Shown piece after piece: positions 1-64,000 of a stretch of DNA of 64,000 nucleotides (position 1 is its first letter; every line of letters begins with the position of its first letter). Origin of the DNA: Ilex aquifolium (Eukaryota; Streptophyta; Magnoliopsida; Aquifoliales; Aquifoliaceae). The DNA is taken from assembly GCA_951799425.1 (NCBI GenBank), contig OX637410.1, forward strand, positions 806,001 through 870,000, read 5' to 3'. The notes beneath the pieces were generated by a model, which was given only the letters and a program-made list of their open reading frames with translations, was not told the DNA's origin and did no database searches. Made by a program: the position numbers and the translations under genes.

Positions 1-930
1 TGATTGTCCTATCTCGAACCCTTTTTCCCAATGTTTGAAGTCACCGACTAAAGTTGCTAACTATTTTGATATTATTGAAATGTTTAAGCAGATGAAGATA
101 AACATTCCTCTCCTTGATGCTACCTAGAAAATACCCTCTTGTGCAAAGATATTGAAAGATTTATGTATTGTGAAGAGGAAGTTGAATGTGCACAAGTAGG
201 CATTCCTCACCGAGCAAGTGAGTTCCATCTTGAGGACCAACACCCCAACCAAGTTTAAGGATCCCGGCTGCCCTACCATTGCCATAACCATAGGGAATTG
301 CCGTGTGGAGCAAGCGTTGCTAGACTTGGAGGCAAGTGTCAACCTCTTACCCTTTTTGGTGTATCAACAATTGCAACTTGAGGAGTTGAAGCCAACCCCA
401 ATAAATCTTCAACTAGCGGATCAAAGTGTAAGAATACCAAGAGGAGTAGTTGAGGATTTTTTAGTCAAAGTGGACAAATTTTATTTTCCTGTTAACTTTA
501 TTGTACTCGACACTCACCTCGTTGCTAATCCTAGTTCACAGATTCCTGTCATATTAGGTAGGCCTTTCCTTGCTACTTCTAATGTCGTGATAAATTACAG
601 GAATGATCTAATGAAGCTTGCATTTGGAAACATGACAATGGATCTCAATGTGTTCAACCTTTGCAAGCAACCGGGGGATGATGAGGAAGTTCATGAGGTC
701 AATCAGATTGACACTTTGGTGGAGCATCACATGGATTTAATTTGCAATGCCAAGTTGGAGGAGGAAGAGTTTATGGAATATGCGGCATCGGAGAGTGTGC
801 AAGGTGTGGGGAATTGGACCCCAACATTTGAAAAACTTCCACTACAAGAAAAGAAGATTTATCCATCAACGGTCCAAACACCTTCTTTGGAGTTGAAGCC
901 ATTGCCATCTACACTAAAATATGCATTTTC
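1..930 (+). pseudogene. Ath-1 gag C-terminus and aspartic protease
   Basis: One reading frame runs from about base 62 with in-frame stops near 124 and 198, then is open from 218. The first part matches the gag-protease linker of the better preserved NA-1 and Ath-3 copies here (words MKINIPLLDA and FLTEQV). The retropepsin core follows: the active-site word is LLDLEAS where relatives here read LLDLGSS, so the glycine after the catalytic Asp-Leu is replaced by glutamate. The flap-side word VILGRPFLATSN is intact. An acidic linker rich in Glu follows before RT. Protease would process the Gag-Pol polyprotein in the virus-like particle. The Gly-to-Glu change and the stops indicate a non-functional copy. 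Confidence 0.8.
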
Positions 931-1740
931 AGGGGAGCACAAATCATTTCCAGTGGTGATAAGCTCTTCTTTGGAACCAAGGATGAAGGATGTGGTGAGA
1001 GATGAAGTGCTCAATCTACTTGATGTGGGCATTATTTTTGCAATTGCCGACAGTAACTGGGTTAGTCCTATGCAAGTAGTACCAAAGAAGTCGGGAGTTA
1101 CGGTAGTAGCAAATGAGGAGAATGAGTTGATTCCAACAAATGTGGTCACCAGTTGGAGACTTTGCATTGATTAGCGAAAACTTAACTCATGCACTCGAAA
1201 GGATCACTTTCCCTTGCCATTCCTTGATCAAATTTTGGAGATGGTAGCCGGGAATCTTTTCTATTGCTTCTTGGATGGCTAATCTGGCTACAATTAGATA
1301 GAGATTTCTTTTGAGGATCAAGAGAACACTACATTCACGTGGCCCTTTAGTACTTATGTCTATCGCCCAATGCCATTTGGTTTGTGCAATGCCCCGAGAA
1401 CCTTTCAAAGATGTATGATGGGGATCTTCAGTGACATGGTGGAGATTATAGTGGTGGTCTTTATGGATGATTTTTCAGTATTTGGGGACTCGTTTGGGGG
1501 ATGCTTGAAAAATTTGGAGAGAGTTCTAAAGAGATGTGAAGAGAAGAATTTGGTGCTTAATTGGGAAAAGTGCCACTTCATGGTAACACAAGGGATTGTG
1601 TTTGGACACATTATGTCCCCAAAGGGAATTGAAATCCAAAGTGGAAGATATTTCCAACCTACCCACTCCAAAGGTCGTCAAAAGATATCAGGTCGTTTCT
1701 TGGCCATACAGGTTTTTATCGTCGATTCATTAAGGATTTT
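931..1740 (+). pseudogene. Ath-1 reverse transcriptase, frameshifted
   Basis: The RT palm and fingers are recognisable: VVPKKSG, SWRLCID, FPLPFLDQ, MPFGLCNAP and the catalytic word VVFMDDFSVFG, the FMDD form of the YxDD box. Compared with Ath-3, roughly 50 residues just before the first of these words are missing by an in-frame deletion near 965. The frame is interrupted by stops near 1172, 1280 and 1296 and shifts after about 1640, so the thumb is out of frame. The RT would copy element RNA into cDNA. The catalytic Asp pair survives, but the protein cannot be made in full. Confidence 0.85.
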
Positions 1741-2245
1741 AGTGCATTGGCAAGACCATTGACCAATTTGCAAGCAAAGGATGTCCCATTAGTGTGGTCG
1801 AATGATTGTGAGGCATCTTTGAAAAAACTTAAAAGCATGCTTACTTCACCTCCAATCATGCGACCACCCAAGTGGGAATTACCATTTGAGCACATGTACG
1901 ACGGGAGTGATTACGCAGTCGGCGCAGTGCTAGGTCAAAGGGAAGACAAAAGACCATATGTAATATACAATACTAGCAAAACTCTAAATAAAGCACAAAT
2001 GAATTACACTACCACTGAAAAAAAGAGTTGCTAGCTGTAGTATTTGCATTGGATAAATTTAGGTCATACATAATTGGTTCGCCTATTGTAGTCTACACTT
2101 ATCACTCTGCTTTGAAGTATTTGATGTTTAAGTAGGACGCTAAACGAAGACTCATTAGGTGGATCCTCCTCCTTCAAGAATTCAACCTAATCATCAAGGA
2201 CAAAAAAGGAGTCGAGAATGTGGTGGCGGACCATTTGTCACGGCT
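1741..2245 (+). pseudogene. Ath-1 RNase H, frameshifted
   Basis: The region encodes the RNase H that follows RT in all Ty3/gypsy elements. Visible words are DGSDYAVGAVLGQ around the first catalytic Asp (Ath-3 reads CDASDYAVG), then the TTTEKK region. A frameshift near 2030 moves the rest ([26 protein letters not shown]) into another frame, and there is a stop near 2133. The last word marks the normal end of RNase H, and in this copy it is joined directly to the tail of integrase. Confidence 0.8.
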
Positions 2246-2720
2246 TGTCGAGATGGAGCACAAGGCATTTGTGCTAGTAGAGATGGAGCACAAGGCCTAT
2301 TGGGCCATAAAAACCTTGAATTTCAATTTGAGAATAGCTGGGGAACTTAGGAAGTTGGAGTTGAATGAATTGGATGAAATTCATAGAGATGCATATGAGA
2401 GCTCAAAAATTCACACAGAAAGGGAAAAAAATTTCCATGACAAATCTATTTTGAGAAAGACATTTGAGCCTGGCCAAAAAGTGCTCTTGTATAATTCTCA
2501 CATCTCCATTTTTCAAGGGAAACTCCGGTCACAATGGGATGGCCCCTACATTGTTAAGGTGGCCTACCCGAACAGAGCGGTGGACATAAAAAACCCCGAA
2601 GATGGTAAAACATTCAAGGTCAATGGCCAAAGGCTTATACCATTCTTCCAGGGTTTTGAAATTCAAACTGTGGAAGAGGAATTGGTGGATCCGGTCTATT
2701 CGGACCTTGTTGAGGCATAA
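2246..2720 (+). pseudogene. Ath-1 integrase C-terminal remnant with catalytic core deleted
   Basis: Directly after the RNase H word VADHLSRL the sequence jumps to the integrase C-terminal region ([14 protein letters not shown], then [22 protein letters not shown]). In Ath-3 the same two points are separated by about 960 bases holding the zinc-binding HHCC module and the DDE core, so this copy has lost its whole catalytic integrase. At the junction a 30-bp unit coding [10 protein letters not shown] / [10 protein letters not shown] occurs twice in tandem (2247-2306), which looks like a duplication made at the repair event. The ORF runs in frame to a stop at 2720. Confidence 0.8.
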
Positions 2721-2944
2721 CTATTCTAGTAGATATTAGTGTATAGTTGTTTTCTTTTATTCTTTAGTTTTCAAGTTAAATTTTTTACTTACTTTCATCT
2801 ATGTATAGTGTTTGTTCTTCACATTTGAAGATAGTGGTGTTTTTGTCAAAGCTCATTGTGAGGTGTTCTCTTACCCTTCTCATCTTTTTAAGTCCACCAT
2901 TGCATTCTATATCTTTTTGTTGCATTGAGGACAATCTTTAGTTC

Positions 2945-2966
2945 AAGTTGGGGGGTGAGGTGCACC
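2945..2966 (+). promoter_or_regulatory. Internal polypurine-tract-like site behind integrase (Ath-1)
   Basis: A 22-base purine-rich string with the core AAGTTGGGGGG lies 225 bases after the integrase stop and just before the env-like ORF. Its exact reverse complement is at 44489-44510 in NA-2, and shorter versions lie at the same relative place in Ath-3 (about 39741-39753) and NA-1 (about 22019-22032). It resembles the 3' PPT next to the LTR, so a second plus-strand priming site is one possible role (inference). The surrounding 2721-2982 is T-rich and has no gene. Confidence 0.5.
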
Positions 2967-2982
2967 ATTTGTAAGAGGGAAG

Positions 2983-3876
2983 GTGATGGAGGTTACCCTG
3001 GGGGTCATTGCAGATGCGTTACATTATGAGAGACCTCCTACCAACACTACAGTCTATCCTTACAACACCTATGGGAGGAAGTCACTTCAAGAATACGTAA
3101 GCTTGGTGTATAAGGACCCTGCACAATTTAAAGGAAAAATCCAAGTTGGGGCACTCAAACACTCGTATGGGGTAATGAACAAAGTGCCCCATTACAATTT
3201 GTTGCCTTGGGGTGTGGATAATACTCTGGGGGAGGAGAAGCTAGCTCTTCTCCATGTTTTTATGTCAGGCAAGAGGATTGATATTGCGTTTATGATTTGG
3301 GAAGTGATGAAGGAATATGCCCAGGCTAAGAAGCCAAAGGCGAGTCTTCCTTACGCCCACCTTGTAACGAAGATTTGCCGCCACAACAAAGTAAAGGGCA
3401 TCCCCACCGATGTGACTCTTCTACCAGAGTTTGGAGCCATAGACAAGTCCAGCAGCATGAAGAGGTCAGCCATGACGGGAGGGTCTGCTCAACGGGAAGA
3501 GAGAGTCAGACCACCGAGGGCTAAGTCACTTACAGTTGGACCTTCCACCTCCGCGCCACCCATTGCTGCCCCACCTCATATGGTCTTCCAGTGCCTTGAT
3601 GCGATCGAGGAACGGTTGGATGACTTCGGTAGGACTATGTAGCTGCTGAAGCTGATGGTCACTAGGATCTTTGAGAGGACCTTTCCAGGAGAGCCTCTCC
3701 TCGAGGTGCCACCACCTTCCACCTCCGGGCCATCCACTTCTACCCCCACGGGGTCGACTGTTGTAGAGGTGGAGGAGTCTGGTGACGAGGAGTCAGACGA
3801 TAAGGAGGGTGACGATGATGAGGGTGACGATGATGAGGGGCATGATAATGAGCCACGTGAGGACGCGGAGGAGTAG
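2983..3876 (+). pseudogene. Ath-1 env-like ORF (putative plant transposon protein domain)
   Basis: A 298-codon frame is interrupted only by one TAG at 3640-3642. The middle (HYNLLPWG, FMSGKRIDIAFMIW, YAHLVTKICR) matches the domain found behind integrase in Athila-type elements and named 'putative plant transposon protein' in domain databases; its function is unknown. A Pro/Ser/Thr-rich stretch follows, then a strongly acidic Asp/Glu tail (3775-3876). I see no signal peptide or convincing membrane segment. Compared with related proteins, whose N-terminal half resembles the remnant at 16643-17302, this copy lacks the N-terminal region, so the ATG at 2983 may not be the ancestral start. Calling it env-like rests on position in the element, not on sequence. 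Confidence 0.65.
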
Positions 3877-4203
3877 AGAGAGCTCACTCTCATTTTTGAT
3901 ATTTTTGGTTGATTGTACATAGTGGTTTAGTGGTAGTCGGCCTAATAGAAGAGTCTCTAGGATCATATGACATTTTTGTCTCAAGATCTTTGTACTTAAC
4001 CTCATGAAATTATGAATGAAAGAACCACATTTTGTTTGTTTCATTTTGCCCCAAGTTCATTTACATAATTGCATTATGATTTGAGTATTTTGTTGATCCA
4101 TGAATTATTTAACATGGATGGAATTTTTGTTTTTATGTAGCGTAGTTTGAAAATAAAGTTTGCTAGGGACTAGCAAAACTCAAGTTGGGGGGGGGGGGGG
4201 GTG
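3877..4203 (+). other. Ath-1 3' untranslated region with PPT-proximal hairpin and PPT
   Basis: No gene is seen. At 4159-4177 the sequence TTTGCTAGGGACTAGCAAA forms a perfect 8-bp stem with a GGA loop. Nine bases later comes the PPT, with a run of 15 G (4187-4201), and the LTR begins at 4204. The same hairpin sits before the PPT in Ath-2, NA-1 and NA-2 with compensatory substitutions. Confidence 0.7.
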
Positions 4204-5900
4204 TGATGATTATAGAATATTGCACATCATGCATCTCTATTGTACCCATATTACTTTTTTTAAGGTGAAAATTGGGGGAAATGGCTTCAAATTCACAATT
4301 AATGGATATTTGTGTGATTGTAGATAAAAAATATGTAGGGTCATGTGTAATACATCCCATCAAGTTCTCAAAGTCAATGGGGAAGAAGGGACCGCTTAAC
4401 AGATGCCTTGGGACCTCAAGGAACCAAGGAAATCTCAAAGTAGGACAAAACCTATTGATAAAAGGCAACTAAGACCTATCGGTAGAAGTCATTCAAAACC
4501 TACCGGTAGAAAATGTTACTGGAAATCTTATACCTCTGCCATGCAAAAATCTGCAGGTAGAAAAGCTTACTAGAAAAAACCTACCGATAGGTTTTCTACG
4601 TTCTACTGGTAGGTTTTACCTAGATCTGCCAGACACCTGTTCACACGACTCCACCTACTCCGGGGACCCACCTCTTATCCTCTAAATCATACCCTGACAT
4701 GTTTGACACCCCATGATACTCTCCTAACACCTAAAGTCAGATTTGAAATAAGAGAGAGGGGAGAAGCAAGAGAGAGAAGATGGGTGGTTGGGAAAGCATG
4801 GGAGGAGCATGCTTGGACTGATTTTGCTTGTTCAAGTGTCCAACCTCTCTCCAATCATTCCAATTAAGTTCACACATGCTAAGGGAGAGATGATGGATGA
4901 AATTGACAAGAATTACACCATTATTCAGATTTTACATGCTTTTAGAGAGAGAAGCTGCAAGGTTGAAGATCAAGTTTTAGAGAGAGAAAGTTGTGTTTTT
5001 ACATTTCCTTCACCATTTTCATTGTCGTAAGCTTTATTTTACTTGTAATCTTTCTTTCTTTCACTCTAAACTCTTTTATTCAAGTTGTAATCAAGCTTAG
5101 CTAAGTGTTCTAGCATTTTCATTTCTACATTTGGGTATTTTGTCTTCAATCTTTGTATTTTGGGTATGAATGAATTTGCTCTTGTAGTTTAAACCCTTTT
5201 ATGCATTAATAAAAGTTTCATGCTTCATTTCACTACCATGCTTCTTTACATTATGTTTGTTCTTTCCTTTACTATGAGTAGCTAGACTTTTAGATGGCTA
5301 ATCTAAGGGAAATTTCCTCTTGGATATGTGAAATCGACTCTCTTTCATTCTTCCTCGTAGTGTAAAGTATTTGGTTTGACTAGGTTGAGTGCGAACGTGG
5401 TTGTGGGCTCTTGATACACCATAGACTTGTCACGGGTTATGCTTTTTTCAAACGTAACCACATTAGTTCCTCACTTCCTACGAATCAATCAAATACCAAG
5501 ACACCATTGGTTGAATTAATTGAGTTGATTTGAAATTCCCATTGGATTGACCCCTATGGATTAGCCAATCTTGTTTTCTTGTATTTGTCTCAAAACACAA
5601 CTCACCAAAACCTAATTCACAAGACTTTCCAATTTTCATTTCTTTACAAATCACCCTTCAAAGCATTTGACATTTCCTTCCCTAAGGAGACGAGCTTGGA
5701 ATACCCTTCCAAGTAAAACACGACATTGCAAGTCTCTCTACGCTTCGAGAGCACTTTTGCACACACACATACGTTTTTGTCCACACACGATTTTTTCCAT
5801 TTCTTGCATTTGAACCTGAGGGAGAGTGACACTCACCAACTTTTATAAGCCATATACATACAATCCGGGCTCATGTTTGGAGATTAGGGAAAATGATTCA
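4204..5900 (+). repeat. Ath-1 3' LTR (about 1.7 kb)
   Basis: The LTR starts TGATGATTATAG right after the PPT; the starts of the other Athila-like LTRs here (TGATGAGAGC, TGATGAGCAC) are similar. Its U5 half matches the reverse of the NA-2 and NA-3 LTRs, including a conserved block near 5680-5725 (AAGGAGACGAGCTTGGAATA and following). It ends TGATTCA at 5900, where Tekay-like LTR sequence resumes. Small ORFs inside it are not genes. Confidence 0.75.
4476..4612. repeat. CTACCGGTAG palindrome cluster in the Ath-1 LTR
   Basis: A perfect 10-bp palindrome CTACCGGTAG lies at 4500-4509. One-base variants surround it: CTATCGGTAG near 4477, CTACCGATAG at 4581 and CTACTGGTAG at 4603. They lie about 270-410 bases into the LTR, probably in U3. 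The same palindrome recurs in Ath-2 and, importantly, in two Tekay-like LTRs. Confidence 0.8.
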
Positions 5901-6711
5901 AGCAAAAAATTTCATATGCCTTTGGATTGGGAGGTAGCCTATTTTGGAGATACCCTATTGAGCGTGGCACACCCTTTATGGGGATAACATTTCAGGTGCG
6001 GGACAAGTGCTAGTGAACGGCCCTCATATGGGACCTAGTTGAGAAGAAACCGACATGTGGCTTTGAGCTTGCATTTTGTAAAACAATGGTGTAAATTATT
6101 TTGGATTTGTAGTAGTGTTCAAATGGTTGTGTAATGAACCTTTATGGACTATATTTTGTGTAAAATTTGATGCTATGTGAGTTTGGATAAATGTTGTATG
6201 AGATTGGGTGAGTTGAAATTAAAAAAGGATTGAATTGGGAAAAAATTGGGCCTTGCTACCGGTAGCACGTTGATTATCTACTGGTAGCACAATTGTAGTG
6301 GGCAGCTACTGGTAGCTCGTTTCGCGGGCAGTGGGCTCAGCTACCGGTAGCTCGCTGATAGAAGGCTCAGCTACCGGTAGCAAGTACATGACCTACTAGT
6401 GGCTCCTCTAAAATTTTTAAAATTTCAAAATAACTTTGCCAAACGTGTTGGCCTTGAGCTCTTTTGTTCAAAGGATGTAAATGGAGTAAAATTAAGGAAA
6501 AATTAATGTATATTGGACCTTGGAATGGTCAAGTGATTGAAATGTATACAGGTTATGCATTTGGGAGTGCCCGGTACCAGAGGGACTCTGCAAAAACTCT
6601 GTGTTGGTTATGATGATGTAGTGTCTGGTTATGCGGCATTCACGGGTACTTTCGTTGGTTGATGGGTGATCAACGAGTTGACAAAGAACCCTTGGTTTTA
6701 GGGGCATCACA
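5901..6711 (+). repeat. Tek-A LTR, 3' part only
   Basis: The sequence matches the second half of the long Tek-A LTR at 51870-52419: the GTAGCCT...ACCCTATTGAGCGTGGC block near 5930-5970, the TTTCAGGTGCGGG word, and the end GTTGACAAAGAACCC...GGGGCATCACA. It is not followed by a tRNA-Met PBS, so it is a solo LTR whose first part lies before the Ath-1 insertion, outside the window. It sits inside the env-like region of Ath-2. Confidence 0.75.
6255..6381. repeat. GCTACCGGTAGC palindromes in the Tek-A LTR
   Basis: Perfect 12-bp palindromes GCTACCGGTAGC lie at 6255-6266, 6340-6351 and 6370-6381, with CTACTGGTAG variants at 6288 and 6306. The relative position in the LTR equals that of the CTACCGGTAG cluster in the other Tek-A LTR (26730-26898). 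In the Tek-A copies at 34465 and 50069 this position instead holds two copies of a CCCGG-containing repeat. Confidence 0.8.
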
Positions 6712-6756
6712 CTTGAGCTATAAGAGGCCTGAGCTCTCTAAGATTGACTATCCCAT

Positions 6757-7575
6757 GTGAATTTTGTAGCCAAAGACTCTTCTGAGTACACTAAGAAGAT
6801 GTATGAGAGGCTGATTACCATTTTGCTTAACAGAATCTTGCACTACAATGTGTACCCCAAGGGCTTTGAGAAGAAGCAAGGGATGCCAAAGATTGTGCTT
6901 TTACATGAGTTTATGGCAGGGTCTAGGATCGACATTACCTTGATGATTTGGGGTATGTTGAGAGACGACTGCATGACTAGCAGACTAAAGGGGAACATGC
7001 CCTTTGTTAATATGATTACCAAGCTCTGCTAGGGATTTGGGGTGAAAAAACTGGCATCCGACATCCTTCGACCTCCTGAGTTAGGCCCGATTAGTAGTGT
7101 AGGGGAGGGGAATAGGTCCATGATGTCAAAGGCGAATAGGTCTAAGAGTAAGAGCAAGGTTTCTCCTCCTACTGCTACTTATGCTACTGAGACTGTCCAT
7201 ACCTCTCTAGACATTGTGACCCAGATAGTGAGTAAGTTGGAGGAGAAGATAGGTGGTATTGAGAGTGAGGTGAGGGTGGCTAGGCATGCTTAAGAGAGGG
7301 TGGAATTGAAGTTGGACATGTGTGTGAGGATTTTGAAGAGGCTGTTTAAGGGGGTTTTCCCAGGAGAGACAATTCTAGGGGGGACTATAGCACCTGCTTC
7401 TACTTCTACTCCTACTCCTACTGCTGGGCCAGTGTCTGATCCTATACCTGCTACACCTCTTAGTGTAGCAATGGAGAGTAGTGAGGAGGAGAAACTTCTA
7501 AGGAGGAGGATAAAGATAATGAGGAAGGGGATGCTTCTGATTCTCAGTGATGGACTCTTGGACCTATTTCTTTAA
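6757..7575 (+). pseudogene. Ath-2 env-like ORF (putative plant transposon protein domain)
   Basis: A single frame of 273 codons is broken by two stops (7030-7032 and 7291-7293). It aligns with the Ath-1 env-like protein: HYNVYPKG against HYNLLPWG, FMAGSRIDITLMIWG against FMSGKRIDIAFMIWE, and in the C-terminal part LKRLFKGVFPGETIL against the FERTFPGEPLL word of Ath-1. A Pro/Thr-rich linker and a basic end replace the acidic tail of Ath-1. The N-terminus is cut by the Tek-A LTR ending at 6711. Two diverged copies with the same domain order support this being a real protein family carried by the lineage. Function unknown. Confidence 0.65.
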
Positions 7576-7833
7576 TTTTTATGTGTTTTTTTTAGTTTTT
7601 CTTGTCTAGTTAGTGTATAGGTGTTAGAAGAATCTTAGGTAGAAGGCTATACATTTTGTCTTTTTGTACCCAAAAGCACAACACAGATATATACATGAAG
7701 TCTTTTTTATTCCATTGGTGTGCCATTTATCCTTTAAGCATATGCATTTCAATTTGAAGATACTTGTTATGTGATGGAATATGATTTGGAATTTATAGTG
7801 TAATGTTAGGAATTTTATGTTTTTTTTCTTCAG

Positions 7834-7870
7834 TTTGTTAAGGGACTAGCAAAATCTAAGTTGAGGGGTA
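7834..7870 (+). promoter_or_regulatory. Ath-2 PPT-proximal hairpin and PPT
   Basis: TTTGTTA and TAGCAAA (7834-7840 and 7847-7853) pair around AGGGAC with one G-U wobble, followed by the PPT AAGTTGAGGGGTA and the LTR start TGATGAGAGC at 7871. The layout is the same as in Ath-1. Confidence 0.6.
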
Positions 7871-9309
7871 TGATGAGAGCATAATATTGCATATCACAGG
7901 CCTCATAGCATTCATATTGGCCATGCTAGTTTCTCAATTCCTTTGTTTTTGTTTAATTTTGTATTTTATGGAGAAAATTGGTGTTTGCAAGTGCACTAGT
8001 GTAAAAACAAGGTTTTACACATGTTTCAATGCTATGGAGGACTTAGGGGATGATTTAGGAGATCCAGGGGTCAAGCCAAGAGCAGTACAAGCGTAACTGA
8101 AGGAAAAGTCTGTTCTACCGGTAGGTCTTCTACTGGTTCAACTTGAGGCAAAAATCGTTTCTACTAGCAGAAGCTCATTCCTACCTGTAGAAGTAAAATA
8201 AAGACTTGTTCTACCGGTAGGTTTGAAACAGAATGGTGTTCTACCAATAGAAGAGAAGAGCAACCAGTTCATGCAAAACGGTGAACAGTTCTACTGGTAG
8301 GTCATTTTGTGCTTTCTACCAGTAGATTACTGTAATTTTGCTACGAAGACTCCTAAGGAAAGTAATATGCTGAGTTATTTTAAAGTCCATGATTGGTGGA
8401 TAAAAGAGAGTATTTTCAGCAGAGAATCTCCTATAAATACCCAAGCCTACCCAAGAAAGGGGGATCGGTTCTTTCATCGTACAATTCACTGCAACATGAC
8501 CTCTTCTCTCCTAGGGTTTAGAATTAGTTTTTCTTCTTGTAAGAGTTATTCTCCATTGTTTCAATTACAAGTTTTGTTCAAGTTCAAGTTCTTTAATTCT
8601 TGCAATGCTATTACTTTCAAGTCTTGCTTTGTGAACTTTTGCTCATATTTTCAATTCACGTTTTATCTGCTTTCAATTACAATGACGCTTTCTTCAATTG
8701 CTTTCATTTTTAATTTTATAATGAGTGAGTAGTTGTACTTCGATTTGATCGGATGAGGGAGTCTCACATGTGAATAGAGATGTTGACCCAGTTAGGGTTT
8801 TTCCAATGATTGAGTTATTTGAGTTTTTTGAATGATTAAAGTTGAAAACACTTTCGATATGTATATCTTCTTGTTTACCCGTAGACAGTTAAGTCTAGCA
8901 AAGGTAATTCTTGGAATCACTACAATCAAAGTGAATGTAATTCTTGCAAAATCAAATCAATTGATACATTTGTTATTTACAATTGGGTGTTAATCGAATA
9001 TTTTACGTTTGAGTGCATTTGAGTACAATCTCAAGTGAGTTATAGAAATTGGGTCAAAAATACATGTTCATGGTGAGATGAACTCTGCCGATTAACCAGT
9101 GTTTCCTTTAATTGTTAGTTCTTACACAATAATTTCTGCAACCAAATCCTCAAAAATTTAGAGTTTTTATTTTCTTTTTCCTATCACTCCTTGAACCAAT
9201 CATTTTTCTTGAGGAGATGACCTTGGTAACCAACCGAGTTACAAACGCGATAAATTTCCAATGCTTGGAAATTCTTTGATAATTTAACCCATTTCCAAGA
9301 GAGCAAGCA
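7871..9309 (+). repeat. Ath-2 LTR
   Basis: The start TGATGAGAGCATAATATTGC parallels NA-2. A TATA box (TATAAATA, 8432-8439) lies about 560 bases in. CTACCGGTAG palindromes at 8115-8124 and 8211-8220, with several one-base variants up to about 8330, lie upstream of it, in U3. The U5 block near 9205-9240 (GAGGAGATGACCTTGG) matches the other Athila-like LTRs. The right edge, where Copia LTR sequence begins, is set only to within tens of bases. The 141-aa ORF at 8307 is a chance ORF. Confidence 0.6.
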
Positions 9310-10155
9310 ACAGACCCTATTCTGATCCTATTAATAGAGGGTGTCTTCCATATTCTAGGTTAAGCCTCTTAAGAGTGTTTTCTACATATCAAAAAAATTG
9401 AGAGCTTGTGAGCAACCTTAGGACTCTAAATCCAAAAGGCTAAAACCCAGCTTGTGAGAAGAAGAACTTGCTTGGTTCTACCAAACCCACTTGAAGACAG
9501 TGCATATATTCTTGGATGCGTCCTAGGAGTGCTTGAGTTCTAAATGAACCGTGCGACGCGACGGTGAATTCAAGTGAGCTATCCATGACATAGGTGGGTG
9601 TATCCGGTGGAGAGATCTATTGAAGAAAATGAGTGTCTAACCATGGTATTTTTTGATATATAAGTCTCGAGTACTTGTAAATTGACTGTGGGATAGTAGA
9701 TTAGTGTTTGGTAAAGCTAAAGTGGTTCCTCGTGGTTTTTTCTAAGGAGAGTTTTCGCGGCCAGAAATCTGTTGTATTTACTATTGCTTTATTTGATACA
9801 CTTGTGATTTGTAGCACAAACGAACACTATGCCTTTTTGGTACGATTAATTGAGCATCTTATCAAACATAATGGTTTGGTAGTGTGTTGTCTTGGATTGG
9901 ATTATCGTGAGCGATTGAGTGTTAATCAGCAAAATTGATAGATTCATTACACCAATGATCATGGGTATTAAGGGTTTTTCTTGTTGAAGGGGTTCTCAAT
10001 TTTTAATTGATTAATTAATTTAAAAAGAGATAATTGTGGTAGTTCAATCAAAATTGAAATTAATCTATTCATCCCCGCTCTAGGTAGTATCCAAACCCAC
10101 ATGTGTAATCGTGAGGGGTGATTCATTCCACATCAACAAACAATTTGTCCTTACA
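9310..10155 (+). repeat. Copia LTR, R/U5 part
   Basis: The left end (about 9313-9440) matches the R region of the Copia LTR fragment at 29700-30215 (AGAGGGTGTCTTCCATATTC against AGAGGAATGCCTTCCAAACA). Together the two fragments cover most of one LTR: that one holds U3 with its TATA box, this one holds U5. The end TTACA abuts the PBS. No protein is supported. Confidence 0.6.
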
Positions 10156-10157
10156 AT

Positions 10158-10169
10158 TGGTATCAGAGC
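10158..10169 (+). other. Primer-binding site for initiator tRNA-Met (Copia)
   Basis: TGGTATCAGAGC is the complement of the 3' end of plant initiator tRNA-Met and lies two bases after the LTR end, as expected for minus-strand priming. Confidence 0.85.
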
Positions 10170-10281
10170 AGGTCTCCCTATAGGATTCAGTTAGACACAT
10201 TGTAGGCACACATCACATATTTGCTTACATACCTAGTTTTTGGATCCTTTGAGATTTAGTATAACTACAAGTTGGTTATTA

Positions 10282-12480
10282 ATGGATTCTCAAAGACAAG
10301 GAGGATTGGCCATGCAACTACTGCTCTTTGACGGATCTAATTATGAATATTGGAAGACATGAATGAGAGCTTTCCTAAAATCTTTAGATGAGCAAGCTTG
10401 GTCGTCGGTGTTGGAAAATTGGACTCGTCCCATGGTGACGACTATTGAGGGGACCGACATGGGGACCGGGACAAAACCCCAAAGCACATGGATGAAGAAT
10501 GAATATGAATGTTCAAGATGGAACTCTAAAGGCTTGAATGCGATATTTAGTTTCGACTCTCCAAATGAGTTCTGGAGGATCTCTAATTGTGAGACTTCCA
10601 AGGAGGCATGGGACATTCTCAAGGTCTCTCACAAAGGTGCACCCTTGGTGAAAATGTCCTAACTCCATAGATACACCACCTAATTTGAGACCTTAAGGAT
10701 GTTAGAGGATAAGACCTTTAGTGAATTTTACACTAAACTTCCTGACATAGTCAACTCATCTTTTGTCCTTGTGTTCAAATATGAGGACTCCACACTTAAA
10801 TCCAAAATATTTAGATCTCTACTTGAGGGGTTCAAGCCAAGGTGATTGCCTTAGAAACCCGAGTCAATTTAGGTTAGGTGTCAATTAAAGACCTAGCTAG
10901 TTCAATTTTGACTTTTGAGATGAATCTCTGTACACCGAATAAGTCAAAAGGTGTGACATTGAGTTCTATTTGAGAAGAAAGAGATAAATCTAAGTCACTC
11001 CAATTAGGAGAAAAGGATATAGCCTATCTGTCTAGAAAATTCAACTGATACTTCAAGGCCAGTGGTGTTGAGTCCTCTCGAACGAAAGGGAAGTTGAGTA
11101 GACTGAAAACTCCCAAAGAGGGAAGAGAAAAATTGGGAAGAAATTATTGACAAGAGGTTGAGAATAAATGGCAAGACATCTAATGCTTTTCAGTGCCATT
11201 GGTTTGGCCACTTGGCTGTAGAGTGCCCGAATTAGAAGAAGATAGATTTATCCAAGGAAAAGAGGAGGGCAGTGAAGGCCAAAGTGAGCAAGAGTGAAAG
11301 TTTGTCCACTATAAATGAGGATTCCTTTTCTCAAAAAGATGAATAGAATTCTCACGGTCTTTGTTGGTTTCTATTCCTCTCCCCATAGAGAAACTTCAAA
11401 GAGTGAAGTTGAAGAGAGAACAAGTCCTAACATGGTCGTAGACACTATTCAAGTCCCACTAAGGAGGTGGATGACTTGAATGTCAAGGTCCCTAAGAAAC
11501 TGGATAAGACTAAGAGCATTCAGAAATTCAAGATGCATCTAATCAATTATATGAAGAGTGACTCAAACAAAAAAAAATGATGCTTTCATTGAGCACGAGA
11601 CTCAAAACGAGTGAAGATTATAAGAAAGCACTCCATGTGGACTTCGTAAATTCCAAAGATCATATTTGTGGGCTTGAGGAAGAAAGATGCCCTTGAAGGA
11701 CAAGTTGAGTTTTCTTGAAAATGATTCTCATGGGCTTGTAGAGTCAAAGAAGAGCCTTGAGTTTAAATTGACAAAACTTGATAGAGACCTTCAAGAGTCA
11801 CAAGACCTCACTAAGAGACTTTCCCTTGGTTCAGAAAAATTGAACAAAATGTTGTCCATAGAGAAAGTGTTGGTGACAAGAGGGGCACTAATGAACACAT
11901 CACTACTTATAAGACTGTATTTGTGAAGGGTAATCCTAACTCATCGTGTGAACACAAGTCCCACAAATGCTAAAATGGATAAGGGTAGGCACTAAAAGAA
12001 GACAATTGTTAAGAAAACCCAAACCAGACATTTTGTGTGTTTCACATGTGGTGAGAATGGCCACTATAGTACGCATTGCATGCTTAGTAGGAAAGCCTTG
12101 AATAAGAAGCTCATACATCCAGCCAACCAATACAAAGCTTTAAACAATCAAGTCATGCATCTTTCTAAGATTATGGAGAGGTCAAGTCAGTGTAAGAATA
12201 CACATGCATCATCATCCAATGGCTCACATGCAAGAGTGCACACAACTCTTTTTACTCCAAAGGTCAAAGTTGACTTATCTACATCTGGAGAGGAGAGAGT
12301 AAGTCCTACACCCATTCCCCAACCAAACCCAAGAAGTTGGAAGGGAAAACAAGTTTGGGTGAGTTGAGAGGACTTAGAGAGGCTCACAACCTCAACCAAG
12401 ATGAATGCCCTGAGTTCATCTGACAAGGTTGAGTTACTTAAGAAGTAGATGAGGTTAGAGTATGGACCTAAGTGTACCAT
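10282..12480 (+). pseudogene. Copia (SIRE-like) gag
   Basis: From the ATG at 10282 the translation reads MDSQRQGG, then LLFDGSNYEYWKT and, after a stop at 10360, MRAFLKSLDEQAW. This is the start of the Copia gag that domain databases describe as DUF4219/UBN2. Words such as TSKEAWDILKVSHKG and FSEFYTKLPDIVNSS continue it through more stops. A CCHC-like knuckle (CHWFGHLAVEC) lies near 11200, a charged, probably coiled region follows (11687-11925), and a second knuckle CFTCGENGHYSTHC lies at about 12038. Two knuckles and a long C-terminal gag region suit SIRE/Maximus. There are many stops and frameshifts, so the gene is dead. Short ORFs elsewhere in this interval are fragments of it. Confidence 0.75.
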
Positions 12481-13239
12481 TCATACATTGCATCAAACAA
12501 CCTAGGGCCAAAATTTTTATATATTTCTATTCTTTAATTTGTTTTGATAAATTGGAAATAGAAAAACAATTGAAAATTAGAAATCCAAAAGGATTTTTTA
12601 TGTCTAACTGGACATTCATTTTGGGATTTATGGTAATTGCTTTATTTTTTTTGTTTGTGGCATGTTTATGCATATTTTTATTTATTTTTGTAACGCCCCA
12701 AAATCCACCCTGGACGGCATTACTATCTAAGACCATTCACAACATGAGAGCGACTAAATAAATTCCCTCAATAAAGAAATTTCATTCATCAGATATCATG
12801 TCCATAGCATTATCTCAAAAGAATAAGCCAAATCATGGCAATTACATCCCAAAAGAATTAAATTACACTTAGCAGCGGAATAACAAAAGATTATATTTTA
12901 CATGATCCCAAAATAACCCTTCAATCTAGTACAAGAAGGACCGTCGAGATATCCCCCTCCGGATCCCCCCTACTCGTCTTCTAACTGATCCTCTTTTACA
13001 GCATCACCTGAAAAATGTGTTGGTTTGTAGGGGGTGAGCACTAAGCTCTGTAGGAAAATCCTCCCAAACTCAAACAAGGTTTAGAAAACATGGAAAACAA
13101 GTTGGTCTCATTTCACAAATATCATACATAACTTTTGAAGTAAAACCAGGACATTTAAATAGATCTCAAGTTTAAGGAACAACAGTAATTGAATGATTAA
13201 GTGGAACCACTATACAGTTAACAAACCATATCCGAATAT

Positions 13240-13620
13240 AATCCAATCCACCATACACTGTTTCCACAAGTTCTCACGGAATCTCATACTTCCCAAGACT
13301 CTTGTAGAAACCGTCTATGGTAGAATGAACAATAACCAATATACAATAGATAATCCATTCTACCATAAATCGTTTCCAACAAGTTCTCACGAAATCTCAT
13401 ACTTCCCGAAACTCTTGAAACCATTTCTGGTACAATGCACGATAACCCACACTGTATGTCCGACACAACCCACGTTACTAATCCGTGATCATTAGTGATA
13501 GGAAAAGTTCATACCCACACGGCGTACAAAGACGGCTACCCACTCCACATGGTAGGAAAAGTTCATACCCGCGTGGCATATAAAGACGTCTACCCACTAC
13601 ATGATACCCGGTCAATAGTA
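13240..13620. repeat. Tandem duplications inside the Tek-B solo LTR
   Basis: Two units of about 110 bp share TCTCATACTTCCC and GTTTCCA...CAAGTTCTCACG (starts near 13258 and 13367). A second pair of about 55 bp shares TAGGAAAAGTTCATACCC (starts near 13499 and 13552). ORFs here are by-products of the repeat. Confidence 0.6.
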
Positions 13621-14704
13621 ATCCATGTTCGTATCGTACAACCACGCAAAAGATAAAATACCAACAAATATCTCACATAAACAACAATTACACAAGTCCC
13701 CAATTCACCCTCAAAGTCTTGTTTCTCAAGCATCCTTACAAAGAACCTCCTGAGAAGGAATGAGCATCCTTACAAGGAACCTCTCACTCATGTTCCTCCA
13801 AACAACCAAACAAGAAATACGATATCCACAATTTCCTCAATTTCAAACAATTCCATAAACCCCCAATTTTCTGAAGTAGTTGTACAAAGAGCAATATAAG
13901 AAAATGTACAAGAGATCATCATAAATACCATTTTTTTGTTCAATATGAAACACTAAAGTTTTGAAATCAAGAACCTATGAGTAATCAAACTTTGGAATCA
14001 TTACAAATGAATATTAAGTTTATAGTATATAAAAAAATAAAGGCGCACCAAGCTTGAAAATCATGGACAAATGAGAAATTAAGATTTAACGGAACAACCA
14101 TGTATGAAAATAAATAACAACGACTATCAAGGTGTGAAATCAAGAACAAATGATTATGAAGCTTAGAAATCAAGACCAAAAGGACACTCAAGTCTTGGAA
14201 CCAAGAATAAAGAATATCAAGTTTAGAATTCAAAATAAAGGAACAATCATGTATTGAAATCAATAACCAAGGAAAAGTCAAGAGAAAAACACATTTCCCT
14301 TGAAGACTAGGGTTTGGTAGCAATCAAGGAGATTTAAGGATTACCCAACAATCACAATATTTTCCACATGGCATTAATTGCAAGAATAGCAAGAATTAAG
14401 GATTGGATAGCATACATATAACATTTAGAGTGAAGAGATACATATAAATAAACCTAGCCTCAATGTAAAAGAATGGAAGAAAACCCCTACCTTGCTTCTT
14501 AATTTTTGTGTGAAGAACTAGAAGATTTGATCCTTCCCACTTGAATCAACTCTTGAATTTCTTGTTTTCCCCTTCTTTCCTTCCTCTCTAAGCCTCTTTA
14601 TGGTTTGCATTGATGAAATGGGTGCAAATGGAAGAGAAAACACCCAAAACACGCCTGAGTCGTGAAGCCCTCGGTTTGGCGCATCCGAATGCATGTTTTG
14701 TGCT

Positions 14705-14776
14705 GTCCGGACGCGTGTTTTTGCGTCCAAGTTTCTGCCATACACGTCCGGACGCGTGTCTATTCCCGTCCGGACG
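14705..14776. repeat. GTCCGGAC palindromes in the Tek-B solo LTR
   Basis: GTCCGGAC at 14705-14712 and the longer CGTCCGGACG at 14745-14754 and 14767-14776 (22 bp apart). The same core occurs in the unrelated LTR of NA-1 (19786 and 26356). Confidence 0.8.
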
Positions 14777-15286
14777 CGGGTGACAATATACTCTTAACTT
14801 CCCGATCAATTTTGACCTATTTAGAAGCCGATTCAGAAAATTTTCGTCAAATACACTTTTGTAGCCCATGAAGTCTTGTTTCTACTGTCCAAAGTTCAGA
14901 TCAATTGGAGTTAGGAGTAAAAATTTATGGCTAAAGTACTAAGGTAGTATCAACTTCCTCCCCATCCGAATTCTTTCTAAAATGTGTTTCAACTCCGGGA
15001 TACTTCCTAACTTCTAATACACCCTATATTACCTCTCCCAAGTTTTCTCGATCTTCCGGATTCAATGGAAATCTTATTTTGACCTAAAAATATTTAGAAA
15101 CTTATCTAACAACCTTTTCCAAGTTTAAACGCATTCGAAACTAAAACTTCACAATCACTTTGTCTCCCTAGTATTTATTCCTACTATTACAATCTATTTA
15201 GTTTATTCTTACATCATTGCTTATATTAGAATTACTAGAAAATTATATTACTATATTAATCTAAACATGTGGGGGTTTACAATTTT

Positions 15287-16642
15287 TATGTTATAAATAA
15301 AAATACAAAAATATTGGAAAAGAAAAAGCAAATTTTTTTATTTGTTTATTGTTCGTTATTTATCATGGAAATCACACTTTGATTTAATTTATAGCATATC
15401 CATCATTACTACTAGGAGAAATATTAGCTAATAGAGAACTTGATGATTATAAGTATTGGTGTTTTATTGTTGAAGTAATTCTCTTTTGCCCTAGTGTTCT
15501 TGGATTAATTGCTATTTGTGAAAATTCAAAACCCAAATACACACCAACCATTTAGCTAACTTAATAAATTAATGACCTTACATAACTCCAAGTATTGGTG
15601 ATAGGTGAAAACATGGCCAAAGGTTGGTAAAGCCCTATATCCCTTAAAAAATGTCAAATAGCCAATTGTCAGAAAAGAGCTCAATGTGGCCAATATTTAA
15701 AAAGGTGAGGCATAAAATAAATGGCTAAGTATCAATTGGAATTGAATTGTTGAGAGTACTATATGCTTAATGTCATTGTTTATTTGTAAAGCTCAAAAAG
15801 TTGACATTTAAAGTACGAAATTCGCAATAGTGCTAATTGAAGCCATAATAGTAGAAGAGATGAAAAATAGAGGAGAGTGTTTAAAAAGAATCGAAAAGAT
15901 GCATTTAGAACACTCATTAATTGATCATACTTTCACTTAAACGATGCATTAGGAATTCATGTAAAGCTTTATTAATCCATTAATCTGGACGGATTCCTAA
16001 TAGTGTTAGAGTTTGATTTCACACACGATTAAATATGCAAAATTTGAATAGGTGTTAGTGAATTGAACTAAGTGGGAGGCCATTGGTCTAGGATAAATAC
16101 ATATTAAGTTCTACATTAATTAATATGTCTCGAAGTAATGTGCTTAATGATGAAATAGGGATAGATATTTTATATTGAGAATATATGTAATTTTCATGAT
16201 TTATGACATTGTGTATTTTAATTGTCCAGATTGAAAATAGCATTACATTCCTTATGTGATCCATGCATGTGAATTTAATTGAATTTAGGTTGTACATACA
16301 TTCATGCCTAACTTTTGAGGCACAACTAAGTGATAAGAGGAGTAGTGGTATGGACTGTTGAGATCTGGAAGTAGAACTGATCTGCTTTAGGGACTGCTTG
16401 AGCAACCCTATACATCGCTTGAGTAACCTACGTAGGTTCTCAGTCCAAATTGTTTTAAAACACGATTTTAGCTCATTCAAACACATTTTACTCCCTCCAC
16501 ACATGAGTCCATACGTCTTCTTGAATACCCGAGGCATCCCCAAAATCTAGAACTCATCCTAGAGTGATTCTAAGTGCATTTCAACCTTGGATCTATGTTA
16601 TTCATATATTTTTGTATATTATCACCGATTGTGTTTGGGAAA
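15287..16642. other. Unassigned AT-rich stretch
   Basis: No credible gene. Parts around 16360-16450 hold GCTTGAGCAACC and GCTTGAGTAACC words like those in the U3 of the Copia fragment near 29936, so a Copia LTR piece is possible. The minus-strand 151-aa frame at 16088-16543 has no recognisable motif and I do not call it. Confidence 0.4.
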
Positions 16643-17302
16643 ATGCCTCCAAGAGCTATGAAACGAGCAAGGGTATGCACATTTGATGAGCAGATTCGGT
16701 TTCAAAGTCCCCATTACCGTGATCTTCATAGGAGATAGTTTGCTTCACAACCTCTAATGGTGTTACACGATGTGAATTTTGATGCGGTTGTAAAACACTT
16801 TTATCCTTGAGAATTTTACATCGAGAGGGTGGATTGGGATATTCATGGCTCCTAAGCTAGTGAATGAAACCATTGTTAGAGAGTTCTATGCACACATTAG
16901 GAACACTACAGTTAATAGTGAGAATTTCATGACACATGTCCAAGGTTTATTATTTGAGTTCTCTATTGTCCTAATTGCCATAGACCAGATAGTGCTATAC
17001 CCAGGCTTAGTGGTATTGCATCCGAACTATATGGAGCTTTATATCCTAATGGTTGGAACCGACAACTGTAGTTTCAAAAGGACTTAGCTAGACGGTACTA
17101 GATGATTAATTTGACTATCAATTACAAAATCGACCTGAAGACCCATGTATCCACTTTTCCTACCCCTCGTGCTTACCTTTTACATGTGATTGGAACAGGT
17201 TTGGCTCTAGACTTACCACAGTTTATATTTGGAGTTATTCAGAGAGCCTTTGATGAAGGTAGGATTAGCGATGGTCCACCTTTTGGTTATTTGTTCACTT
17301 AG
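16643..17302 (+). pseudogene. Athila-like env-like ORF, N-terminal half, frameshifted
   Basis: From an ATG at 16643 (MPPRAMKRAR) the frame has stops near 16737 and 16807 and shifts by about 16845 into a frame reading ETIVREFYAHIRN, the typical N-terminal word of the putative plant transposon proteins carried behind Athila integrases. A second shift near 17090 leads to YKIDLKTHVSTFP and a frame ending at 17302. It complements the Ath-1 and Ath-2 copies, which preserve the C-terminal half. About 320 further bases (17303-17626) look like its decayed continuation. No pol remains beside it, and a gag remnant in the opposite orientation follows directly. Confidence 0.5.
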
Positions 17303-17626
17303 ACTTGTGTGACCAAGGGTCCACTTGGATTAGAAACTAATTAGCTAAAGAGACCAAAGAAACCTCTTGGAAAGGATTCATTGAGAAAAAGTGAAACTCA
17401 TTCAAGTTATGTATTTAATCATGTGCAGGTAGAGTCAGAGTAAGGAGATGGAGCTTGAAACACTTGCTCCCACTTTAAGCAAGGACCATCCACTAGTGCA
17501 CCACCACTGAGATGGACCCATGTCTTCTCATGCTCAATGAACTGCTATTATGAATGCATTAGGTAATGTTCAAATAGGCCAAGGTCATGTTTCTGACATT
17601 TCGGACTTAAATTCATTAAGGGATTG

Positions 17627-17878
17627 AGTTGACTGAGTGTTAAAACTCATATGACTATGCATAAACTAGTTAAGTGTGTTCTCAAGACTCCTCTTTTGTG
17701 TTGGTTGGTAAGGTTGATATCTAGGAGGGCCTTGAGATGGTGGTTGTTGATCATTGACTATTGGTGTTGTTGGTCATTCCTCCAACTAAAATTTGGGTGG
17801 TTATGCCACCCTAGATAGTAGGTCACAAAGTAAGGATTGTAGTAAGGATTTTTGAATGAAGAGATCGCACTTGATTGT
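17627..17878 (-). pseudogene. Athila-like gag remnant, left piece
   Basis: On the minus strand the translation contains NPYYNPYF and GWHNHPNFSWRN, matching NPYSETYNPGWRNHPNFSWRN of the NA-1 gag downstream of its zinc knuckle. The piece stops where a Tek-A LTR begins (about 17879). The upstream part of the same gag resumes at 28840 on the far side of the nested insertions. Confidence 0.75.
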
Positions 17879-18160
17879 AGTGACGCCCCTAAAACCGGGG
17901 GCCCTTTGTCAATCTGTTGATCACTCATCAACCAGCAGAAATAGCAGTGAATGCCGCATAACCTGACACCACGACACAACATCCCCTTTGCTGGGATCAC
18001 AAAAACACAAAGTTTTGGCAAGGTGTCCCTTGTACCGGGCACTCCCAAATGCAAAACCTGTGTACACTTCGATCACATGACCTATCCGAGGTCCAATATA
18101 CAACAATTTATCCTTATTTAATGTTCATTTATATCATTTGAACAAAAGAACCAAAGTCCT
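17879..18160 (-). repeat. Tek-A LTR, first piece (sense 3' end), split by NA-1
   Basis: Plus-strand reading from TGACGCCCCTAAAACCGGGG corresponds to the reversed end of Tek-A LTRs (compare 34465 and 52380-52419). It continues at 26662. The host gag reads through as ATTG on both sides (17873-17876 and 28840-28843), a probable decayed TSD. Confidence 0.75.
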
Positions 18161-18600
18161 TGATTCGCACTTTTTAGTGTGTCAGAATTATATTATTATA
18201 TTACACCAAAGTATAAGTGGTCGAATTGTAGTTTTCTTGGTTTTTGAGTCCAAGTATCGATCCCACAGAGAGTTTTAGTAATTAAAATAAAATAAAATAA
18301 ATAAAATAAAAATAAAGCAATAAAAAGGTTGTTTGGAGTAGTTTGATGTTTGATTGCTTGTGGTGTGAGCTTAGTCTAATGACGGTGTTAAAAACTTGAT
18401 TCTAAAACAACAGGTGGAATAAAGGTGCAGAAATAAAATGCGTAAGTAAAACAGATTAATGACAGAAATATAAAAGATATCCTTCAGTTCAAGGATCCCA
18501 CATGCTTTACATCGGTCTTGTTACGGAATTGCTACCTCACATCAGTTAACTTCCATTTTACTGGCAAGCTAACCGGCAGGTCTGATGTATATATATATTA

Positions 18601-18950
18601 TAACACAGCTGCTTCTTAGGCTACACTGGGTATATTTATGTCAAATGATTAACCCAAGCAAACCAGAAGGACAAGCCATTCATGAGGAATACTTGAGTTA
18701 TTCACTTGATCTCATGATTGCAAATACGTATATATATATAATAAACCATAACACAGCTGATTCTTAGGCTACACCGGTGGTAATATATAGCACAGTTGCT
18801 TCTTAGGCTACACTGGGCTTAGATGTTCCAATTGATTAATTCAAGTAAAATCCGCAGGTGGTACAGACTATCTTCCGGCGACTTGTCAGGTCAACCGGTG
18901 GTAGTTAATCATAATACAGCTGCTTCTTAGGCTACACTGTATTTAGATAT
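18601..18950. repeat. Interspersed short repeat in the NA-1 LTR
   Basis: The unit CAGCTGCTTCTTAGGCTACA occurs four times (near 18606, 18756 with one change, 18791 and 18917), separated by 35-150 bases. The other LTR has the same set (25257 onward). It lies downstream of the TATA box in the sense direction, so it is transcribed. Confidence 0.7.
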
Positions 18951-19725
18951 ATCACCCAGAAAGTGAAGTTACTTGAGCGGCATACTTGAATTATTCAATA
19001 GGTTATCTTGTAATATTTATATATATATATATATAGACAGTAGAACTTCCTCAGCGTTCCAGTGTAGGACTAGCCATACTGAGAGGATCACCGGGGTTAT
19101 TCCAGCAGGCAATATTATTATATATATAGTAATACCAGGCGTCAGTGGAACTTCCTCAGCATTTCGGTGGAAACGCCGGGGTCATTCTAGCTGGCCCGTC
19201 TTGTATATATATAATACTACCAGGCGTCAGTGGAACTTCCTCAGCATTCCAGTGGAGGATTAACCATACCGGTAGGAACGCCGGGGTCATTCTAGCTGGC
19301 CCGTCTTGTATATATAATAAACGTATACATAAAACATCAGCAATTCCAAAAACAGATCAATATTATACATGTGTTCCCCTCGAACCGGAGGATATACGGA
19401 ACTACTCACGCTCCATTGCTATAGACAAGCAAGGAGAGCTAGCAGTTGTCATTACAGCAAAAAGGAAAGTGCGGAATTTAAATATCTTTCGCAGGGAATG
19501 ATTGAAACACAGCCACTCTTATAATCGGTTAAGATGAAAAAGTGGCGGCAGTTCAACTATTCGAATTGAAAGCTATACAAAAACTATAAAAGTACAGGAC
19601 TTAGGACTGAAATATAACACGGACCGGAGCGTGCTTTTTCTTTTTCTTTTCTCTCTTTTTCTTCTCTGAACTTCTCCTTGGAAGCTCTTGGTTCCGGCCT
19701 GCTTTGAATGCTGAAGGGGGCAGGG

Positions 19726-19733
19726 TATTTATA
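19726..19733 (-). promoter_or_regulatory. TATA box of the NA-1 LTR promoter
   Basis: Minus-strand TATAAATA, about 355 bases from the LTR start, with CCGTCCGGACGG palindromes 53-92 bases upstream in the sense direction. The partner LTR has it at 26296-26303. Confidence 0.6.
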
Positions 19734-19785
19734 GGCGTGGGAAGAGACATGGGCAAGTGGGCAACTTGTATTCTGACAATGGTGA

Positions 19786-19817
19786 CCGTCCGGACGGCAG
19801 TCCCACCGTCTGGACGG
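19786..19817. repeat. CCGTCCGGACGG palindrome pair in the NA-1 LTR
   Basis: CCGTCCGGACGG at 19786-19797 and the one-base variant CCGTCTGGACGG at 19806-19817, starts 20 bp apart. The identical pair in the other LTR is at 26356 and 26376. Confidence 0.85.
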
Positions 19818-20086
19818 TGGTGCTTTGCTGGAGATGCAAGTTGCATGTTATGGCTTATCCTTGTGATGAAAATACGCTTTGGTCCTTTGTTCTTTCAAGC
19901 TTTGACACTTAGTACTTCCTATCTTGTAGTATTCCTGCATTAAACATGAAACTTTGGACGTAAAATGTAAAAACTTTTAATTTACATACAAATTATAATT
20001 CATAATATTTACTACTTTTTAGTTATTTTATTACACTAATTTGACTTTATTAATAACTTTAATTTATACTTAATTAGGGTTAATCA

Positions 20087-20122
20087 CACCCCCTAACTTA
20101 AACTTTACTAGTCCCTAGTAAA
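20087..20122 (-). promoter_or_regulatory. NA-1 PPT and PPT-proximal hairpin
   Basis: In sense orientation TTTACTAGGGACTAGTAAA (20104-20122) forms a perfect 8-bp stem with a GGA loop, followed by the PPT and the LTR. Relative to Ath-1 one stem pair has changed from G-C to A-T on both sides, keeping the pairing. Confidence 0.75.
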
Positions 20123-20180
20123 ATAAAAAGAAAATATAATACAAGTGGGGTAAAATCATTTTCGTAGATTTTTGTACGAT

Positions 20181-20278
20181 TGCATTTAGCATATGCAATA
20201 AGCCTTTAAACCCCTAGGTGATCCCTAGTGGACGAGTTGTGTCTCGTGAAGGTTTCCAGTGAAGCTACCTACAAACTT
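20181..20278 (-). other. 98-bp conserved block with two hairpins (NA-1 copy)
   Basis: This block is 95/98 identical to 42890-42987 in NA-2, though neighbouring internal sequence and the LTRs are strongly diverged. It holds two adjacent hairpins: CTAGG/CCTAG around TGATC (20214-20228) and ACGAG/CTCGT around a six-base loop (20232-20247). One of the three differences lies in a loop and none in a stem. It lies 95 bases from the LTR; the NA-2 copy lies 87 bases from its LTR. Confidence 0.75.
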
Positions 20279-22214
20279 TAGTAATTAGAAATGCATATTT
20301 CATATTTTTCACATGTATGATTAGAATGATATTTCTTCTGTCTTGCTAGAATACTTCCTTTTCTGATCACCTTGAGAACATCATATGTTGGGTGTAGTAT
20401 TATCTATATATTTTTATGAAAACTTGTGTGTGTGTGTGTAGTGATGTTTTTATTTTCAGAAATCACTTGAAAAATATTACCCTCTTTCATGGTAGTCTTG
20501 ATGTCAATCCTTCCCTGGAATACACTCAGTAAGAATAGCACACAAGTTATAGTGACTGTTCTTATAATCTTACATGTGATTGGAATATTGATAACAAAAT
20601 AAATTATTACACATGTAATAAAAAGGAGCGGTTATTTTAAATGGATTGGAAATTGACATAATCTCATGAAAGAATATTAACACTGTATTAAATATATTAT
20701 TAACATTTTCCTTTTTAGATTGCTAGACTGAATGCAAATATATGATTTCTGGAATCAAAAAGGACTTTATTAAGGTTGTAACGTGGTCAGGGGTCGGGGT
20801 GTAAGAAACGACGTCTATGGGGTTCAAAAGCTACCTTTTGGCACACCTCATAAAACTTTGTTTATTTATTCTTTACATTTTTCACTTTCTTGGCTTTTTT
20901 TTTTTTTTTTTTTCATTTGGTGAGTGCATTTTATGCTCCATCTCACTTTTTCTTGAACAAGTGCGTTTTACGCTCCATCTTGCTCTTTCGTGAACGAGTG
21001 CGTTTTACGCTCCATCTCGCTCTTTCTTCACATGCCTTGTTTTTCTCTGTTTTTCTATATCCTATTGATTTAAAAGAGGGTGCAAGAAAATTATGTAGCA
21101 AAGGTAGGTTTAATATATTTTTATCTGGCTCGGGTGTTTCTTAGGTTTCATGAAAGGAATTTATATTATTTTAGGCTCAAACATGGTTGACTAATGATAT
21201 AATTTTGTAAAAGAAATGGTTAAGGCTCAAAATTAATCAAACATGGCCTAAGATCATTTTCCAGAAATCCTATATTTGTATTCTTTCTAGATAAATAATT
21301 AAGGGCAATGTATATAATATATTTCAAGACGTGCTAATCAAAGAAAAAATATAATGAGATTATTCAAAGAAAAGTTACCGCTGAATCGAAGATTCGTAGT
21401 TGAGTAGATGTAGCATTTCTCTCCAAGGAAGAATGGCTCTAATTCTGCATTTGGTTTTTACATCTCCACTATTTATAGAAAGAGTGTAGTATTTTGCATG
21501 GTTTTCAAAAATAAAGACATCTGTTTGTGCTTCTAAGGTTAAGTTCGAATAAAAATATTGAGATAACGTACGGCTAAAATATGACAGTCTCATGAGATCA
21601 GATTGAGAGTATTTTCGCAAGGCATTAGAATATAATCCTAATCTAACTGTGAATTATATGAAGTATATTTCCTACTTTAGCAATATATGCTCTCATTTTA
21701 AAACACACTGAAAATTAAAACATATTAGTTCAAACATATATAAACATATAAGCAAAATTTAACTAAGTTCAAATCACACAAATATAAAATATAAAAACAC
21801 AACTTCAAGTTTTAAGTGCAGAAATTAAAAGTGCATAAAATAAAAGGGTTTTTTTTTTTTTTTTTTTCCAAAAACATGTAAAAATGACTCAAAGAAAAAT
21901 TATTTAAAATTGACTCCTTATCCGGTTTTTTTAACGTCTGCCAGTCACAAAGACAAACATAATTTTTTAAATAAAAATTATTATGCTAAAAACAACAAGT
22001 AAATTTACACTTATATTTTCCCAACTTAAATTAAATATTATCCTCACTATATAAGATGAAAATAGAAAATTACTAATTAGGTCTTGCAGCGAGAGATATT
22101 TATAGTATAAGATTCTAATATAAAAGACAAATAAAGAAACTATACAAAAGACATAAAAACATAAAACAACGAAAATTTTAACTACTATATACAAGAAGTG
22201 CATTAGAGGATAGA
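20279..22214 (-). other. NA-1 non-coding internal region
   Basis: No gene. It contains a T-run (20897-20913) and three 37-bp tandem units (starts 20923, 20960 and 20997; core TTTTACGCTCCATCT). A stretch near 21900-22030 matches, in sense orientation, the region behind integrase in Ath-3 (39740-39860), including a word around TGACTGGCAGAC and an AAGTTGGG internal PPT-like site. Confidence 0.7.
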
Positions 22215-24683
22215 TCAATCGGGCTTAAGTTCCCAAGTAGAGTTTCTTACATTCCCTGATACTTTCGGCGAAGAATTTAACAAATCAGCATAAAATTGTA
22301 TCTCAGGATTTCCATTATCAACAACAGAATTAATTAAACAGACTTGTAGAGGGTCAGAATAAGAAGAGGTGTTAATTTTCTCCTCTACAATCTTATCAAT
22401 TTCATCTACCTCACAAATTTCTTCCTCCTCACCTGGGTGCTTTATCACATTAAAGATGTTCAATTCACTGGTCATATTTCCAAATGAAAGCTTCATGACT
22501 CCATTCCTACAATTTATCAATGCATTTGATGTAGCTAGGAATGGTCTACCTAGAATGACAGGAATGTATTGAGATGCATACATCTGACAACTTGGTTCCG
22601 TGTCTATAACAATAAAATCTGCTGGAAAATAGAATTGATCCACTTGGACAATAACATCTTCCACAATTCCTCTTGGAATTTTCACTGATCGGTCTGCTAA
22701 TTGTAATTTAATATTGGAAGGTTTTAACTCACTTAGTCCTAGTTGTGTATAGACTGAATATGGCATTAAATTACAACTAGATCCAAGATCTAACAGAGCT
22801 TGTTCAATTTGAAAATTTCCAATAAGACATGAAACTGTAGGACTACCCGGATCTTTGTACTTAAGAAGTGTATCATGTTGTATTATATTAACTTGCTCAG
22901 TTGCAAATGCTTTCTTTGGAACATTAGTTCTTCTTTTTATTGTGCAAAGATCTTTTAGGAATTTAGCATAAACTGGAACTCTTTTTATTGCATCTAATAA
23001 TGGAATATTGATCTTTACTTGTTTAAATAGCTCGAGAATATCAGATTGATCTTTTTCAGTTTGAAGTTGCTTGACTCTTTGAGGGAAAGGTAAGGGGATA
23101 GGACATGGCGGATTTTTTTCACTTTGTACTCCTGGTTGCTTTTTGATTAAAGGTTCAGATTCAAGTGGTTCGTTTACAGGAATTGACTCACGTATTTTCT
23201 TTGAAATCTTAGGTTTGATAGTTTTATCAATTACCTTACCACTTCTTAGTGTTGTAATAGATTGTACTTGATTTGACGAAAGTTCAGAGGATACAGAATG
23301 ACTCTGACTTTGCGGAGGTTTAGGTTGAGAAGGAAACTTTCCTTTCTCTGACGTACTCAAGGACTGGGTCAACTTAGCAAGATGACTCTTAATATCTTCA
23401 ATACTCTGGGAAGTTTGAGTATTAAAACTCATTTGACTTTGAATAAATTGATTCATAGTGTCTTCCAGAGCTCTTCTTTGAGGAGGTTGATAAGGTTGGT
23501 ATTGTTGTTGTTGATTTTGTGCCTGTGGTGGTCCTTGTGTTTGATTTGTGGGTTGCGTGTTTCTCCAACTAAAATTTGGATGATTTCTCCATCCTGGGTT
23601 GTAAGTTTCAGAATAGGGATTCATATAAGGCTTATTATTGTTGTTATAAGTTGGAACGGCATTTGATTGTTCTATCAGAACTTCTTTGAATGCAGGAATA
23701 GTTGGACATTCTGCTGTAGGATGTCCTGACAACGCACAAATTTCACAAATTTTTTCAGTAGTTGTTACAACAGATACTTGTTTTAGTTTTTTCATTTCTA
23801 GGGCTTCTAGTTTTCGAGATAAACTAGCTATTTTAGCTCTTAGGTCATCATCTTCTTTTAATACATATTTTCCTCTTTCGGATGTAGATGGCTTATTTTC
23901 TACTATGTTAGACGAAGTCGAGTCCCACATTTGGGAACTTTCTGAAATAGTATCAAAGAATTGGAATGCTTCTTCGGGTCTTTTATTCATGAACTCCCCC
24001 TGTGCCATCATTTCAACAAACTGTCGCATTGCAGATGGGAGTGCATCATAAAAGAATCCGACTAAGGTCCAATCTTCGAATGCATGATGTGGACAGGCTT
24101 GGAGAAGATCTTTGAATCTTTCCCAGCATTGATAAAAAGTTTCATTTTCTTTTACAGAAAAGTTCATGATTTCTCGTCTTAACGTGTTAGTACGATGTAT
24201 AGGAAAGAATTTTTTAAAGAACTCGGTCTGTAAAGCTTGCCAATTTGTGATAGAGTTGGCTCTTAAAGTGTTATGCCATTGTTTTGCTTTATCTTTTAAA
24301 GAAAATGAGAATAATTTTAGTTTGACCATTTCAGAGTTATCTTGCAATATTCCACAGACTTCTTCAAATTCTTTCATATGAACATAAGGATTTTCATCTT
24401 CCAAACCATGGAACTGTGGTAGTAACTGGATAGTTCCTGATTTAATATAAATGTTTGGAGCGTCTTCTGGAAAAGCGAAACAAGATGGGATATTTGTTCG
24501 CGTAGGATGTAGATATTCTCTTAAAGGTCGGATGTTTTGGATGACTTCTTGTTCTCTAGGAGGTTCTTCCCTAGGTACATTTCGAGCCATACTTAATTCA
24601 AACGATTCTTGTGTAGATGCAGAAGATGAAGATGAGGGTTGAGCTGACTGGTTTACTGAACCTACTGATGACCGTACAGACAT
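22215..24683 (-). CDS. NA-1 Gag-protease polyprotein, 822 aa, intact
   Basis: The ORF is uninterrupted from an ATG 104 bases behind the tRNA-Asp PBS. A Ser-rich N-terminus is followed by a capsid-type retrotransposon gag domain (about residues 86-250; words LPQFHGLEDENPYVHMKEF, FSLKDKAKQW, FFKKFFP). A CCHC zinc knuckle CEICALSGHPTAEC lies near residue 312, then a Gln/Pro-rich linker. The retropepsin follows, with active site LLDLGSS near residue 630 and VILGRPFLATSN near 710. The protein ends in ELKPD. Gag would form the particle and bind RNA, and protease would cut Gag. RT, RNase H and integrase are absent from the frame and from the element. The intact state and young LTRs suggest the protein may still be made. 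Confidence 0.9.
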   Translation of the reverse strand: MSVRSSVGSVNQSAQPSSSSSASTQESFELSMARNVPREEPPREQEVIQNIRPLREYLHPTRTNIPSCFAFPEDAPNIYIKSGTIQLLPQFHGLEDENPYVHMKEFEEVCGILQDNSEMVKLKLFSFSLKDKAKQWHNTLRANSITNWQALQTEFFKKFFPIHRTNTLRREIMNFSVKENETFYQCWERFKDLLQACPHHAFEDWTLVGFFYDALPSAMRQFVEMMAQGEFMNKRPEEAFQFFDTISESSQMWDSTSSNIVENKPSTSERGKYVLKEDDDLRAKIASLSRKLEALEMKKLKQVSVVTTTEKICEICALSGHPTAECPTIPAFKEVLIEQSNAVPTYNNNNKPYMNPYSETYNPGWRNHPNFSWRNTQPTNQTQGPPQAQNQQQQYQPYQPPQRRALEDTMNQFIQSQMSFNTQTSQSIEDIKSHLAKLTQSLSTSEKGKFPSQPKPPQSQSHSVSSELSSNQVQSITTLRSGKVIDKTIKPKISKKIRESIPVNEPLESEPLIKKQPGVQSEKNPPCPIPLPFPQRVKQLQTEKDQSDILELFKQVKINIPLLDAIKRVPVYAKFLKDLCTIKRRTNVPKKAFATEQVNIIQHDTLLKYKDPGSPTVSCLIGNFQIEQALLDLGSSCNLMPYSVYTQLGLSELKPSNIKLQLADRSVKIPRGIVEDVIVQVDQFYFPADFIVIDTEPSCQMYASQYIPVILGRPFLATSNALINCRNGVMKLSFGNMTSELNIFNVIKHPGEEEEICEVDEIDKIVEEKINTSSYSDPLQVCLINSVVDNGNPEIQFYADLLNSSPKVSGNVRNSTWELKPD

Positions 24684-24786
24684 AAACTATTAAAAACAAA
24701 CTAACAGAAATAAATTATAATAAACGACTATTTATTTATTTATTTATTTTTTTTTTTTTTTTATTTTTTTATTATAATTACCGTAA

Positions 24787-24805
24787 CTCCCCGGCAACGG
24801 CGCCA
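24787..24805 (-). other. NA-1 primer-binding site for tRNA-Asp
   Basis: In sense orientation TGGCGCCGTTGCCGGGGA matches the complement of the 3' end of plant tRNA-Asp(GTC), the primer typical of Athila elements, six bases from the LTR. Confidence 0.9.
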
Positions 24806-24811
24806 AAAACT

Positions 24812-26656
24812 TGATTCGCACTTTTTAGTGTGTCAGAATTATATTATTATATTACACCCAAGTATAAGTGGTCGAATTGTAGTTTTCTTGGTTTTTGAGT
24901 CCAAGTATCGATCCCACAGAGAGTTTTAGTAATTAAAATAAAATAAAATAAATAAAATAAAAATAAAGCAATAAAAAGGTTGTTTGGAGTAGTTTGATGT
25001 TTGATTGCTTGTGGTGTGAGCTTAGTCTAATGACGGTGTTAAAAACTTGATTCTAAAACAACAGGTGGAATAAAGGTGCAGAAATAAAATGCGTAAGTAA
25101 AACAGATTAATGACAGAAATATAAAAGATATCCTTCAGTTCAAGGATCCCACATGCTTTACATCGGTCTTGTTACGGAATTGCTACCTCACATCAGTTAA
25201 CTTCCATTTTACTGGCAAGCTAACCGGCAGGTCTGATGTATATATATATTATAACACAGCTGCTTCTTAGGCTACACTGGGTATATTTATGTCAAATGAT
25301 TAACCCAAGCAAACCAGAAGGACAAGCCATTCATGAGGAATACTTGAGTTATTCACTTGATCTCATGATTGCAAATACGTATATATATATAATAAACCAT
25401 AACACAGCTGCTTCTTAGGCTACACCGGTGGTAATATATAGCACAGTTGCTTCTTAGGCTACACTGGGCTTAGATGTTCCAATTGATTAATTCAAGTAAA
25501 ATCCGCAGGTGGTACAGACTATCTTCCGGCGACTTGTCAGGTCAACCGGTGGTAGTTAATCATAATACAGCTGCTTCTTAGGCTACACTGTATTTAGATA
25601 TATCACCCAGAAAGTGAAGTTACTTGAGCGGCATACTTGAATTATTCAATAGGTTATCTTGTAATATTTATATATATATATATATATATAGACAGTAGAA
25701 CTTCCTCAGCGTTCCAGTGTAGGACTAGCCATACTGAGAGGATCACCGGGGTTATTCCAGCAGGCAATATTATTATATATATAATACTACCAGGCGTCAG
25801 TGGAACTTCCTCAGCATTCCAGTGGAGGATTAACCATACCGGTAGGAACGCCGGGGTCATTCTAGCTGGCCCGTCTTGTATATATAATAAACGTATACAT
25901 AAAACATCAGCAATTCCAAAAACAGATCAATATTATACATGTGTTCCCCTCGAACCGGAGGATATACGGAACTACTCACGCTCCATTGCTATAGACAAGC
26001 AAGGAGAGCTAGCAGTTGTCATTACAGCAAAAAGGAAAGTGCGGAATTTAAATGTCTTTCGCAGGGAATGATTGAAACACAGCCACTCTTATAATCGGTT
26101 AAGATGAAAAAGTGGCGGCAGTTCAACTATTCGAATTGAAAGCTATACAAAAACTATAAAAGTACAGGACTTAGGACTGAAATATAACACGGACCGGAGC
26201 GTGCTTTTTCTTTTTCTTTTCTCTCTTTTTCTTCTCTGAACTTCTCCTTGGAAGCTCTTGGTTCCGGCCTGCTTTGAATGCTGAAGGGGGCAGGGTATTT
26301 ATAGGCGTGGGAAGAGACATGGGCAAGTGGGCAACTTGTATTCTGACAATGGTGACCGTCCGGACGGCAGTCCCACCGTCTGGACGGTGGTGCTTTGCTG
26401 GAGATGCAAGTTGCATGTTATGGCTTATCCTTGTGATGAAAATACGCTTTGGTCCTTTGTTCTTTCAAGCTTTGACACTTAGTACTTCCTATCTTGTAGT
26501 ATTCCTGCATTAAACATGAAACTTTGGACGTAAAATGTAAAAACTTTTAATTTACATACAAATTATAATTCATAATATTTACTACTTTTTAGTTATTTTA
26601 TTACACTAATTTGACTTTATTAATAACTTTAATTTATACTTAATTAGGGTTAATCA
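24812..26656 (-). repeat. NA-1 5' LTR (sense), 1845 bp
   Basis: Partner of 18161-20086, with one copy of the 80-85 bp unit, a slightly longer TA run near 25670, and palindromes at 26356 and 26376. ORFs inside the LTRs occur in both copies only because the copies are nearly identical. Confidence 0.9.
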
Positions 26657-26661
26657 GTCCT

Positions 26662-28839
26662 ATAGGCCTAGCAAAACATTTCAAAATTTTAGATTTTAAC
26701 AAAACCTACTAGTAGAAAATGTGCAAGATCTACCGGTAGAAAAGGCTACTGGAAAAGTTCTACTGGTAGGTTTATCAAAGTTCTACCCATAGGTTTAGCC
26801 ACTAAAAAAGTTCTACTGCAAAAGCGTGACGTTCTACCGGTAGGTTTAACCTTTTGGACAAGTTCTACCAGTAGAAGAGCTCGTCGTTCTACCGGTAGGT
26901 CTTACCAATTTTCGCCCGTTTCCATCCTTTTTCAATTTCAATTCATTCCAACCTTGTACAACACCAACCCAACTCATATAACATGACATTTTAAACAAAA
27001 TACAGTTCATACAAGTTCAATACAATCATTTACAATAATAAATGTCCAAAAACTAAAGTATATCTTAGTTTTACAAAAAACATCGTTTAAAAGCCACATC
27101 TCAGCTTTTCTTCAACAATGAGGCCCCGAGTGAGAGCCGTCCACCAGCGCATGTCCTACACCTGAAATGTTGTCCCCATAAAGGGTGGGTCATGCTCAAT
27201 AGGATATCTCCTAAAGAGGCTACTCCCCAACCTAGATGCATATGAAATGTTCACATGCAATTTCAACAAACAACAATTAATCCATTCCAGAATATGCAAT
27301 TCATAACGGATTCTCTATGCCATGCCATATTATGAGATGAAACTCACACATGCAACTCAACTCGAGCCTTTACCGGCTCCCATCACCCATGCAATGCCAT
27401 GAGTATAAAACTGGGCATTCCAAGCCCTTGCCACTAATATTGCACATCCAAAGGCTTTTTTTAAAAATAAACCATGTGTCTTTGTGGGGTAGCGGGATTT
27501 TGGTGTCTCACCACCGGTTCCGCCTACCGATACACTTTTTTGAACTTTCACCGGTGGAAGTGTATAAACCAGTAATTGGGTCATGAACCCGATGGAGTAT
27601 CTAGCCCTTCTTGCTATACCCGACACAAGTTTTTCATGCAACCATACGACTCTGTCGAACCTTGGTCCGACTGTACTGAGCCCACTTATCAACTACCAAG
27701 GATGGTGTTTGATCCAACAACATGCACACACACCCACACTCATGTCAAATGCCCAGGAATGCGGTGTTTCCCATGCTTATGCAAATGGATATGTACAATT
27801 TGCAATTCTCATCATTATGCAACTAAGATCTCAATTGCAATTTTAACAACATGTTCCATATGTCATGTGCACAATATGAACATTTCAATAACATCAATAA
27901 TCACAATGTCAATATATCATATGTATATACCAACATCAATCCCAAGCATGTTATTCCATAATCTATGCCAATAACACACTTAATTCACAAAGGCAAATAT
28001 AAACACATAGCATGCCCACATAACACCATTTTCCAAGAAATTACAAGCCATCAATTTCTACACACCAATTCAAGCTAGAATTGATTTTTACCCATTTCAT
28101 CAATTTAACAACACTAGGCAAGTGTTATACATCTCTAACAACCTACTCATTCCATATCACAACCACCTAGTTAGGGAGAAAACCCTACTTCTTGAAGCAT
28201 AAAACAAATGTAGAAAACCTTCAAGATCACCAATGAAGCCTTAGCCTTTAATTTTTCCAAAATCCCATTTTTGAATTTTCAGTGAAATCCGTCCTTTTTG
28301 GTATGGTTTTGTAGCCCTGGACAAGTAGAACAACTTTTGTTCTTGGCTTGAGTCGATTCGAGCAACGTAGCGCCGTAGATCGTAGAAAGAAGGTAGAGTT
28401 TCCCTTTCTTCTTTCTATTTTTTGGATAATCTGATGGGTATGGTGAGAAATCTGATTTTTTTCTCCTCTATTTCGCCACATGTTCTATTTTACCGGGTCC
28501 GATTTTGACCCGAATCGATTAAATTTCGTCCTGATTCAAGTTCAAAAATATTTTTATATGAACTAGCTTTAAATTATTATCCAATTTTCATAATTTAATT
28601 CCCGGGTTCGTTTATGAGGTCACCCGACACCCGGTCACCTCATAAAACGCAAAACATTTGACTGTCTCATAATTCGACGAAAATTATCTGGGTAACTAGA
28701 CTTCGCGAGAAGAATCCAACGGTGAGGTCCATTTTTTCATCCGAGTTCTAGAAAAATTCAAATTTTCAACTCGTACCATAGTGATAATTTACTGTTTTGC
28801 CATTTTTCATAAAAATTCAAAATTTACCGGGGTTTTACA
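26662..28839 (-). repeat. Tek-A LTR, second piece, continuing from 18160
   Basis: Matches the Tek-A solo LTR at 34465-37136 (for example CACCTGAAATGTT, then GAGGCTACTCCCCA...CTAGATGCATATG). It ends TTTACCGGGGTTTTACA at 28839, the reverse of the LTR start TGTAAAACCC. With the first piece the LTR was about 2.46 kb before NA-1 inserted. ORFs at 27350-27974 and 28248-28481 are LTR sequence. Confidence 0.8.
26730..26898. repeat. CTACCGGTAG palindromes in a Tek-A LTR
   Basis: Perfect CTACCGGTAG at 26730-26739, 26834-26843 and 26889-26898, with variants (CTACTAGTAG near 26706, CTACTGGTAG at 26760, CTACCAGTAG near 26865). This is the palindrome of the Athila-like Ath-1 and Ath-2 LTRs, found here in a chromovirus-type LTR. 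Confidence 0.85.
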
Positions 28840-29450
28840 ATTGCTCCATCAAGACCACTTTAAAAGTAGTGATCGTAAGACACATCCTAGTAGGATGTTT
28901 AGACAAGGAATAAATTCTGCAAACTTACTCCAAGTGTAGAAAGGTTGACACTTTGTTTACTTTCCTAATTTCTAGCACCTCAAATTTTCAATTTTGGGAA
29001 GCCATTTTTGCTCTCAAGTCATCCTCTTATTTTAAAACATATTTACCACCATGAGAAGTTGTAGCCCTAGACTCAATTTTAGGACATGTTGCATAATCCC
29101 ACATTTGAGCATTCTCAGCAAGTGTATCAAAGTACTCGAATGCTTCATTAGGAATCTTACTTATAAACTCCCCTTTTGAGATTATCTTAACAAATTGACC
29201 CAAAAAAAGAAAAAAGAAAAAGAAAAAAAGAAGTAGGAAGTGATTCATAACATAAACCTAGAATAGACCAAGAGTCAAATGCATGGTGAGGGCAACATTG
29301 AAAAGGTTCTTTGAACTACTCCCAACATTCGTAAAAAGTTTCACCATCCTCATTATTTGTCTGTTAAGGGGATTGGTTCAGTAAAATGGAAATTTTTTTT
29401 TTTTGAAGAACTCTGTCAGATCATGTTTTGTAATTGGATAATTTTGTGAA
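28840..29450 (-). pseudogene. Athila-like gag remnant, right piece
   Basis: Minus-strand words FISKIPNEAFEYFDTLAENAQMWD and GKYVLK match FMNKRPEEAFQFFDTISESSQMWD and GKYVLK of NA-1 gag. Sequence near 29400 (TTTTTTTGAAGAACTCTGTC) matches the NA-1 gag near 24215. Stops and a short A/T-rich insertion break it. Together with 17627-17878 it is the oldest layer of the nest. It fades out around 29450. Confidence 0.7.
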
Positions 29451-29699
29451 ATCTATGTAAATCTCAACCTATTCTAGGGTCATGATGCTACAATGATGAA
29501 GATTTGAAAGCATTAATAGAATAAAGGAGATTATGGTTTAAGCTACATCAAAAGAAATCTTCGTATGCACCTTCTTGCTTAGGAGAAAGGTAATTATCTT
29601 AAAAACTTAAGAACTCTTAGTTTAATTTATTAGACTTAGGAAGATTAGTATTAAAATGAAATTAGTATTGATTCGTGTATGGCTCCTATGTGGTTTCTA

Positions 29700-30215
29700 A
29701 AAAAAAGTTTTTCTAAATCTCTTTGTTCTTTGAAAACATATTTTCAGTCATTATTGGACCCTTCTTGAGCAACTCCCTTTAGTATTCCAGAGGATTAGTT
29801 TTTTACTTAGTTTTAGGCTTAAAAAACCAGTAGGGACCACACTATGTTCGCTAGAGTAGTCTCTAAAGAATTAGGAAAAAATTCAGGAAAATCTAAGCTT
29901 TTGACAGAGAGGATCGACCTCTAGGTAGGTCTTAGGCCGCTCGAGCAGCCTTGAGGTTGTTCGATCAGTCCCTGCCCTATTGATCTTTTTTGATTAAAAA
30001 TTTCATTTGGACCCCAAGACAATCCCTATTTCGAGCCTATAAATAGAGGAATGCCTTCCAAACATAGGGTAAGCCTCACGAGAACAAATTTAGCCTATCT
30101 AACATCTTGAGAGCTTGGGTCACAAACCTAGATCCCTAAATACAAAGGCTACCATATTGTAAATCATATTCAATCTCATACTACTTGACTTCAAAAAGGC
30201 GCTCCGAAGTGCAGG
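29700..30215 (+). repeat. SIRE/Maximus-like Copia LTR fragment (U3-R)
   Basis: Holds a TATA box (TATAAATA, 30038-30045) followed by an R region matching 9313-9440. Upstream is GGCCGCTCGAGCAGCC with a diverged repeat GTTCGATCAGTCCC (29931-29970). The piece is bounded on the right by an Athila-like LTR end. The interval 29451-29699 shows nothing I can assign. Confidence 0.5.
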
Positions 30216-30560
30216 TAGTCAGCAGTAGTAATAACTCGGTGAGACCGAGGTCGATCTTCAGAGAATTTGTGTGGATATACAAAGGTAATAAGAGTGAAAA
30301 ATAAAAAAAAGGTTTGGATTCAAGTAATTGAAACAAATTTAAAGGAATTTGTTATAAAAGTAAGGTATTCTTTAGCTTCGAGATCAGGTATCATTCATGA
30401 AAATTAAATATCATATTCATGCAATTATATTATGATTATCTCAGTTGACTTCTAACATAAGTGTAATCAATTGGTAAATATAACATAAGTGTAATCAATT
30501 GTTGATTGGAAAGAAGATAAGATTTTAAGAACTAGAAATGTAAACTCGTAGGGAATTATA
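30216..30560 (-). repeat. Athila-like LTR fragment (U5 end)
   Basis: Contains GTAATAACTCGGTGAGACCG followed by AGGTCGATC, the reversed U5 end seen in many Athila-type LTRs. An 18-base unit CATAAGTGTAATCAATTG is duplicated near 30455-30500. No coding content. Confidence 0.4.
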
Positions 30561-31780
30561 TGTCACACCCTGGATCAACCACGCATGTGACAAGTGTTAC
30601 TTTAATCCACTGACTATCATAAAAGAATAACAGAGTCGCAGTGTAGCATAGCAGAATAACCCACAATATACAAACCACAGATTTCTTTATAAACATATGC
30701 ACAACTTACACATCTCAATCTATTACAAACTACTATTAAGTTAAGTACACATTACATAGTAGGTTTTTTTTTTTTTGTTATGAGCTTTAGATACATCTTT
30801 CAAAGTCATACAGAAATCCTAGCAGGTTACTATATATAGATCTCCCAGCATTCTCACATCTGAAAGGGGAAATAATATAGGGCGAGCATCAACAACTCTG
30901 TATAATGAGTCAATTTCCAAGTAAATGAGTTTGAAACTAGCATAGTTTAGCGTGATTGGCAAAAGCGAAATGAGCATTTGATACATATATATAAACAAAA
31001 ACATCATTTCATGCGAAATAGTAATAGTTAAGTAAAATTGTAAAAAAGAGTTCAGAAATTCAAGTACAGTGGTGGGCAATTCATCCTCATAAACCACTGG
31101 TGGGCAATTCATCCTCATAGACTACTGAGGGTCCATACGAACATACGATCCAACCTTTTGGGAGACTTGCACCTCAAGAAAGATACGCTCCCTAGTCAAC
31201 GTTTAGTACCTAAGTCCGAAGACAAATTAGGCCACCTAAGCATTTATAAACTCAGTAAGTAATCTCTATGGCATCAAACTGGAATGTAAACCCTTTTTCC
31301 AATTGAATCATGTGAACTTATATTTAATTAAAAGGATTCAATATCTCATTTCATACGATCAAGGCAATCGTTTCGAACAGCTATGCATTACCGCACTCAA
31401 AACCCTAATATAGATCTATAATTTCCAGCCAAAGTTCAAAAACTCAATCATATGAATTTAAACATGCTAAACATTCATAAATAATGTAATACATAATTTA
31501 AAAGCAAGTTTAGAAATGCTCTGTCTGATCCAGAATTAAGAAACACTACCCACTCAGTATTTTCATCTGAAATAGCCAAAAATTAAATAGTATTATTTTT
31601 TGATGAAATTTAACCCACATAATACATTTAACTAATTCTAAATGAATGTAAAATTTTTTTGGCAAAAATCACCCAAAAATTAGGTTAAATTGGCCCAGAG
31701 ACCAAAATAGTCACTTTACTCCTCATTTTGATTCGCTCGTCGGATCGACTTGTATTTTACGAGGGCCTCTGTACGGACGT
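30561..31780 (-). repeat. Probable chromovirus LTR fragment
   Basis: Begins TGTCACACCCTGGATCAACC, an LTR terminus of the kind seen in plant chromoviruses, and is not similar to Tek-A or Tek-B. A pair CAGTGGTGGGCAATTCATCC / CTGGTGGGCAATTCATCCTC (near 31067 and 31096) is a 29-bp duplication. The right edge is fixed only by the start of Ath-3 LTR sequence at 31781 and lacks a canonical CA. ORF 30819-31118 is not credible. Confidence 0.45.
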
Positions 31781-32042
31781 TGATTAACCCTAATTAGTAT
31801 ATAAAATAGAGTAGTTAAATAAGTGATTTTGTAAGATAAATCAGTCACAAAACTGTAAATTAGGGTTTGTGTGTAAACTAGGGTTTTACGAATATTATGT
31901 TTGAAATTGCAGGGTTTGATGCGGAATTGTCGGAAAATACAAGGAATAAGATGTCAAAGATTAAAAGAACAAGGGACCAAAGTAAAAAGTTTTTCCTGTA
32001 CATCGTACTAATACACTAAGACGTCAAATAATGAATTTTTTT
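31781..32042 (+). repeat. Ath-3 5' LTR edge fused to mid-gag
   Basis: TGATTAACCCTAATTAGTAT parallels the sense start of the NA-1 LTR (TGATTAACCCTAATTAAGTA), and similarity continues to a GAACAAGGGACCAAAG word. At about 32043 the sequence enters gag at the residue matching VKENETF, so most of the LTR, the PBS and the gag N-terminus have been deleted. Confidence 0.7.
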
Positions 32043-33190
32043 GTAAAAGAAAGAGAAACTTTTTATCAATGTTGGGAAAGATTTAAAGATCTTCTCCAAG
32101 CTTGTTAACATCATGCATTTGAAAATTGGACTTTAGTCGGGTTTTTCTATGATGCTCTTCCGCATGCAATGCGACAATTTGTTGAAATGATGGCCCAAGG
32201 GGAATTTATGAATAAAAATCCTGAAGAAGCATTTCAATTTTTTGATACTATTTCTGAGAGTTCCCAAATGTGGGACTCGACTTCTTCAAATATAGTGGAA
32301 ACTAAGTCATCTACATCCGAAAGAGGAAACTATGTATTAAAAGAAGATGATGATTTAAGAGCTAAAATGGCTAATTTATCTCTAAAATTAGAAGCCTTAG
32401 AAATGAAAAAGATAAAACAAGTATCTGTTGTGTCAACTACTGATCAAATATGCGAAATTTGTGCGTTGTCAGGACATCCTAGAGCAGAGTGTCCAACTAT
32501 ACCTGCATTTAAAGAAGTTTTGATTGAACAATCTAATGCAATTCCAACTTATAATAAGCCTTATTTGAACCCATATTCTAAAACCTACAATCCAGGATGG
32601 AGGAATCATCCAAATTTTAGTTTGAGAAATACACAACCCACAAATCAAACACAAGGTCCACCACAGTCACAAAATCAACAACTATATCAACCATATCAAC
32701 CCCCAGATAAAAGAACTCTGGAAGATACTATGAATCAATTTATTCAAAGTCAAATGAATTTCAATACTCAAACAACTCAAGTTTTTAATGATTTTAAAGC
32801 TCAAACTTCTTAGAGTATTGAAGATATCAAGAGTCATCTAGCTAAATTGACTCAATCCCTCAGTATGCTAGAAAAGAGAAAATTCTCATCTCAACCTAAA
32901 CCTCCGCAAAGTCAAAGTCAAGCTAATTATGCATCCTCTGAACCTTCTCCAAGTCAAGTATAAGCAATCACAACATTAAGAAGTGGTAAAGTCATTGAAA
33001 AAACTATTAAACCTAAAATTCCAAAAAAAAATACATAAGTCAATTCTTGTTAATGAACCACTTGAACCTGAACCTTCTACCAAAAAACAACCAGAACTGA
33101 AAAAAAAGAGGAAGATCAACCATTTCCTATTCCTTTACCTTTTTCTCAAAAGATTAAGAAATCTACATCTGAAAAATATCAATCTAAGAT
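32043..33190 (+). pseudogene. Ath-3 gag, N-terminally deleted
   Basis: From ETFYQCWERFKDLLQ on, it aligns closely with NA-1 gag: ENWTLVGFFYDALPHAMRQF, EEAFQFFDTISESSQMW, knuckle CEICALSGHPRAEC, then the NPGWRNHPNFS and Gln-rich regions. A stop near 32105, another at 32811-32813 and a shift in the A-run near 33030 break it. The capsid N-terminal part is missing. Confidence 0.8.
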
Positions 33191-33191
33191 C

Positions 33192-34464
33192 TTGGAACTA
33201 TTTAAACAAGTTAAGATTAACATTCCTTTGTTGGATGCGATTAAACGAGTTCCAGCTTACGCTAAATTTTTAAAAAATCTGTGCATGATAAAAAGAAAAA
33301 CTAATGTACCAAATAAAGCATTTTTGACTGAACAAGTTAGTACTATAATACAACATAATAGTCTTCTTAAGTACAAAGATCCAGGAAGTCCAATAGTCTC
33401 ATGCATCATTGAAAATTTCCGAATCGAACAAGCTCTACCAGACCTTGGAGCCAGCTGTAATTTGATGCCATATTCGGTGTATACACAATTAGGACTAAGT
33501 GAGCTAAAACCTACAAGTGTTACACTACAATTAGAAGAACGATCAATAAAAACTCCACAAGGAATTATAGAAGATGTTATCATCCAAGTTGATCAATTTT
33601 ACTTCCCAACAGATTTTATCGTTATAGATATACAACCAATTTTTCATGCATCTGCATACATACCTATTATTCTGGGTCGACCATTCCTAGCTACATCAAG
33701 TGCGTTGATTAATTGTAGAAATAGAATTATGAAACTTTCATTTGGAAACATGACATTGGAATTAAATGTTTTTTACAGTGCAAAACAACCTAGAGAAGAA
33801 GATGAAATCCATGAAATAAATTGTGTTGAGTCATTAACTCAAAAGTTTTTTGAAAAAGTTTTTCTAGAAAAGGAATTATATACATTAGAATCTGTATCTG
33901 ATAATGACTCTGAAAATATAGAAAACCCAAAATGTGAAAATTTGTTGTCTAAATCTTTAGAGTCCAATGTCAAAATCTTTAATCCAAATTTAAAACCGCT
34001 TCCAATCAATCTAAAGTATGTTTTTCTAGAAAAAGATGAAATTCATCTCGTGATCATATCATCGAATTTATCTGAAAGTCAAGAAAAAGAATTAACAAAA
34101 GTATTGAAAAATCATCAAAGTGTTCTTGGATGGACAGTAGCAGATATAAAAGGTATAAGCCCACTTTTGCGTACTCATTGTATATATTTAGAAAAAGATG
34201 CTAAACCATTTCGTCAAATACAAAGAAGATTAAATCCACATCTGAAAGAGGTAGTTCGCAATGAAGTACTTAAACTATTATATGCTAATATTATTTATCC
34301 TATATCTGATAGTAAATGGGTTAGTCGTACACAGGTAGTACCTAAGAAATCTGGTATTACGGTAATAAAGAATACAAAAAATGAATTAATTCCAATGCGT
34401 ACAGTTACAGGTTGGCGTGTATGTATTGACTATCGCAAACTAAATTCTCTCACCAGAAAAGATA
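33192..34464 (+). pseudogene. Ath-3 protease and N-terminal RT
   Basis: An open frame of more than 420 codons begins within the gag-protease linker (ELFKQVKINIPLLDAIKRV), so the annotated start is not a true initiation site. The protease reads ALPDLGASCNLMPYSVY; the catalytic Asp is present but the residue before it is Pro where NA-1 has Leu. IILGRPFLATSS follows. RT begins with PLPINLKYVFLEKDE and continues through GWTVADIKGISPLLRTH, VVPKKSGITV and WRVCIDYRKLN. It is cut at the codon following RKD by the Tek-A LTR, and the sequence resumes in phase at 37137. Confidence 0.85.
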
Positions 34465-37136
34465 TGTGACGCCCCAAAATCCGGGGGTACGTTGATTATC
34501 CATCAACCCACGGAAATACTCGTGGATACCGAGTAACTCAATATCGCGCCGTTATGCCCCATTTATCGGGGTCCATAATTGAACAAAAAATCGGGCAGAG
34601 TCTCCTTTGTACTGGGAGCTCTACCCAAAATCCAACATGTGCAATATACATTCACATGACCCATCCGAGGCCCAATATAAAACAATGACCGCACCGGGTC
34701 CATTTATGAGTAAACATTGACCACACCGGGTCCATTTATCCATACTCATATAATTACATGCAAGGTTAGATTAAAAATAGTCCATAAATATGGAGTTTTG
34801 AGAAAACCTACCCAAACTCATATTAAACTCATGCATCAGGAAATTTACATTCAAAACAGTCCATATGAATCCCATTACGACTATTTCCAAATATTTACAT
34901 GGTCAAAAATCATAATTTTTACAATGATTTTACAAGGACTCAAAATAAACCCACATCTCGATTTTTCTTCCTCCTTAAGTGCCCGAGTGAGTGCCGTCTG
35001 TCGGCGTAAAACCGGCACCTGAAATGTTTTCCCGTATAGGGTGAGCAATGCTTAATAAAGTATCTCTTACAGAGGCTACTCCCCACCCTAGATGCATATG
35101 CAATGTTTACATACAACATTCATCCATAACAACATTCCAAACAAGAATATGCAACTCTATATTGGAATTTTACCATGTCATGCCATGGAATGAGATGAGA
35201 CTTACTCATGCATCTTAACTCGAGTGCTCACCGACTCCCACAACACAATGCAATGCAAGTGTGTAAAACCTTCATCATAGATGAATTACCTCCAATGCTT
35301 GTTTGAAATAAAATCATGTGTTTATAAAAATCAAGCATTGTTGGATGTTGCACATCCAAGAGTATGTTAATAAAACAAAATCTTTAACAAAATCTTGTGT
35401 CTTTGTTGGGCAACGGATTTTGGAATTGCACCGCCGGCTCCGTACGCCTAATTCACTTTTTTGGACTTGCACCGACGGAAGTGAATAAACTAGTAACCGG
35501 GTCTTGCACCCGAGAGAACGTCTAGCCCTTCTTCCTATACCCGACACAAGTTTTTTCATGCATGCAACCGTGCGACTCAGTAGGATCTTCAATCCCACTT
35601 TCCCGAGCCCACCCTTCAACCACCAAGTATGATGTTTGAATAAATCATGCCGACACACACACACACCCACACTCATGCCTAAGCCTATGAATATGATGCC
35701 TCTGTGCCAATGCAATGTAATGTACCATCGCATATCAATGTCATGTCTCATATGTAATCAATGTCATATGGACAACTTAAATCACATATCAACATGGGTC
35801 AAGGCAATATATGTGTAATGCACATAATTACCACAATTTATCATGATGTTAATACATTAACAACATTTATTAATACACAACTAAAACATCCTCAAGCATG
35901 TCATAGCACATTCCATTCACAAAGACACATTATAAACACATATTGACATTTTATCTAACAACAACAATCAAGCATGTCGTTACATAATCAAACAATGACA
36001 CACTTAATTCTCAAGGCATAATGTAAACATATAACATGCCCACAAAAAAGCCCCAAAACAGGCCACAAAACTTCCCCTAAATAGGCCACATAGCAGCCCC
36101 CAAAAAAGGCCACAAAGCAGCCCCTAAACATGCCACAAAACAGCCCACAACAGGCCACAAAATAGCCCCTAAACAAGCCACAAAATAGCCCCACAGCAGG
36201 CCACAAAACACCCACAAAACAGCCCATAAACAGGCCACAAAACAGCCCCACAGCATGCCACAAAACAGCCCCTAAACAAGCCACAAAACAGCCTCACAAA
36301 AGGCCACAAAAACAACCCCCTAAACAGGCCACATAGCAGCCCCAAAACAACCCCAAAAACAGTCCACAATTCCAACCCAAAAAAGCCCACAATTTCAACA
36401 CCAAATGATAGGAATAAAACCAAAGTAGGAAGAACCCTACATCTTGAAGCATAAACCGAGGTGTAGAGACTTCAAGAACACCAGTACCAACCCAAAAACT
36501 TGATTTTCTCAAATCTCCTCCTTTGGATCTTCGGTGAAATTCCTCGTACTTGGTACATACGCGTAGCCCTCATCGAGGAGATAAAGTTTAATTCTTGGCT
36601 CGACGGATTCCGACAGACGGAACTCTGAGAATCGCCGAAAGAAAATTTGTTTTCTCTCTTTTCTCTCCCTCTTTCTCCCACACGTTGAAGACTAGAATTT
36701 CAGCAGATATTTCTGCTAAAATTCTGATTTTTAAGCCTATTTATATTTTTCCAAGGCTTGGCTTAGGTCGCACCAAGTGTCCCCCACTTGTTCGGGTCCG
36801 TTTTCGCCCCGAAACGATTAATTTCATCCCGGTTTAAGTTCAAATTGATTTTATTTGAACTTTAATCCAATTATAAGGAAAATTTATATTTTCTATTTTT
36901 GGAGACCTTTATAAGGTCATTCGACACCCAGTTGTCTCGTAAAACGTGTAAAATCTAACTATCTCAGAATTCGACGAAATTAATCCGGGTGACTAGATTT
37001 TGCGATACGAATCCAACGGCGAAGTCCGTTGGGTCATACTAGCTCTAAAGAGTATGTATTTTAATTCCGTATTTCAGTGGCAAAATGACCATTTTGCCCT
37101 TTTTCAGAAAAAAATCAAATTTACCCGGGTTTTACA
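34465..37136 (-). repeat. Tek-A solo LTR (2.67 kb) inside Ath-3 RT
   Basis: Plus-strand ends are TGTGACGCCCCAAAATCCGG and ACCCGGGTTTTACA. Flanking 5-mers are AGATA (34460-34464) and AGATT (37137-37141), a TSD with one mismatch. A minus-strand TATA box lies at 36738-36745, about 400 bases from the LTR start, and two copies of an ACCGGGTCCATTTAT unit lie near 34693 and 34724. All ORFs within are non-genic. Confidence 0.9.
36036..36370. repeat. GGCCACAAAACAGCCCC minisatellite
   Basis: About 14 imperfect units of 21-24 bp on the theme GGCCACAAAACAGCCCCTAA. Not seen in the other Tek-A LTRs, so it is a private expansion. The Cys/Gly-rich minus-strand ORFs of 84-98 aa here are translations of the repeat. 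Confidence 0.8.
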
Positions 37137-38395
37137 AGATTACTTTCCATTACCTTTTCTAGATCAAGTACTCGAAAGAATAGCTGGTCATGCATATTAT
37201 TATTTTTTAGATGGATATTCTGGTTATAATCAAATTGAAATTGTGATAGACGATCAAGAAAAAACTACATTTACATGTCATTTCGGTACTTTTGCATATA
37301 AAAAGATGCCTTTTTGGACTATGTAATGCTCCAGCTACCTTTCAGCGTTGTATGCTAAGTATATTTAGTGATATGATAGAACGGTGTCTAGAAGTTTTTA
37401 TGGATAATTTTTCAGTATATGGAGATTCATTTCAATTATGTTTAGAAAATCTAGAAAAAGTGCTCATTAGATGTGAAGAAACAAACATTTTCTTAAATTG
37501 GGAAAAATGTCACTTTATGGTTACACAATGTATTGTTTTAGGTCATGTAGTGTCTAAAAAAGGAATCGAAGTTGATAAATCCAAAATTCATCTGATAGCT
37601 AATCTGCCTTCACCAAAAATAGTAAAAGATATTTACTCGTTTTTAGGTCATGCAGGATTTTACAGAAGATTTATAAAAAATTTTAGTTTAATAGCTAGAC
37701 CTATATGTAATCTTTTATGTCGGGATGCATTTTTTGAATGGAATGATGCATGTCAATTCGCGTTTGATAAATTAAAAAGCATGCTTATTTCTGCACCTAT
37801 TATGCAATCTCCTGACTGGTCTTTACCTTTTGAAGTAATGTGTGATGCAAGTGATTATGCAGTAGGAGCTGTATTAGGTCAAAGAAAAGATAAAAAACCA
37901 TATGTTATATACTATGCAAGAAAAACTCTAAATGATGCATAAATGAACTATTCAACCACAAAAAAAGAACTATGTGCGGTTATATTTGCTTTAGATAAAT
38001 TTCGTTCATATCTGGTTGGATCGTCAATTGTTGTATTTACAGATCATGCAGCTTTAAAATATTTACTTACTAAGAAAGATGCTAAACCACGTCTCCTACG
38101 ATGGATATTATTACTTCAAGAATTTGATCTTATCATTAAGGATAAGAAGGGAGTAGAAAATATGGTAGCAGATCACTTGTCAAGGCTAAATTATGAAATA
38201 AAGGAAGAACCAACTCCAATTAAAGAAACCTTTCCAGATGAACAACTGTTGGTTATAACAGAAATACCATGGTATGCAGATATAGCTAATTATTTAGCCA
38301 CTGGTATTATCCCTTCTAATTATACCTGGTATGAGAGAAATAAGTTTCTAAGTGAAGTACGTAATTTTTTTCTGGGAAGATCCTTATTTGTTTAA
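37137..38395 (+). pseudogene. Ath-3 RT palm/thumb and RNase H
   Basis: RT resumes with YFPLPFLDQVLERI, FLDGYSGYNQ and, after a shift near 37300, FGLCNAPATFQRC. The catalytic box reads VFMDNFSVYG: the second Asp of the FMDD found in Ath-1 is Asn, which should abolish polymerase activity. The connection (FLGHAGFYRRFIKNFS) and RNase H follow, with [33 protein letters not shown] and the terminal VADHLSRL. One in-frame TAA lies at 37940-37942. Confidence 0.85.
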
Positions 38396-39564
38396 ATATT
38401 GTAAAGATCAAATAATAAGGCGATGTGTACATAATCATGAAATAGGTTAGGTAATTCAGTTTTGTCACTCTGAAGCTTGCGGAGGCCATTTTGCTTCAAA
38501 GAAAACCGCTGCTAAAATCTTACAGTGTGGATTTTATTGGCCAACTCTTTTTAAAGATGTTCATATCTTTTGTTTAAATTGTGACAGATGTCAAAGATTG
38601 GGAGATGTTTCAAAAAGAAATATGATGCCTTTAATCCCTATTTTAATCATTGAAATTTTTGATTGCTGGGGCATCGATTTTATGGGTCCATTTCCCCCGT
38701 ATTTTGGATATCTTTATTTTTTAGTTGCAGTCGATTATGTCTCTAAATGGGTAGAGACAATTCCATGTCGAAATAATGATCATAAAACAGTGATCAAGTT
38801 TTTAAAAGAAAATATTATGTTCAGATTTGGAAATCCTCATACCATTATACGTGACGGTGGATTACATTTTTGCAATAAATTTTTTGAAAATCTTATGAAA
38901 AAATACTCAATTTCGCATAAAATATCCACTCCGTATCATGCATAGACAAGTGGACAAGTTGAATTAGCTAATGGGGAGATAAAATATATTTTAGAAAAAA
39001 CAGCAAATCCAGATCGTAAGGATTGGTCCTTAAGATTGATTGATGCGCTTTGGGCTTTACCGTACAATATATAAAACTATTTTAGGAATGTCTCCTTATC
39101 AGTTGGTTTATGGTAAACCATGTCACTTGCCTGTAGAATTAGAACATCGAGCATATTGGGCAATCAAAATAATGAATTTTGATATGGACAAAGCTGGAAT
39201 ATCTCGCAAACTTCAAATTAATGAATTAGAGGAGTTAAGAAATGAAGCTTATGAAAACGCAAAGATTGCGAAGTCAAGAACAAAAATTTTTCATGATAAA
39301 AACATTGTGCGAAAATCTTTTGAACCTTCTCAAAAAGTTCTATTATATAATGCAAAGCTTCGTTTATTTCCTGGAAAACTAAGATCTAGATGGACATGTC
39401 CTTATATTGTCAAGCAAGTTTTTTACTATGGAGCAATTGAAATTGAAATTCCGGTAACCGGAACTATCTTTAAAGGAAACGATCAAACACTTAAACCATA
39501 TTATGATGGTTTTACTCAAGATACAACTTTTGTACAAATTTTTGATCCTATTTATGTGCTCTGA
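38396..39564 (+). pseudogene. Ath-3 integrase
   Basis: The zinc-binding HHCC module is visible (CHSEACGGHF, then CLNCDRC), followed by the DDE core: Asp in WGIDFMGPFP, Asp in IIRDGGLHFCN and Glu in [11 protein letters not shown]. All three acidic residues remain. The C-terminal domain (PVELEHRAYWAIK, KVLLYNAKLR, GKLRSRWTCPYIV) ends with a stop at 39562-39564. Stops near 38447 and 38943 and a frameshift near 39050 interrupt it. This segment shows what Ath-1 lost in its integrase deletion. Confidence 0.85.
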
Positions 39565-40090
39565 AAAATAAATTGTTGCTTAATTCTCCATAATATTACT
39601 AATTAGTTGTAATTTATTTGACAGAGTAAATCTCCTGAGTAATAGCCAGATATCCCAATCGGTGAAACGACAACAGATTGCTGAGTTTTCTTATCAATGT
39701 TGATTATCACTGTTTTTACATTGCATATAATGTTTAATTTAAGTTGGGGAGGTATGGGTGTGAATTTATTATTTGTATTTAGAATACTTATTTTGTTTTA
39801 AATTTGTTTGTCATTGTGACTGGCAGACATTAAAGAACCAGATAGAGAGTCAACTAAAAAATAATAATAATAAATAAAAATTAAATAAAAATTATTTTTA
39901 TTATACAATGGACGAAAAACTATTTTGGTTAAGTTTAGTTCTACTACATCGTCTTCCAAAAGATATACATGTATTGATCATGCAAAAAGCTCGAAAAGTT
40001 AGAAATTTAGAAATTTTTGAAAGTCAACCAAGACCCCTGTGTGGAAAAAGTACATTTGCTAAGCACCGACGAGCGAATCGTATCGGTGGT
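39565..40090 (+). other. Ath-3 post-integrase region
   Basis: No gene. An internal PPT-like AAGTTGGGGAGG at about 39742 and a block near 39810-39850 (TGACTGGCAGAC, AACCAGATA) match the non-coding part of NA-1, showing that NA-1 retains this region while lacking pol. A 74-codon ORF at 39908 has no recognisable domain. Tek-B begins at 40091. Confidence 0.6.
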
Positions 40091-40938
40091 TGTAACGCCC
40101 CAAAATCTCCCTTGGACGACATTACTATTTAAAACCATTCACATCATGAGAACAACTAATAACTTTCATAAACAAGAAAATTTCATTCATCATCCATAAT
40201 ATCTATATCATCATCCCAAAAGAATAAGCCAAACCATGGCAAATACATCCCAAAATCAACTATTAATTTGCAGTGGAATAACAAAATATTAAGATGAACA
40301 ATATTCTCAAAAGGAATCTCCTAGTCTAGAACGTAGAAAGAACAATCCTAGACAGTTCCATTCGGATCTACATGACCATCTACTTGAACTTCCCAAAGCA
40401 CCTGCTCGTCAACTCTGAGCTCTTCCTCTTGAACATAATCTGAAAATATAGTATTTGTAAGGGGTGAGCACTAAGCTCTGTAGCAACATCCTTCCAACTC
40501 AAACAAGGTTTAGAAAGCATATATAAAACAAGTCGGTCTCGTTTTGCAAATATCATACATATAACTTTTGAAGGAAAATCGTGACATTTTAATAGATCTC
40601 TAGTTTACGAATCAATAATAAAATTAAACGGAGGGGTGAAGCCAATTATCAACATGGAGCTATACAATTTCCCAAAAGTACACCAATAACCCACACATGA
40701 TATATTATTGTTCTCTTTGACATGAGCATCCTTACAAGGAACCTCTCACCCTCAAGGTCTTGTCCCTTTGGCATGAGCATCCTTACAAGGAACCTCTCAC
40801 CCTCAAGGTCTTGTCCCTTTGCCATGAGCATCCTTACAAGGAACCTCTCACCCTCACTGTCTTATTTCTTTGGCATGAGCATCCTTACAAGGAACCTCTC
40901 ACCCTCTCGGTCTTATTTCTTTGGCACGAGCATCCTTA
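40091..40938 (-). repeat. Tek-B 3' LTR, distal piece
   Basis: Begins TGTAACGCCCCAAAATC and aligns with 12689 onward. It stops at the NA-2 insertion, continuing at 47809. Its far end is an array of 51-bp units. Confidence 0.85.
40721..40938. repeat. 51-bp minisatellite in the Tek-B LTR
   Basis: Units start at 40721, 40772, 40823, 40874 and 40925 (core GAGCATCCTTACAAGGAACC), exactly 51 bp apart. The array continues after NA-2 at 47804-47980. The solo Tek-B LTR has only about two units (near 13730-13790), so the array expanded in this copy. Confidence 0.9.
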
Positions 40939-42803
40939 TGATTGATGAAAAATGTTGTTGTTTCCTAACCCCTAAACATCACCATTTGACATGTGTATAT
41001 GGCTTATGTGTGAAAGGGAGTGTCACTCTCCCTCGGGGTGATGCAAGAGATTAGGCAACAACGAATTGAGGATGGAATGAATGAAAATGTAAATGAAATG
41101 CGGGTGTGTGAACAAAAGTGCTCCCCAATCGCAAGGAGTCTTTTGCGTGTCGTGTTTTACTTGGAAAAGTATTCCAAGGTCGTCTCCTCAGGGAAGGAAA
41201 GGTCGAGTAGTGTGAAAGTGATTTTGCAAAAGGAAAAGAAAATGTAAAATCTTTTGTTTGTGTTTTGGTGTTTGTGTTTGTGAATGAAAATGCAATAAAA
41301 CAATTGTTGGCTAATCACAAAGGTTCACTCCAATGGGAATACCAAATCAACTCAAGCCTTCCTCCAATAGAGCCTAGAAGTACGATTGATTCGTGGGAAG
41401 CTCGGGACTAAAATGGAGGTGAGGATTCAAGCATACCCCGTGACAATGCCTACGGTGTATCAAGAACTCACAACCATGTCCTCACCCCAACCCAGTCAAA
41501 CCGAGCCATCATACTCTGAGAGGAGGAATGAAAATGAGTTGAAGTGGCACACCCAAGAGGAGTTTTCCCTTGGATTAACCAACTTAAAATCTAGCTACTC
41601 ATAGTAAAAGGAAAGACATGCATAATGTTAAGAGACATGTAGAAGAAATGAAGATTAAAACTTAACTCAATGCAAGAAAACTTAAACTAAGAAGAAAAAA
41701 ATATGCAATACCCATTTTAAGCTTGAAATGAAGAAAAACTTAATACAACAATGGTAGATTCAAGAGTATGAAACTAAACTTGCAATAGACTTGAAATAAA
41801 TAAGATTAAAGTGCAATAAATAAAGATTACATGATATCTAAAAGCTTACTACACTTGAAATGGAGAAGAGAATGCAAAACATAAATTTCTAGCACTATTC
41901 ATTGTCTTCTTCCTTGGAGCATTCTAAGCTTAGGTAGCCACCCCTTTACAATGTGTAAAATGCTGAATATAATGGAGAGTTAGCCTTCAATTTTCGTGCA
42001 TGGTGGTCCCCCCTAGCTGTGTGCAGGCCTCCCATCAATAGGAGGCTAAGTTGAAGCTTGGACAGGCTAGGAGAAGGTTAGCCTGCAACTCCCCTGGCAG
42101 CCCCCTTCAATCCCCTCTTCATTAATGCCATTGCCTCCAAATGTCTTCAAGTAGGGTGTAGGAGGCATGGTTGTAGGGATAAAATGTCGGGTTAGGTGTG
42201 GGAGAATCAATGGTGGGACCCCCAAGCAAGTGGAGAAGAGTTTGTAGGTGTTCTGGGAGCGTACCGGTACTGTGTACCGGTACTCTAAACCTTCTGGAGT
42301 TCGAAGTACCGGTACGCAGTACCGGAATGGTATAGTACCGGTACTGTTTTCTGTTCCGGACCACTTTTCGTAGAATCGGCATAACTTTTGATCCAACCGT
42401 TAGATTGAGCTAAAATTTTGACAAAATATAGAAAGCATCCAGATCTATAACTTTTATGTTTTGAACTTTTTCATATTCGAAGTGGATCATGGTCAAAATG
42501 GAGGAAAACCGAGGCTCTTCAAACCAGTGGTGTGGCAGCTGGCGCCTTTGTTACCGAACACCAATACCTCCTTGATTTCTTCACTTTTAAGCCTCCAAAT
42601 CTTCATGTAATGTGTCAATGCCCTCACCACACATCCAACATAGTTGCAAGGTCCTAAAATACATGATTTAAGCTATAAAAACATGCAACATCGAGAATTC
42701 AACATTATTCATAAAATCGGCTAACTCTAAGCACTTAGATGCAAAAGTTGAGTTAAAATACATGTAATGAGGCCTTGAAATATACAATATTTTGTGCTCA
42801 TCA
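40939..42803 (-). repeat. NA-2 3' LTR (sense), 1865 bp
   Basis: Plus-strand ends TGATTGATGAAAAA and GTGCTCATCA. Conserved U5 words near 41165-41200 (AGTATTCCAAGGTCGTCTCC) recur in Ath-1, Ath-2 and NA-3. A U3 block at about 42378-42510 recurs in NA-3 and at 63735-63850. Frames at 42067-42396 and 41020 are LTR sequence. Confidence 0.9.
42261..42344. repeat. GTACCGGTAC cassette in the NA-2 3' LTR
   Basis: GTACCGGTAC starts at 42261, 42274, 42306 and 42335, with a variant GTACCGGAAT at 42319. Starts are spaced 13, 32 and 13 bp, and the 32-bp interval holds CTGGAGTTCG. The Tek-B LTR has the same design at 48607-48672. Confidence 0.9.
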
Positions 42804-42839
42804 CACCCCCCAACTTAAGCTTTGCTTGTCCCTAGCAAA
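42804..42839 (-). promoter_or_regulatory. NA-2 PPT and PPT-proximal hairpin
   Basis: Sense TTTGCTAGGGACAAGCAAA (42821-42839) pairs in 7 of 8 stem positions around GGA. The PPT AAGTTGGGGGGTG then abuts the LTR. Confidence 0.7.
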
Positions 42840-42889
42840 CAAAATATAAAAAGCAAGCAAACAAAATAAACTTATACTAATTCCGCAAT

Positions 42890-42987
42890 TGCATTTAGCA
42901 CATGCAATAAGCCTTTAAACCCCTAGGTGATCCCTAGTGGACGAGTTTTGTCTCGTGAAGGTTTCCAGTGAAGGTACCTACAAACTT
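42890..42987 (-). other. 98-bp conserved block with two hairpins (NA-2 copy)
   Basis: 95/98 identical to the NA-1 block at 20181-20278. Hairpins are CTAGG/CCTAG (42923-42937) and ACGAG/CTCGT (42941-42956). It lies 87 bases from the LTR. No ORF is conserved across it. Confidence 0.75.
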
Positions 42988-44859
42988 CTCTTCCTTGGTA
43001 TCCAATATTTAAAATATATTCCCTTATCTTAACTAGCAATGGGATGTCAAAAACAACTTGCTCTGAAACACCCGAACTAAAAACACATGAAACACATCAT
43101 AGCCTTAAATGCTATTCTAGAGTATTCACATACACATTCATTTTCAAACTCGTGTGTGAGTGCAATGAACATGTAATTTAAGCATTTACACGACGAAATT
43201 CACATTCACATAGCTATCCAAATTTAGCTTTGATGCAAAACTCACCAAGGGTGTCTCTCACAATGAATCACACTCTAGTTATCTTGGCATGCTCTCCATT
43301 TGTATATGTGAGATGGAATCTTGTGCTCAAAACGAAATAAGCTCACATATAATCCAAAAATGAAGTTCATGCATAAAAATGAAACAACCTTGGCATAATC
43401 TCATGAAAGGAATGCTAGGGCATTTAGATAGCAAAATCAACTCCTCTTTTTCTTTAAAAGTGTGCATCCCCATGCTTCTCTAGATCATTTAGGACTTTCA
43501 AGGGTTGTATTGAGGCCTTGGGGTGATATTGAGGTAAGGGAAACGAAGGATATAGGATAACAAAGAGGGTTGTTCCGAGTGAATGACCTTTATTTCAAAA
43601 AGATCTCCATTTTTATGGGATTTCTAGGCTAACACCATCACCACACTCTTTGTTTCTTTTCTTTCTTTTCCTTAACATTTTCCTTTTCTTTTGTCATTCT
43701 ATTCTTCTTCTCACCCTTTTTTTTTTTTCCTTTTCTTGGATTTTCAATCTTTTTTTTTTTCAACTCTTTTGAATTTCAATATCATTCATCCCTTTTGTTG
43801 AGTTTCTGCCATACTTCCTTCTCTTTTATCATCACTCATACTTAGCACTAGGAACAACCAAGGTAAGGTAGATATTTATCATTTTCAATGGCTTGGTTAC
43901 ATGTGTGGCATAGAAACGAATTCAATTAAGGCTCAATCATGGCACTAGAGATAATGTTTCACAAGAAAAAGGCAAAGGCTCAAAGCATTTCAAAGATGGC
44001 ATAAGATCATCTCTAGATAAGCATAGGAGGAGCATTTTGCGTTTCAAGACAAAGTGACTACCCAAAAACACCTAACCAAAACAAGCATAATGAAATTATT
44101 GAACAAATTTGGAATTTGAAAAATTGTTCCTTGAGTAAATGTAAGTTCCCTCCAAACAAGGATTGGCATTAAAGCTCACATGGGTTCTTACTCATCTCCA
44201 CTATTCATGTCAAGCACTCAAATGTGAACTCAATCCGTAAATTGCAAAAATTACAAGTTCATGGTGCACTTATGGTTGAGTTCAAAAGCAAACAAGTATG
44301 TGATACTCTTAACAATAGGATAAACTTCTATAATGTGCTCATGTATTCAAAGTTCAAAATGAAGATCAAGTAATCACAAATCCCATAACCATTAGGATAG
44401 GGGAATATAGTTCAATATTGGAACCAAAATTTTTCAAAATTTTCATATTTTCCATTATTCTATACAAAAAGTGGTGGAACATGTGAATGGTGCACCTCAC
44501 CCCCCAACTTAAACCATGCATTGTCCTCAATGCACAAGGAATCATGCAATGAGAAAAATGAAAGTAACTTGGGAAATGAAATACCCTCTTTTTTTTTTTT
44601 CTTCTTTTTTTTTTTTTTATATATGTACATTAATAAAACACAAAAAGCTTGTTTACACCCCCCAACTTAGACTAAAACATGATACCCAATAGGATTTGCT
44701 ACAATGATGCTCAAAGTGAAAGGAGTCCAAATTAGGAAGAGGTAAACAACCTTCATGCTAAAATCTACACTACAACATTTATGAAAATAAAACTATAACA
44801 ATAAAAGAAATCTAACTACTATGTACATGAAAACAAAATAGGCTCATGTTAATCCGGCT
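42988..44859 (-). other. NA-2 non-coding internal region
   Basis: No gene. It has pyrimidine-rich runs (about 43645-43765 and 44589-44620) and an internal PPT-like site at 44489-44510 that is the exact 22-base reverse complement of 2945-2966 in Ath-1, with another PPT-like word near 44660. Weak islands of similarity to the NA-1 interior occur, for example CATAATCTCATGAAAG near 43396. Confidence 0.6.
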
Positions 44860-45825
44860 TCAATTCGGATATGAGCTTGCGCCCATTGATTTTTTGGTTT
44901 TAACATTTTTTTGTTGTATAAATGCCCTTACTAATCCATCTATCCAACAATACAAAGGATAAGAAGTCAAAAATCTCAACCAAATAGAAGTGTAGGCAAG
45001 TTTATGCAATCCCAACAATGGAGTATACAATTTGTCTTGAAAACTTTCTACACTTAACTCCATTGCAATGCCCTCCCCAAGTTGAGAAATGTGAATCTCA
45101 ACACCACTCTTAGATGGAAAAATGACCTTGGGCTCATTAGCCTCTTGTGAGATAATAACTTTATCAAATTTTTCACAATCAAGAGTGGTGGGAGATTCAA
45201 CATCAATATGCATTCCATTGGGATGATCAACCTCAATACATTGACTATGCTCAAGATGTTGTTCTTCATGCATAGCAATTATAGCATTAGTCAATGTATC
45301 AAGTTGTTGGGTTATTTGGGCATTCCATTCCATTTGGCTTTGCATAAACTCGTAAAACGTATTTTCCAATTCTTCTTCGGTTGAGTTCCCGTATGTTGGA
45401 TATTGGGAAAATTCATTTGGTGGTGTGAGATTGGATGAAAAATTACAAGGTTCATTCTCCCAACCATAACTCGAATAACTCGGTGTATCATAATGGTTGG
45501 GGTAAAAAATTTCGGAGGCCAAAAATGAATTTGAACCTTCACAAGCAAAGTCTTGAACCGGATAATTTATTGTGCATTCACTAGTGAGGTGTCCATACTC
45601 GCCACAAATTTCGCAAATGTTTTCAAAATAAGGGGCATTTATTGGGCACTCATTAGTGATGTGTACATACTTACCACAAATCTCGCAAACGTTTTCAAAA
45701 TAAGAGGCCATTCTTGGGCACTCACTAGTGACATGCCCATACTCATCACAAATCTCACACACATTTTGAAAACTTTGGGCATTATATACATTTTCATAAA
45801 AATTATAAGAGATAATACAAAACAC
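44860..45825 (-). CDS. NA-2 triple zinc-knuckle protein, 321 aa, no capsid domain
   Basis: An intact ORF whose ATG lies about 110 bases behind the PBS. Three CCHC knuckles of form CxxCxxxxHxxxxC start at residues 23, 47 and 71, spaced exactly 24 residues by a 72-bp tandem repeat. Then come a Tyr/Ser/Pro-rich stretch, an ENTFYEFMQSQMEWNAQ word resembling the region after the knuckle in NA-1 gag (EDTMNQFIQSQMSFN), an acidic part, and a hydrophobic Trp/Leu-rich stretch near 280-300. The family relation to Athila gag is supported by knuckle and linker; the capsid N-terminus and protease are missing. A one-base shift near the end replaces the ELKPD terminus seen in the other frame. RNA binding is a reasonable inference; the role is unknown. 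Confidence 0.8.
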   Translation of the reverse strand: MFCIISYNFYENVYNAQSFQNVCEICDEYGHVTSECPRMASYFENVCEICGKYVHITNECPINAPYFENICEICGEYGHLTSECTINYPVQDFACEGSNSFLASEIFYPNHYDTPSYSSYGWENEPCNFSSNLTPPNEFSQYPTYGNSTEEELENTFYEFMQSQMEWNAQITQQLDTLTNAIIAMHEEQHLEHSQCIEVDHPNGMHIDVESPTTLDCEKFDKVIISQEANEPKVIFPSKSGVEIHISQLGEGIAMELSVESFQDKLYTPLLGLHKLAYTSIWLRFLTSYPLYCWIDGLVRAFIQQKNVKTKKSMGASSYPN

Positions 45826-45934
45826 AAACTAAAACAAAATATTTACAAAAGAAACGACATACCTTGGCCTGTGATGAAAATCACGAGACTTACCATGCCG
45901 CCCAAAATCACCCTTTGAACTCAACGCTTTACCT

Positions 45935-45952
45935 TCCCCGGCAACGGCGCCA
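45935..45952 (-). other. NA-2 primer-binding site for tRNA-Asp
   Basis: Sense TGGCGCCGTTGCCGGGGA, three bases from the LTR. Identical to the NA-1 PBS. Confidence 0.9.
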
Positions 45953-45955
45953 AAA

Positions 45956-47803
45956 TGATTGATGAAAAACGTTGTTGTTTCCTAACCCCTAAACATCACC
46001 ATTTGACATGTGTATATGGCTTATGTGTGAAAGGGAGTGTCACTCTCCCTCGGGGTGATGCAAGAGATTAGGCAACAACGAATTGAGGATGGAATGAATG
46101 AAAATGTAAATGAAATGCGGGTGTGTGAACAAAAGTGCTCCCCAATCGCAAGGAGTCTTTTGCGTGTCGTGTTTTACTTGGAAAAGTATTCCAATGTCGT
46201 CTCCTCAGGGAAGGAAAGGTCGAGTTGTGTGAAAGTGATTTTGCAAAAGGAAAAGAAAATGTAAAATCTTTTGTTTGTGTTTGTGAATGAAAATGCAATA
46301 AAACAATTGTTGGCTAATCACAAAGGTTCACTCCAATGGGAATACCAAATCAACTCAAGCCTTCCTCCAATAGAGCCTAGAAGTACGATTGATTCGTGGG
46401 AAGCTCGGGACTAAAATGGAGGTGAGGATTCAAGCATACCCCGTGACAATGCCTACGGTGTATCAAGAACTCACAACCATGTCCTCACCCCAAACCCAGT
46501 CAAACCGAGCCATCATACTCTGAGAGGAGGAATGAAAATGAGTTGAAGTGGTACACCCAAGAGGAGTTCTCCCTTGGATTAACCAACTTAAAATCTAGCT
46601 ACTCATAGTAAAAGGAAAGACATGCATAATGTTAAGAGACATGTAGAAGAAATGAAGATTAAAACTTAACTCAATGCAAGAAAACTTAAACTAAGAAGAA
46701 AAAAATATGCAATACCCATTTTAAGCTTGAAATGAAGAAAAACTTAATACAACAATGGTAGATTCAAGAGTACGAAACTAAACTTGCAATAGACTTGAAA
46801 TAAATAAGATTAAAGTGCAAGAAATAAAGATTACATGATATCTAAAAGCTTACTACACTTGAAATGGAGAAGAGAATGCAAAAACATAAATTTCTAGCAC
46901 TATTCATTGTCTTCTTCCTTGGAGCATTCTAAGCTTAGGTAGCCACCCCTTTACAATGTGTAAAATGCTGAATATAATGGAGAGTTAGCCTTCAATTTTC
47001 GTGCATGGTGGTCCCCCCTAGCTGTGTGCAGGCCTCCCATCAATAGGAGGCTAAGTTGAAGCTTGGACAGGCTAGGAGAAGGTTAGCCTGCAACTCCCCT
47101 GGCAGCCCCCTTCAATCCCCTCTTCATTAATGCCATTGCCTCCAAATGTCTTCAAGTAGGGTGTAGGAGGCATGGTTGTAGGGATAAAATGTCGGGTTAG
47201 GTGTGGGACCCCCAAGCAAGTGGAGAAGAGTTTGCAGGTGTTCTGGGAGCGTACCGGTACTGTGTACCGGTACTCTAAACCTTCTGGAGTTCGAAGTACC
47301 GATACGCAGTACCGGTACACAGTACCGGTACTGTGTACCGGTACTGTTTTCTGCTCCGGACCACTTTTCGTAGAATCGGCATAACTTTTGATCCAACCGT
47401 TGGATTGAGCTGAAATTTTGACGCAATACAGAAAGCATCCAGATCTACAACTTTTATGTTTTGAAATTTTTTATATTCGAAGTGGATCATGGTCAAAATG
47501 GAGGAAAACCGAGGCTCTTCAAACTAGTGGTGTGACTGCTGGCGCCTTTGTTACCAAACACCAATACCTCCTTGATTTCTTCACTTTTAAGCCTCCAAAT
47601 CTTCATGTAATGTGTCAATGCCCTCACCACACATCCAACATAGTTGCAAGGTCCTAAAATACATGATTTAAGCTATAAAAACATGCAACATCGAGAATTC
47701 AACATTATTCATAAAATCGGCTAACTCTAAGCACTTAGATGCAAAAGTTGAGTTAAAATGCATGTAATGAGGCTTTGAAATATACAATATTTTGTGCTCA
47801 TCA
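45956..47803 (-). repeat. NA-2 5' LTR (sense), 1848 bp
   Basis: Partner of 40939-42803. Its palindrome cassette (47251-47344) has six units: GTACCGGTAC at 47251, 47264, 47309, 47322 and 47335, and a GTACCGATAC variant at 47296. This is one more perfect unit than the other LTR, so the cassette has changed within one element's lifetime. Confidence 0.9.
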
Positions 47804-47808
47804 CCTTA

Positions 47809-48823
47809 CAAGGAACCTCTCACCCTCTCGGTCTTATTTCTTTGGCACGAGCATCCTTACTAGGAACCTCTCACCCTCACTGTCTTATTTCTTTGGCATG
47901 AGCATCCTTACAAGGAATCTCTCACCCTCTCGGTTTTATTTCTTTGGCATGAGCATCCTTACAAGGAACCTCTCACCCATGTTCATCAAAACAATCATAC
48001 ACGAAATACAATATCCACAATTTATCCAACACAACAAGCCATTCCCGAAAATCCCCAAATTTCTCATAAAGTAGCACAATATAGACAAGGTGAGAAAATA
48101 TACAAGAGATCCTCATAAAATATCATTTTGTAGTTCAATTTCAAGCACTAAGGTTTTCGTATTCAAGAATCAAGGAAAAATTAAGAGAAAAACCCCTTTT
48201 TCTTGGGAACTAGGGTTTGAGACCAAGAAAAGAGTTTCAATTGTGATTCCACCATAGCATTGTTTAAAACATGACCACATTGGCATAAATATCAAGAATT
48301 AACAATTTCATAGCAAGTATATAAGATTTAGAGTGAAAATAATGTATATATATGTATGCCCTAGCTTCAATGCAAGAGAGTGGAAGAAAACTCCTACCTT
48401 GAATCAAGGTTCCAAAGCCAGACCCAAGCTCTAGTGATCCCTCCTTCCCTTTTCTTTCCCCTTTGATCTTCCTCTAGGGTCCTAAGAGATGTGGGCTGAG
48501 AGTGAAATGAATGAAATGAGAGAACATGAAATGAGAAGGGTGTTTTAAACATGCCAAATCCCGATTTCTACTGTTCACTAAAAAAAATCAGGAAGTCTGC
48601 CAAACCGTATCGGTATATGTACCGGTACGCTAGGACTACTGGAGTTCGGCGTATCGGTACGCGTACCGGTACACTTTGCCTAATTCTGCCCAAATGCTCT
48701 GTGCATTCACATTTCACATTTTCACTCCAATCCAAACCCTTCCAACACCAACCCAAGCCTATACAACATGCATTTGTATATCAAAATAGTTGGTACAAGT
48801 TCTATTACATGTGGGGGTTTACA
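47809..48823 (-). repeat. Tek-B 3' LTR, proximal piece
   Basis: Resumes the 51-bp array, then aligns with the second half of the solo LTR at 12689-15281 and ends CATGTGGGGGTTTACA at 48823, the reverse of the sense start TGTAAACCCCC. Confidence 0.85.
48607..48672. repeat. GTACCGGTAC cassette in the Tek-B LTR
   Basis: GTATCGGTAT at 48607, GTACCGGTAC at 48619, GTATCGGTAC at 48651 and GTACCGGTAC at 48663: spacing 12, 32 and 12 bp, with CTGGAGTTCG in the 32-bp interval. Same architecture and spacer word as NA-2. Confidence 0.9.
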
Positions 48824-48850
48824 ATCCACCCCCCTTAAAGAAAGTTTCGT
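48824..48850 (-). promoter_or_regulatory. Tek-B polypurine tract
   Basis: Sense CTTTAAGGGGGGTGGAT directly before the LTR, preceded by the TTTCGAGGACGAAAC word usual in Del/Tekay elements. Confidence 0.85.
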
Positions 48851-48864
48851 CCTCGAAACTTACC

Positions 48865-49775
48865 TCAAGTAGCGAACAATTGAGGATATTTCTCTCGCAT
48901 CTCTAGCTTTGGTTCCCAAGTAGCTTCCTCCACTCCATGGTGTTGCCACAAAACCTTCACTAGTCTGATGACTTTGTTGCGGAGCACCTTCTCTTTGGTA
49001 TCAAGAATTTTCACCGGTTGTTCTTCATAGATAGCTCCGTCTTGAACTTCAATATCCTCCAAATCTATAACATGCGTGGTCTCCGACTGACACTTCCTCA
49101 ACATCGACACATGAAACACGTCGTGTACTCCGGATAACTGGGCTGGTAATCGAAATTGGTACGCTGCTTTGCCCACCACTTTGATCACTTCAAATGGTCC
49201 TATGTACCTTGGAGCTAACTTTCCCTTCTTGCCAAATCGTAGCACTCCCTTCTTGGGTGATACTTTAAGAAACACGTAGTCTCCCACCTTGAATTCCAAG
49301 GGTCTTCGTCTTTGATCCACATAGCTTTTCTGTCGACTCTGTGCCATGCGTAGTCTCTCCCGGATAAGTTGAATTTTCTCCGTAGTCTCCCGAACAATTT
49401 CTGGCCCAAACAAGCTACTCTCTCCCGCTTCTAGCCAACAAGTCGGTGACCTACATGGTCTCCCATACAATGCCTCATAAGGTGTCATGCCAATGCTGGA
49501 TTGGAAACTATTATTATAAGCAAATTCCACCAACGACAAATGATCGCCCCAGCTTCCCTTGAAGTCCAACACGCACGCTCGTAACATTTCTTCGAAAATT
49601 TGTATCACCATCTCGGATTGGCCATCCGTTTGGGGGTGAAATGCGGTGTTACAGTGTAACTCTGTCCCCATAGCTCATTGTAAACTTTGCCAAAATTGCG
49701 CCACGAAACGAGAATCACGATCCGAAATAATCGAGAGTGGAACTCCATGCAATCTAACAATCTCTCGAATAAAAA
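48865..49775 (-). pseudogene. Tek-B integrase (part) with chromodomain
   Basis: An open frame of 268 codons (49671-48865) continues upstream past one stop at 49673-49675 to about 49775, where [12 protein letters not shown] still shows the second catalytic Asp. The third catalytic position lies in QSEMVIQIFEEML. The C-terminal GPY/F region reads RYIGPFEVIK and is followed by FRLPAQLSGVHDVFHVSMLR. A chromodomain-like module (EEQPVKILDTKEK, VKVLWQHHGVEEATWE) ends the protein. Chromodomains direct integration to marked chromatin in this lineage (established for chromoviruses). The N-terminal integrase, RT and gag are missing. Confidence 0.9.
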
Positions 49776-50068
49776 TATGAACAAGTGATCATAGAATCAC
49801 AGACTATACAATAGTATTTACAGATTAGATCCTAATTGAAACTCTTGTGTAGTGTGTAAATGACTTTACATGATCAAAAAATCAATCAAAAACACTTACC
49901 TCTCTACTATCCACTGCTAGCTTTGAATCAAGCCTCACTCAAGTTATGCTTTCAACAATGGAATCACTCAGATTACACTGACTAAGTCCCCTTGTTTTTC
50001 CAAATGTGAGCATAATTATTGTAAAAGCAAAACAAATTATACCTCACATATGATTATAACCAATGAAC
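49776..50068. other. Unassigned AT-rich stretch between Tek-B and Tek-A
   Basis: About 290 bases without an ORF or similarity to the other repeats here that I can see. It lies between the break in Tek-B and the Tek-A 5' LTR. It may be an older insertion target. Confidence 0.5.
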
Positions 50069-52419
50069 TGTAAAACCCGAGAAAATTTGATTTTTTTATG
50101 GAAAAAAGGCAAAACGGTAATTTCCCACTACGGTGCAGGTTGAGAACCTTGATTTTTATAGAGCTCGGATAAAGAAACGGACCTCACCGTTGGATTCTTC
50201 TCGCGAAATCTAGTTACCCAGACAAATTTCGTCAAGTTCCGAGATAGTCAGATTTTTTGTGTTTTACGAGGTGGTCGAGTCTCGGGTGACCCCAAAAATA
50301 AAAATTTTATTAAAATTTTGAAATTTGAAAAATAATTTAAATAAAGTTCATATAAAATATTTTGAGTTTAAACCGGTACGAAATTTAATCGTTGCGGGGC
50401 GAAAACGGACCCGGAAAAGGGGGAGCGTGTGGCGCGACGTAGGCCAAGTTTTAAAATTATAAATAGGGACTGAAAATCTGATTTTCTGCATTTCTATTCT
50501 GCTGGGTTTGCTGGTTGTAACATTGGAGAGAGGAGGAGAGGAAAAAGAGAAGATTCAAGATTTCTTTCTCTGATCTACGGAGTTCCGCTGGTCGGAATTC
50601 TTCGAGCCAAGAATCAAAGTCGATCTTCTCGACGAGGGCTACGCTCACGTACCAAAAAGAGTGAATTTCACCGAATTTTCTGACACGAAATTTTGGAGAA
50701 ATCAAGGTTTGGGCTTGGGGGTGTATTCTTGGAGCTTACCAACGTTCTTTTACGCTTCAAGAAGTAGGGTTTTCATCCGAACTAGGTTTATTTCCAACCT
50801 ATGATGAATATATGAAATGGGTGGGCTTTTTTGTGTATTTTAACACTTGCCTATTATAGTTGGTTTAATGGAAATGGGTAGGCTCAATTCTAGTGTGAAT
50901 TGGTAGTTAGAAATTGCTAGTTTGTGATTTCTTGGAAGTTTTGATAATTGGGTATGTAGAAATCATTTAACCTGATTTTTTTTTGAGTTAGGTGATAAAT
51001 TTGGGCATTTTATGTGATTACATGATTTGGTGCCTTGAAGGTGTTTGATAAAATGCCTATGTGAAATAAAGTGTATTAATTGCATGAGATTATGTGATAA
51101 CATGCTTGGATGATGTGGTAAAGTGAAATCATATGCTTATGATATGAATTACAATTAGAAATGTAAATGTTGATATGTGCTTATGATATATTGGCATTGG
51201 GGTAAATTATGGAAATTATTTGCTTAGGATGTAATTATCCATGTCATGTGTTGAAATGTGGTAGAAATAATTCATATGACATTCATTTCATATGCATATG
51301 ATATTGATGTTGCAATTGCTCATTACATTGCATATGCATAGAGGCATCACATTCATGGGCATGAGGTATAAGTGTGGGTGTGTGTGCTTGTTGTTAGGTC
51401 AAACACCATCCTTGGTAGTTGACAAATGGACTCGGTATAGTTGGACCAAGGTTCAACAGAGTCGCATGGGTTGCATGAAAAACTTGTTTCGGGTATAACA
51501 AGAAGGGTTAGATAATCCCTCGGGTGCAAGATCCGGTTACTGGTTTATACACTTTCGTCGGTACAAGTCCAAAAAAAATGTATCGGTGTGCGGAACGGTG
51601 GTGCGACACCAAAACTCCGCTACCCAACAAAGACACATGATTTTGTTTCATACAAAAATGTCATCGGATGCATAACATCAATGGTGGATTTATTATACAT
51701 TGGCATTGCATTGTGTCGTGGGAGCCGGTGAGGGCTCGGGTTAAAGTGCATGAGTGAGTCTCATCTCATTTTATGCATGGCATGTAGAATTCCAACATTG
51801 AATTGCATATTTTTGTTTGGGATGGTTGTTGCTTGTTGAATGTTGCATGTGACATTTCATATGCGTCTAGGTTGGGGAGTAGCTTCTTTAGGAGTTACCC
51901 TATTGAGCGTGGCTCACCTTTTATGGGGACAACAATTTCAGGTGCGGGGTACACTCCAGTGGAAGGCTCTCACTTGGGGCTTCAAGGATGAAGAAAAGCC
52001 GACTTGTGGCTTTCAACTCACATTTTGTAAAACTATTGTGAAAAACTATTCTTTTGTAAAACATTCGCTAAGTTAATTTTTGGGCAGGTAATGTATGTAA
52101 AAGAATTGTAATCGAACTCATATGGACTAATTTTAATGTAACATTGCTTGTTATTATATGAGTTTGGATAAATGGACCCGGTGTGGTCAATATTATTCGT
52201 AAATCGACCCGGAATGGTCAATGTTGTATGATTGCACAGGTTGTGTTTTGGGTAGAGCTCTCCGTACAAAGAAGACTCTGCCCGAATTTGTTAAATTATG
52301 GATCCCGGCAAATGGGGCATAACGGCGTGATATCGAGTTACACGGTATCCATGGGTATTCCGCGGGTTAATGGGTAATCAACGGGTTGACAAAGGACCCC
52401 TGATTTTTGGGGCGTTATA
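50069..52419 (+). repeat. Tek-A 5' LTR (2.35 kb)
   Basis: Starts TGTAAAACCCGAGAAAATTT, has a TATA box at 50458-50465, and ends GGGGCGTTATA, three bases before the PBS; the canonical CA has become TA. It contains two copies of a GGTCAAT unit with GACCCGG (52174-52225) where other Tek-A LTRs carry CTACCGGTAG clusters. ORFs at 51292-52377 and 50457-50705 are LTR sequence. Confidence 0.9.
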
Positions 52420-52422
52420 GCT

Positions 52423-52434
52423 TGGTATCAGAGC
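52423..52434 (+). other. Tek-A primer-binding site for initiator tRNA-Met
   Basis: TGGTATCAGAGC, complement of the 3' end of plant initiator tRNA-Met, just inside the 5' LTR. Confidence 0.9.
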
Positions 52435-52781
52435 TTAGGTATACGATTTACCTAGGGCTTGATGGGCATGGGTCTAGACCATTGCATTCGTTGTGCATTT
52501 CATGTTATGTGCTTTAATATGCTACATGTTATGTGTTATGTGTTATGTGTTATGTGAAGATTATGCATGGTTAAATGTATATGGAAAAGAGACACTAGGG
52601 TTAGAGAACATAACCTTGGGGGCCGAGAAGAGAATGAACGGAATGGTTCAGGGTGTAAATGTCTACTAGTGGTGGCACACGCTCTACTAGTGAGACAATG
52701 AGAGAAATCTCAAATGTTCAACTTTGATCCCTACTTTGGAATGCTAAGTAAATGCTCTGTTGCTATTTGACATGTGTGTAG

Positions 52782-53770
52782 ATGGCAAATAGAAGAAGAG
52801 GATGCGGCCAAGGCGGTGAGCGGAACAACAACCAACCACCACCGGCCTTTGACCCACAAACCTTCATGGAGGCTATTGGTACTATGGTGGTTACCGTTGT
52901 ACAGGCTAGCGCCAATGTGGGCCAAGGAGGCTCAAGTAACCTCCAAAAGTTCAAGGCACACAAGCCTCAAACTTTCATGGGAGGGGCGGATCAGATGGTG
53001 GCCGACCATTGGTTCTAGAAAGTCGACAAGATCTTAGAGGCCATGGAGATCATCTTCGATGCCACTAAGATAAGGCTAGCTGCATTTCAGTTAGAAGGAG
53101 AAGCCCATTTATGGTGGGATTGGGCAAAGGCCTCGAAGAACCTGGATGCGATGACATGGGTAGAGTTTCATGAGTTCTTCATGGGCAAATATTTCCCGGT
53201 GGCTGTACGACAAGCTAAAGCTCGGGAGTTCTTAGACTTGAGGCAAGGGACTATGACGGTGATGGAGTACGTGGCTAAGTTCACTGAGTTAGCCCATTTT
53301 GCCGATGATTATGTGGCCATAGATATGGCCAAGGGAGGAGGTTTGAGGATGGGTTGAAGTTGTCCATCCGGGGCAAAATTATGGGCCACCGCCTATAAGA
53401 CTTGGACTCGATGCTCGAGATAGCTATAGCCATTGAGAGAGAGGTTGATGACGCACGGAGCATTCGAGAAGTGGGTACTAAGGACAAGAAGAAGGAGGGC
53501 CAATCCTCTTCTTCTAGTTTGGGGAAGAGACAACGAACTTCTATCCCACAGGGATATCAAGGACAGGGCCGCGACTACCAAGGCCAATGCCAAGGTCAAT
53601 CCTCCCAAGGCGGGAGACACTTCAGGGCTTCCAGCCAGGCAGGCACACGGACATCTTTCTATTGCCACCAACCGGGTCATATGAAGCGGGAATGTCCTCA
53701 GAGGCAGGGATCTCAGAGTTATGGTATACCTCAGTCCCAGTCATCAGTGGGACAGCCACAGACTCACTAA
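52782..53770 (+). pseudogene. Tek-A gag
   Basis: The ATG at 52782 begins MANRRRGCGQGG. The capsid-type gag domain follows after a stop at 53016-53018: FQLEGEAHLWWDWAK, FMGKYFPVAVRQAKAREF and LRQGTMTVMEYVAKFTEL. A frameshift near 53340 moves the rest into the frame used by pol. A CCHC knuckle CHQPGHMKREC lies near 53670 in a Gln/Ser/Gly-rich tail. Gag would form the particle and bind RNA. Stops at 53398 and 53768 complete its inactivation. Confidence 0.85.
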
Positions 53771-54460
53771 ATACCTCGCTACCCCACCATGGGCCAGGGA
53801 AGCCAATATTAGTTCCAGGGTGCTGCAAAGGCCCCTACTACTTCACATGCGGGGATCCCGCAATCAGGCCAGATGGGCCAGGGCATGGGTCGAGGTCGAG
53901 GTCTAGGGCAGGGCTTAGAGACCGGGACTTCGGGGACCCAGGGGTGTATCTACGCCATCACTCCTCAGACTGAGCCAGTGGATCCTTCAGTTATTCAGGG
54001 TACATTTCTACTCTCTCGTTTATGGGCAAGGGTATTATATGACTCTGGTGCATCTCATTCATTTATATCTGGATCATGTGTGAGTGATTTGGGCTCAGAG
54101 GTCGAGACCTTGGAAAAGCCATTGCATGTGAGTTCTCCCCTAGGGACTAGGGGGAGTATTGATCAGATATGTTGAAATTTTGAGCTAGAGATTTCAGGGA
54201 TTCTACTCACCGTGGACCTTAGGGTCCTGGACATGTCGGAGTTTGATGTCATCCTTGGGATGGATTGGTTGGCGGCACACCGAGTCGTCATTGATTGTAA
54301 TCGGAAGAGGGTCACTACCTATACTTCAGACGGTGTTTGTTTCAAGTTTTAGGGGGAAAAGCACGATACTTTACCCCAAGTCGTGTATGACTCTCGATGG
54401 CACGAGCTGTTGATGGGTTGGCTTGTGAGCCTTACCCTGGAAGACGAGGCGAGACAGTAG
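53771..54460 (+). pseudogene. Tek-A aspartic protease
   Basis: In the pol frame LYDSGASHSFIS carries an intact DSGA active site (about 54038), followed after a stop at 54172-54174 by VDLRVLDMSEFDVILGMDWL with its conserved ILGMDWL flap-side word. Stops near 54350 and 54460 break it. It would process Gag-Pol. Confidence 0.85.
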
Positions 54461-55870
54461 TTGGGTTTACCTCGGGTGGTTTGTGAGTATGAGGATGTTT
54501 TTCTGGATGAACTACTGGGATTACCTCCACATAGGGATGTAGACTTCATTATTGAGTTGCACCCAGGTACATCTAATATTTCAATGACTCCACATAGAAT
54601 GACACCTGCAGAGTTGCAAGAACTGAAGGTCCAGTTACGAGAATTGTTGGACAAGGGTTTCATTAGACCGAGTACCTCACCTTGGGGCACTCCGGTATTG
54701 TTTTCCAAAAAGAATGATAAGACCCTTCGTTTGTGTATAGACTATCGGCAGCTGAATCGGGTTACTATCAAGAATAGGTACCCTTTGTCGAGGATTGATG
54801 ATTTGTTTGATCAGCTGAAAGGGGCCTGAATCTACTCCAACATAGATCTACGCACGGGTTACCATCAGTTGAGGGTTAGGGAGGCAGATATTCCTAAAAC
54901 GGCGTTCAGGATGCGATATGGGCATTTTGAATTCACGGTTATGCCTTTTGGATTGACGAATGCCCCGGCAGCATTCATGGATCTCATGCATAGGGTGTTC
55001 CAACCCTACCTAGATCAGTTTGTTGTGGTCTTTGTTGACGACATTTTGATCTACTCCAAGTGTGAGGAGGAGCATGAGAGTCACTTGAGGGTTGTTCTCC
55101 AGGCCTTGAGAGACCATCAGTTGTACGCCAAGTTCAACAAGTGTGAATTTTGGCTCACGAAGGTGAAATTCTTGGGACACGTGGTGTCGGCTTCGAGTGT
55201 GTCAGTTGATCCGGAGAAGGTTGAGGCGGTTATGAGTTGGGAGAGGCCAAAGTCAGTCTTCGAGATACGTAGTTTCTTGGGATTGGCGGGGTATTACAGG
55301 AGGTTCATTGAGGACTTCTCCCGACTAGCTGCACCTATAACGAGATTGACCTGGAAGGAGGTCAAGTTCCAGTGGGATGATTCGTGCGAGAAGGTATTCC
55401 AAGAATTGAAGAGGAGGCTTACTTGAGCTCCTATTCTGATAGTCCCAAAGAGAAGACAGAGGTACACTGTGTATTGTGATGCCTCCAAGGATGGACTTGG
55501 TTGCATTTTGATGCAGTCCGGGAGGGTGGTGGCTTATGGTTCTCGGCAGTTAAGGAATCATGAGCAGAATTACCCTACACACGACATGGAGTTGGCGGTC
55601 ATTATCTTTGCCTTGAAGGCTTGGCGCCATTATTTATATGGTGAGCAGTTTGAGGTGTTTTCGGACCATAAGAGTCTGAAGTACAACTTTACGCAACGGG
55701 ACCTCAATATGAGGTAACGCAGGTGGATGGAGTATTTGGAAGACTACGACTTCACTTTGCATTAGCACCCTGTTAAGGCAAATGTGGTGGCTGATGCACT
55801 CAGCCAGAAGTCACGGGGAGTCTTGGCTAGTGTAGCTTCCCGGGAGTGGCAGATGCTCGAGACTGTAGGA
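54461..55870 (+). pseudogene. Tek-A reverse transcriptase and RNase H
   Basis: The same frame runs through [52 protein letters not shown] and an intact catalytic box [10 protein letters not shown]. The connection [16 protein letters not shown] is followed by RNase H ([52 protein letters not shown]). In-frame stops at 54827, 55424, 55715 and 55763 interrupt it. Apart from these, no indel is needed across 1.4 kb, so this part has decayed mainly by substitution. Confidence 0.9.
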
Positions 55871-57361
55871 TAGTTCAGACTACACTACAGGGGTCAGGCT
55901 CACGGCACTTTGGGGAGTTTGGTGGCTACGCCTTCCCTACTGAGTAGAGTGATCGAGTCCTAGGGGCAGGACACAGAGATTTTGTCCATCATGGACCGAG
56001 TACGGTTGGGTACATGTGACGAGGGCTAGGCTATTCACACGGATGGTAGTCTTCGGTATAGGGGAAGGGTTGTGGTTCCCCATTCCGCGAGTCTGAGAGA
56101 GGAGATCCTTAGGGAGTTTCATTGCTCCTATTTTGCTGTGCATCCAGGTGGCACGAAGATGTACCATGATCTTCGTCGCCAATACTATTGGAGCGGGATG
56201 AAGAGGCACGTCGAAGATTTCGTTAGACGATGTCTCACGTGTCAGCAGGTCAAGGCTGAGCACCAGAGACCTGCAGGGTTGCTCTAGCCTTTGGAGGTGG
56301 CTGAGTGGAAGTGGGAGCACGTCACGATGGATTTTGTGACCCACTTGCCACGGACATCGCGGGGACATGACGGGGTGTGGGTGATAGTGGACCGACTTAC
56401 GAAGTCGGCACACTTCTTGGCCATGCGGATGACCTTCACACTAGAGGAATTCTATTGATTGTACATACAGGAGATTGTCCGGAGTATCGGATCGGGATCC
56501 CAGGTTCACAGCTCATTTTTGGGAGAGTTTCCAACGAGCCATGGGGACATAGTTGATGATGAGCACAACCTTGCATCCCCACACAGACGGTTATTCGGAG
56601 AGGACCATCCAGACATTAGAGGACATGCTACGGGCATGAGTCCTAGATCTCAAGGGTAGTTGGGAAGAACATTTACCCTTAGTGGAGTTCGCCTACAACA
56701 ATAGTTATCAGGTGAGCATACAGATGACACCCTATGAGGCACTTTATGGGAGGTCGTGCCGTTCTCCAATTTGTTGGACAAAGGTTAGAGAAAGACCCTC
56801 TACAGGTCCGGAATTGGTCAGAGACACCTCGGAGAAGGTGGACTTGATCCGGAAATGTCTTCTCACGGCTCAAAGTCGGCAGAAGAGCTATGCCGACACA
56901 CGACGGTGACCTTTGGAGTTTGAGGTTGGAGATCATGTCTTCTTAAAGGTGATGCCTAAGAGAGGAGTGGTCAGGTTCGGCAAACGGGGAAAGTTGTCGC
57001 CAAGATATATCGGGCCTTCGAGATACTTGAGAGGATTGGTACAGTTGCTTACCGGTTGGCGTTGCCGCCAAATCTATCGGGTGTTCATGCGGTATTTCAT
57101 GTCTCTATACTCCGAAAGTATACTCTAGATCCGACACATGTGGTGGATTGGGGTGAGTTGATTGATGATGCGGATGGGACCTTCGACGAGGGACCGGTGC
57201 GTATCATGGATAGCCGGGAGCAGGTTTTGCGAGGTAAGACCGTAAGGCTAGTGAAGGTGTTGTGGCAGTACCGAGGAATGGAGGAGGCGACATGGGAGCG
57301 TGAGGACATTATACGTACCAGTTATCCTTTCTTATTCGAGGATGGCGGTACATTCTTATAG
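55871..57361 (+). pseudogene. Tek-A integrase with chromodomain
   Basis: The HHCC module (HCSYFAVHPGGTKM, then CLTCQQVK) is followed by the catalytic core: Asp in VTMDFVTHLP, Asp in SDRDPRFTAHFW after a frameshift near 56480, and Glu in YSERTIQTLEDML. The tail holds FLKVMPKRGVVRFGKRGKL and RYIGP, another shift near 57030, LALPPNLSGVHAVFHVSILR and a chromodomain-like end (EGPVRIMDSREQ, VKVLWQYRGMEEATWE). It ends at a TAG at 57359-57361. The protein resembles Tek-B integrase closely enough to place both in one lineage. Confidence 0.9.
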
Positions 57362-57439
57362 TCATTTAGTATTATATGACTGTTGCATATGCATGTGGTT
57401 GTATGTGCATGAGTGTGTGAATTTCGGGGACGAAATTAT

Positions 57440-57454
57440 TTTAAGGGGGAAGAA
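57440..57454 (+). promoter_or_regulatory. Tek-A polypurine tract
   Basis: TTTTAAGGGGGAAGAA directly before the 3' LTR start TGTAAAACCC at 57455. Confidence 0.85.
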
Positions 57455-59724
57455 TGTAAAACCCGGGAAAATTTGAACTTTTTATAAAAAAAAGGGCAAA
57501 ACGGTAATTTGCCACTACGGTGCGGGTTGAGAACCCTTATTTTTCTAGAGCTCGGAAGATGAAATAGACCTCACCATTGGATTCGTCTCGCGAAATCTAG
57601 TTACCAAGATAAATTTCATCGAATTCCGAGATAGTCGGATTTTTCATATTTTACTAGGTGGTCGAGTCTCGGGTAACCCAAAAAACGAAATTTTTATTAA
57701 AATTTTGAAAATTGGAAAATAATTTAATTAAAGTTCATATAAAATATTTTGAGCTTAAACCGGTACGCAATTTAATCGTTTCGGGACGAAAACGGACCCG
57801 GGAAAGGGGGAGCGTGTGGCGCGACATGGGCCAAGCTTTGAAATTATAAATAGAGACTAAAAATCTGATTTTCTGCATTTCTATTCTGTTGGGTTTGCTG
57901 GTTGTAACGTTGGAGAGAGGAGGAGAGGAAAAAGAGAAGATTCAAGATTTCTTTCTCTGATCTACGGAGTTCCGCTGGCAGGAATTGTTCGAGCCAAGAA
58001 TTAAAGTCGATCTACTCGATGAGGGGCTACGCTCACGTACCAAAAAGAGTGAATTTCACCGAAGTTTCCGAGACGGAATTTTGGAGAAATCAAGGTTTGG
58101 GCTTGGGGGTGTATTCTTGGAGCTTACCAACATTCTTTTACGCTTTAAGAAGTAGGGTTTTCATCCTAACTAGGTTTATTTCCAACCTATGATGAATATA
58201 TGAATGGGTGGGCTGTTTTGTGTATTTTAACACTTGCCTATTATAGTTGGTTTAATGAAAATGGGTAGGCTCAATTCTAGTGTGAATTGGTAGTTAGAAA
58301 TTGCTAGTTTGTGATTTCTTGGAAGTTTTGATAATTGGGTATGTAGAAATCATTTAACCTGATTTTTTTTTTGAGTTAGGTGATAAATTTGGGCATTTTA
58401 TGTGATTACATGATTTGGTGCCTTGAAGGTGTTTGATAAAATGCATATGTGAAAGAAAGTGTGTTAATTGGATGAGATTATGTGATAACATGCTTGGATG
58501 ATGTGGTAAAGTGAAATCATATGCTTATGATATGAATTACAATTGGAAATGTAAATGTTGATATGTGCTTAAGATATATTGGCATTGGGGTGAATTATGA
58601 AAATTATTTTCTTAGGATGTAATTATCCATGTCATGTGTTGAAATGTGGTAGAAATAATTCATATGACATTCATTTCATATGGATATGATATTGATGTTG
58701 CAATTGCTCATTACATTGCATATGCACAGAGGCATCACATTCATGGGCATGAGACATGAGTGTGGGTGTGTGTACTTGTTGTTAGGTCAAACACCATCCT
58801 TGGTGGTTGACAAATGGACTCGGTATAGTTTGACCAAGGTTCAACAGAGTCGCATGGGTTGCATGAAAAACTTGTGTCTAGTATAACAAGAAGGGCTAGA
58901 TACTCCCTCGGGTGCAAGACCCGGTTACTGGTTTATACACTTCCGTCAGTGCAAGTCCAAAAGAAGTGTATCGGTGTGCAGAACCGGCGGTGCGACACCA
59001 AAACTCCGCTACCCAATAAAGACACATGATTTTGTTTCATACAAAAATGTCATCGGATGCATAACATCAATGGCGGATTTATTATACATTGGCATTGCAT
59101 TGTGTCGTGGGAGCCGGTGAGGGCTCGGGTTAAAGTGCATGAGTGAGTCTCATCTCATTTCATGGCATGGCATGGTAGAATTCCAACATTGAATTGCATA
59201 TCCTTGTTTAGGATGGTTGTTGCTTGTTGAATGTTGCATGTGACATTTCATATGCATCTAGGTTGGGGAGTAGCCTCTTTAGGAGTTATCCTATTGAGCG
59301 TGGCTCACCCTTTATGGGGACAACAATTTCAAGTGCAGGGTACACTCCAGTGGAAGGCTCTCACTTGGGGCCTCAAGGATGAATAAAAGCCGACTTGTGG
59401 CTTTTAATTCACATTTTGTAAAACTATTGTGAAAAACTATGTTTTTGTAAAACATTCGCTAAGTTAGTTTTGGGCAGGTAATGTATGTAAAGGAATTGTA
59501 ATCGAACTCATATGGACTAATTTTAATGTAACATTGCATGTTATTATATGAGTATAGATAAATAGACCCGTTGTGGTCAATATTATTCATAAATGGACCC
59601 GTTGTGGTCAATGTTGTATGATTGCACATGTTGTGTTTTGGGTAGAACTCTCCATACAAAAGAGACTCTGCCCGAATTTTGTTAAATTATGGATTCCGGC
59701 AAATGCGGCATAACAGCGTGATAT
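57455..59724 (+). repeat. Tek-A 3' LTR, cut at its end
   Basis: Aligns along its length with 50069-52319, with scattered substitutions and small indels, a TATA box at 57845-57852 and the doubled GACCCGTTGTGGTCAAT unit near 59565-59610. It breaks at 59724, where a new LTR start TGTAAAACCC follows. Confidence 0.9.
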
Positions 59725-60141
59725 TGTAAAACCCGAGAAAATTTAAACCTTTGTCAAAAAGGGCAAAATGGTAAATTGCCACTACGGTACAGGTTGTAAA
59801 CCTGAATTTTTCTAGAACTCGGATGACGAAACGGACCTCACCGTTGGATTTGTCTCGCGAAATCTAGTTACCACGTCAAATTTCGTTGAATTCCGAGATA
59901 GTCGGATTTTTCGCGTTTTACGAGACGAACGGGCCCCGAGTGACCCTGTACACGAAATTTTTATAAAGTTTCCAAGTTGGGGAAATATTAGACACAAGTT
60001 AAAATAAAAATAATTCGAACTTGAACCGGAGCGAAATTTAATCGTTTCGGGATTAAAACGGACCCGAAATTAAATAGGACGTGTGGCGAATTGTGGGCCA
60101 AGTATTCTAAAATATAAATGGGGGGAAAAATAGGTCGATAG
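59725..60141 (+). repeat. Further Tek-A-type LTR start, inserted in the 3' LTR above
   Basis: TGTAAAACCCGAGAAAATTT at 59725 follows the sequence of other Tek-A LTR starts through the TTTAATCGTTTCGGG word to a TATA-like TATAAATG at 60113-60120. Beyond it the sequence is a palindrome cluster and then the interior of NA-3, so the rest of this LTR is missing or lies outside the window. Confidence 0.75.
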
Positions 60142-60418
60142 AAACCTTCCGGAAGGTTTGAGCAGGAACAGTTGAATAAAGAGGTCAACAGGTAAAACCT
60201 TCCAGAAGGTTTATTCCAGTAGACAAAACCTTCCGGAAGGTTTCACTCCAGTAGGCAAAATCTTCCGGAAGGTCGATGAAACCTTCCGGAAGGTTTTGCT
60301 TATCGCCTGAGGCAAAAAATTCCAATAGGCAAAACCTTCCGGAAGGTCAATGAAACCTTCCGGAAGGTGTTGCTCACTGGAATAAAACCTTCCGGAAGGT
60401 CGATGAAACCTTCCGGAA
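60142..60418. repeat. TTCCGGAA palindrome array
   Basis: Eight perfect TTCCGGAA cores plus one TTCCAGAA variant, the first inside the 18-bp palindrome AAACCTTCCGGAAGGTTT (60142-60159). Three pairs have starts exactly 21 bp apart (60263/60284, 60337/60358, 60390/60411), with spacers resembling GTCGATGAAACC. TTCCAGTAG words occur between pairs. The NA-3 LTR carries the same pairs. Confidence 0.9.
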
Positions 60419-60622
60419 GGTATTGCCTTTTGCTGCAAAACCATTCCATTGCTTTTAAAAAAAAATTCTCAACCAAACCAAATCTCCTCAACTCCAAAAC
60501 ATTTTAACACCCTTTCTAAGACATATAACCTATCAAAAACTTGAATCACACATATATACATGAAAATAAAAACAAAGAGGGCTAACTACTATGTACATTA
60601 AAACAAACAAAGAGGGCTCTTG

Positions 60623-61615
60623 TCAATCCGGCATCAATTCGGATATGACCTTGCGCCCATGGATTTTCTTGATTTTAAATTTTTTTTGTTGCATCAATGC
60701 CCTTTCTATCCAATCTATCCAACAATATAAGAGATAATTATTCAAAAATCTCAACCAAACCAAGATGTATGCGAGTTTATGTAATGCAACAAATGGAATA
60801 TACAATTTCTCATTAAGAACACTTGACTCCATTTCAATGCCCTCCCCAAGTTGAGAAATGTGAATCTCAACACCACTCAAAGATGGCAAAATGACCTTGG
60901 GCTCATTAGCCTCATATGAGATAATAACTTCATTAAATGTTTCACAATCTAGAGTGGTGGGAGATTCAACATCAATATGCATTTCATTGGGGGGATCATT
61001 CTCAATACATTGACTATACTCAAGGTGTTGTTCTTCATGCATAGGAATTATAGCATTAGTCAATATATCAAGTTGATCTCCAATTTCAGAAATTTGTTGG
61101 GCTATTTGGGCATTGAATTCCATTTGGCATTGCATAACCTCATAAAAAGTATTTTCCAATGCTTGTACGGTTGGGTCCTCATATGTTGGATAATGGGGAG
61201 ATTCATTTGGTGGTGTGAGATCGGATGACCAATCATGAGGTTCATTCTCCCAACCATAACTCGAATAACTCGGTGTAACATAATGGTTAGGGTAAAAAAT
61301 TTCGGAGGCCAAATTTGAATTTGAACCTTCGCATTCAAAGTGTTGAACCGGATAATTTATTGGGCATTCACTAGTGAGGTGTCCATTTTCACCACAAATT
61401 TCGCAAACGTTTCCAAAATAAGGGGCATTTATAGGGCACTCACTAGTGATGTGTCCATATTCACCACAAATCTTGCAAACGTTTTCAAAATAAGAGGCCA
61501 TTCTTGGGCACTCACCAGTAATATGCCCATACTCATCACAAATCTTACACACATTTTGCAAATTTTGGGCATTATATACATTTCCATAATAATTAGAAAA
61601 CATTACAAAACACAA
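60623..61615 (-). CDS. NA-3 triple zinc-knuckle protein, 330 aa, no capsid domain
   Basis: An intact ORF, roughly 78 percent identical to the NA-2 protein by eye, with the same start region, the same three CCHC knuckles at residues 23, 47 and 71, the same long words (SEIFYPNHY, TPSYSSYGWENEP, HIDVESPTTLDCE, GVEIHISQLGEG) and a short extra segment before the LDxLTNAI word. It ends ELMPD, close to the ELKPD of NA-1. The ORF is open although the element has lost its 3' half. Two diverged copies with open frames suggest the protein was under coding selection while the family was active. Cellular role unknown; RNA or DNA binding through the knuckles is an inference. Confidence 0.8.
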   Translation of the reverse strand: MCFVMFSNYYGNVYNAQNLQNVCKICDEYGHITGECPRMASYFENVCKICGEYGHITSECPINAPYFGNVCEICGENGHLTSECPINYPVQHFECEGSNSNLASEIFYPNHYVTPSYSSYGWENEPHDWSSDLTPPNESPHYPTYEDPTVQALENTFYEVMQCQMEFNAQIAQQISEIGDQLDILTNAIIPMHEEQHLEYSQCIENDPPNEMHIDVESPTTLDCETFNEVIISYEANEPKVILPSLSGVEIHISQLGEGIEMESSVLNEKLYIPFVALHKLAYILVWLRFLNNYLLYCWIDWIERALMQQKKFKIKKIHGRKVISELMPD

Positions 61616-61725
61616 ACTAAAATAAAATATTTACAAGTTAGACGACATACCTTGGCCCGTGATGAAAATCACAAGACTTACCTTATGCCGTCCCAAAATC
61701 ACCTCTTGAACTCAACGCTTAACCT

Positions 61726-61743
61726 TCCCCGACAACGGCGCCA
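61726..61743 (-). other. NA-3 primer-binding site for tRNA-Asp (one mismatch)
   Basis: Sense TGGCGCCGTTGTCGGGGA, one transition from the NA-1/NA-2 PBS, three bases from the LTR. Confidence 0.85.
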
Positions 61744-61746
61744 AAA

Positions 61747-63652
61747 TGATTGAATGAAAACCGTGTTGTATTCCCTAACCCCTAAACATCATCCCTAATT
61801 GTGTGTATGGCTTATAGGAATGGGTGAGTGTCACTCTCACTCGGAATGATGCAAAAGATTAGGCAACAATGGAATGGTGATGGAAATGAATGGAATGAAC
61901 AAAATGTTATGAAATGGAATGCGTGTGTGGTGAACAAAAATGCTCCCCAATCGAAAGGAGTCTTTTGTGGTCGTGTGTTTTACTTGGAAAATATTCCAAG
62001 GTCGTCTCCTCAGGGAAGGAAAGGGAGTTTTGTGAAAGTGATTTTGCAAAAGTGAAAAGAAAGTGTAAAATCTTGTATTTGTGTTTTGTGGTTGTGTTTA
62101 TGTATGGAAAATGAGAGAAAACAATGTTGGCTAATCCAAAGGAAGTCACTCCAATAGGACTACCATTTCAACTCCAATCCCTCCTTAACTCCGATAGAGC
62201 ATGAATGAACAATTGATTCGGGGGAAGCTAGGGATGAGGTTGGTGATGATCTAAGAATAAACCGTGACAAGTCTACGGAATATCAAAGGCACCAATTCAT
62301 CCACTCTCAACCCCGTCAAACCGAACCATTGGACTCTTAAGGGAGGGAGGAGAATGAGTTAAAATGGAATCCCCAAGAGAAATTTTCCCTTGGATTTACC
62401 AACTTAAATCTAACTACTCATGGTAAAATGAAAGACAAGCATAATAATGTAAATGGATATAATGAAGACATGAAGCATGAAGCATGAAACTTAACTCAAA
62501 GCAAGAAATCTTAAACTAAGGAGAAAAATATTCAATACCCATTTTAAGCTTGAAAAATGAAGAACTTGAGCAACAATGGTGAAATGTAAATGGTGTATTG
62601 AAACTTGCAAAGTACTTGAAATAAATGAGATTAAAGACAATAAATGAAACTTACAAGGTTCTTACATTAAACTACAAGTGAAAGAGTGGAAGAAAAATGC
62701 AAAAACGTCACTTTGAGCACTATTCATCATCTTCCCCCTTGGAGCTTTCTATATCTAATCCTAAGCTTAGGTAGCCAACCCCTTTTCTTGTGTGTTGAAT
62801 GTTGAATGTATAATGGAGAGTGAGAGCCTTGAATTTCGTCCATGGAGGGTCCCCCTAGGTGTGTGCAGGTCTTACACCAAAGAGGGGCTGAGTTGATTGC
62901 CTTGGACAAGCTAGGACAACACCCCCATGGTAGCCCACTACCCTCCCATGCCTTCTTCAATACAAAGCCTCCAAAGTCCTCCAAATGTGTAAGGGAAGCA
63001 TGTGCTTGTGTAAGATAATGTTGGGGAGCAAGTGGGAGAAGATTAGGTGGGACCCCCAAGCCGAAAAGTTGAGTTGCAGACTGTTTTTCACATTCTGGGC
63101 AAGACCTTCCGGAAGAACGATGACAACCTTCCGGAAGGTTTAACCTACTGGAATCTGGTGACAGCTCTGGACCAGTTTTGGTAGAAAAATAATAAATTTT
63201 GATCCAACCGTTGGATTGATCTGAAATTTTGACACAATAAAAAAGACATCCATATCTACAACTTTCATGTTTTTCAATTTTTCAAATTCGAAGTAGATCA
63301 TGGTCAAAATTTAGAAAAAAAGTGGTACAGTGTCAAAATTACGAAATTCCAGTGGGCTAAACCTTCCGGAAGGTCATCATAAACCTTCCGGAAGGTCTTC
63401 ATCCAAAATGCATTTTTCTTGATTTCTTTGCCTTCCAAGCCTCTCAATCCTCATTTCATGAGTCCACCACTTCACCTCACATCCAACATAGTTGCAAAGT
63501 CCTAAAATCCATCATTTAAGCTATCAAACACATGCAACATCAAAATATCAACATTATTCACAACTTTGGCTAACACTAAGTACTTAAATGCAAAAGTTGA
63601 GTTAAAATGCATATAATGAGGCCATCAAATATGCAATATTTTGCTCTCATCA
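61747..63652 (-). repeat. NA-3 5' LTR (sense), 1906 bp
   Basis: Plus-strand ends TGATTGAATG and GCTCTCATCA. It aligns with the NA-2 LTRs over most of its length, including the U5 word CAAGGTCGTCTCCTCAGGGA near 61998 and the U3 block near 63195-63310, but the palindrome cassette differs. ORFs at 61828-62149 and 62727-63059 are LTR sequence. Confidence 0.85.
63107..63392. repeat. TTCCGGAA palindrome pairs in the NA-3 LTR
   Basis: TTCCGGAA at 63107 and 63129 (22 bp apart, spacer with CGATGA) and at 63364 and 63385 (21 bp apart), with the flanking words CCTACTGGAAT and ATTCCAGTGG. The Tek-A-type array at 60142-60418 has the same core, phasing and words. Confidence 0.9.
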
Positions 63653-64000
63653 CCGGTTCATGAACCTACTGGAATATTGGTACTAGTACCCATACCATTT
63701 GGTACTGGTACCCCGGTATTTTCCATTGTTGACCATGATCCACTTAGAATTTGAAAAGTGCAAAACATAAAAGTTGTAGATATAGATGTCCTCTATCTTG
63801 TGTCAAAATTTTAGCTCAATCGGACGATGTAATCAAAAGTTATGACAAACTACAAAAATTGGTCTGAGCTTTCATTAAAGCTCACTGCCATCGAGGTACC
63901 GGTACCTCATCACTAGGTACCACAGTTAAAAAAAAAATAAAAAAAACTTGGGTCAAAGTCGGGATTTGATTGAGAATAACCCACACTTTCCACTATATCT
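63653..64000 (+). repeat. Athila-like LTR fragment in plus orientation
   Basis: A block at 63735-63850 is the reverse complement of the U3 block of NA-2 (42378-42510) and NA-3. CCGG palindromes lie on both sides: GGTACTGGTACC at 63702 and the 16-bp GAGGTACCGGTACCTC at 63893-63908. It abuts the end of the NA-3 LTR and runs out of the window, so NA-3 probably inserted into it. No gene. Confidence 0.6.

Follow-up and report, generated by a model that had tools for sequence, protein, structure and literature searches.

Within the 64-kb stretch of DNA analysed here (the window), LTRs of Athila-like and Tekay-like elements carry the same short palindromes centred on CCGG, and the question is what could keep identical words in LTRs of two lineages. 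An earlier note had reported four such types, and its counts and places were correct: the window contains 141 CCGG, and the 37 that lie at the centre of a 10-bp palindrome all belong to the four types, with 9 exact copies of CTACCGGTAG (CTA), 12 of GTACCGGTAC (GTA), 12 of CTTCCGGAAG (CTT) and 4 of CGTCCGGACG (CGT). First-order resampling of the window (n=200) gave a mean of 1.4 such palindromes and a maximum of 5. Around the exact copies lie decayed ones, forming arrays. These are listed below in window coordinates together with two stretches related to PF20167, with the strand where one is assigned.

2959..3642, plus strand: PF20167 (Transposase_32) ORF piece of Ath-1, upstream of the 3' LTR array; candidate trans-acting factor (E 6e-14)
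4476..4612: CTACCGGTAG array, 4 sites with at most 1 mismatch, 3' LTR of Athila-like Ath-1; flanks match other Athila LTRs
6256..6380: CTACCGGTAG array near the 3' end of a Tek-A LTR
6769..7404, plus strand: PF20167-like stretch of Ath-2, diverged and broken, upstream of the 8115-8325 array (tblastn 31% identity, E 2e-25)
8115..8325: decayed CTACCGGTAG array, Ath-2 LTR
14704..14776: CGTCCGGACG array, Tek-B LTR (group B2)
19787..19816: CGTCCGGACG pair, one NA-1 LTR (18159-20086), with CTATAAATA at 52 bp
26357..26386: CGTCCGGACG pair, other NA-1 LTR (24810-26656)
26730..26898: CTACCGGTAG array, Tek-A LTR (minus)
42261..42344: GTACCGGTAC array, one NA-2 LTR (40938-42804)
47251..47344: GTACCGGTAC array, other NA-2 LTR (45955-47804)
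48619..48672: GTACCGGTAC array, Tek-B LTR, adjoining an integrase C-terminal ORF (48865-49674, SH3_Tf2-1)
60146..60419: CTTCCGGAAG array, 9 sites, one with 1 mismatch, internal to an Athila-type element
63106..63137: CTTCCGGAAG pair, NA-3 LTR
63363..63394: second CTTCCGGAAG pair, NA-3 LTR
63896..63905: lone GTACCGGTAC, old B1-type LTR piece

Genome-wide (800 Mb), CTACCGGTAG occurs 22,728 times against 353 for the reversed word, GTACCGGTAC 51,910 against 907 and CTTCCGGAAG 23,874 against 931, an excess of 26-64x over these controls. For CGTCCGGACG, counted in a sample only, 8 copies were found in 314 kb, 134x expectation. A fifth type, CGTTCGAACG (CGTT), has no copy in the window and 32,359 genome-wide (116x), and the five words take ranks 1-5 among 10-bp palindromes in the 314 kb. 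Random positions at the expected rate, an outcome that by the earlier note's own account would have spoken against its reading, were not observed: the palindromes are far above expectation, clustered and placed at homologous LTR positions. Not in that note are the fifth type and, described below, the companion motif, the single-step half-site chain and the array that precedes the PF20167 ORF in Athila.

Features of the two lineages were found piecewise, across elements. For Athila, these are a PBS in NA-1, NA-2 and NA-3 (TGGCGCC.., which we take to be Athila-type), gag in NA-1, RT and PF20167 in Ath-1 and a weak PF20167 in L014. For Tekay, they are a PBS beside LTRs at window position 52423, L023 and L010, presumably that of a Tekay chromovirus primed by tRNA-Met, SH3_Tf2-1 (integrase C-terminal) ORFs near the arrays W48619, L009 and L018, and a chromodomain read by eye. 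Each of the four types had been thought to occur in both lineages. This holds for CTA (Athila 4476 and 8115; Tek-A 6256 and 26730), GTA (Athila NA-2; Tek-B 48619) and CGT (Athila-like 19787/26357; Tek-B 14704), but not for CTT. The label of Tek-A-type LTR given to 60142-60418 was dropped, as similarity to Tek LTRs stops at about 60123; the flank 60423-60555 of this array is 82% identical to that of the Athila internal array in L014, and CTT cassettes lie in Athila-type contexts in 8/8 sampled cases. The LTRs had also been described as without visible similarity across lineages. This is nearly right, the exceptions being stretches in which palindromes and spacers are included (76-82% over 51-72 bp) and one short U3 block, GTTGTAGA .. 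TCAAAATTTCAG .. AAAAGTTATG, which B1 (Athila-NA) LTRs carry on one strand and B2 (Tek-B) LTRs on the other. By flank, W26730 is the only Tek-A cassette to cluster with an Athila cassette, and the NA-1 LTR itself lies next to it.

Multi-site arrays hold a single type in all 50 sampled cassettes (215 sites). Neighbouring pairs genome-wide are CTA-CTA in 6,803 cases versus CTA-CTT in 50, both words being about equally common. At a given place, homologous LTRs with one flank up to 86% alike in flank alignments can differ in type. This confirms that the type switches against a conserved background, though one flank is often much better kept than the other: the CTA copy L029 is 85-86% identical to the GTA copies L041, W42261 and W47251 on the left and 65-66% on the right. 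Within each flank group, palindrome types are nested inside the group's own tree. The notion of a modular cassette in unrelated LTR lineages is thereby supported, with arrays that switch type in concert. As for L014, in which 0.8 kb separates a CGTT array from the internal CTT array, it was considered as a mixed-type element and rejected. The CGTT array sits in a repeat (group E) that ends sharply at L014 3985, as do its copies in L010 and L007, and which is therefore a separate element.

The non-palindromic companion motif TCCAGTRG stays constant while the palindrome type differs between homologous LTRs. Of 27 matches with a palindrome at most 60 bp downstream, 22 lie exactly 15 bp before it, a spacing common to CTA, GTA and CTT arrays. 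In five cassettes, which represent three types and include two LTRs of one element, CTATAAATA lies 52-53 bp past the array. Only 18/55 cassettes, counted without a control, showed a TATA-like site pointing away from the array; a TATA box beside every array was thus rejected as a rule, and none was found between the internal array and the ORF in L014, L050 and L051. Gaps in CTT arrays fall near whole helical turns (R 0.84 at 10.5 bp, related arrays not being independent). CTA and GTA arrays are phased to an intermediate degree (R 0.55 each, with mostly 13-bp gaps, offset by 1.7 bp, in GTA) and CGTT arrays poorly (R 0.30), so that phasing is strong for CTT alone and was not retained as a general rule. 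True tandem repeats also occur among the arrays, as in L031/L032 with their 43-bp unit.

The five half-sites can be ordered so that each differs from the next by one change, GTACC-CTACC-CTTCC-CGTCC-CGTTC. The probability of such a chain among five random half-sites centred on CG is 2.3e-4, or 1.6e-3 with the centre fixed as YCGR.

Arrays also occur inside Athila. In the copies L014 (CTT), L050 (CTA) and L051 (GTA), an internal array and an LTR array of the same type, about 1.9-2.3 kb apart, flank a PF20167-like ORF; these three are the copies seen with an array upstream of this ORF matching the LTR type, and two of them have broken ORFs. The protein has a basic N-terminus, a conserved core, a heptad-like stretch (by eye) and an acidic tail. 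Ath-2 (6769-7404) has a CTA array, yet its protein is only 30-41% like the others, and in L029 (CTA) PF20167 is a remote trace only. No PF20167 element was found for the CGT or CGTT type among the loci examined. A structure model of PF20167 from four sequences reached a pLDDT of only 33 and was set aside, and a PDB sequence search returned no solved relative (single match, E 0.83).

Taken together, these sequence patterns make it probable that the arrays are operators for a family of dimeric DNA-binding proteins that shift specificity in single steps and are perhaps encoded by Athila and used by other elements. Each 10-bp palindrome would be the site for one dimeric sequence-specific protein, with sites set in pairs and around TCCAGTRG, both close to LTR promoters and ahead of a second Athila gene. 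There would be at least five specificities, each derived from another via a single half-site change; linked in this way, the binders probably belong to one protein family, and since each array must match one family member, all its sites would switch together. Binding, an effect on promoters and the identity of the factor are what we infer here. The leading candidate for the binder, proposed tentatively, is PF20167, encoded by the Athila ORF that follows pol and precedes the 3' LTR; upstream of this gene lies an array whose type is that of the element. It might counter silencing or activate transcription, like VANC for VANDAL, and non-autonomous Athila and Tekay LTRs, bearing the same operators, would then respond to it.

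A host factor family as the binder appears somewhat unlikely. Here, host transcription factors of one family would bind the palindromes, LTR lineages would have converged on or exchanged enhancers, and no element protein would be involved. Unrelated lineages indeed share arrays, including at loci where PF20167 was not seen; some arrays have a TATA box nearby, and arrays are present in non-autonomous elements. Host factors alone, however, leave the five single-step specificities and whole-array switching unexplained, and this account as a whole is one we doubt. Moreover, no plant factor with these sites was found among the matches listed in a literature search. LBD transcription factors (TCCGGA), also considered as binders, were likewise without support among those matches.

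Pairing of array copies as RNA or single strands (hairpins, kissing dimers, siRNA precursors) could also force joint change. Copies are inherently both inverted and direct repeats of one another, and pairs at 18-23 bp could form hairpins, but hairpins require complementary arms, not arms that are each palindromic. In L009 (element strand known), L003 and L039 (TATA orientation only), the TATA box lies downstream of the array, which thus falls outside the RNA 5' end. Neither the fixed companion motif nor the single-step chain is expected from pairing, which we judge improbable. Functionless turnover, by tandem duplication and gene conversion within arrays and template switching between lineages, seems more improbable still. 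The 43-bp tandem units of L031/L032 and the similar spacers across lineages suit it; against it, arrays of different types differ in their palindrome letters but retain the companion motif and some of the spacer sequence, palindromy is perfect across tens of thousands of sites, and the two arrays in each of the three Athila copies, about 1.9-2.3 kb apart, are of one type. Simple descent of a larger LTR segment common to both lineages, to which the U3 block might point, is the least credible account, given that this block lies on opposite strands in B1 and B2, that the Tek-A/Athila flank link is limited to W26730 beside NA-1, and that types are nested within each group's own tree.

Tnt1 BII boxes and ONSEN heat elements are repeated host-factor sites in U3, like the arrays here. 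To our knowledge, each is confined to one lineage, with no switchable type set across lineages. In full-text word and topic searches, which mostly leave subscription literature uncovered, no description of these palindromes was found among the matches listed.

A dimeric binding factor with a VANDAL-like system appears to fit the data best. In the parts of PMC5735166 and PMC10398659 that bear on it, the Arabidopsis VANC/VANDAL system likewise has short motif arrays in non-coding TE parts, and motif variants change together between related copies (C-/T-type, CC/AC type). Here too, the motif copies of one element were found to diverge together between related copies. VANC6 motifs occur also in the unrelated AT9TSD1, as stated in that part of PMC5735166; in both cases, unrelated elements carry the motif. 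The two differ in hosts, here LTR retrotransposons (LTR pairs, PBS, gag, RT) and there Mutator-like DNA transposons, and in motifs, here 10-bp CG-centred palindromes and there YAGTATTAY or AGTTGTMC. Unlike in VANDAL, the types number at least five and are linked by single steps, sharing extends over two Gypsy lineages, and the trans factor, in VANDAL an element-encoded protein that binds the motif and removes methylation, is here a candidate only. The sunflower Athila 14 ORF(+) has the same PF20167 domain in the same place 3' of pol, is predicted to be nuclear and has no known function according to the relevant portion of PMC11728184, which mentions palindrome arrays neither upstream nor in the LTR.

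A bolder version of the dimeric-factor reading, which we offer as speculation and consider rather doubtful, is that PF20167 is a family of dimeric DNA-binding proteins with an anti-silencing or activating role. Its specificity would have moved one letter at a time, in at least five steps, each re-keying all LTR and internal-promoter palindromes, with non-autonomous Athila and the unrelated Tekay following as parasites of the activator and a few separate TE control channels as the result. Were this so, VANC-like sequence-specific TE control would exist in LTR retrotransposons, which account for most of many plant genomes, and would act across lineages, and the orphan Athila protein PF20167 would gain a function. 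The evolution of DNA-binding specificity could be read in one-letter steps, each at tens of thousands of sites, operator/protein pairs would be ready for use, and the activation of non-autonomous elements without genes of their own would be explained.

All 37 CCGG-centred 10-bp palindromes of the window belong to the four types that the earlier note had described, CTACCGGTAG (hereafter CTA, 9 sites), GTACCGGTAC (GTA, 12), CTTCCGGAAG (CTT, 12) and CGTCCGGACG (CGT, 4), within a total of 141 CCGG, while first-order resampling of the window gave a mean of 1.4 such palindromes and a maximum of 5 (200 resamplings). They sit in arrays, with decayed copies adjoining. Ranking of 10-bp palindromes in a 314-kb sample (the window and 25 stretches of 10 kb, 20 hand-picked at round coordinates and 5 from a random list) revealed a fifth type, CGTTCGAACG (CGTT), absent from the window. 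The five types occupy ranks 1–5, at 97–235 times expectation (second-order, small pseudocount); in 200 kb of sample without the window, four of the five are also prominent and CTA was seen twice. The genome search called for earlier was run on 800 Mb for four types, CGT being known from the samples, with each word read backwards as control. Exact words were far commoner in every case: 22,728 against 353 for CTA, 51,910 against 907 for GTA, 23,874 against 931 for CTT and 32,359 against 278 for CGTT.

Other repeats were noticed. Among the matches listed (first 100 sites), C1:60000-192000 of the genome holds twelve CTT arrays, the majority of which contain eight to ten exact sites. They are often 7.4–7.8 kb apart and look like LTR pairs from a family that was active recently, crowded together at one end of the contig. 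A satellite near a contig end (L026, C15:5582-15581) has a period of ~375–380 bp with one CATTGCAA per unit. In the window, 51-bp tandem repeats flank the insertion of the non-autonomous Athila-like element NA-2 on both sides (40628-41006 and 47753-48029), apparently inside a Tek-B LTR that NA-2 interrupted, and an irregular ~23-bp, CACAAAACAGCCCC-like repeat (36006-36394) adjoins Tek-related stretches.

Individual arrays are of one type. None of 55 cassettes (single arrays, with no more than one mismatch per site and gaps of at most 160 bp) was mixed, 50 of them having at least two sites (215 sites together), in a set from sampled loci where L002 and L004 were omitted as duplicates, near-copies such as both LTRs of one element were kept, and L001–L004 and L030–L049 had been chosen because palindrome words were present. 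Genome-wide, where CTA–CTA and CTA/CTT pairs were counted, CTA is followed by CTA within 2–30 bp 6,803 times and adjoins CTT 50 times (23 + 27 for the two orders); 41 of these 50 belong to a single kind of module, in which the two words are spaced 32 bp apart and, in nearly every case, enclose a TCCAGT-like word.

The earlier claim that each type occurs in both Athila-like and Tekay-like LTRs holds for three types but is not upheld for CTT. Lineage labels rest on gag, RT and SH3_Tf2-1 domains and on PBS words, whose assignment to lineages we presume. In the sample, CTA is hosted by the Tekay-like groups Tek-A and Tek-B, by Athila non-autonomous LTRs (B1), by Athila with PF20167 and by a further group F; GTA by Tek-A, Tek-B, B1 and one Athila internal array; CGT by Tek-B and the Athila-like NA-1 and L006; and CGTT by Tek-B, group E and L049. 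CTT was found in Athila-type contexts only (8 cassettes). Its supposed Tek-A LTR in the window was rejected: Tek LTR similarity does not extend past about 60123, and 60423-60555 aligns at 82% identity with sequence flanking an internal Athila array.

Some further features were observed. A short U3 block, GTTGTAGA .. TCAAAATTTCAG .. AAAAGTTATG, is common to B1 and Tek-B LTRs on opposite strands and sits upstream of the array (for example window 47353-47520 and 14790-14930). One Tek LTR pair (50069 to about 52420, and 57455-59724) has no palindrome array; comparison with the Tek LTR at 6193-6628 shows the array segment as an insertion/deletion, located between 52174 and 52337. The group E repeat, with its CGTTCGAACG array (L014 3151-3985, L010 17-859, L007 9702-10000), has one edge sharp in three places with different neighbours each time; the CGTT array near the L014 Athila copy belongs to this separate repeat and was rejected as part of that copy.

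Type changes within a lineage while the rest is kept, as first proposed, and flank comparison in three well-sampled LTR groups bears this out. In B1 (GTA, CTT, CTA), the CTA copy L029 is 85–86% identical to the GTA copies L041, W42261 and W47251 in the left flank and 65–66% in the right; in B2, the Tek-B LTRs (CTA, GTA, CGT, CGTT), the CTA copy L003 matches the GTA copies L023 and L042 at 82–83% on the right and 47–48% on the left. In group A (Tek-A; six CTA and five GTA cassettes), left-flank identity between types is 50–67%, excluding the GTA cassette L024_7430, which matches by its right side only, and W48619, which was not aligned. Trees built from the better-kept flank require one change of type in A, two in B1 (W63896 excluded) and three in B2: types pass down clades, with occasional switches.

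The arrays also follow a grammar. The companion TCCAGT[AG]G, constant whatever the palindrome type, lies exactly 15 bp before the palindrome in 22 of 27 matches (CTT 6/7, CTA 13/16, GTA 3/4), counting those with a palindrome at most 60 bp downstream, related copies among them. It is often midway between palindromes 31–32 bp apart; none was found in CGT and CGTT arrays of the 55-cassette set. Pair spacings are 20–25 for CTA, CTT and CGT, 13 for GTA and 18 for CGTT. Gap phasing against a 10.5-bp helix gave R of 0.84 (CTT), 0.55 (CTA), 0.55 (GTA; mostly 13-bp gaps, offset 1.7 bp) and 0.30 (CGTT); since the arrays are mutually related, the p-values attached to these figures are too small. Five cassettes, of the CTA, CGT and CGTT types and two of them LTRs of one element, have CTATAAATA at 52–53 bp past the array, and a TATA-like site lies within 250 bp in 18 of 55 cassettes (no control). 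The L009 element is on the + strand (integrase ORF 2288-2749), which places its CGTT array upstream of a TATA box.

The half-sites GTACC, CTACC, CTTCC, CGTCC and CGTTC form a series of neighbours one base apart. The chance of such connection is 2.3e-4 for five random central-CG half-sites, 1.6e-3 with the centre fixed as YCGR and 0.022 for the four CCGG half-sites alone; these single steps point to a single recognition system that changed its specificity stepwise. Near-miss words fit decay through deamination of methylated C, most clearly for CTA: in 314 kb, 18 of its 22 one-base neighbours are C to T at a middle C on either strand (GTA 5/7, CTT 6/11, CGT 4/7, CGTT 3/9). The palindromes are best explained by binding of a dimeric protein, which is probable.

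The binder may be the Athila protein with PF20167 (Transposase_32), the leading candidate because of type-matched arrays around its ORF, its charge plan and a nuclear prediction in sunflower. Three Athila copies (L014, L050, L051), only 57–61% alike over a comparable stretch of ~1.6–2.6 kb, have one array upstream of the ORF preceding the 3′ LTR and a second in the LTR, and both agree in type within each copy (CTT, CTA and GTA, respectively). PF20167 was recognised in this ORF in the window Athila copy (E 6e-14) and in L014, there with a score under the curated cut-off; the ORFs of L050 and L051 were matched through tblastn, and PF20167 is present in relatives of L051. It is broken in L014 and L050. 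In L051 it encodes 396 aa, of which the first 60 include 15 K/R and the last 40 include 18 D/E; two relatives of full length (54 and 56% identity), from other sources, share this plan. The part of the sunflower report seen describes an Athila ORF with PF20167 as predicted nuclear, of no known function (PMC11728184). Against this candidate, Ath-2 of the window has a CTA array with only a remote and broken PF20167 ORF, L029 (CTA) retains only a trace, and none of the CGT or CGTT arrays in the sampled loci was accompanied by PF20167. A host protein family is judged only slightly less probable as the binder than this protein. Separately, non-autonomous Athila-like elements carry a gag-tail ORF in which three CCHC zinc knuckles stand in tandem, as a 72-bp DNA repeat (window 44860-45828, − strand, with 68–69% relatives in other sources; 60623-61630, − strand).

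The nearest known system is VANC/VANDAL: in the parts of the reports consulted, its non-coding regions carry arrays of motifs, the types of motif change jointly, and one unrelated TE has the motifs too (PMC5735166; PMC10398659). The resemblance is at the DNA level; the palindrome arrays are not members, as they lie in LTR elements, have other motifs and a factor that is only a candidate. Among the matches listed in full-text literature, no plant transposon paper contained the palindrome words. The finding is real, stronger than first reported and unusual: the palindromes would serve several lineages of retrotransposons as a limited repertoire of operators that can be switched.
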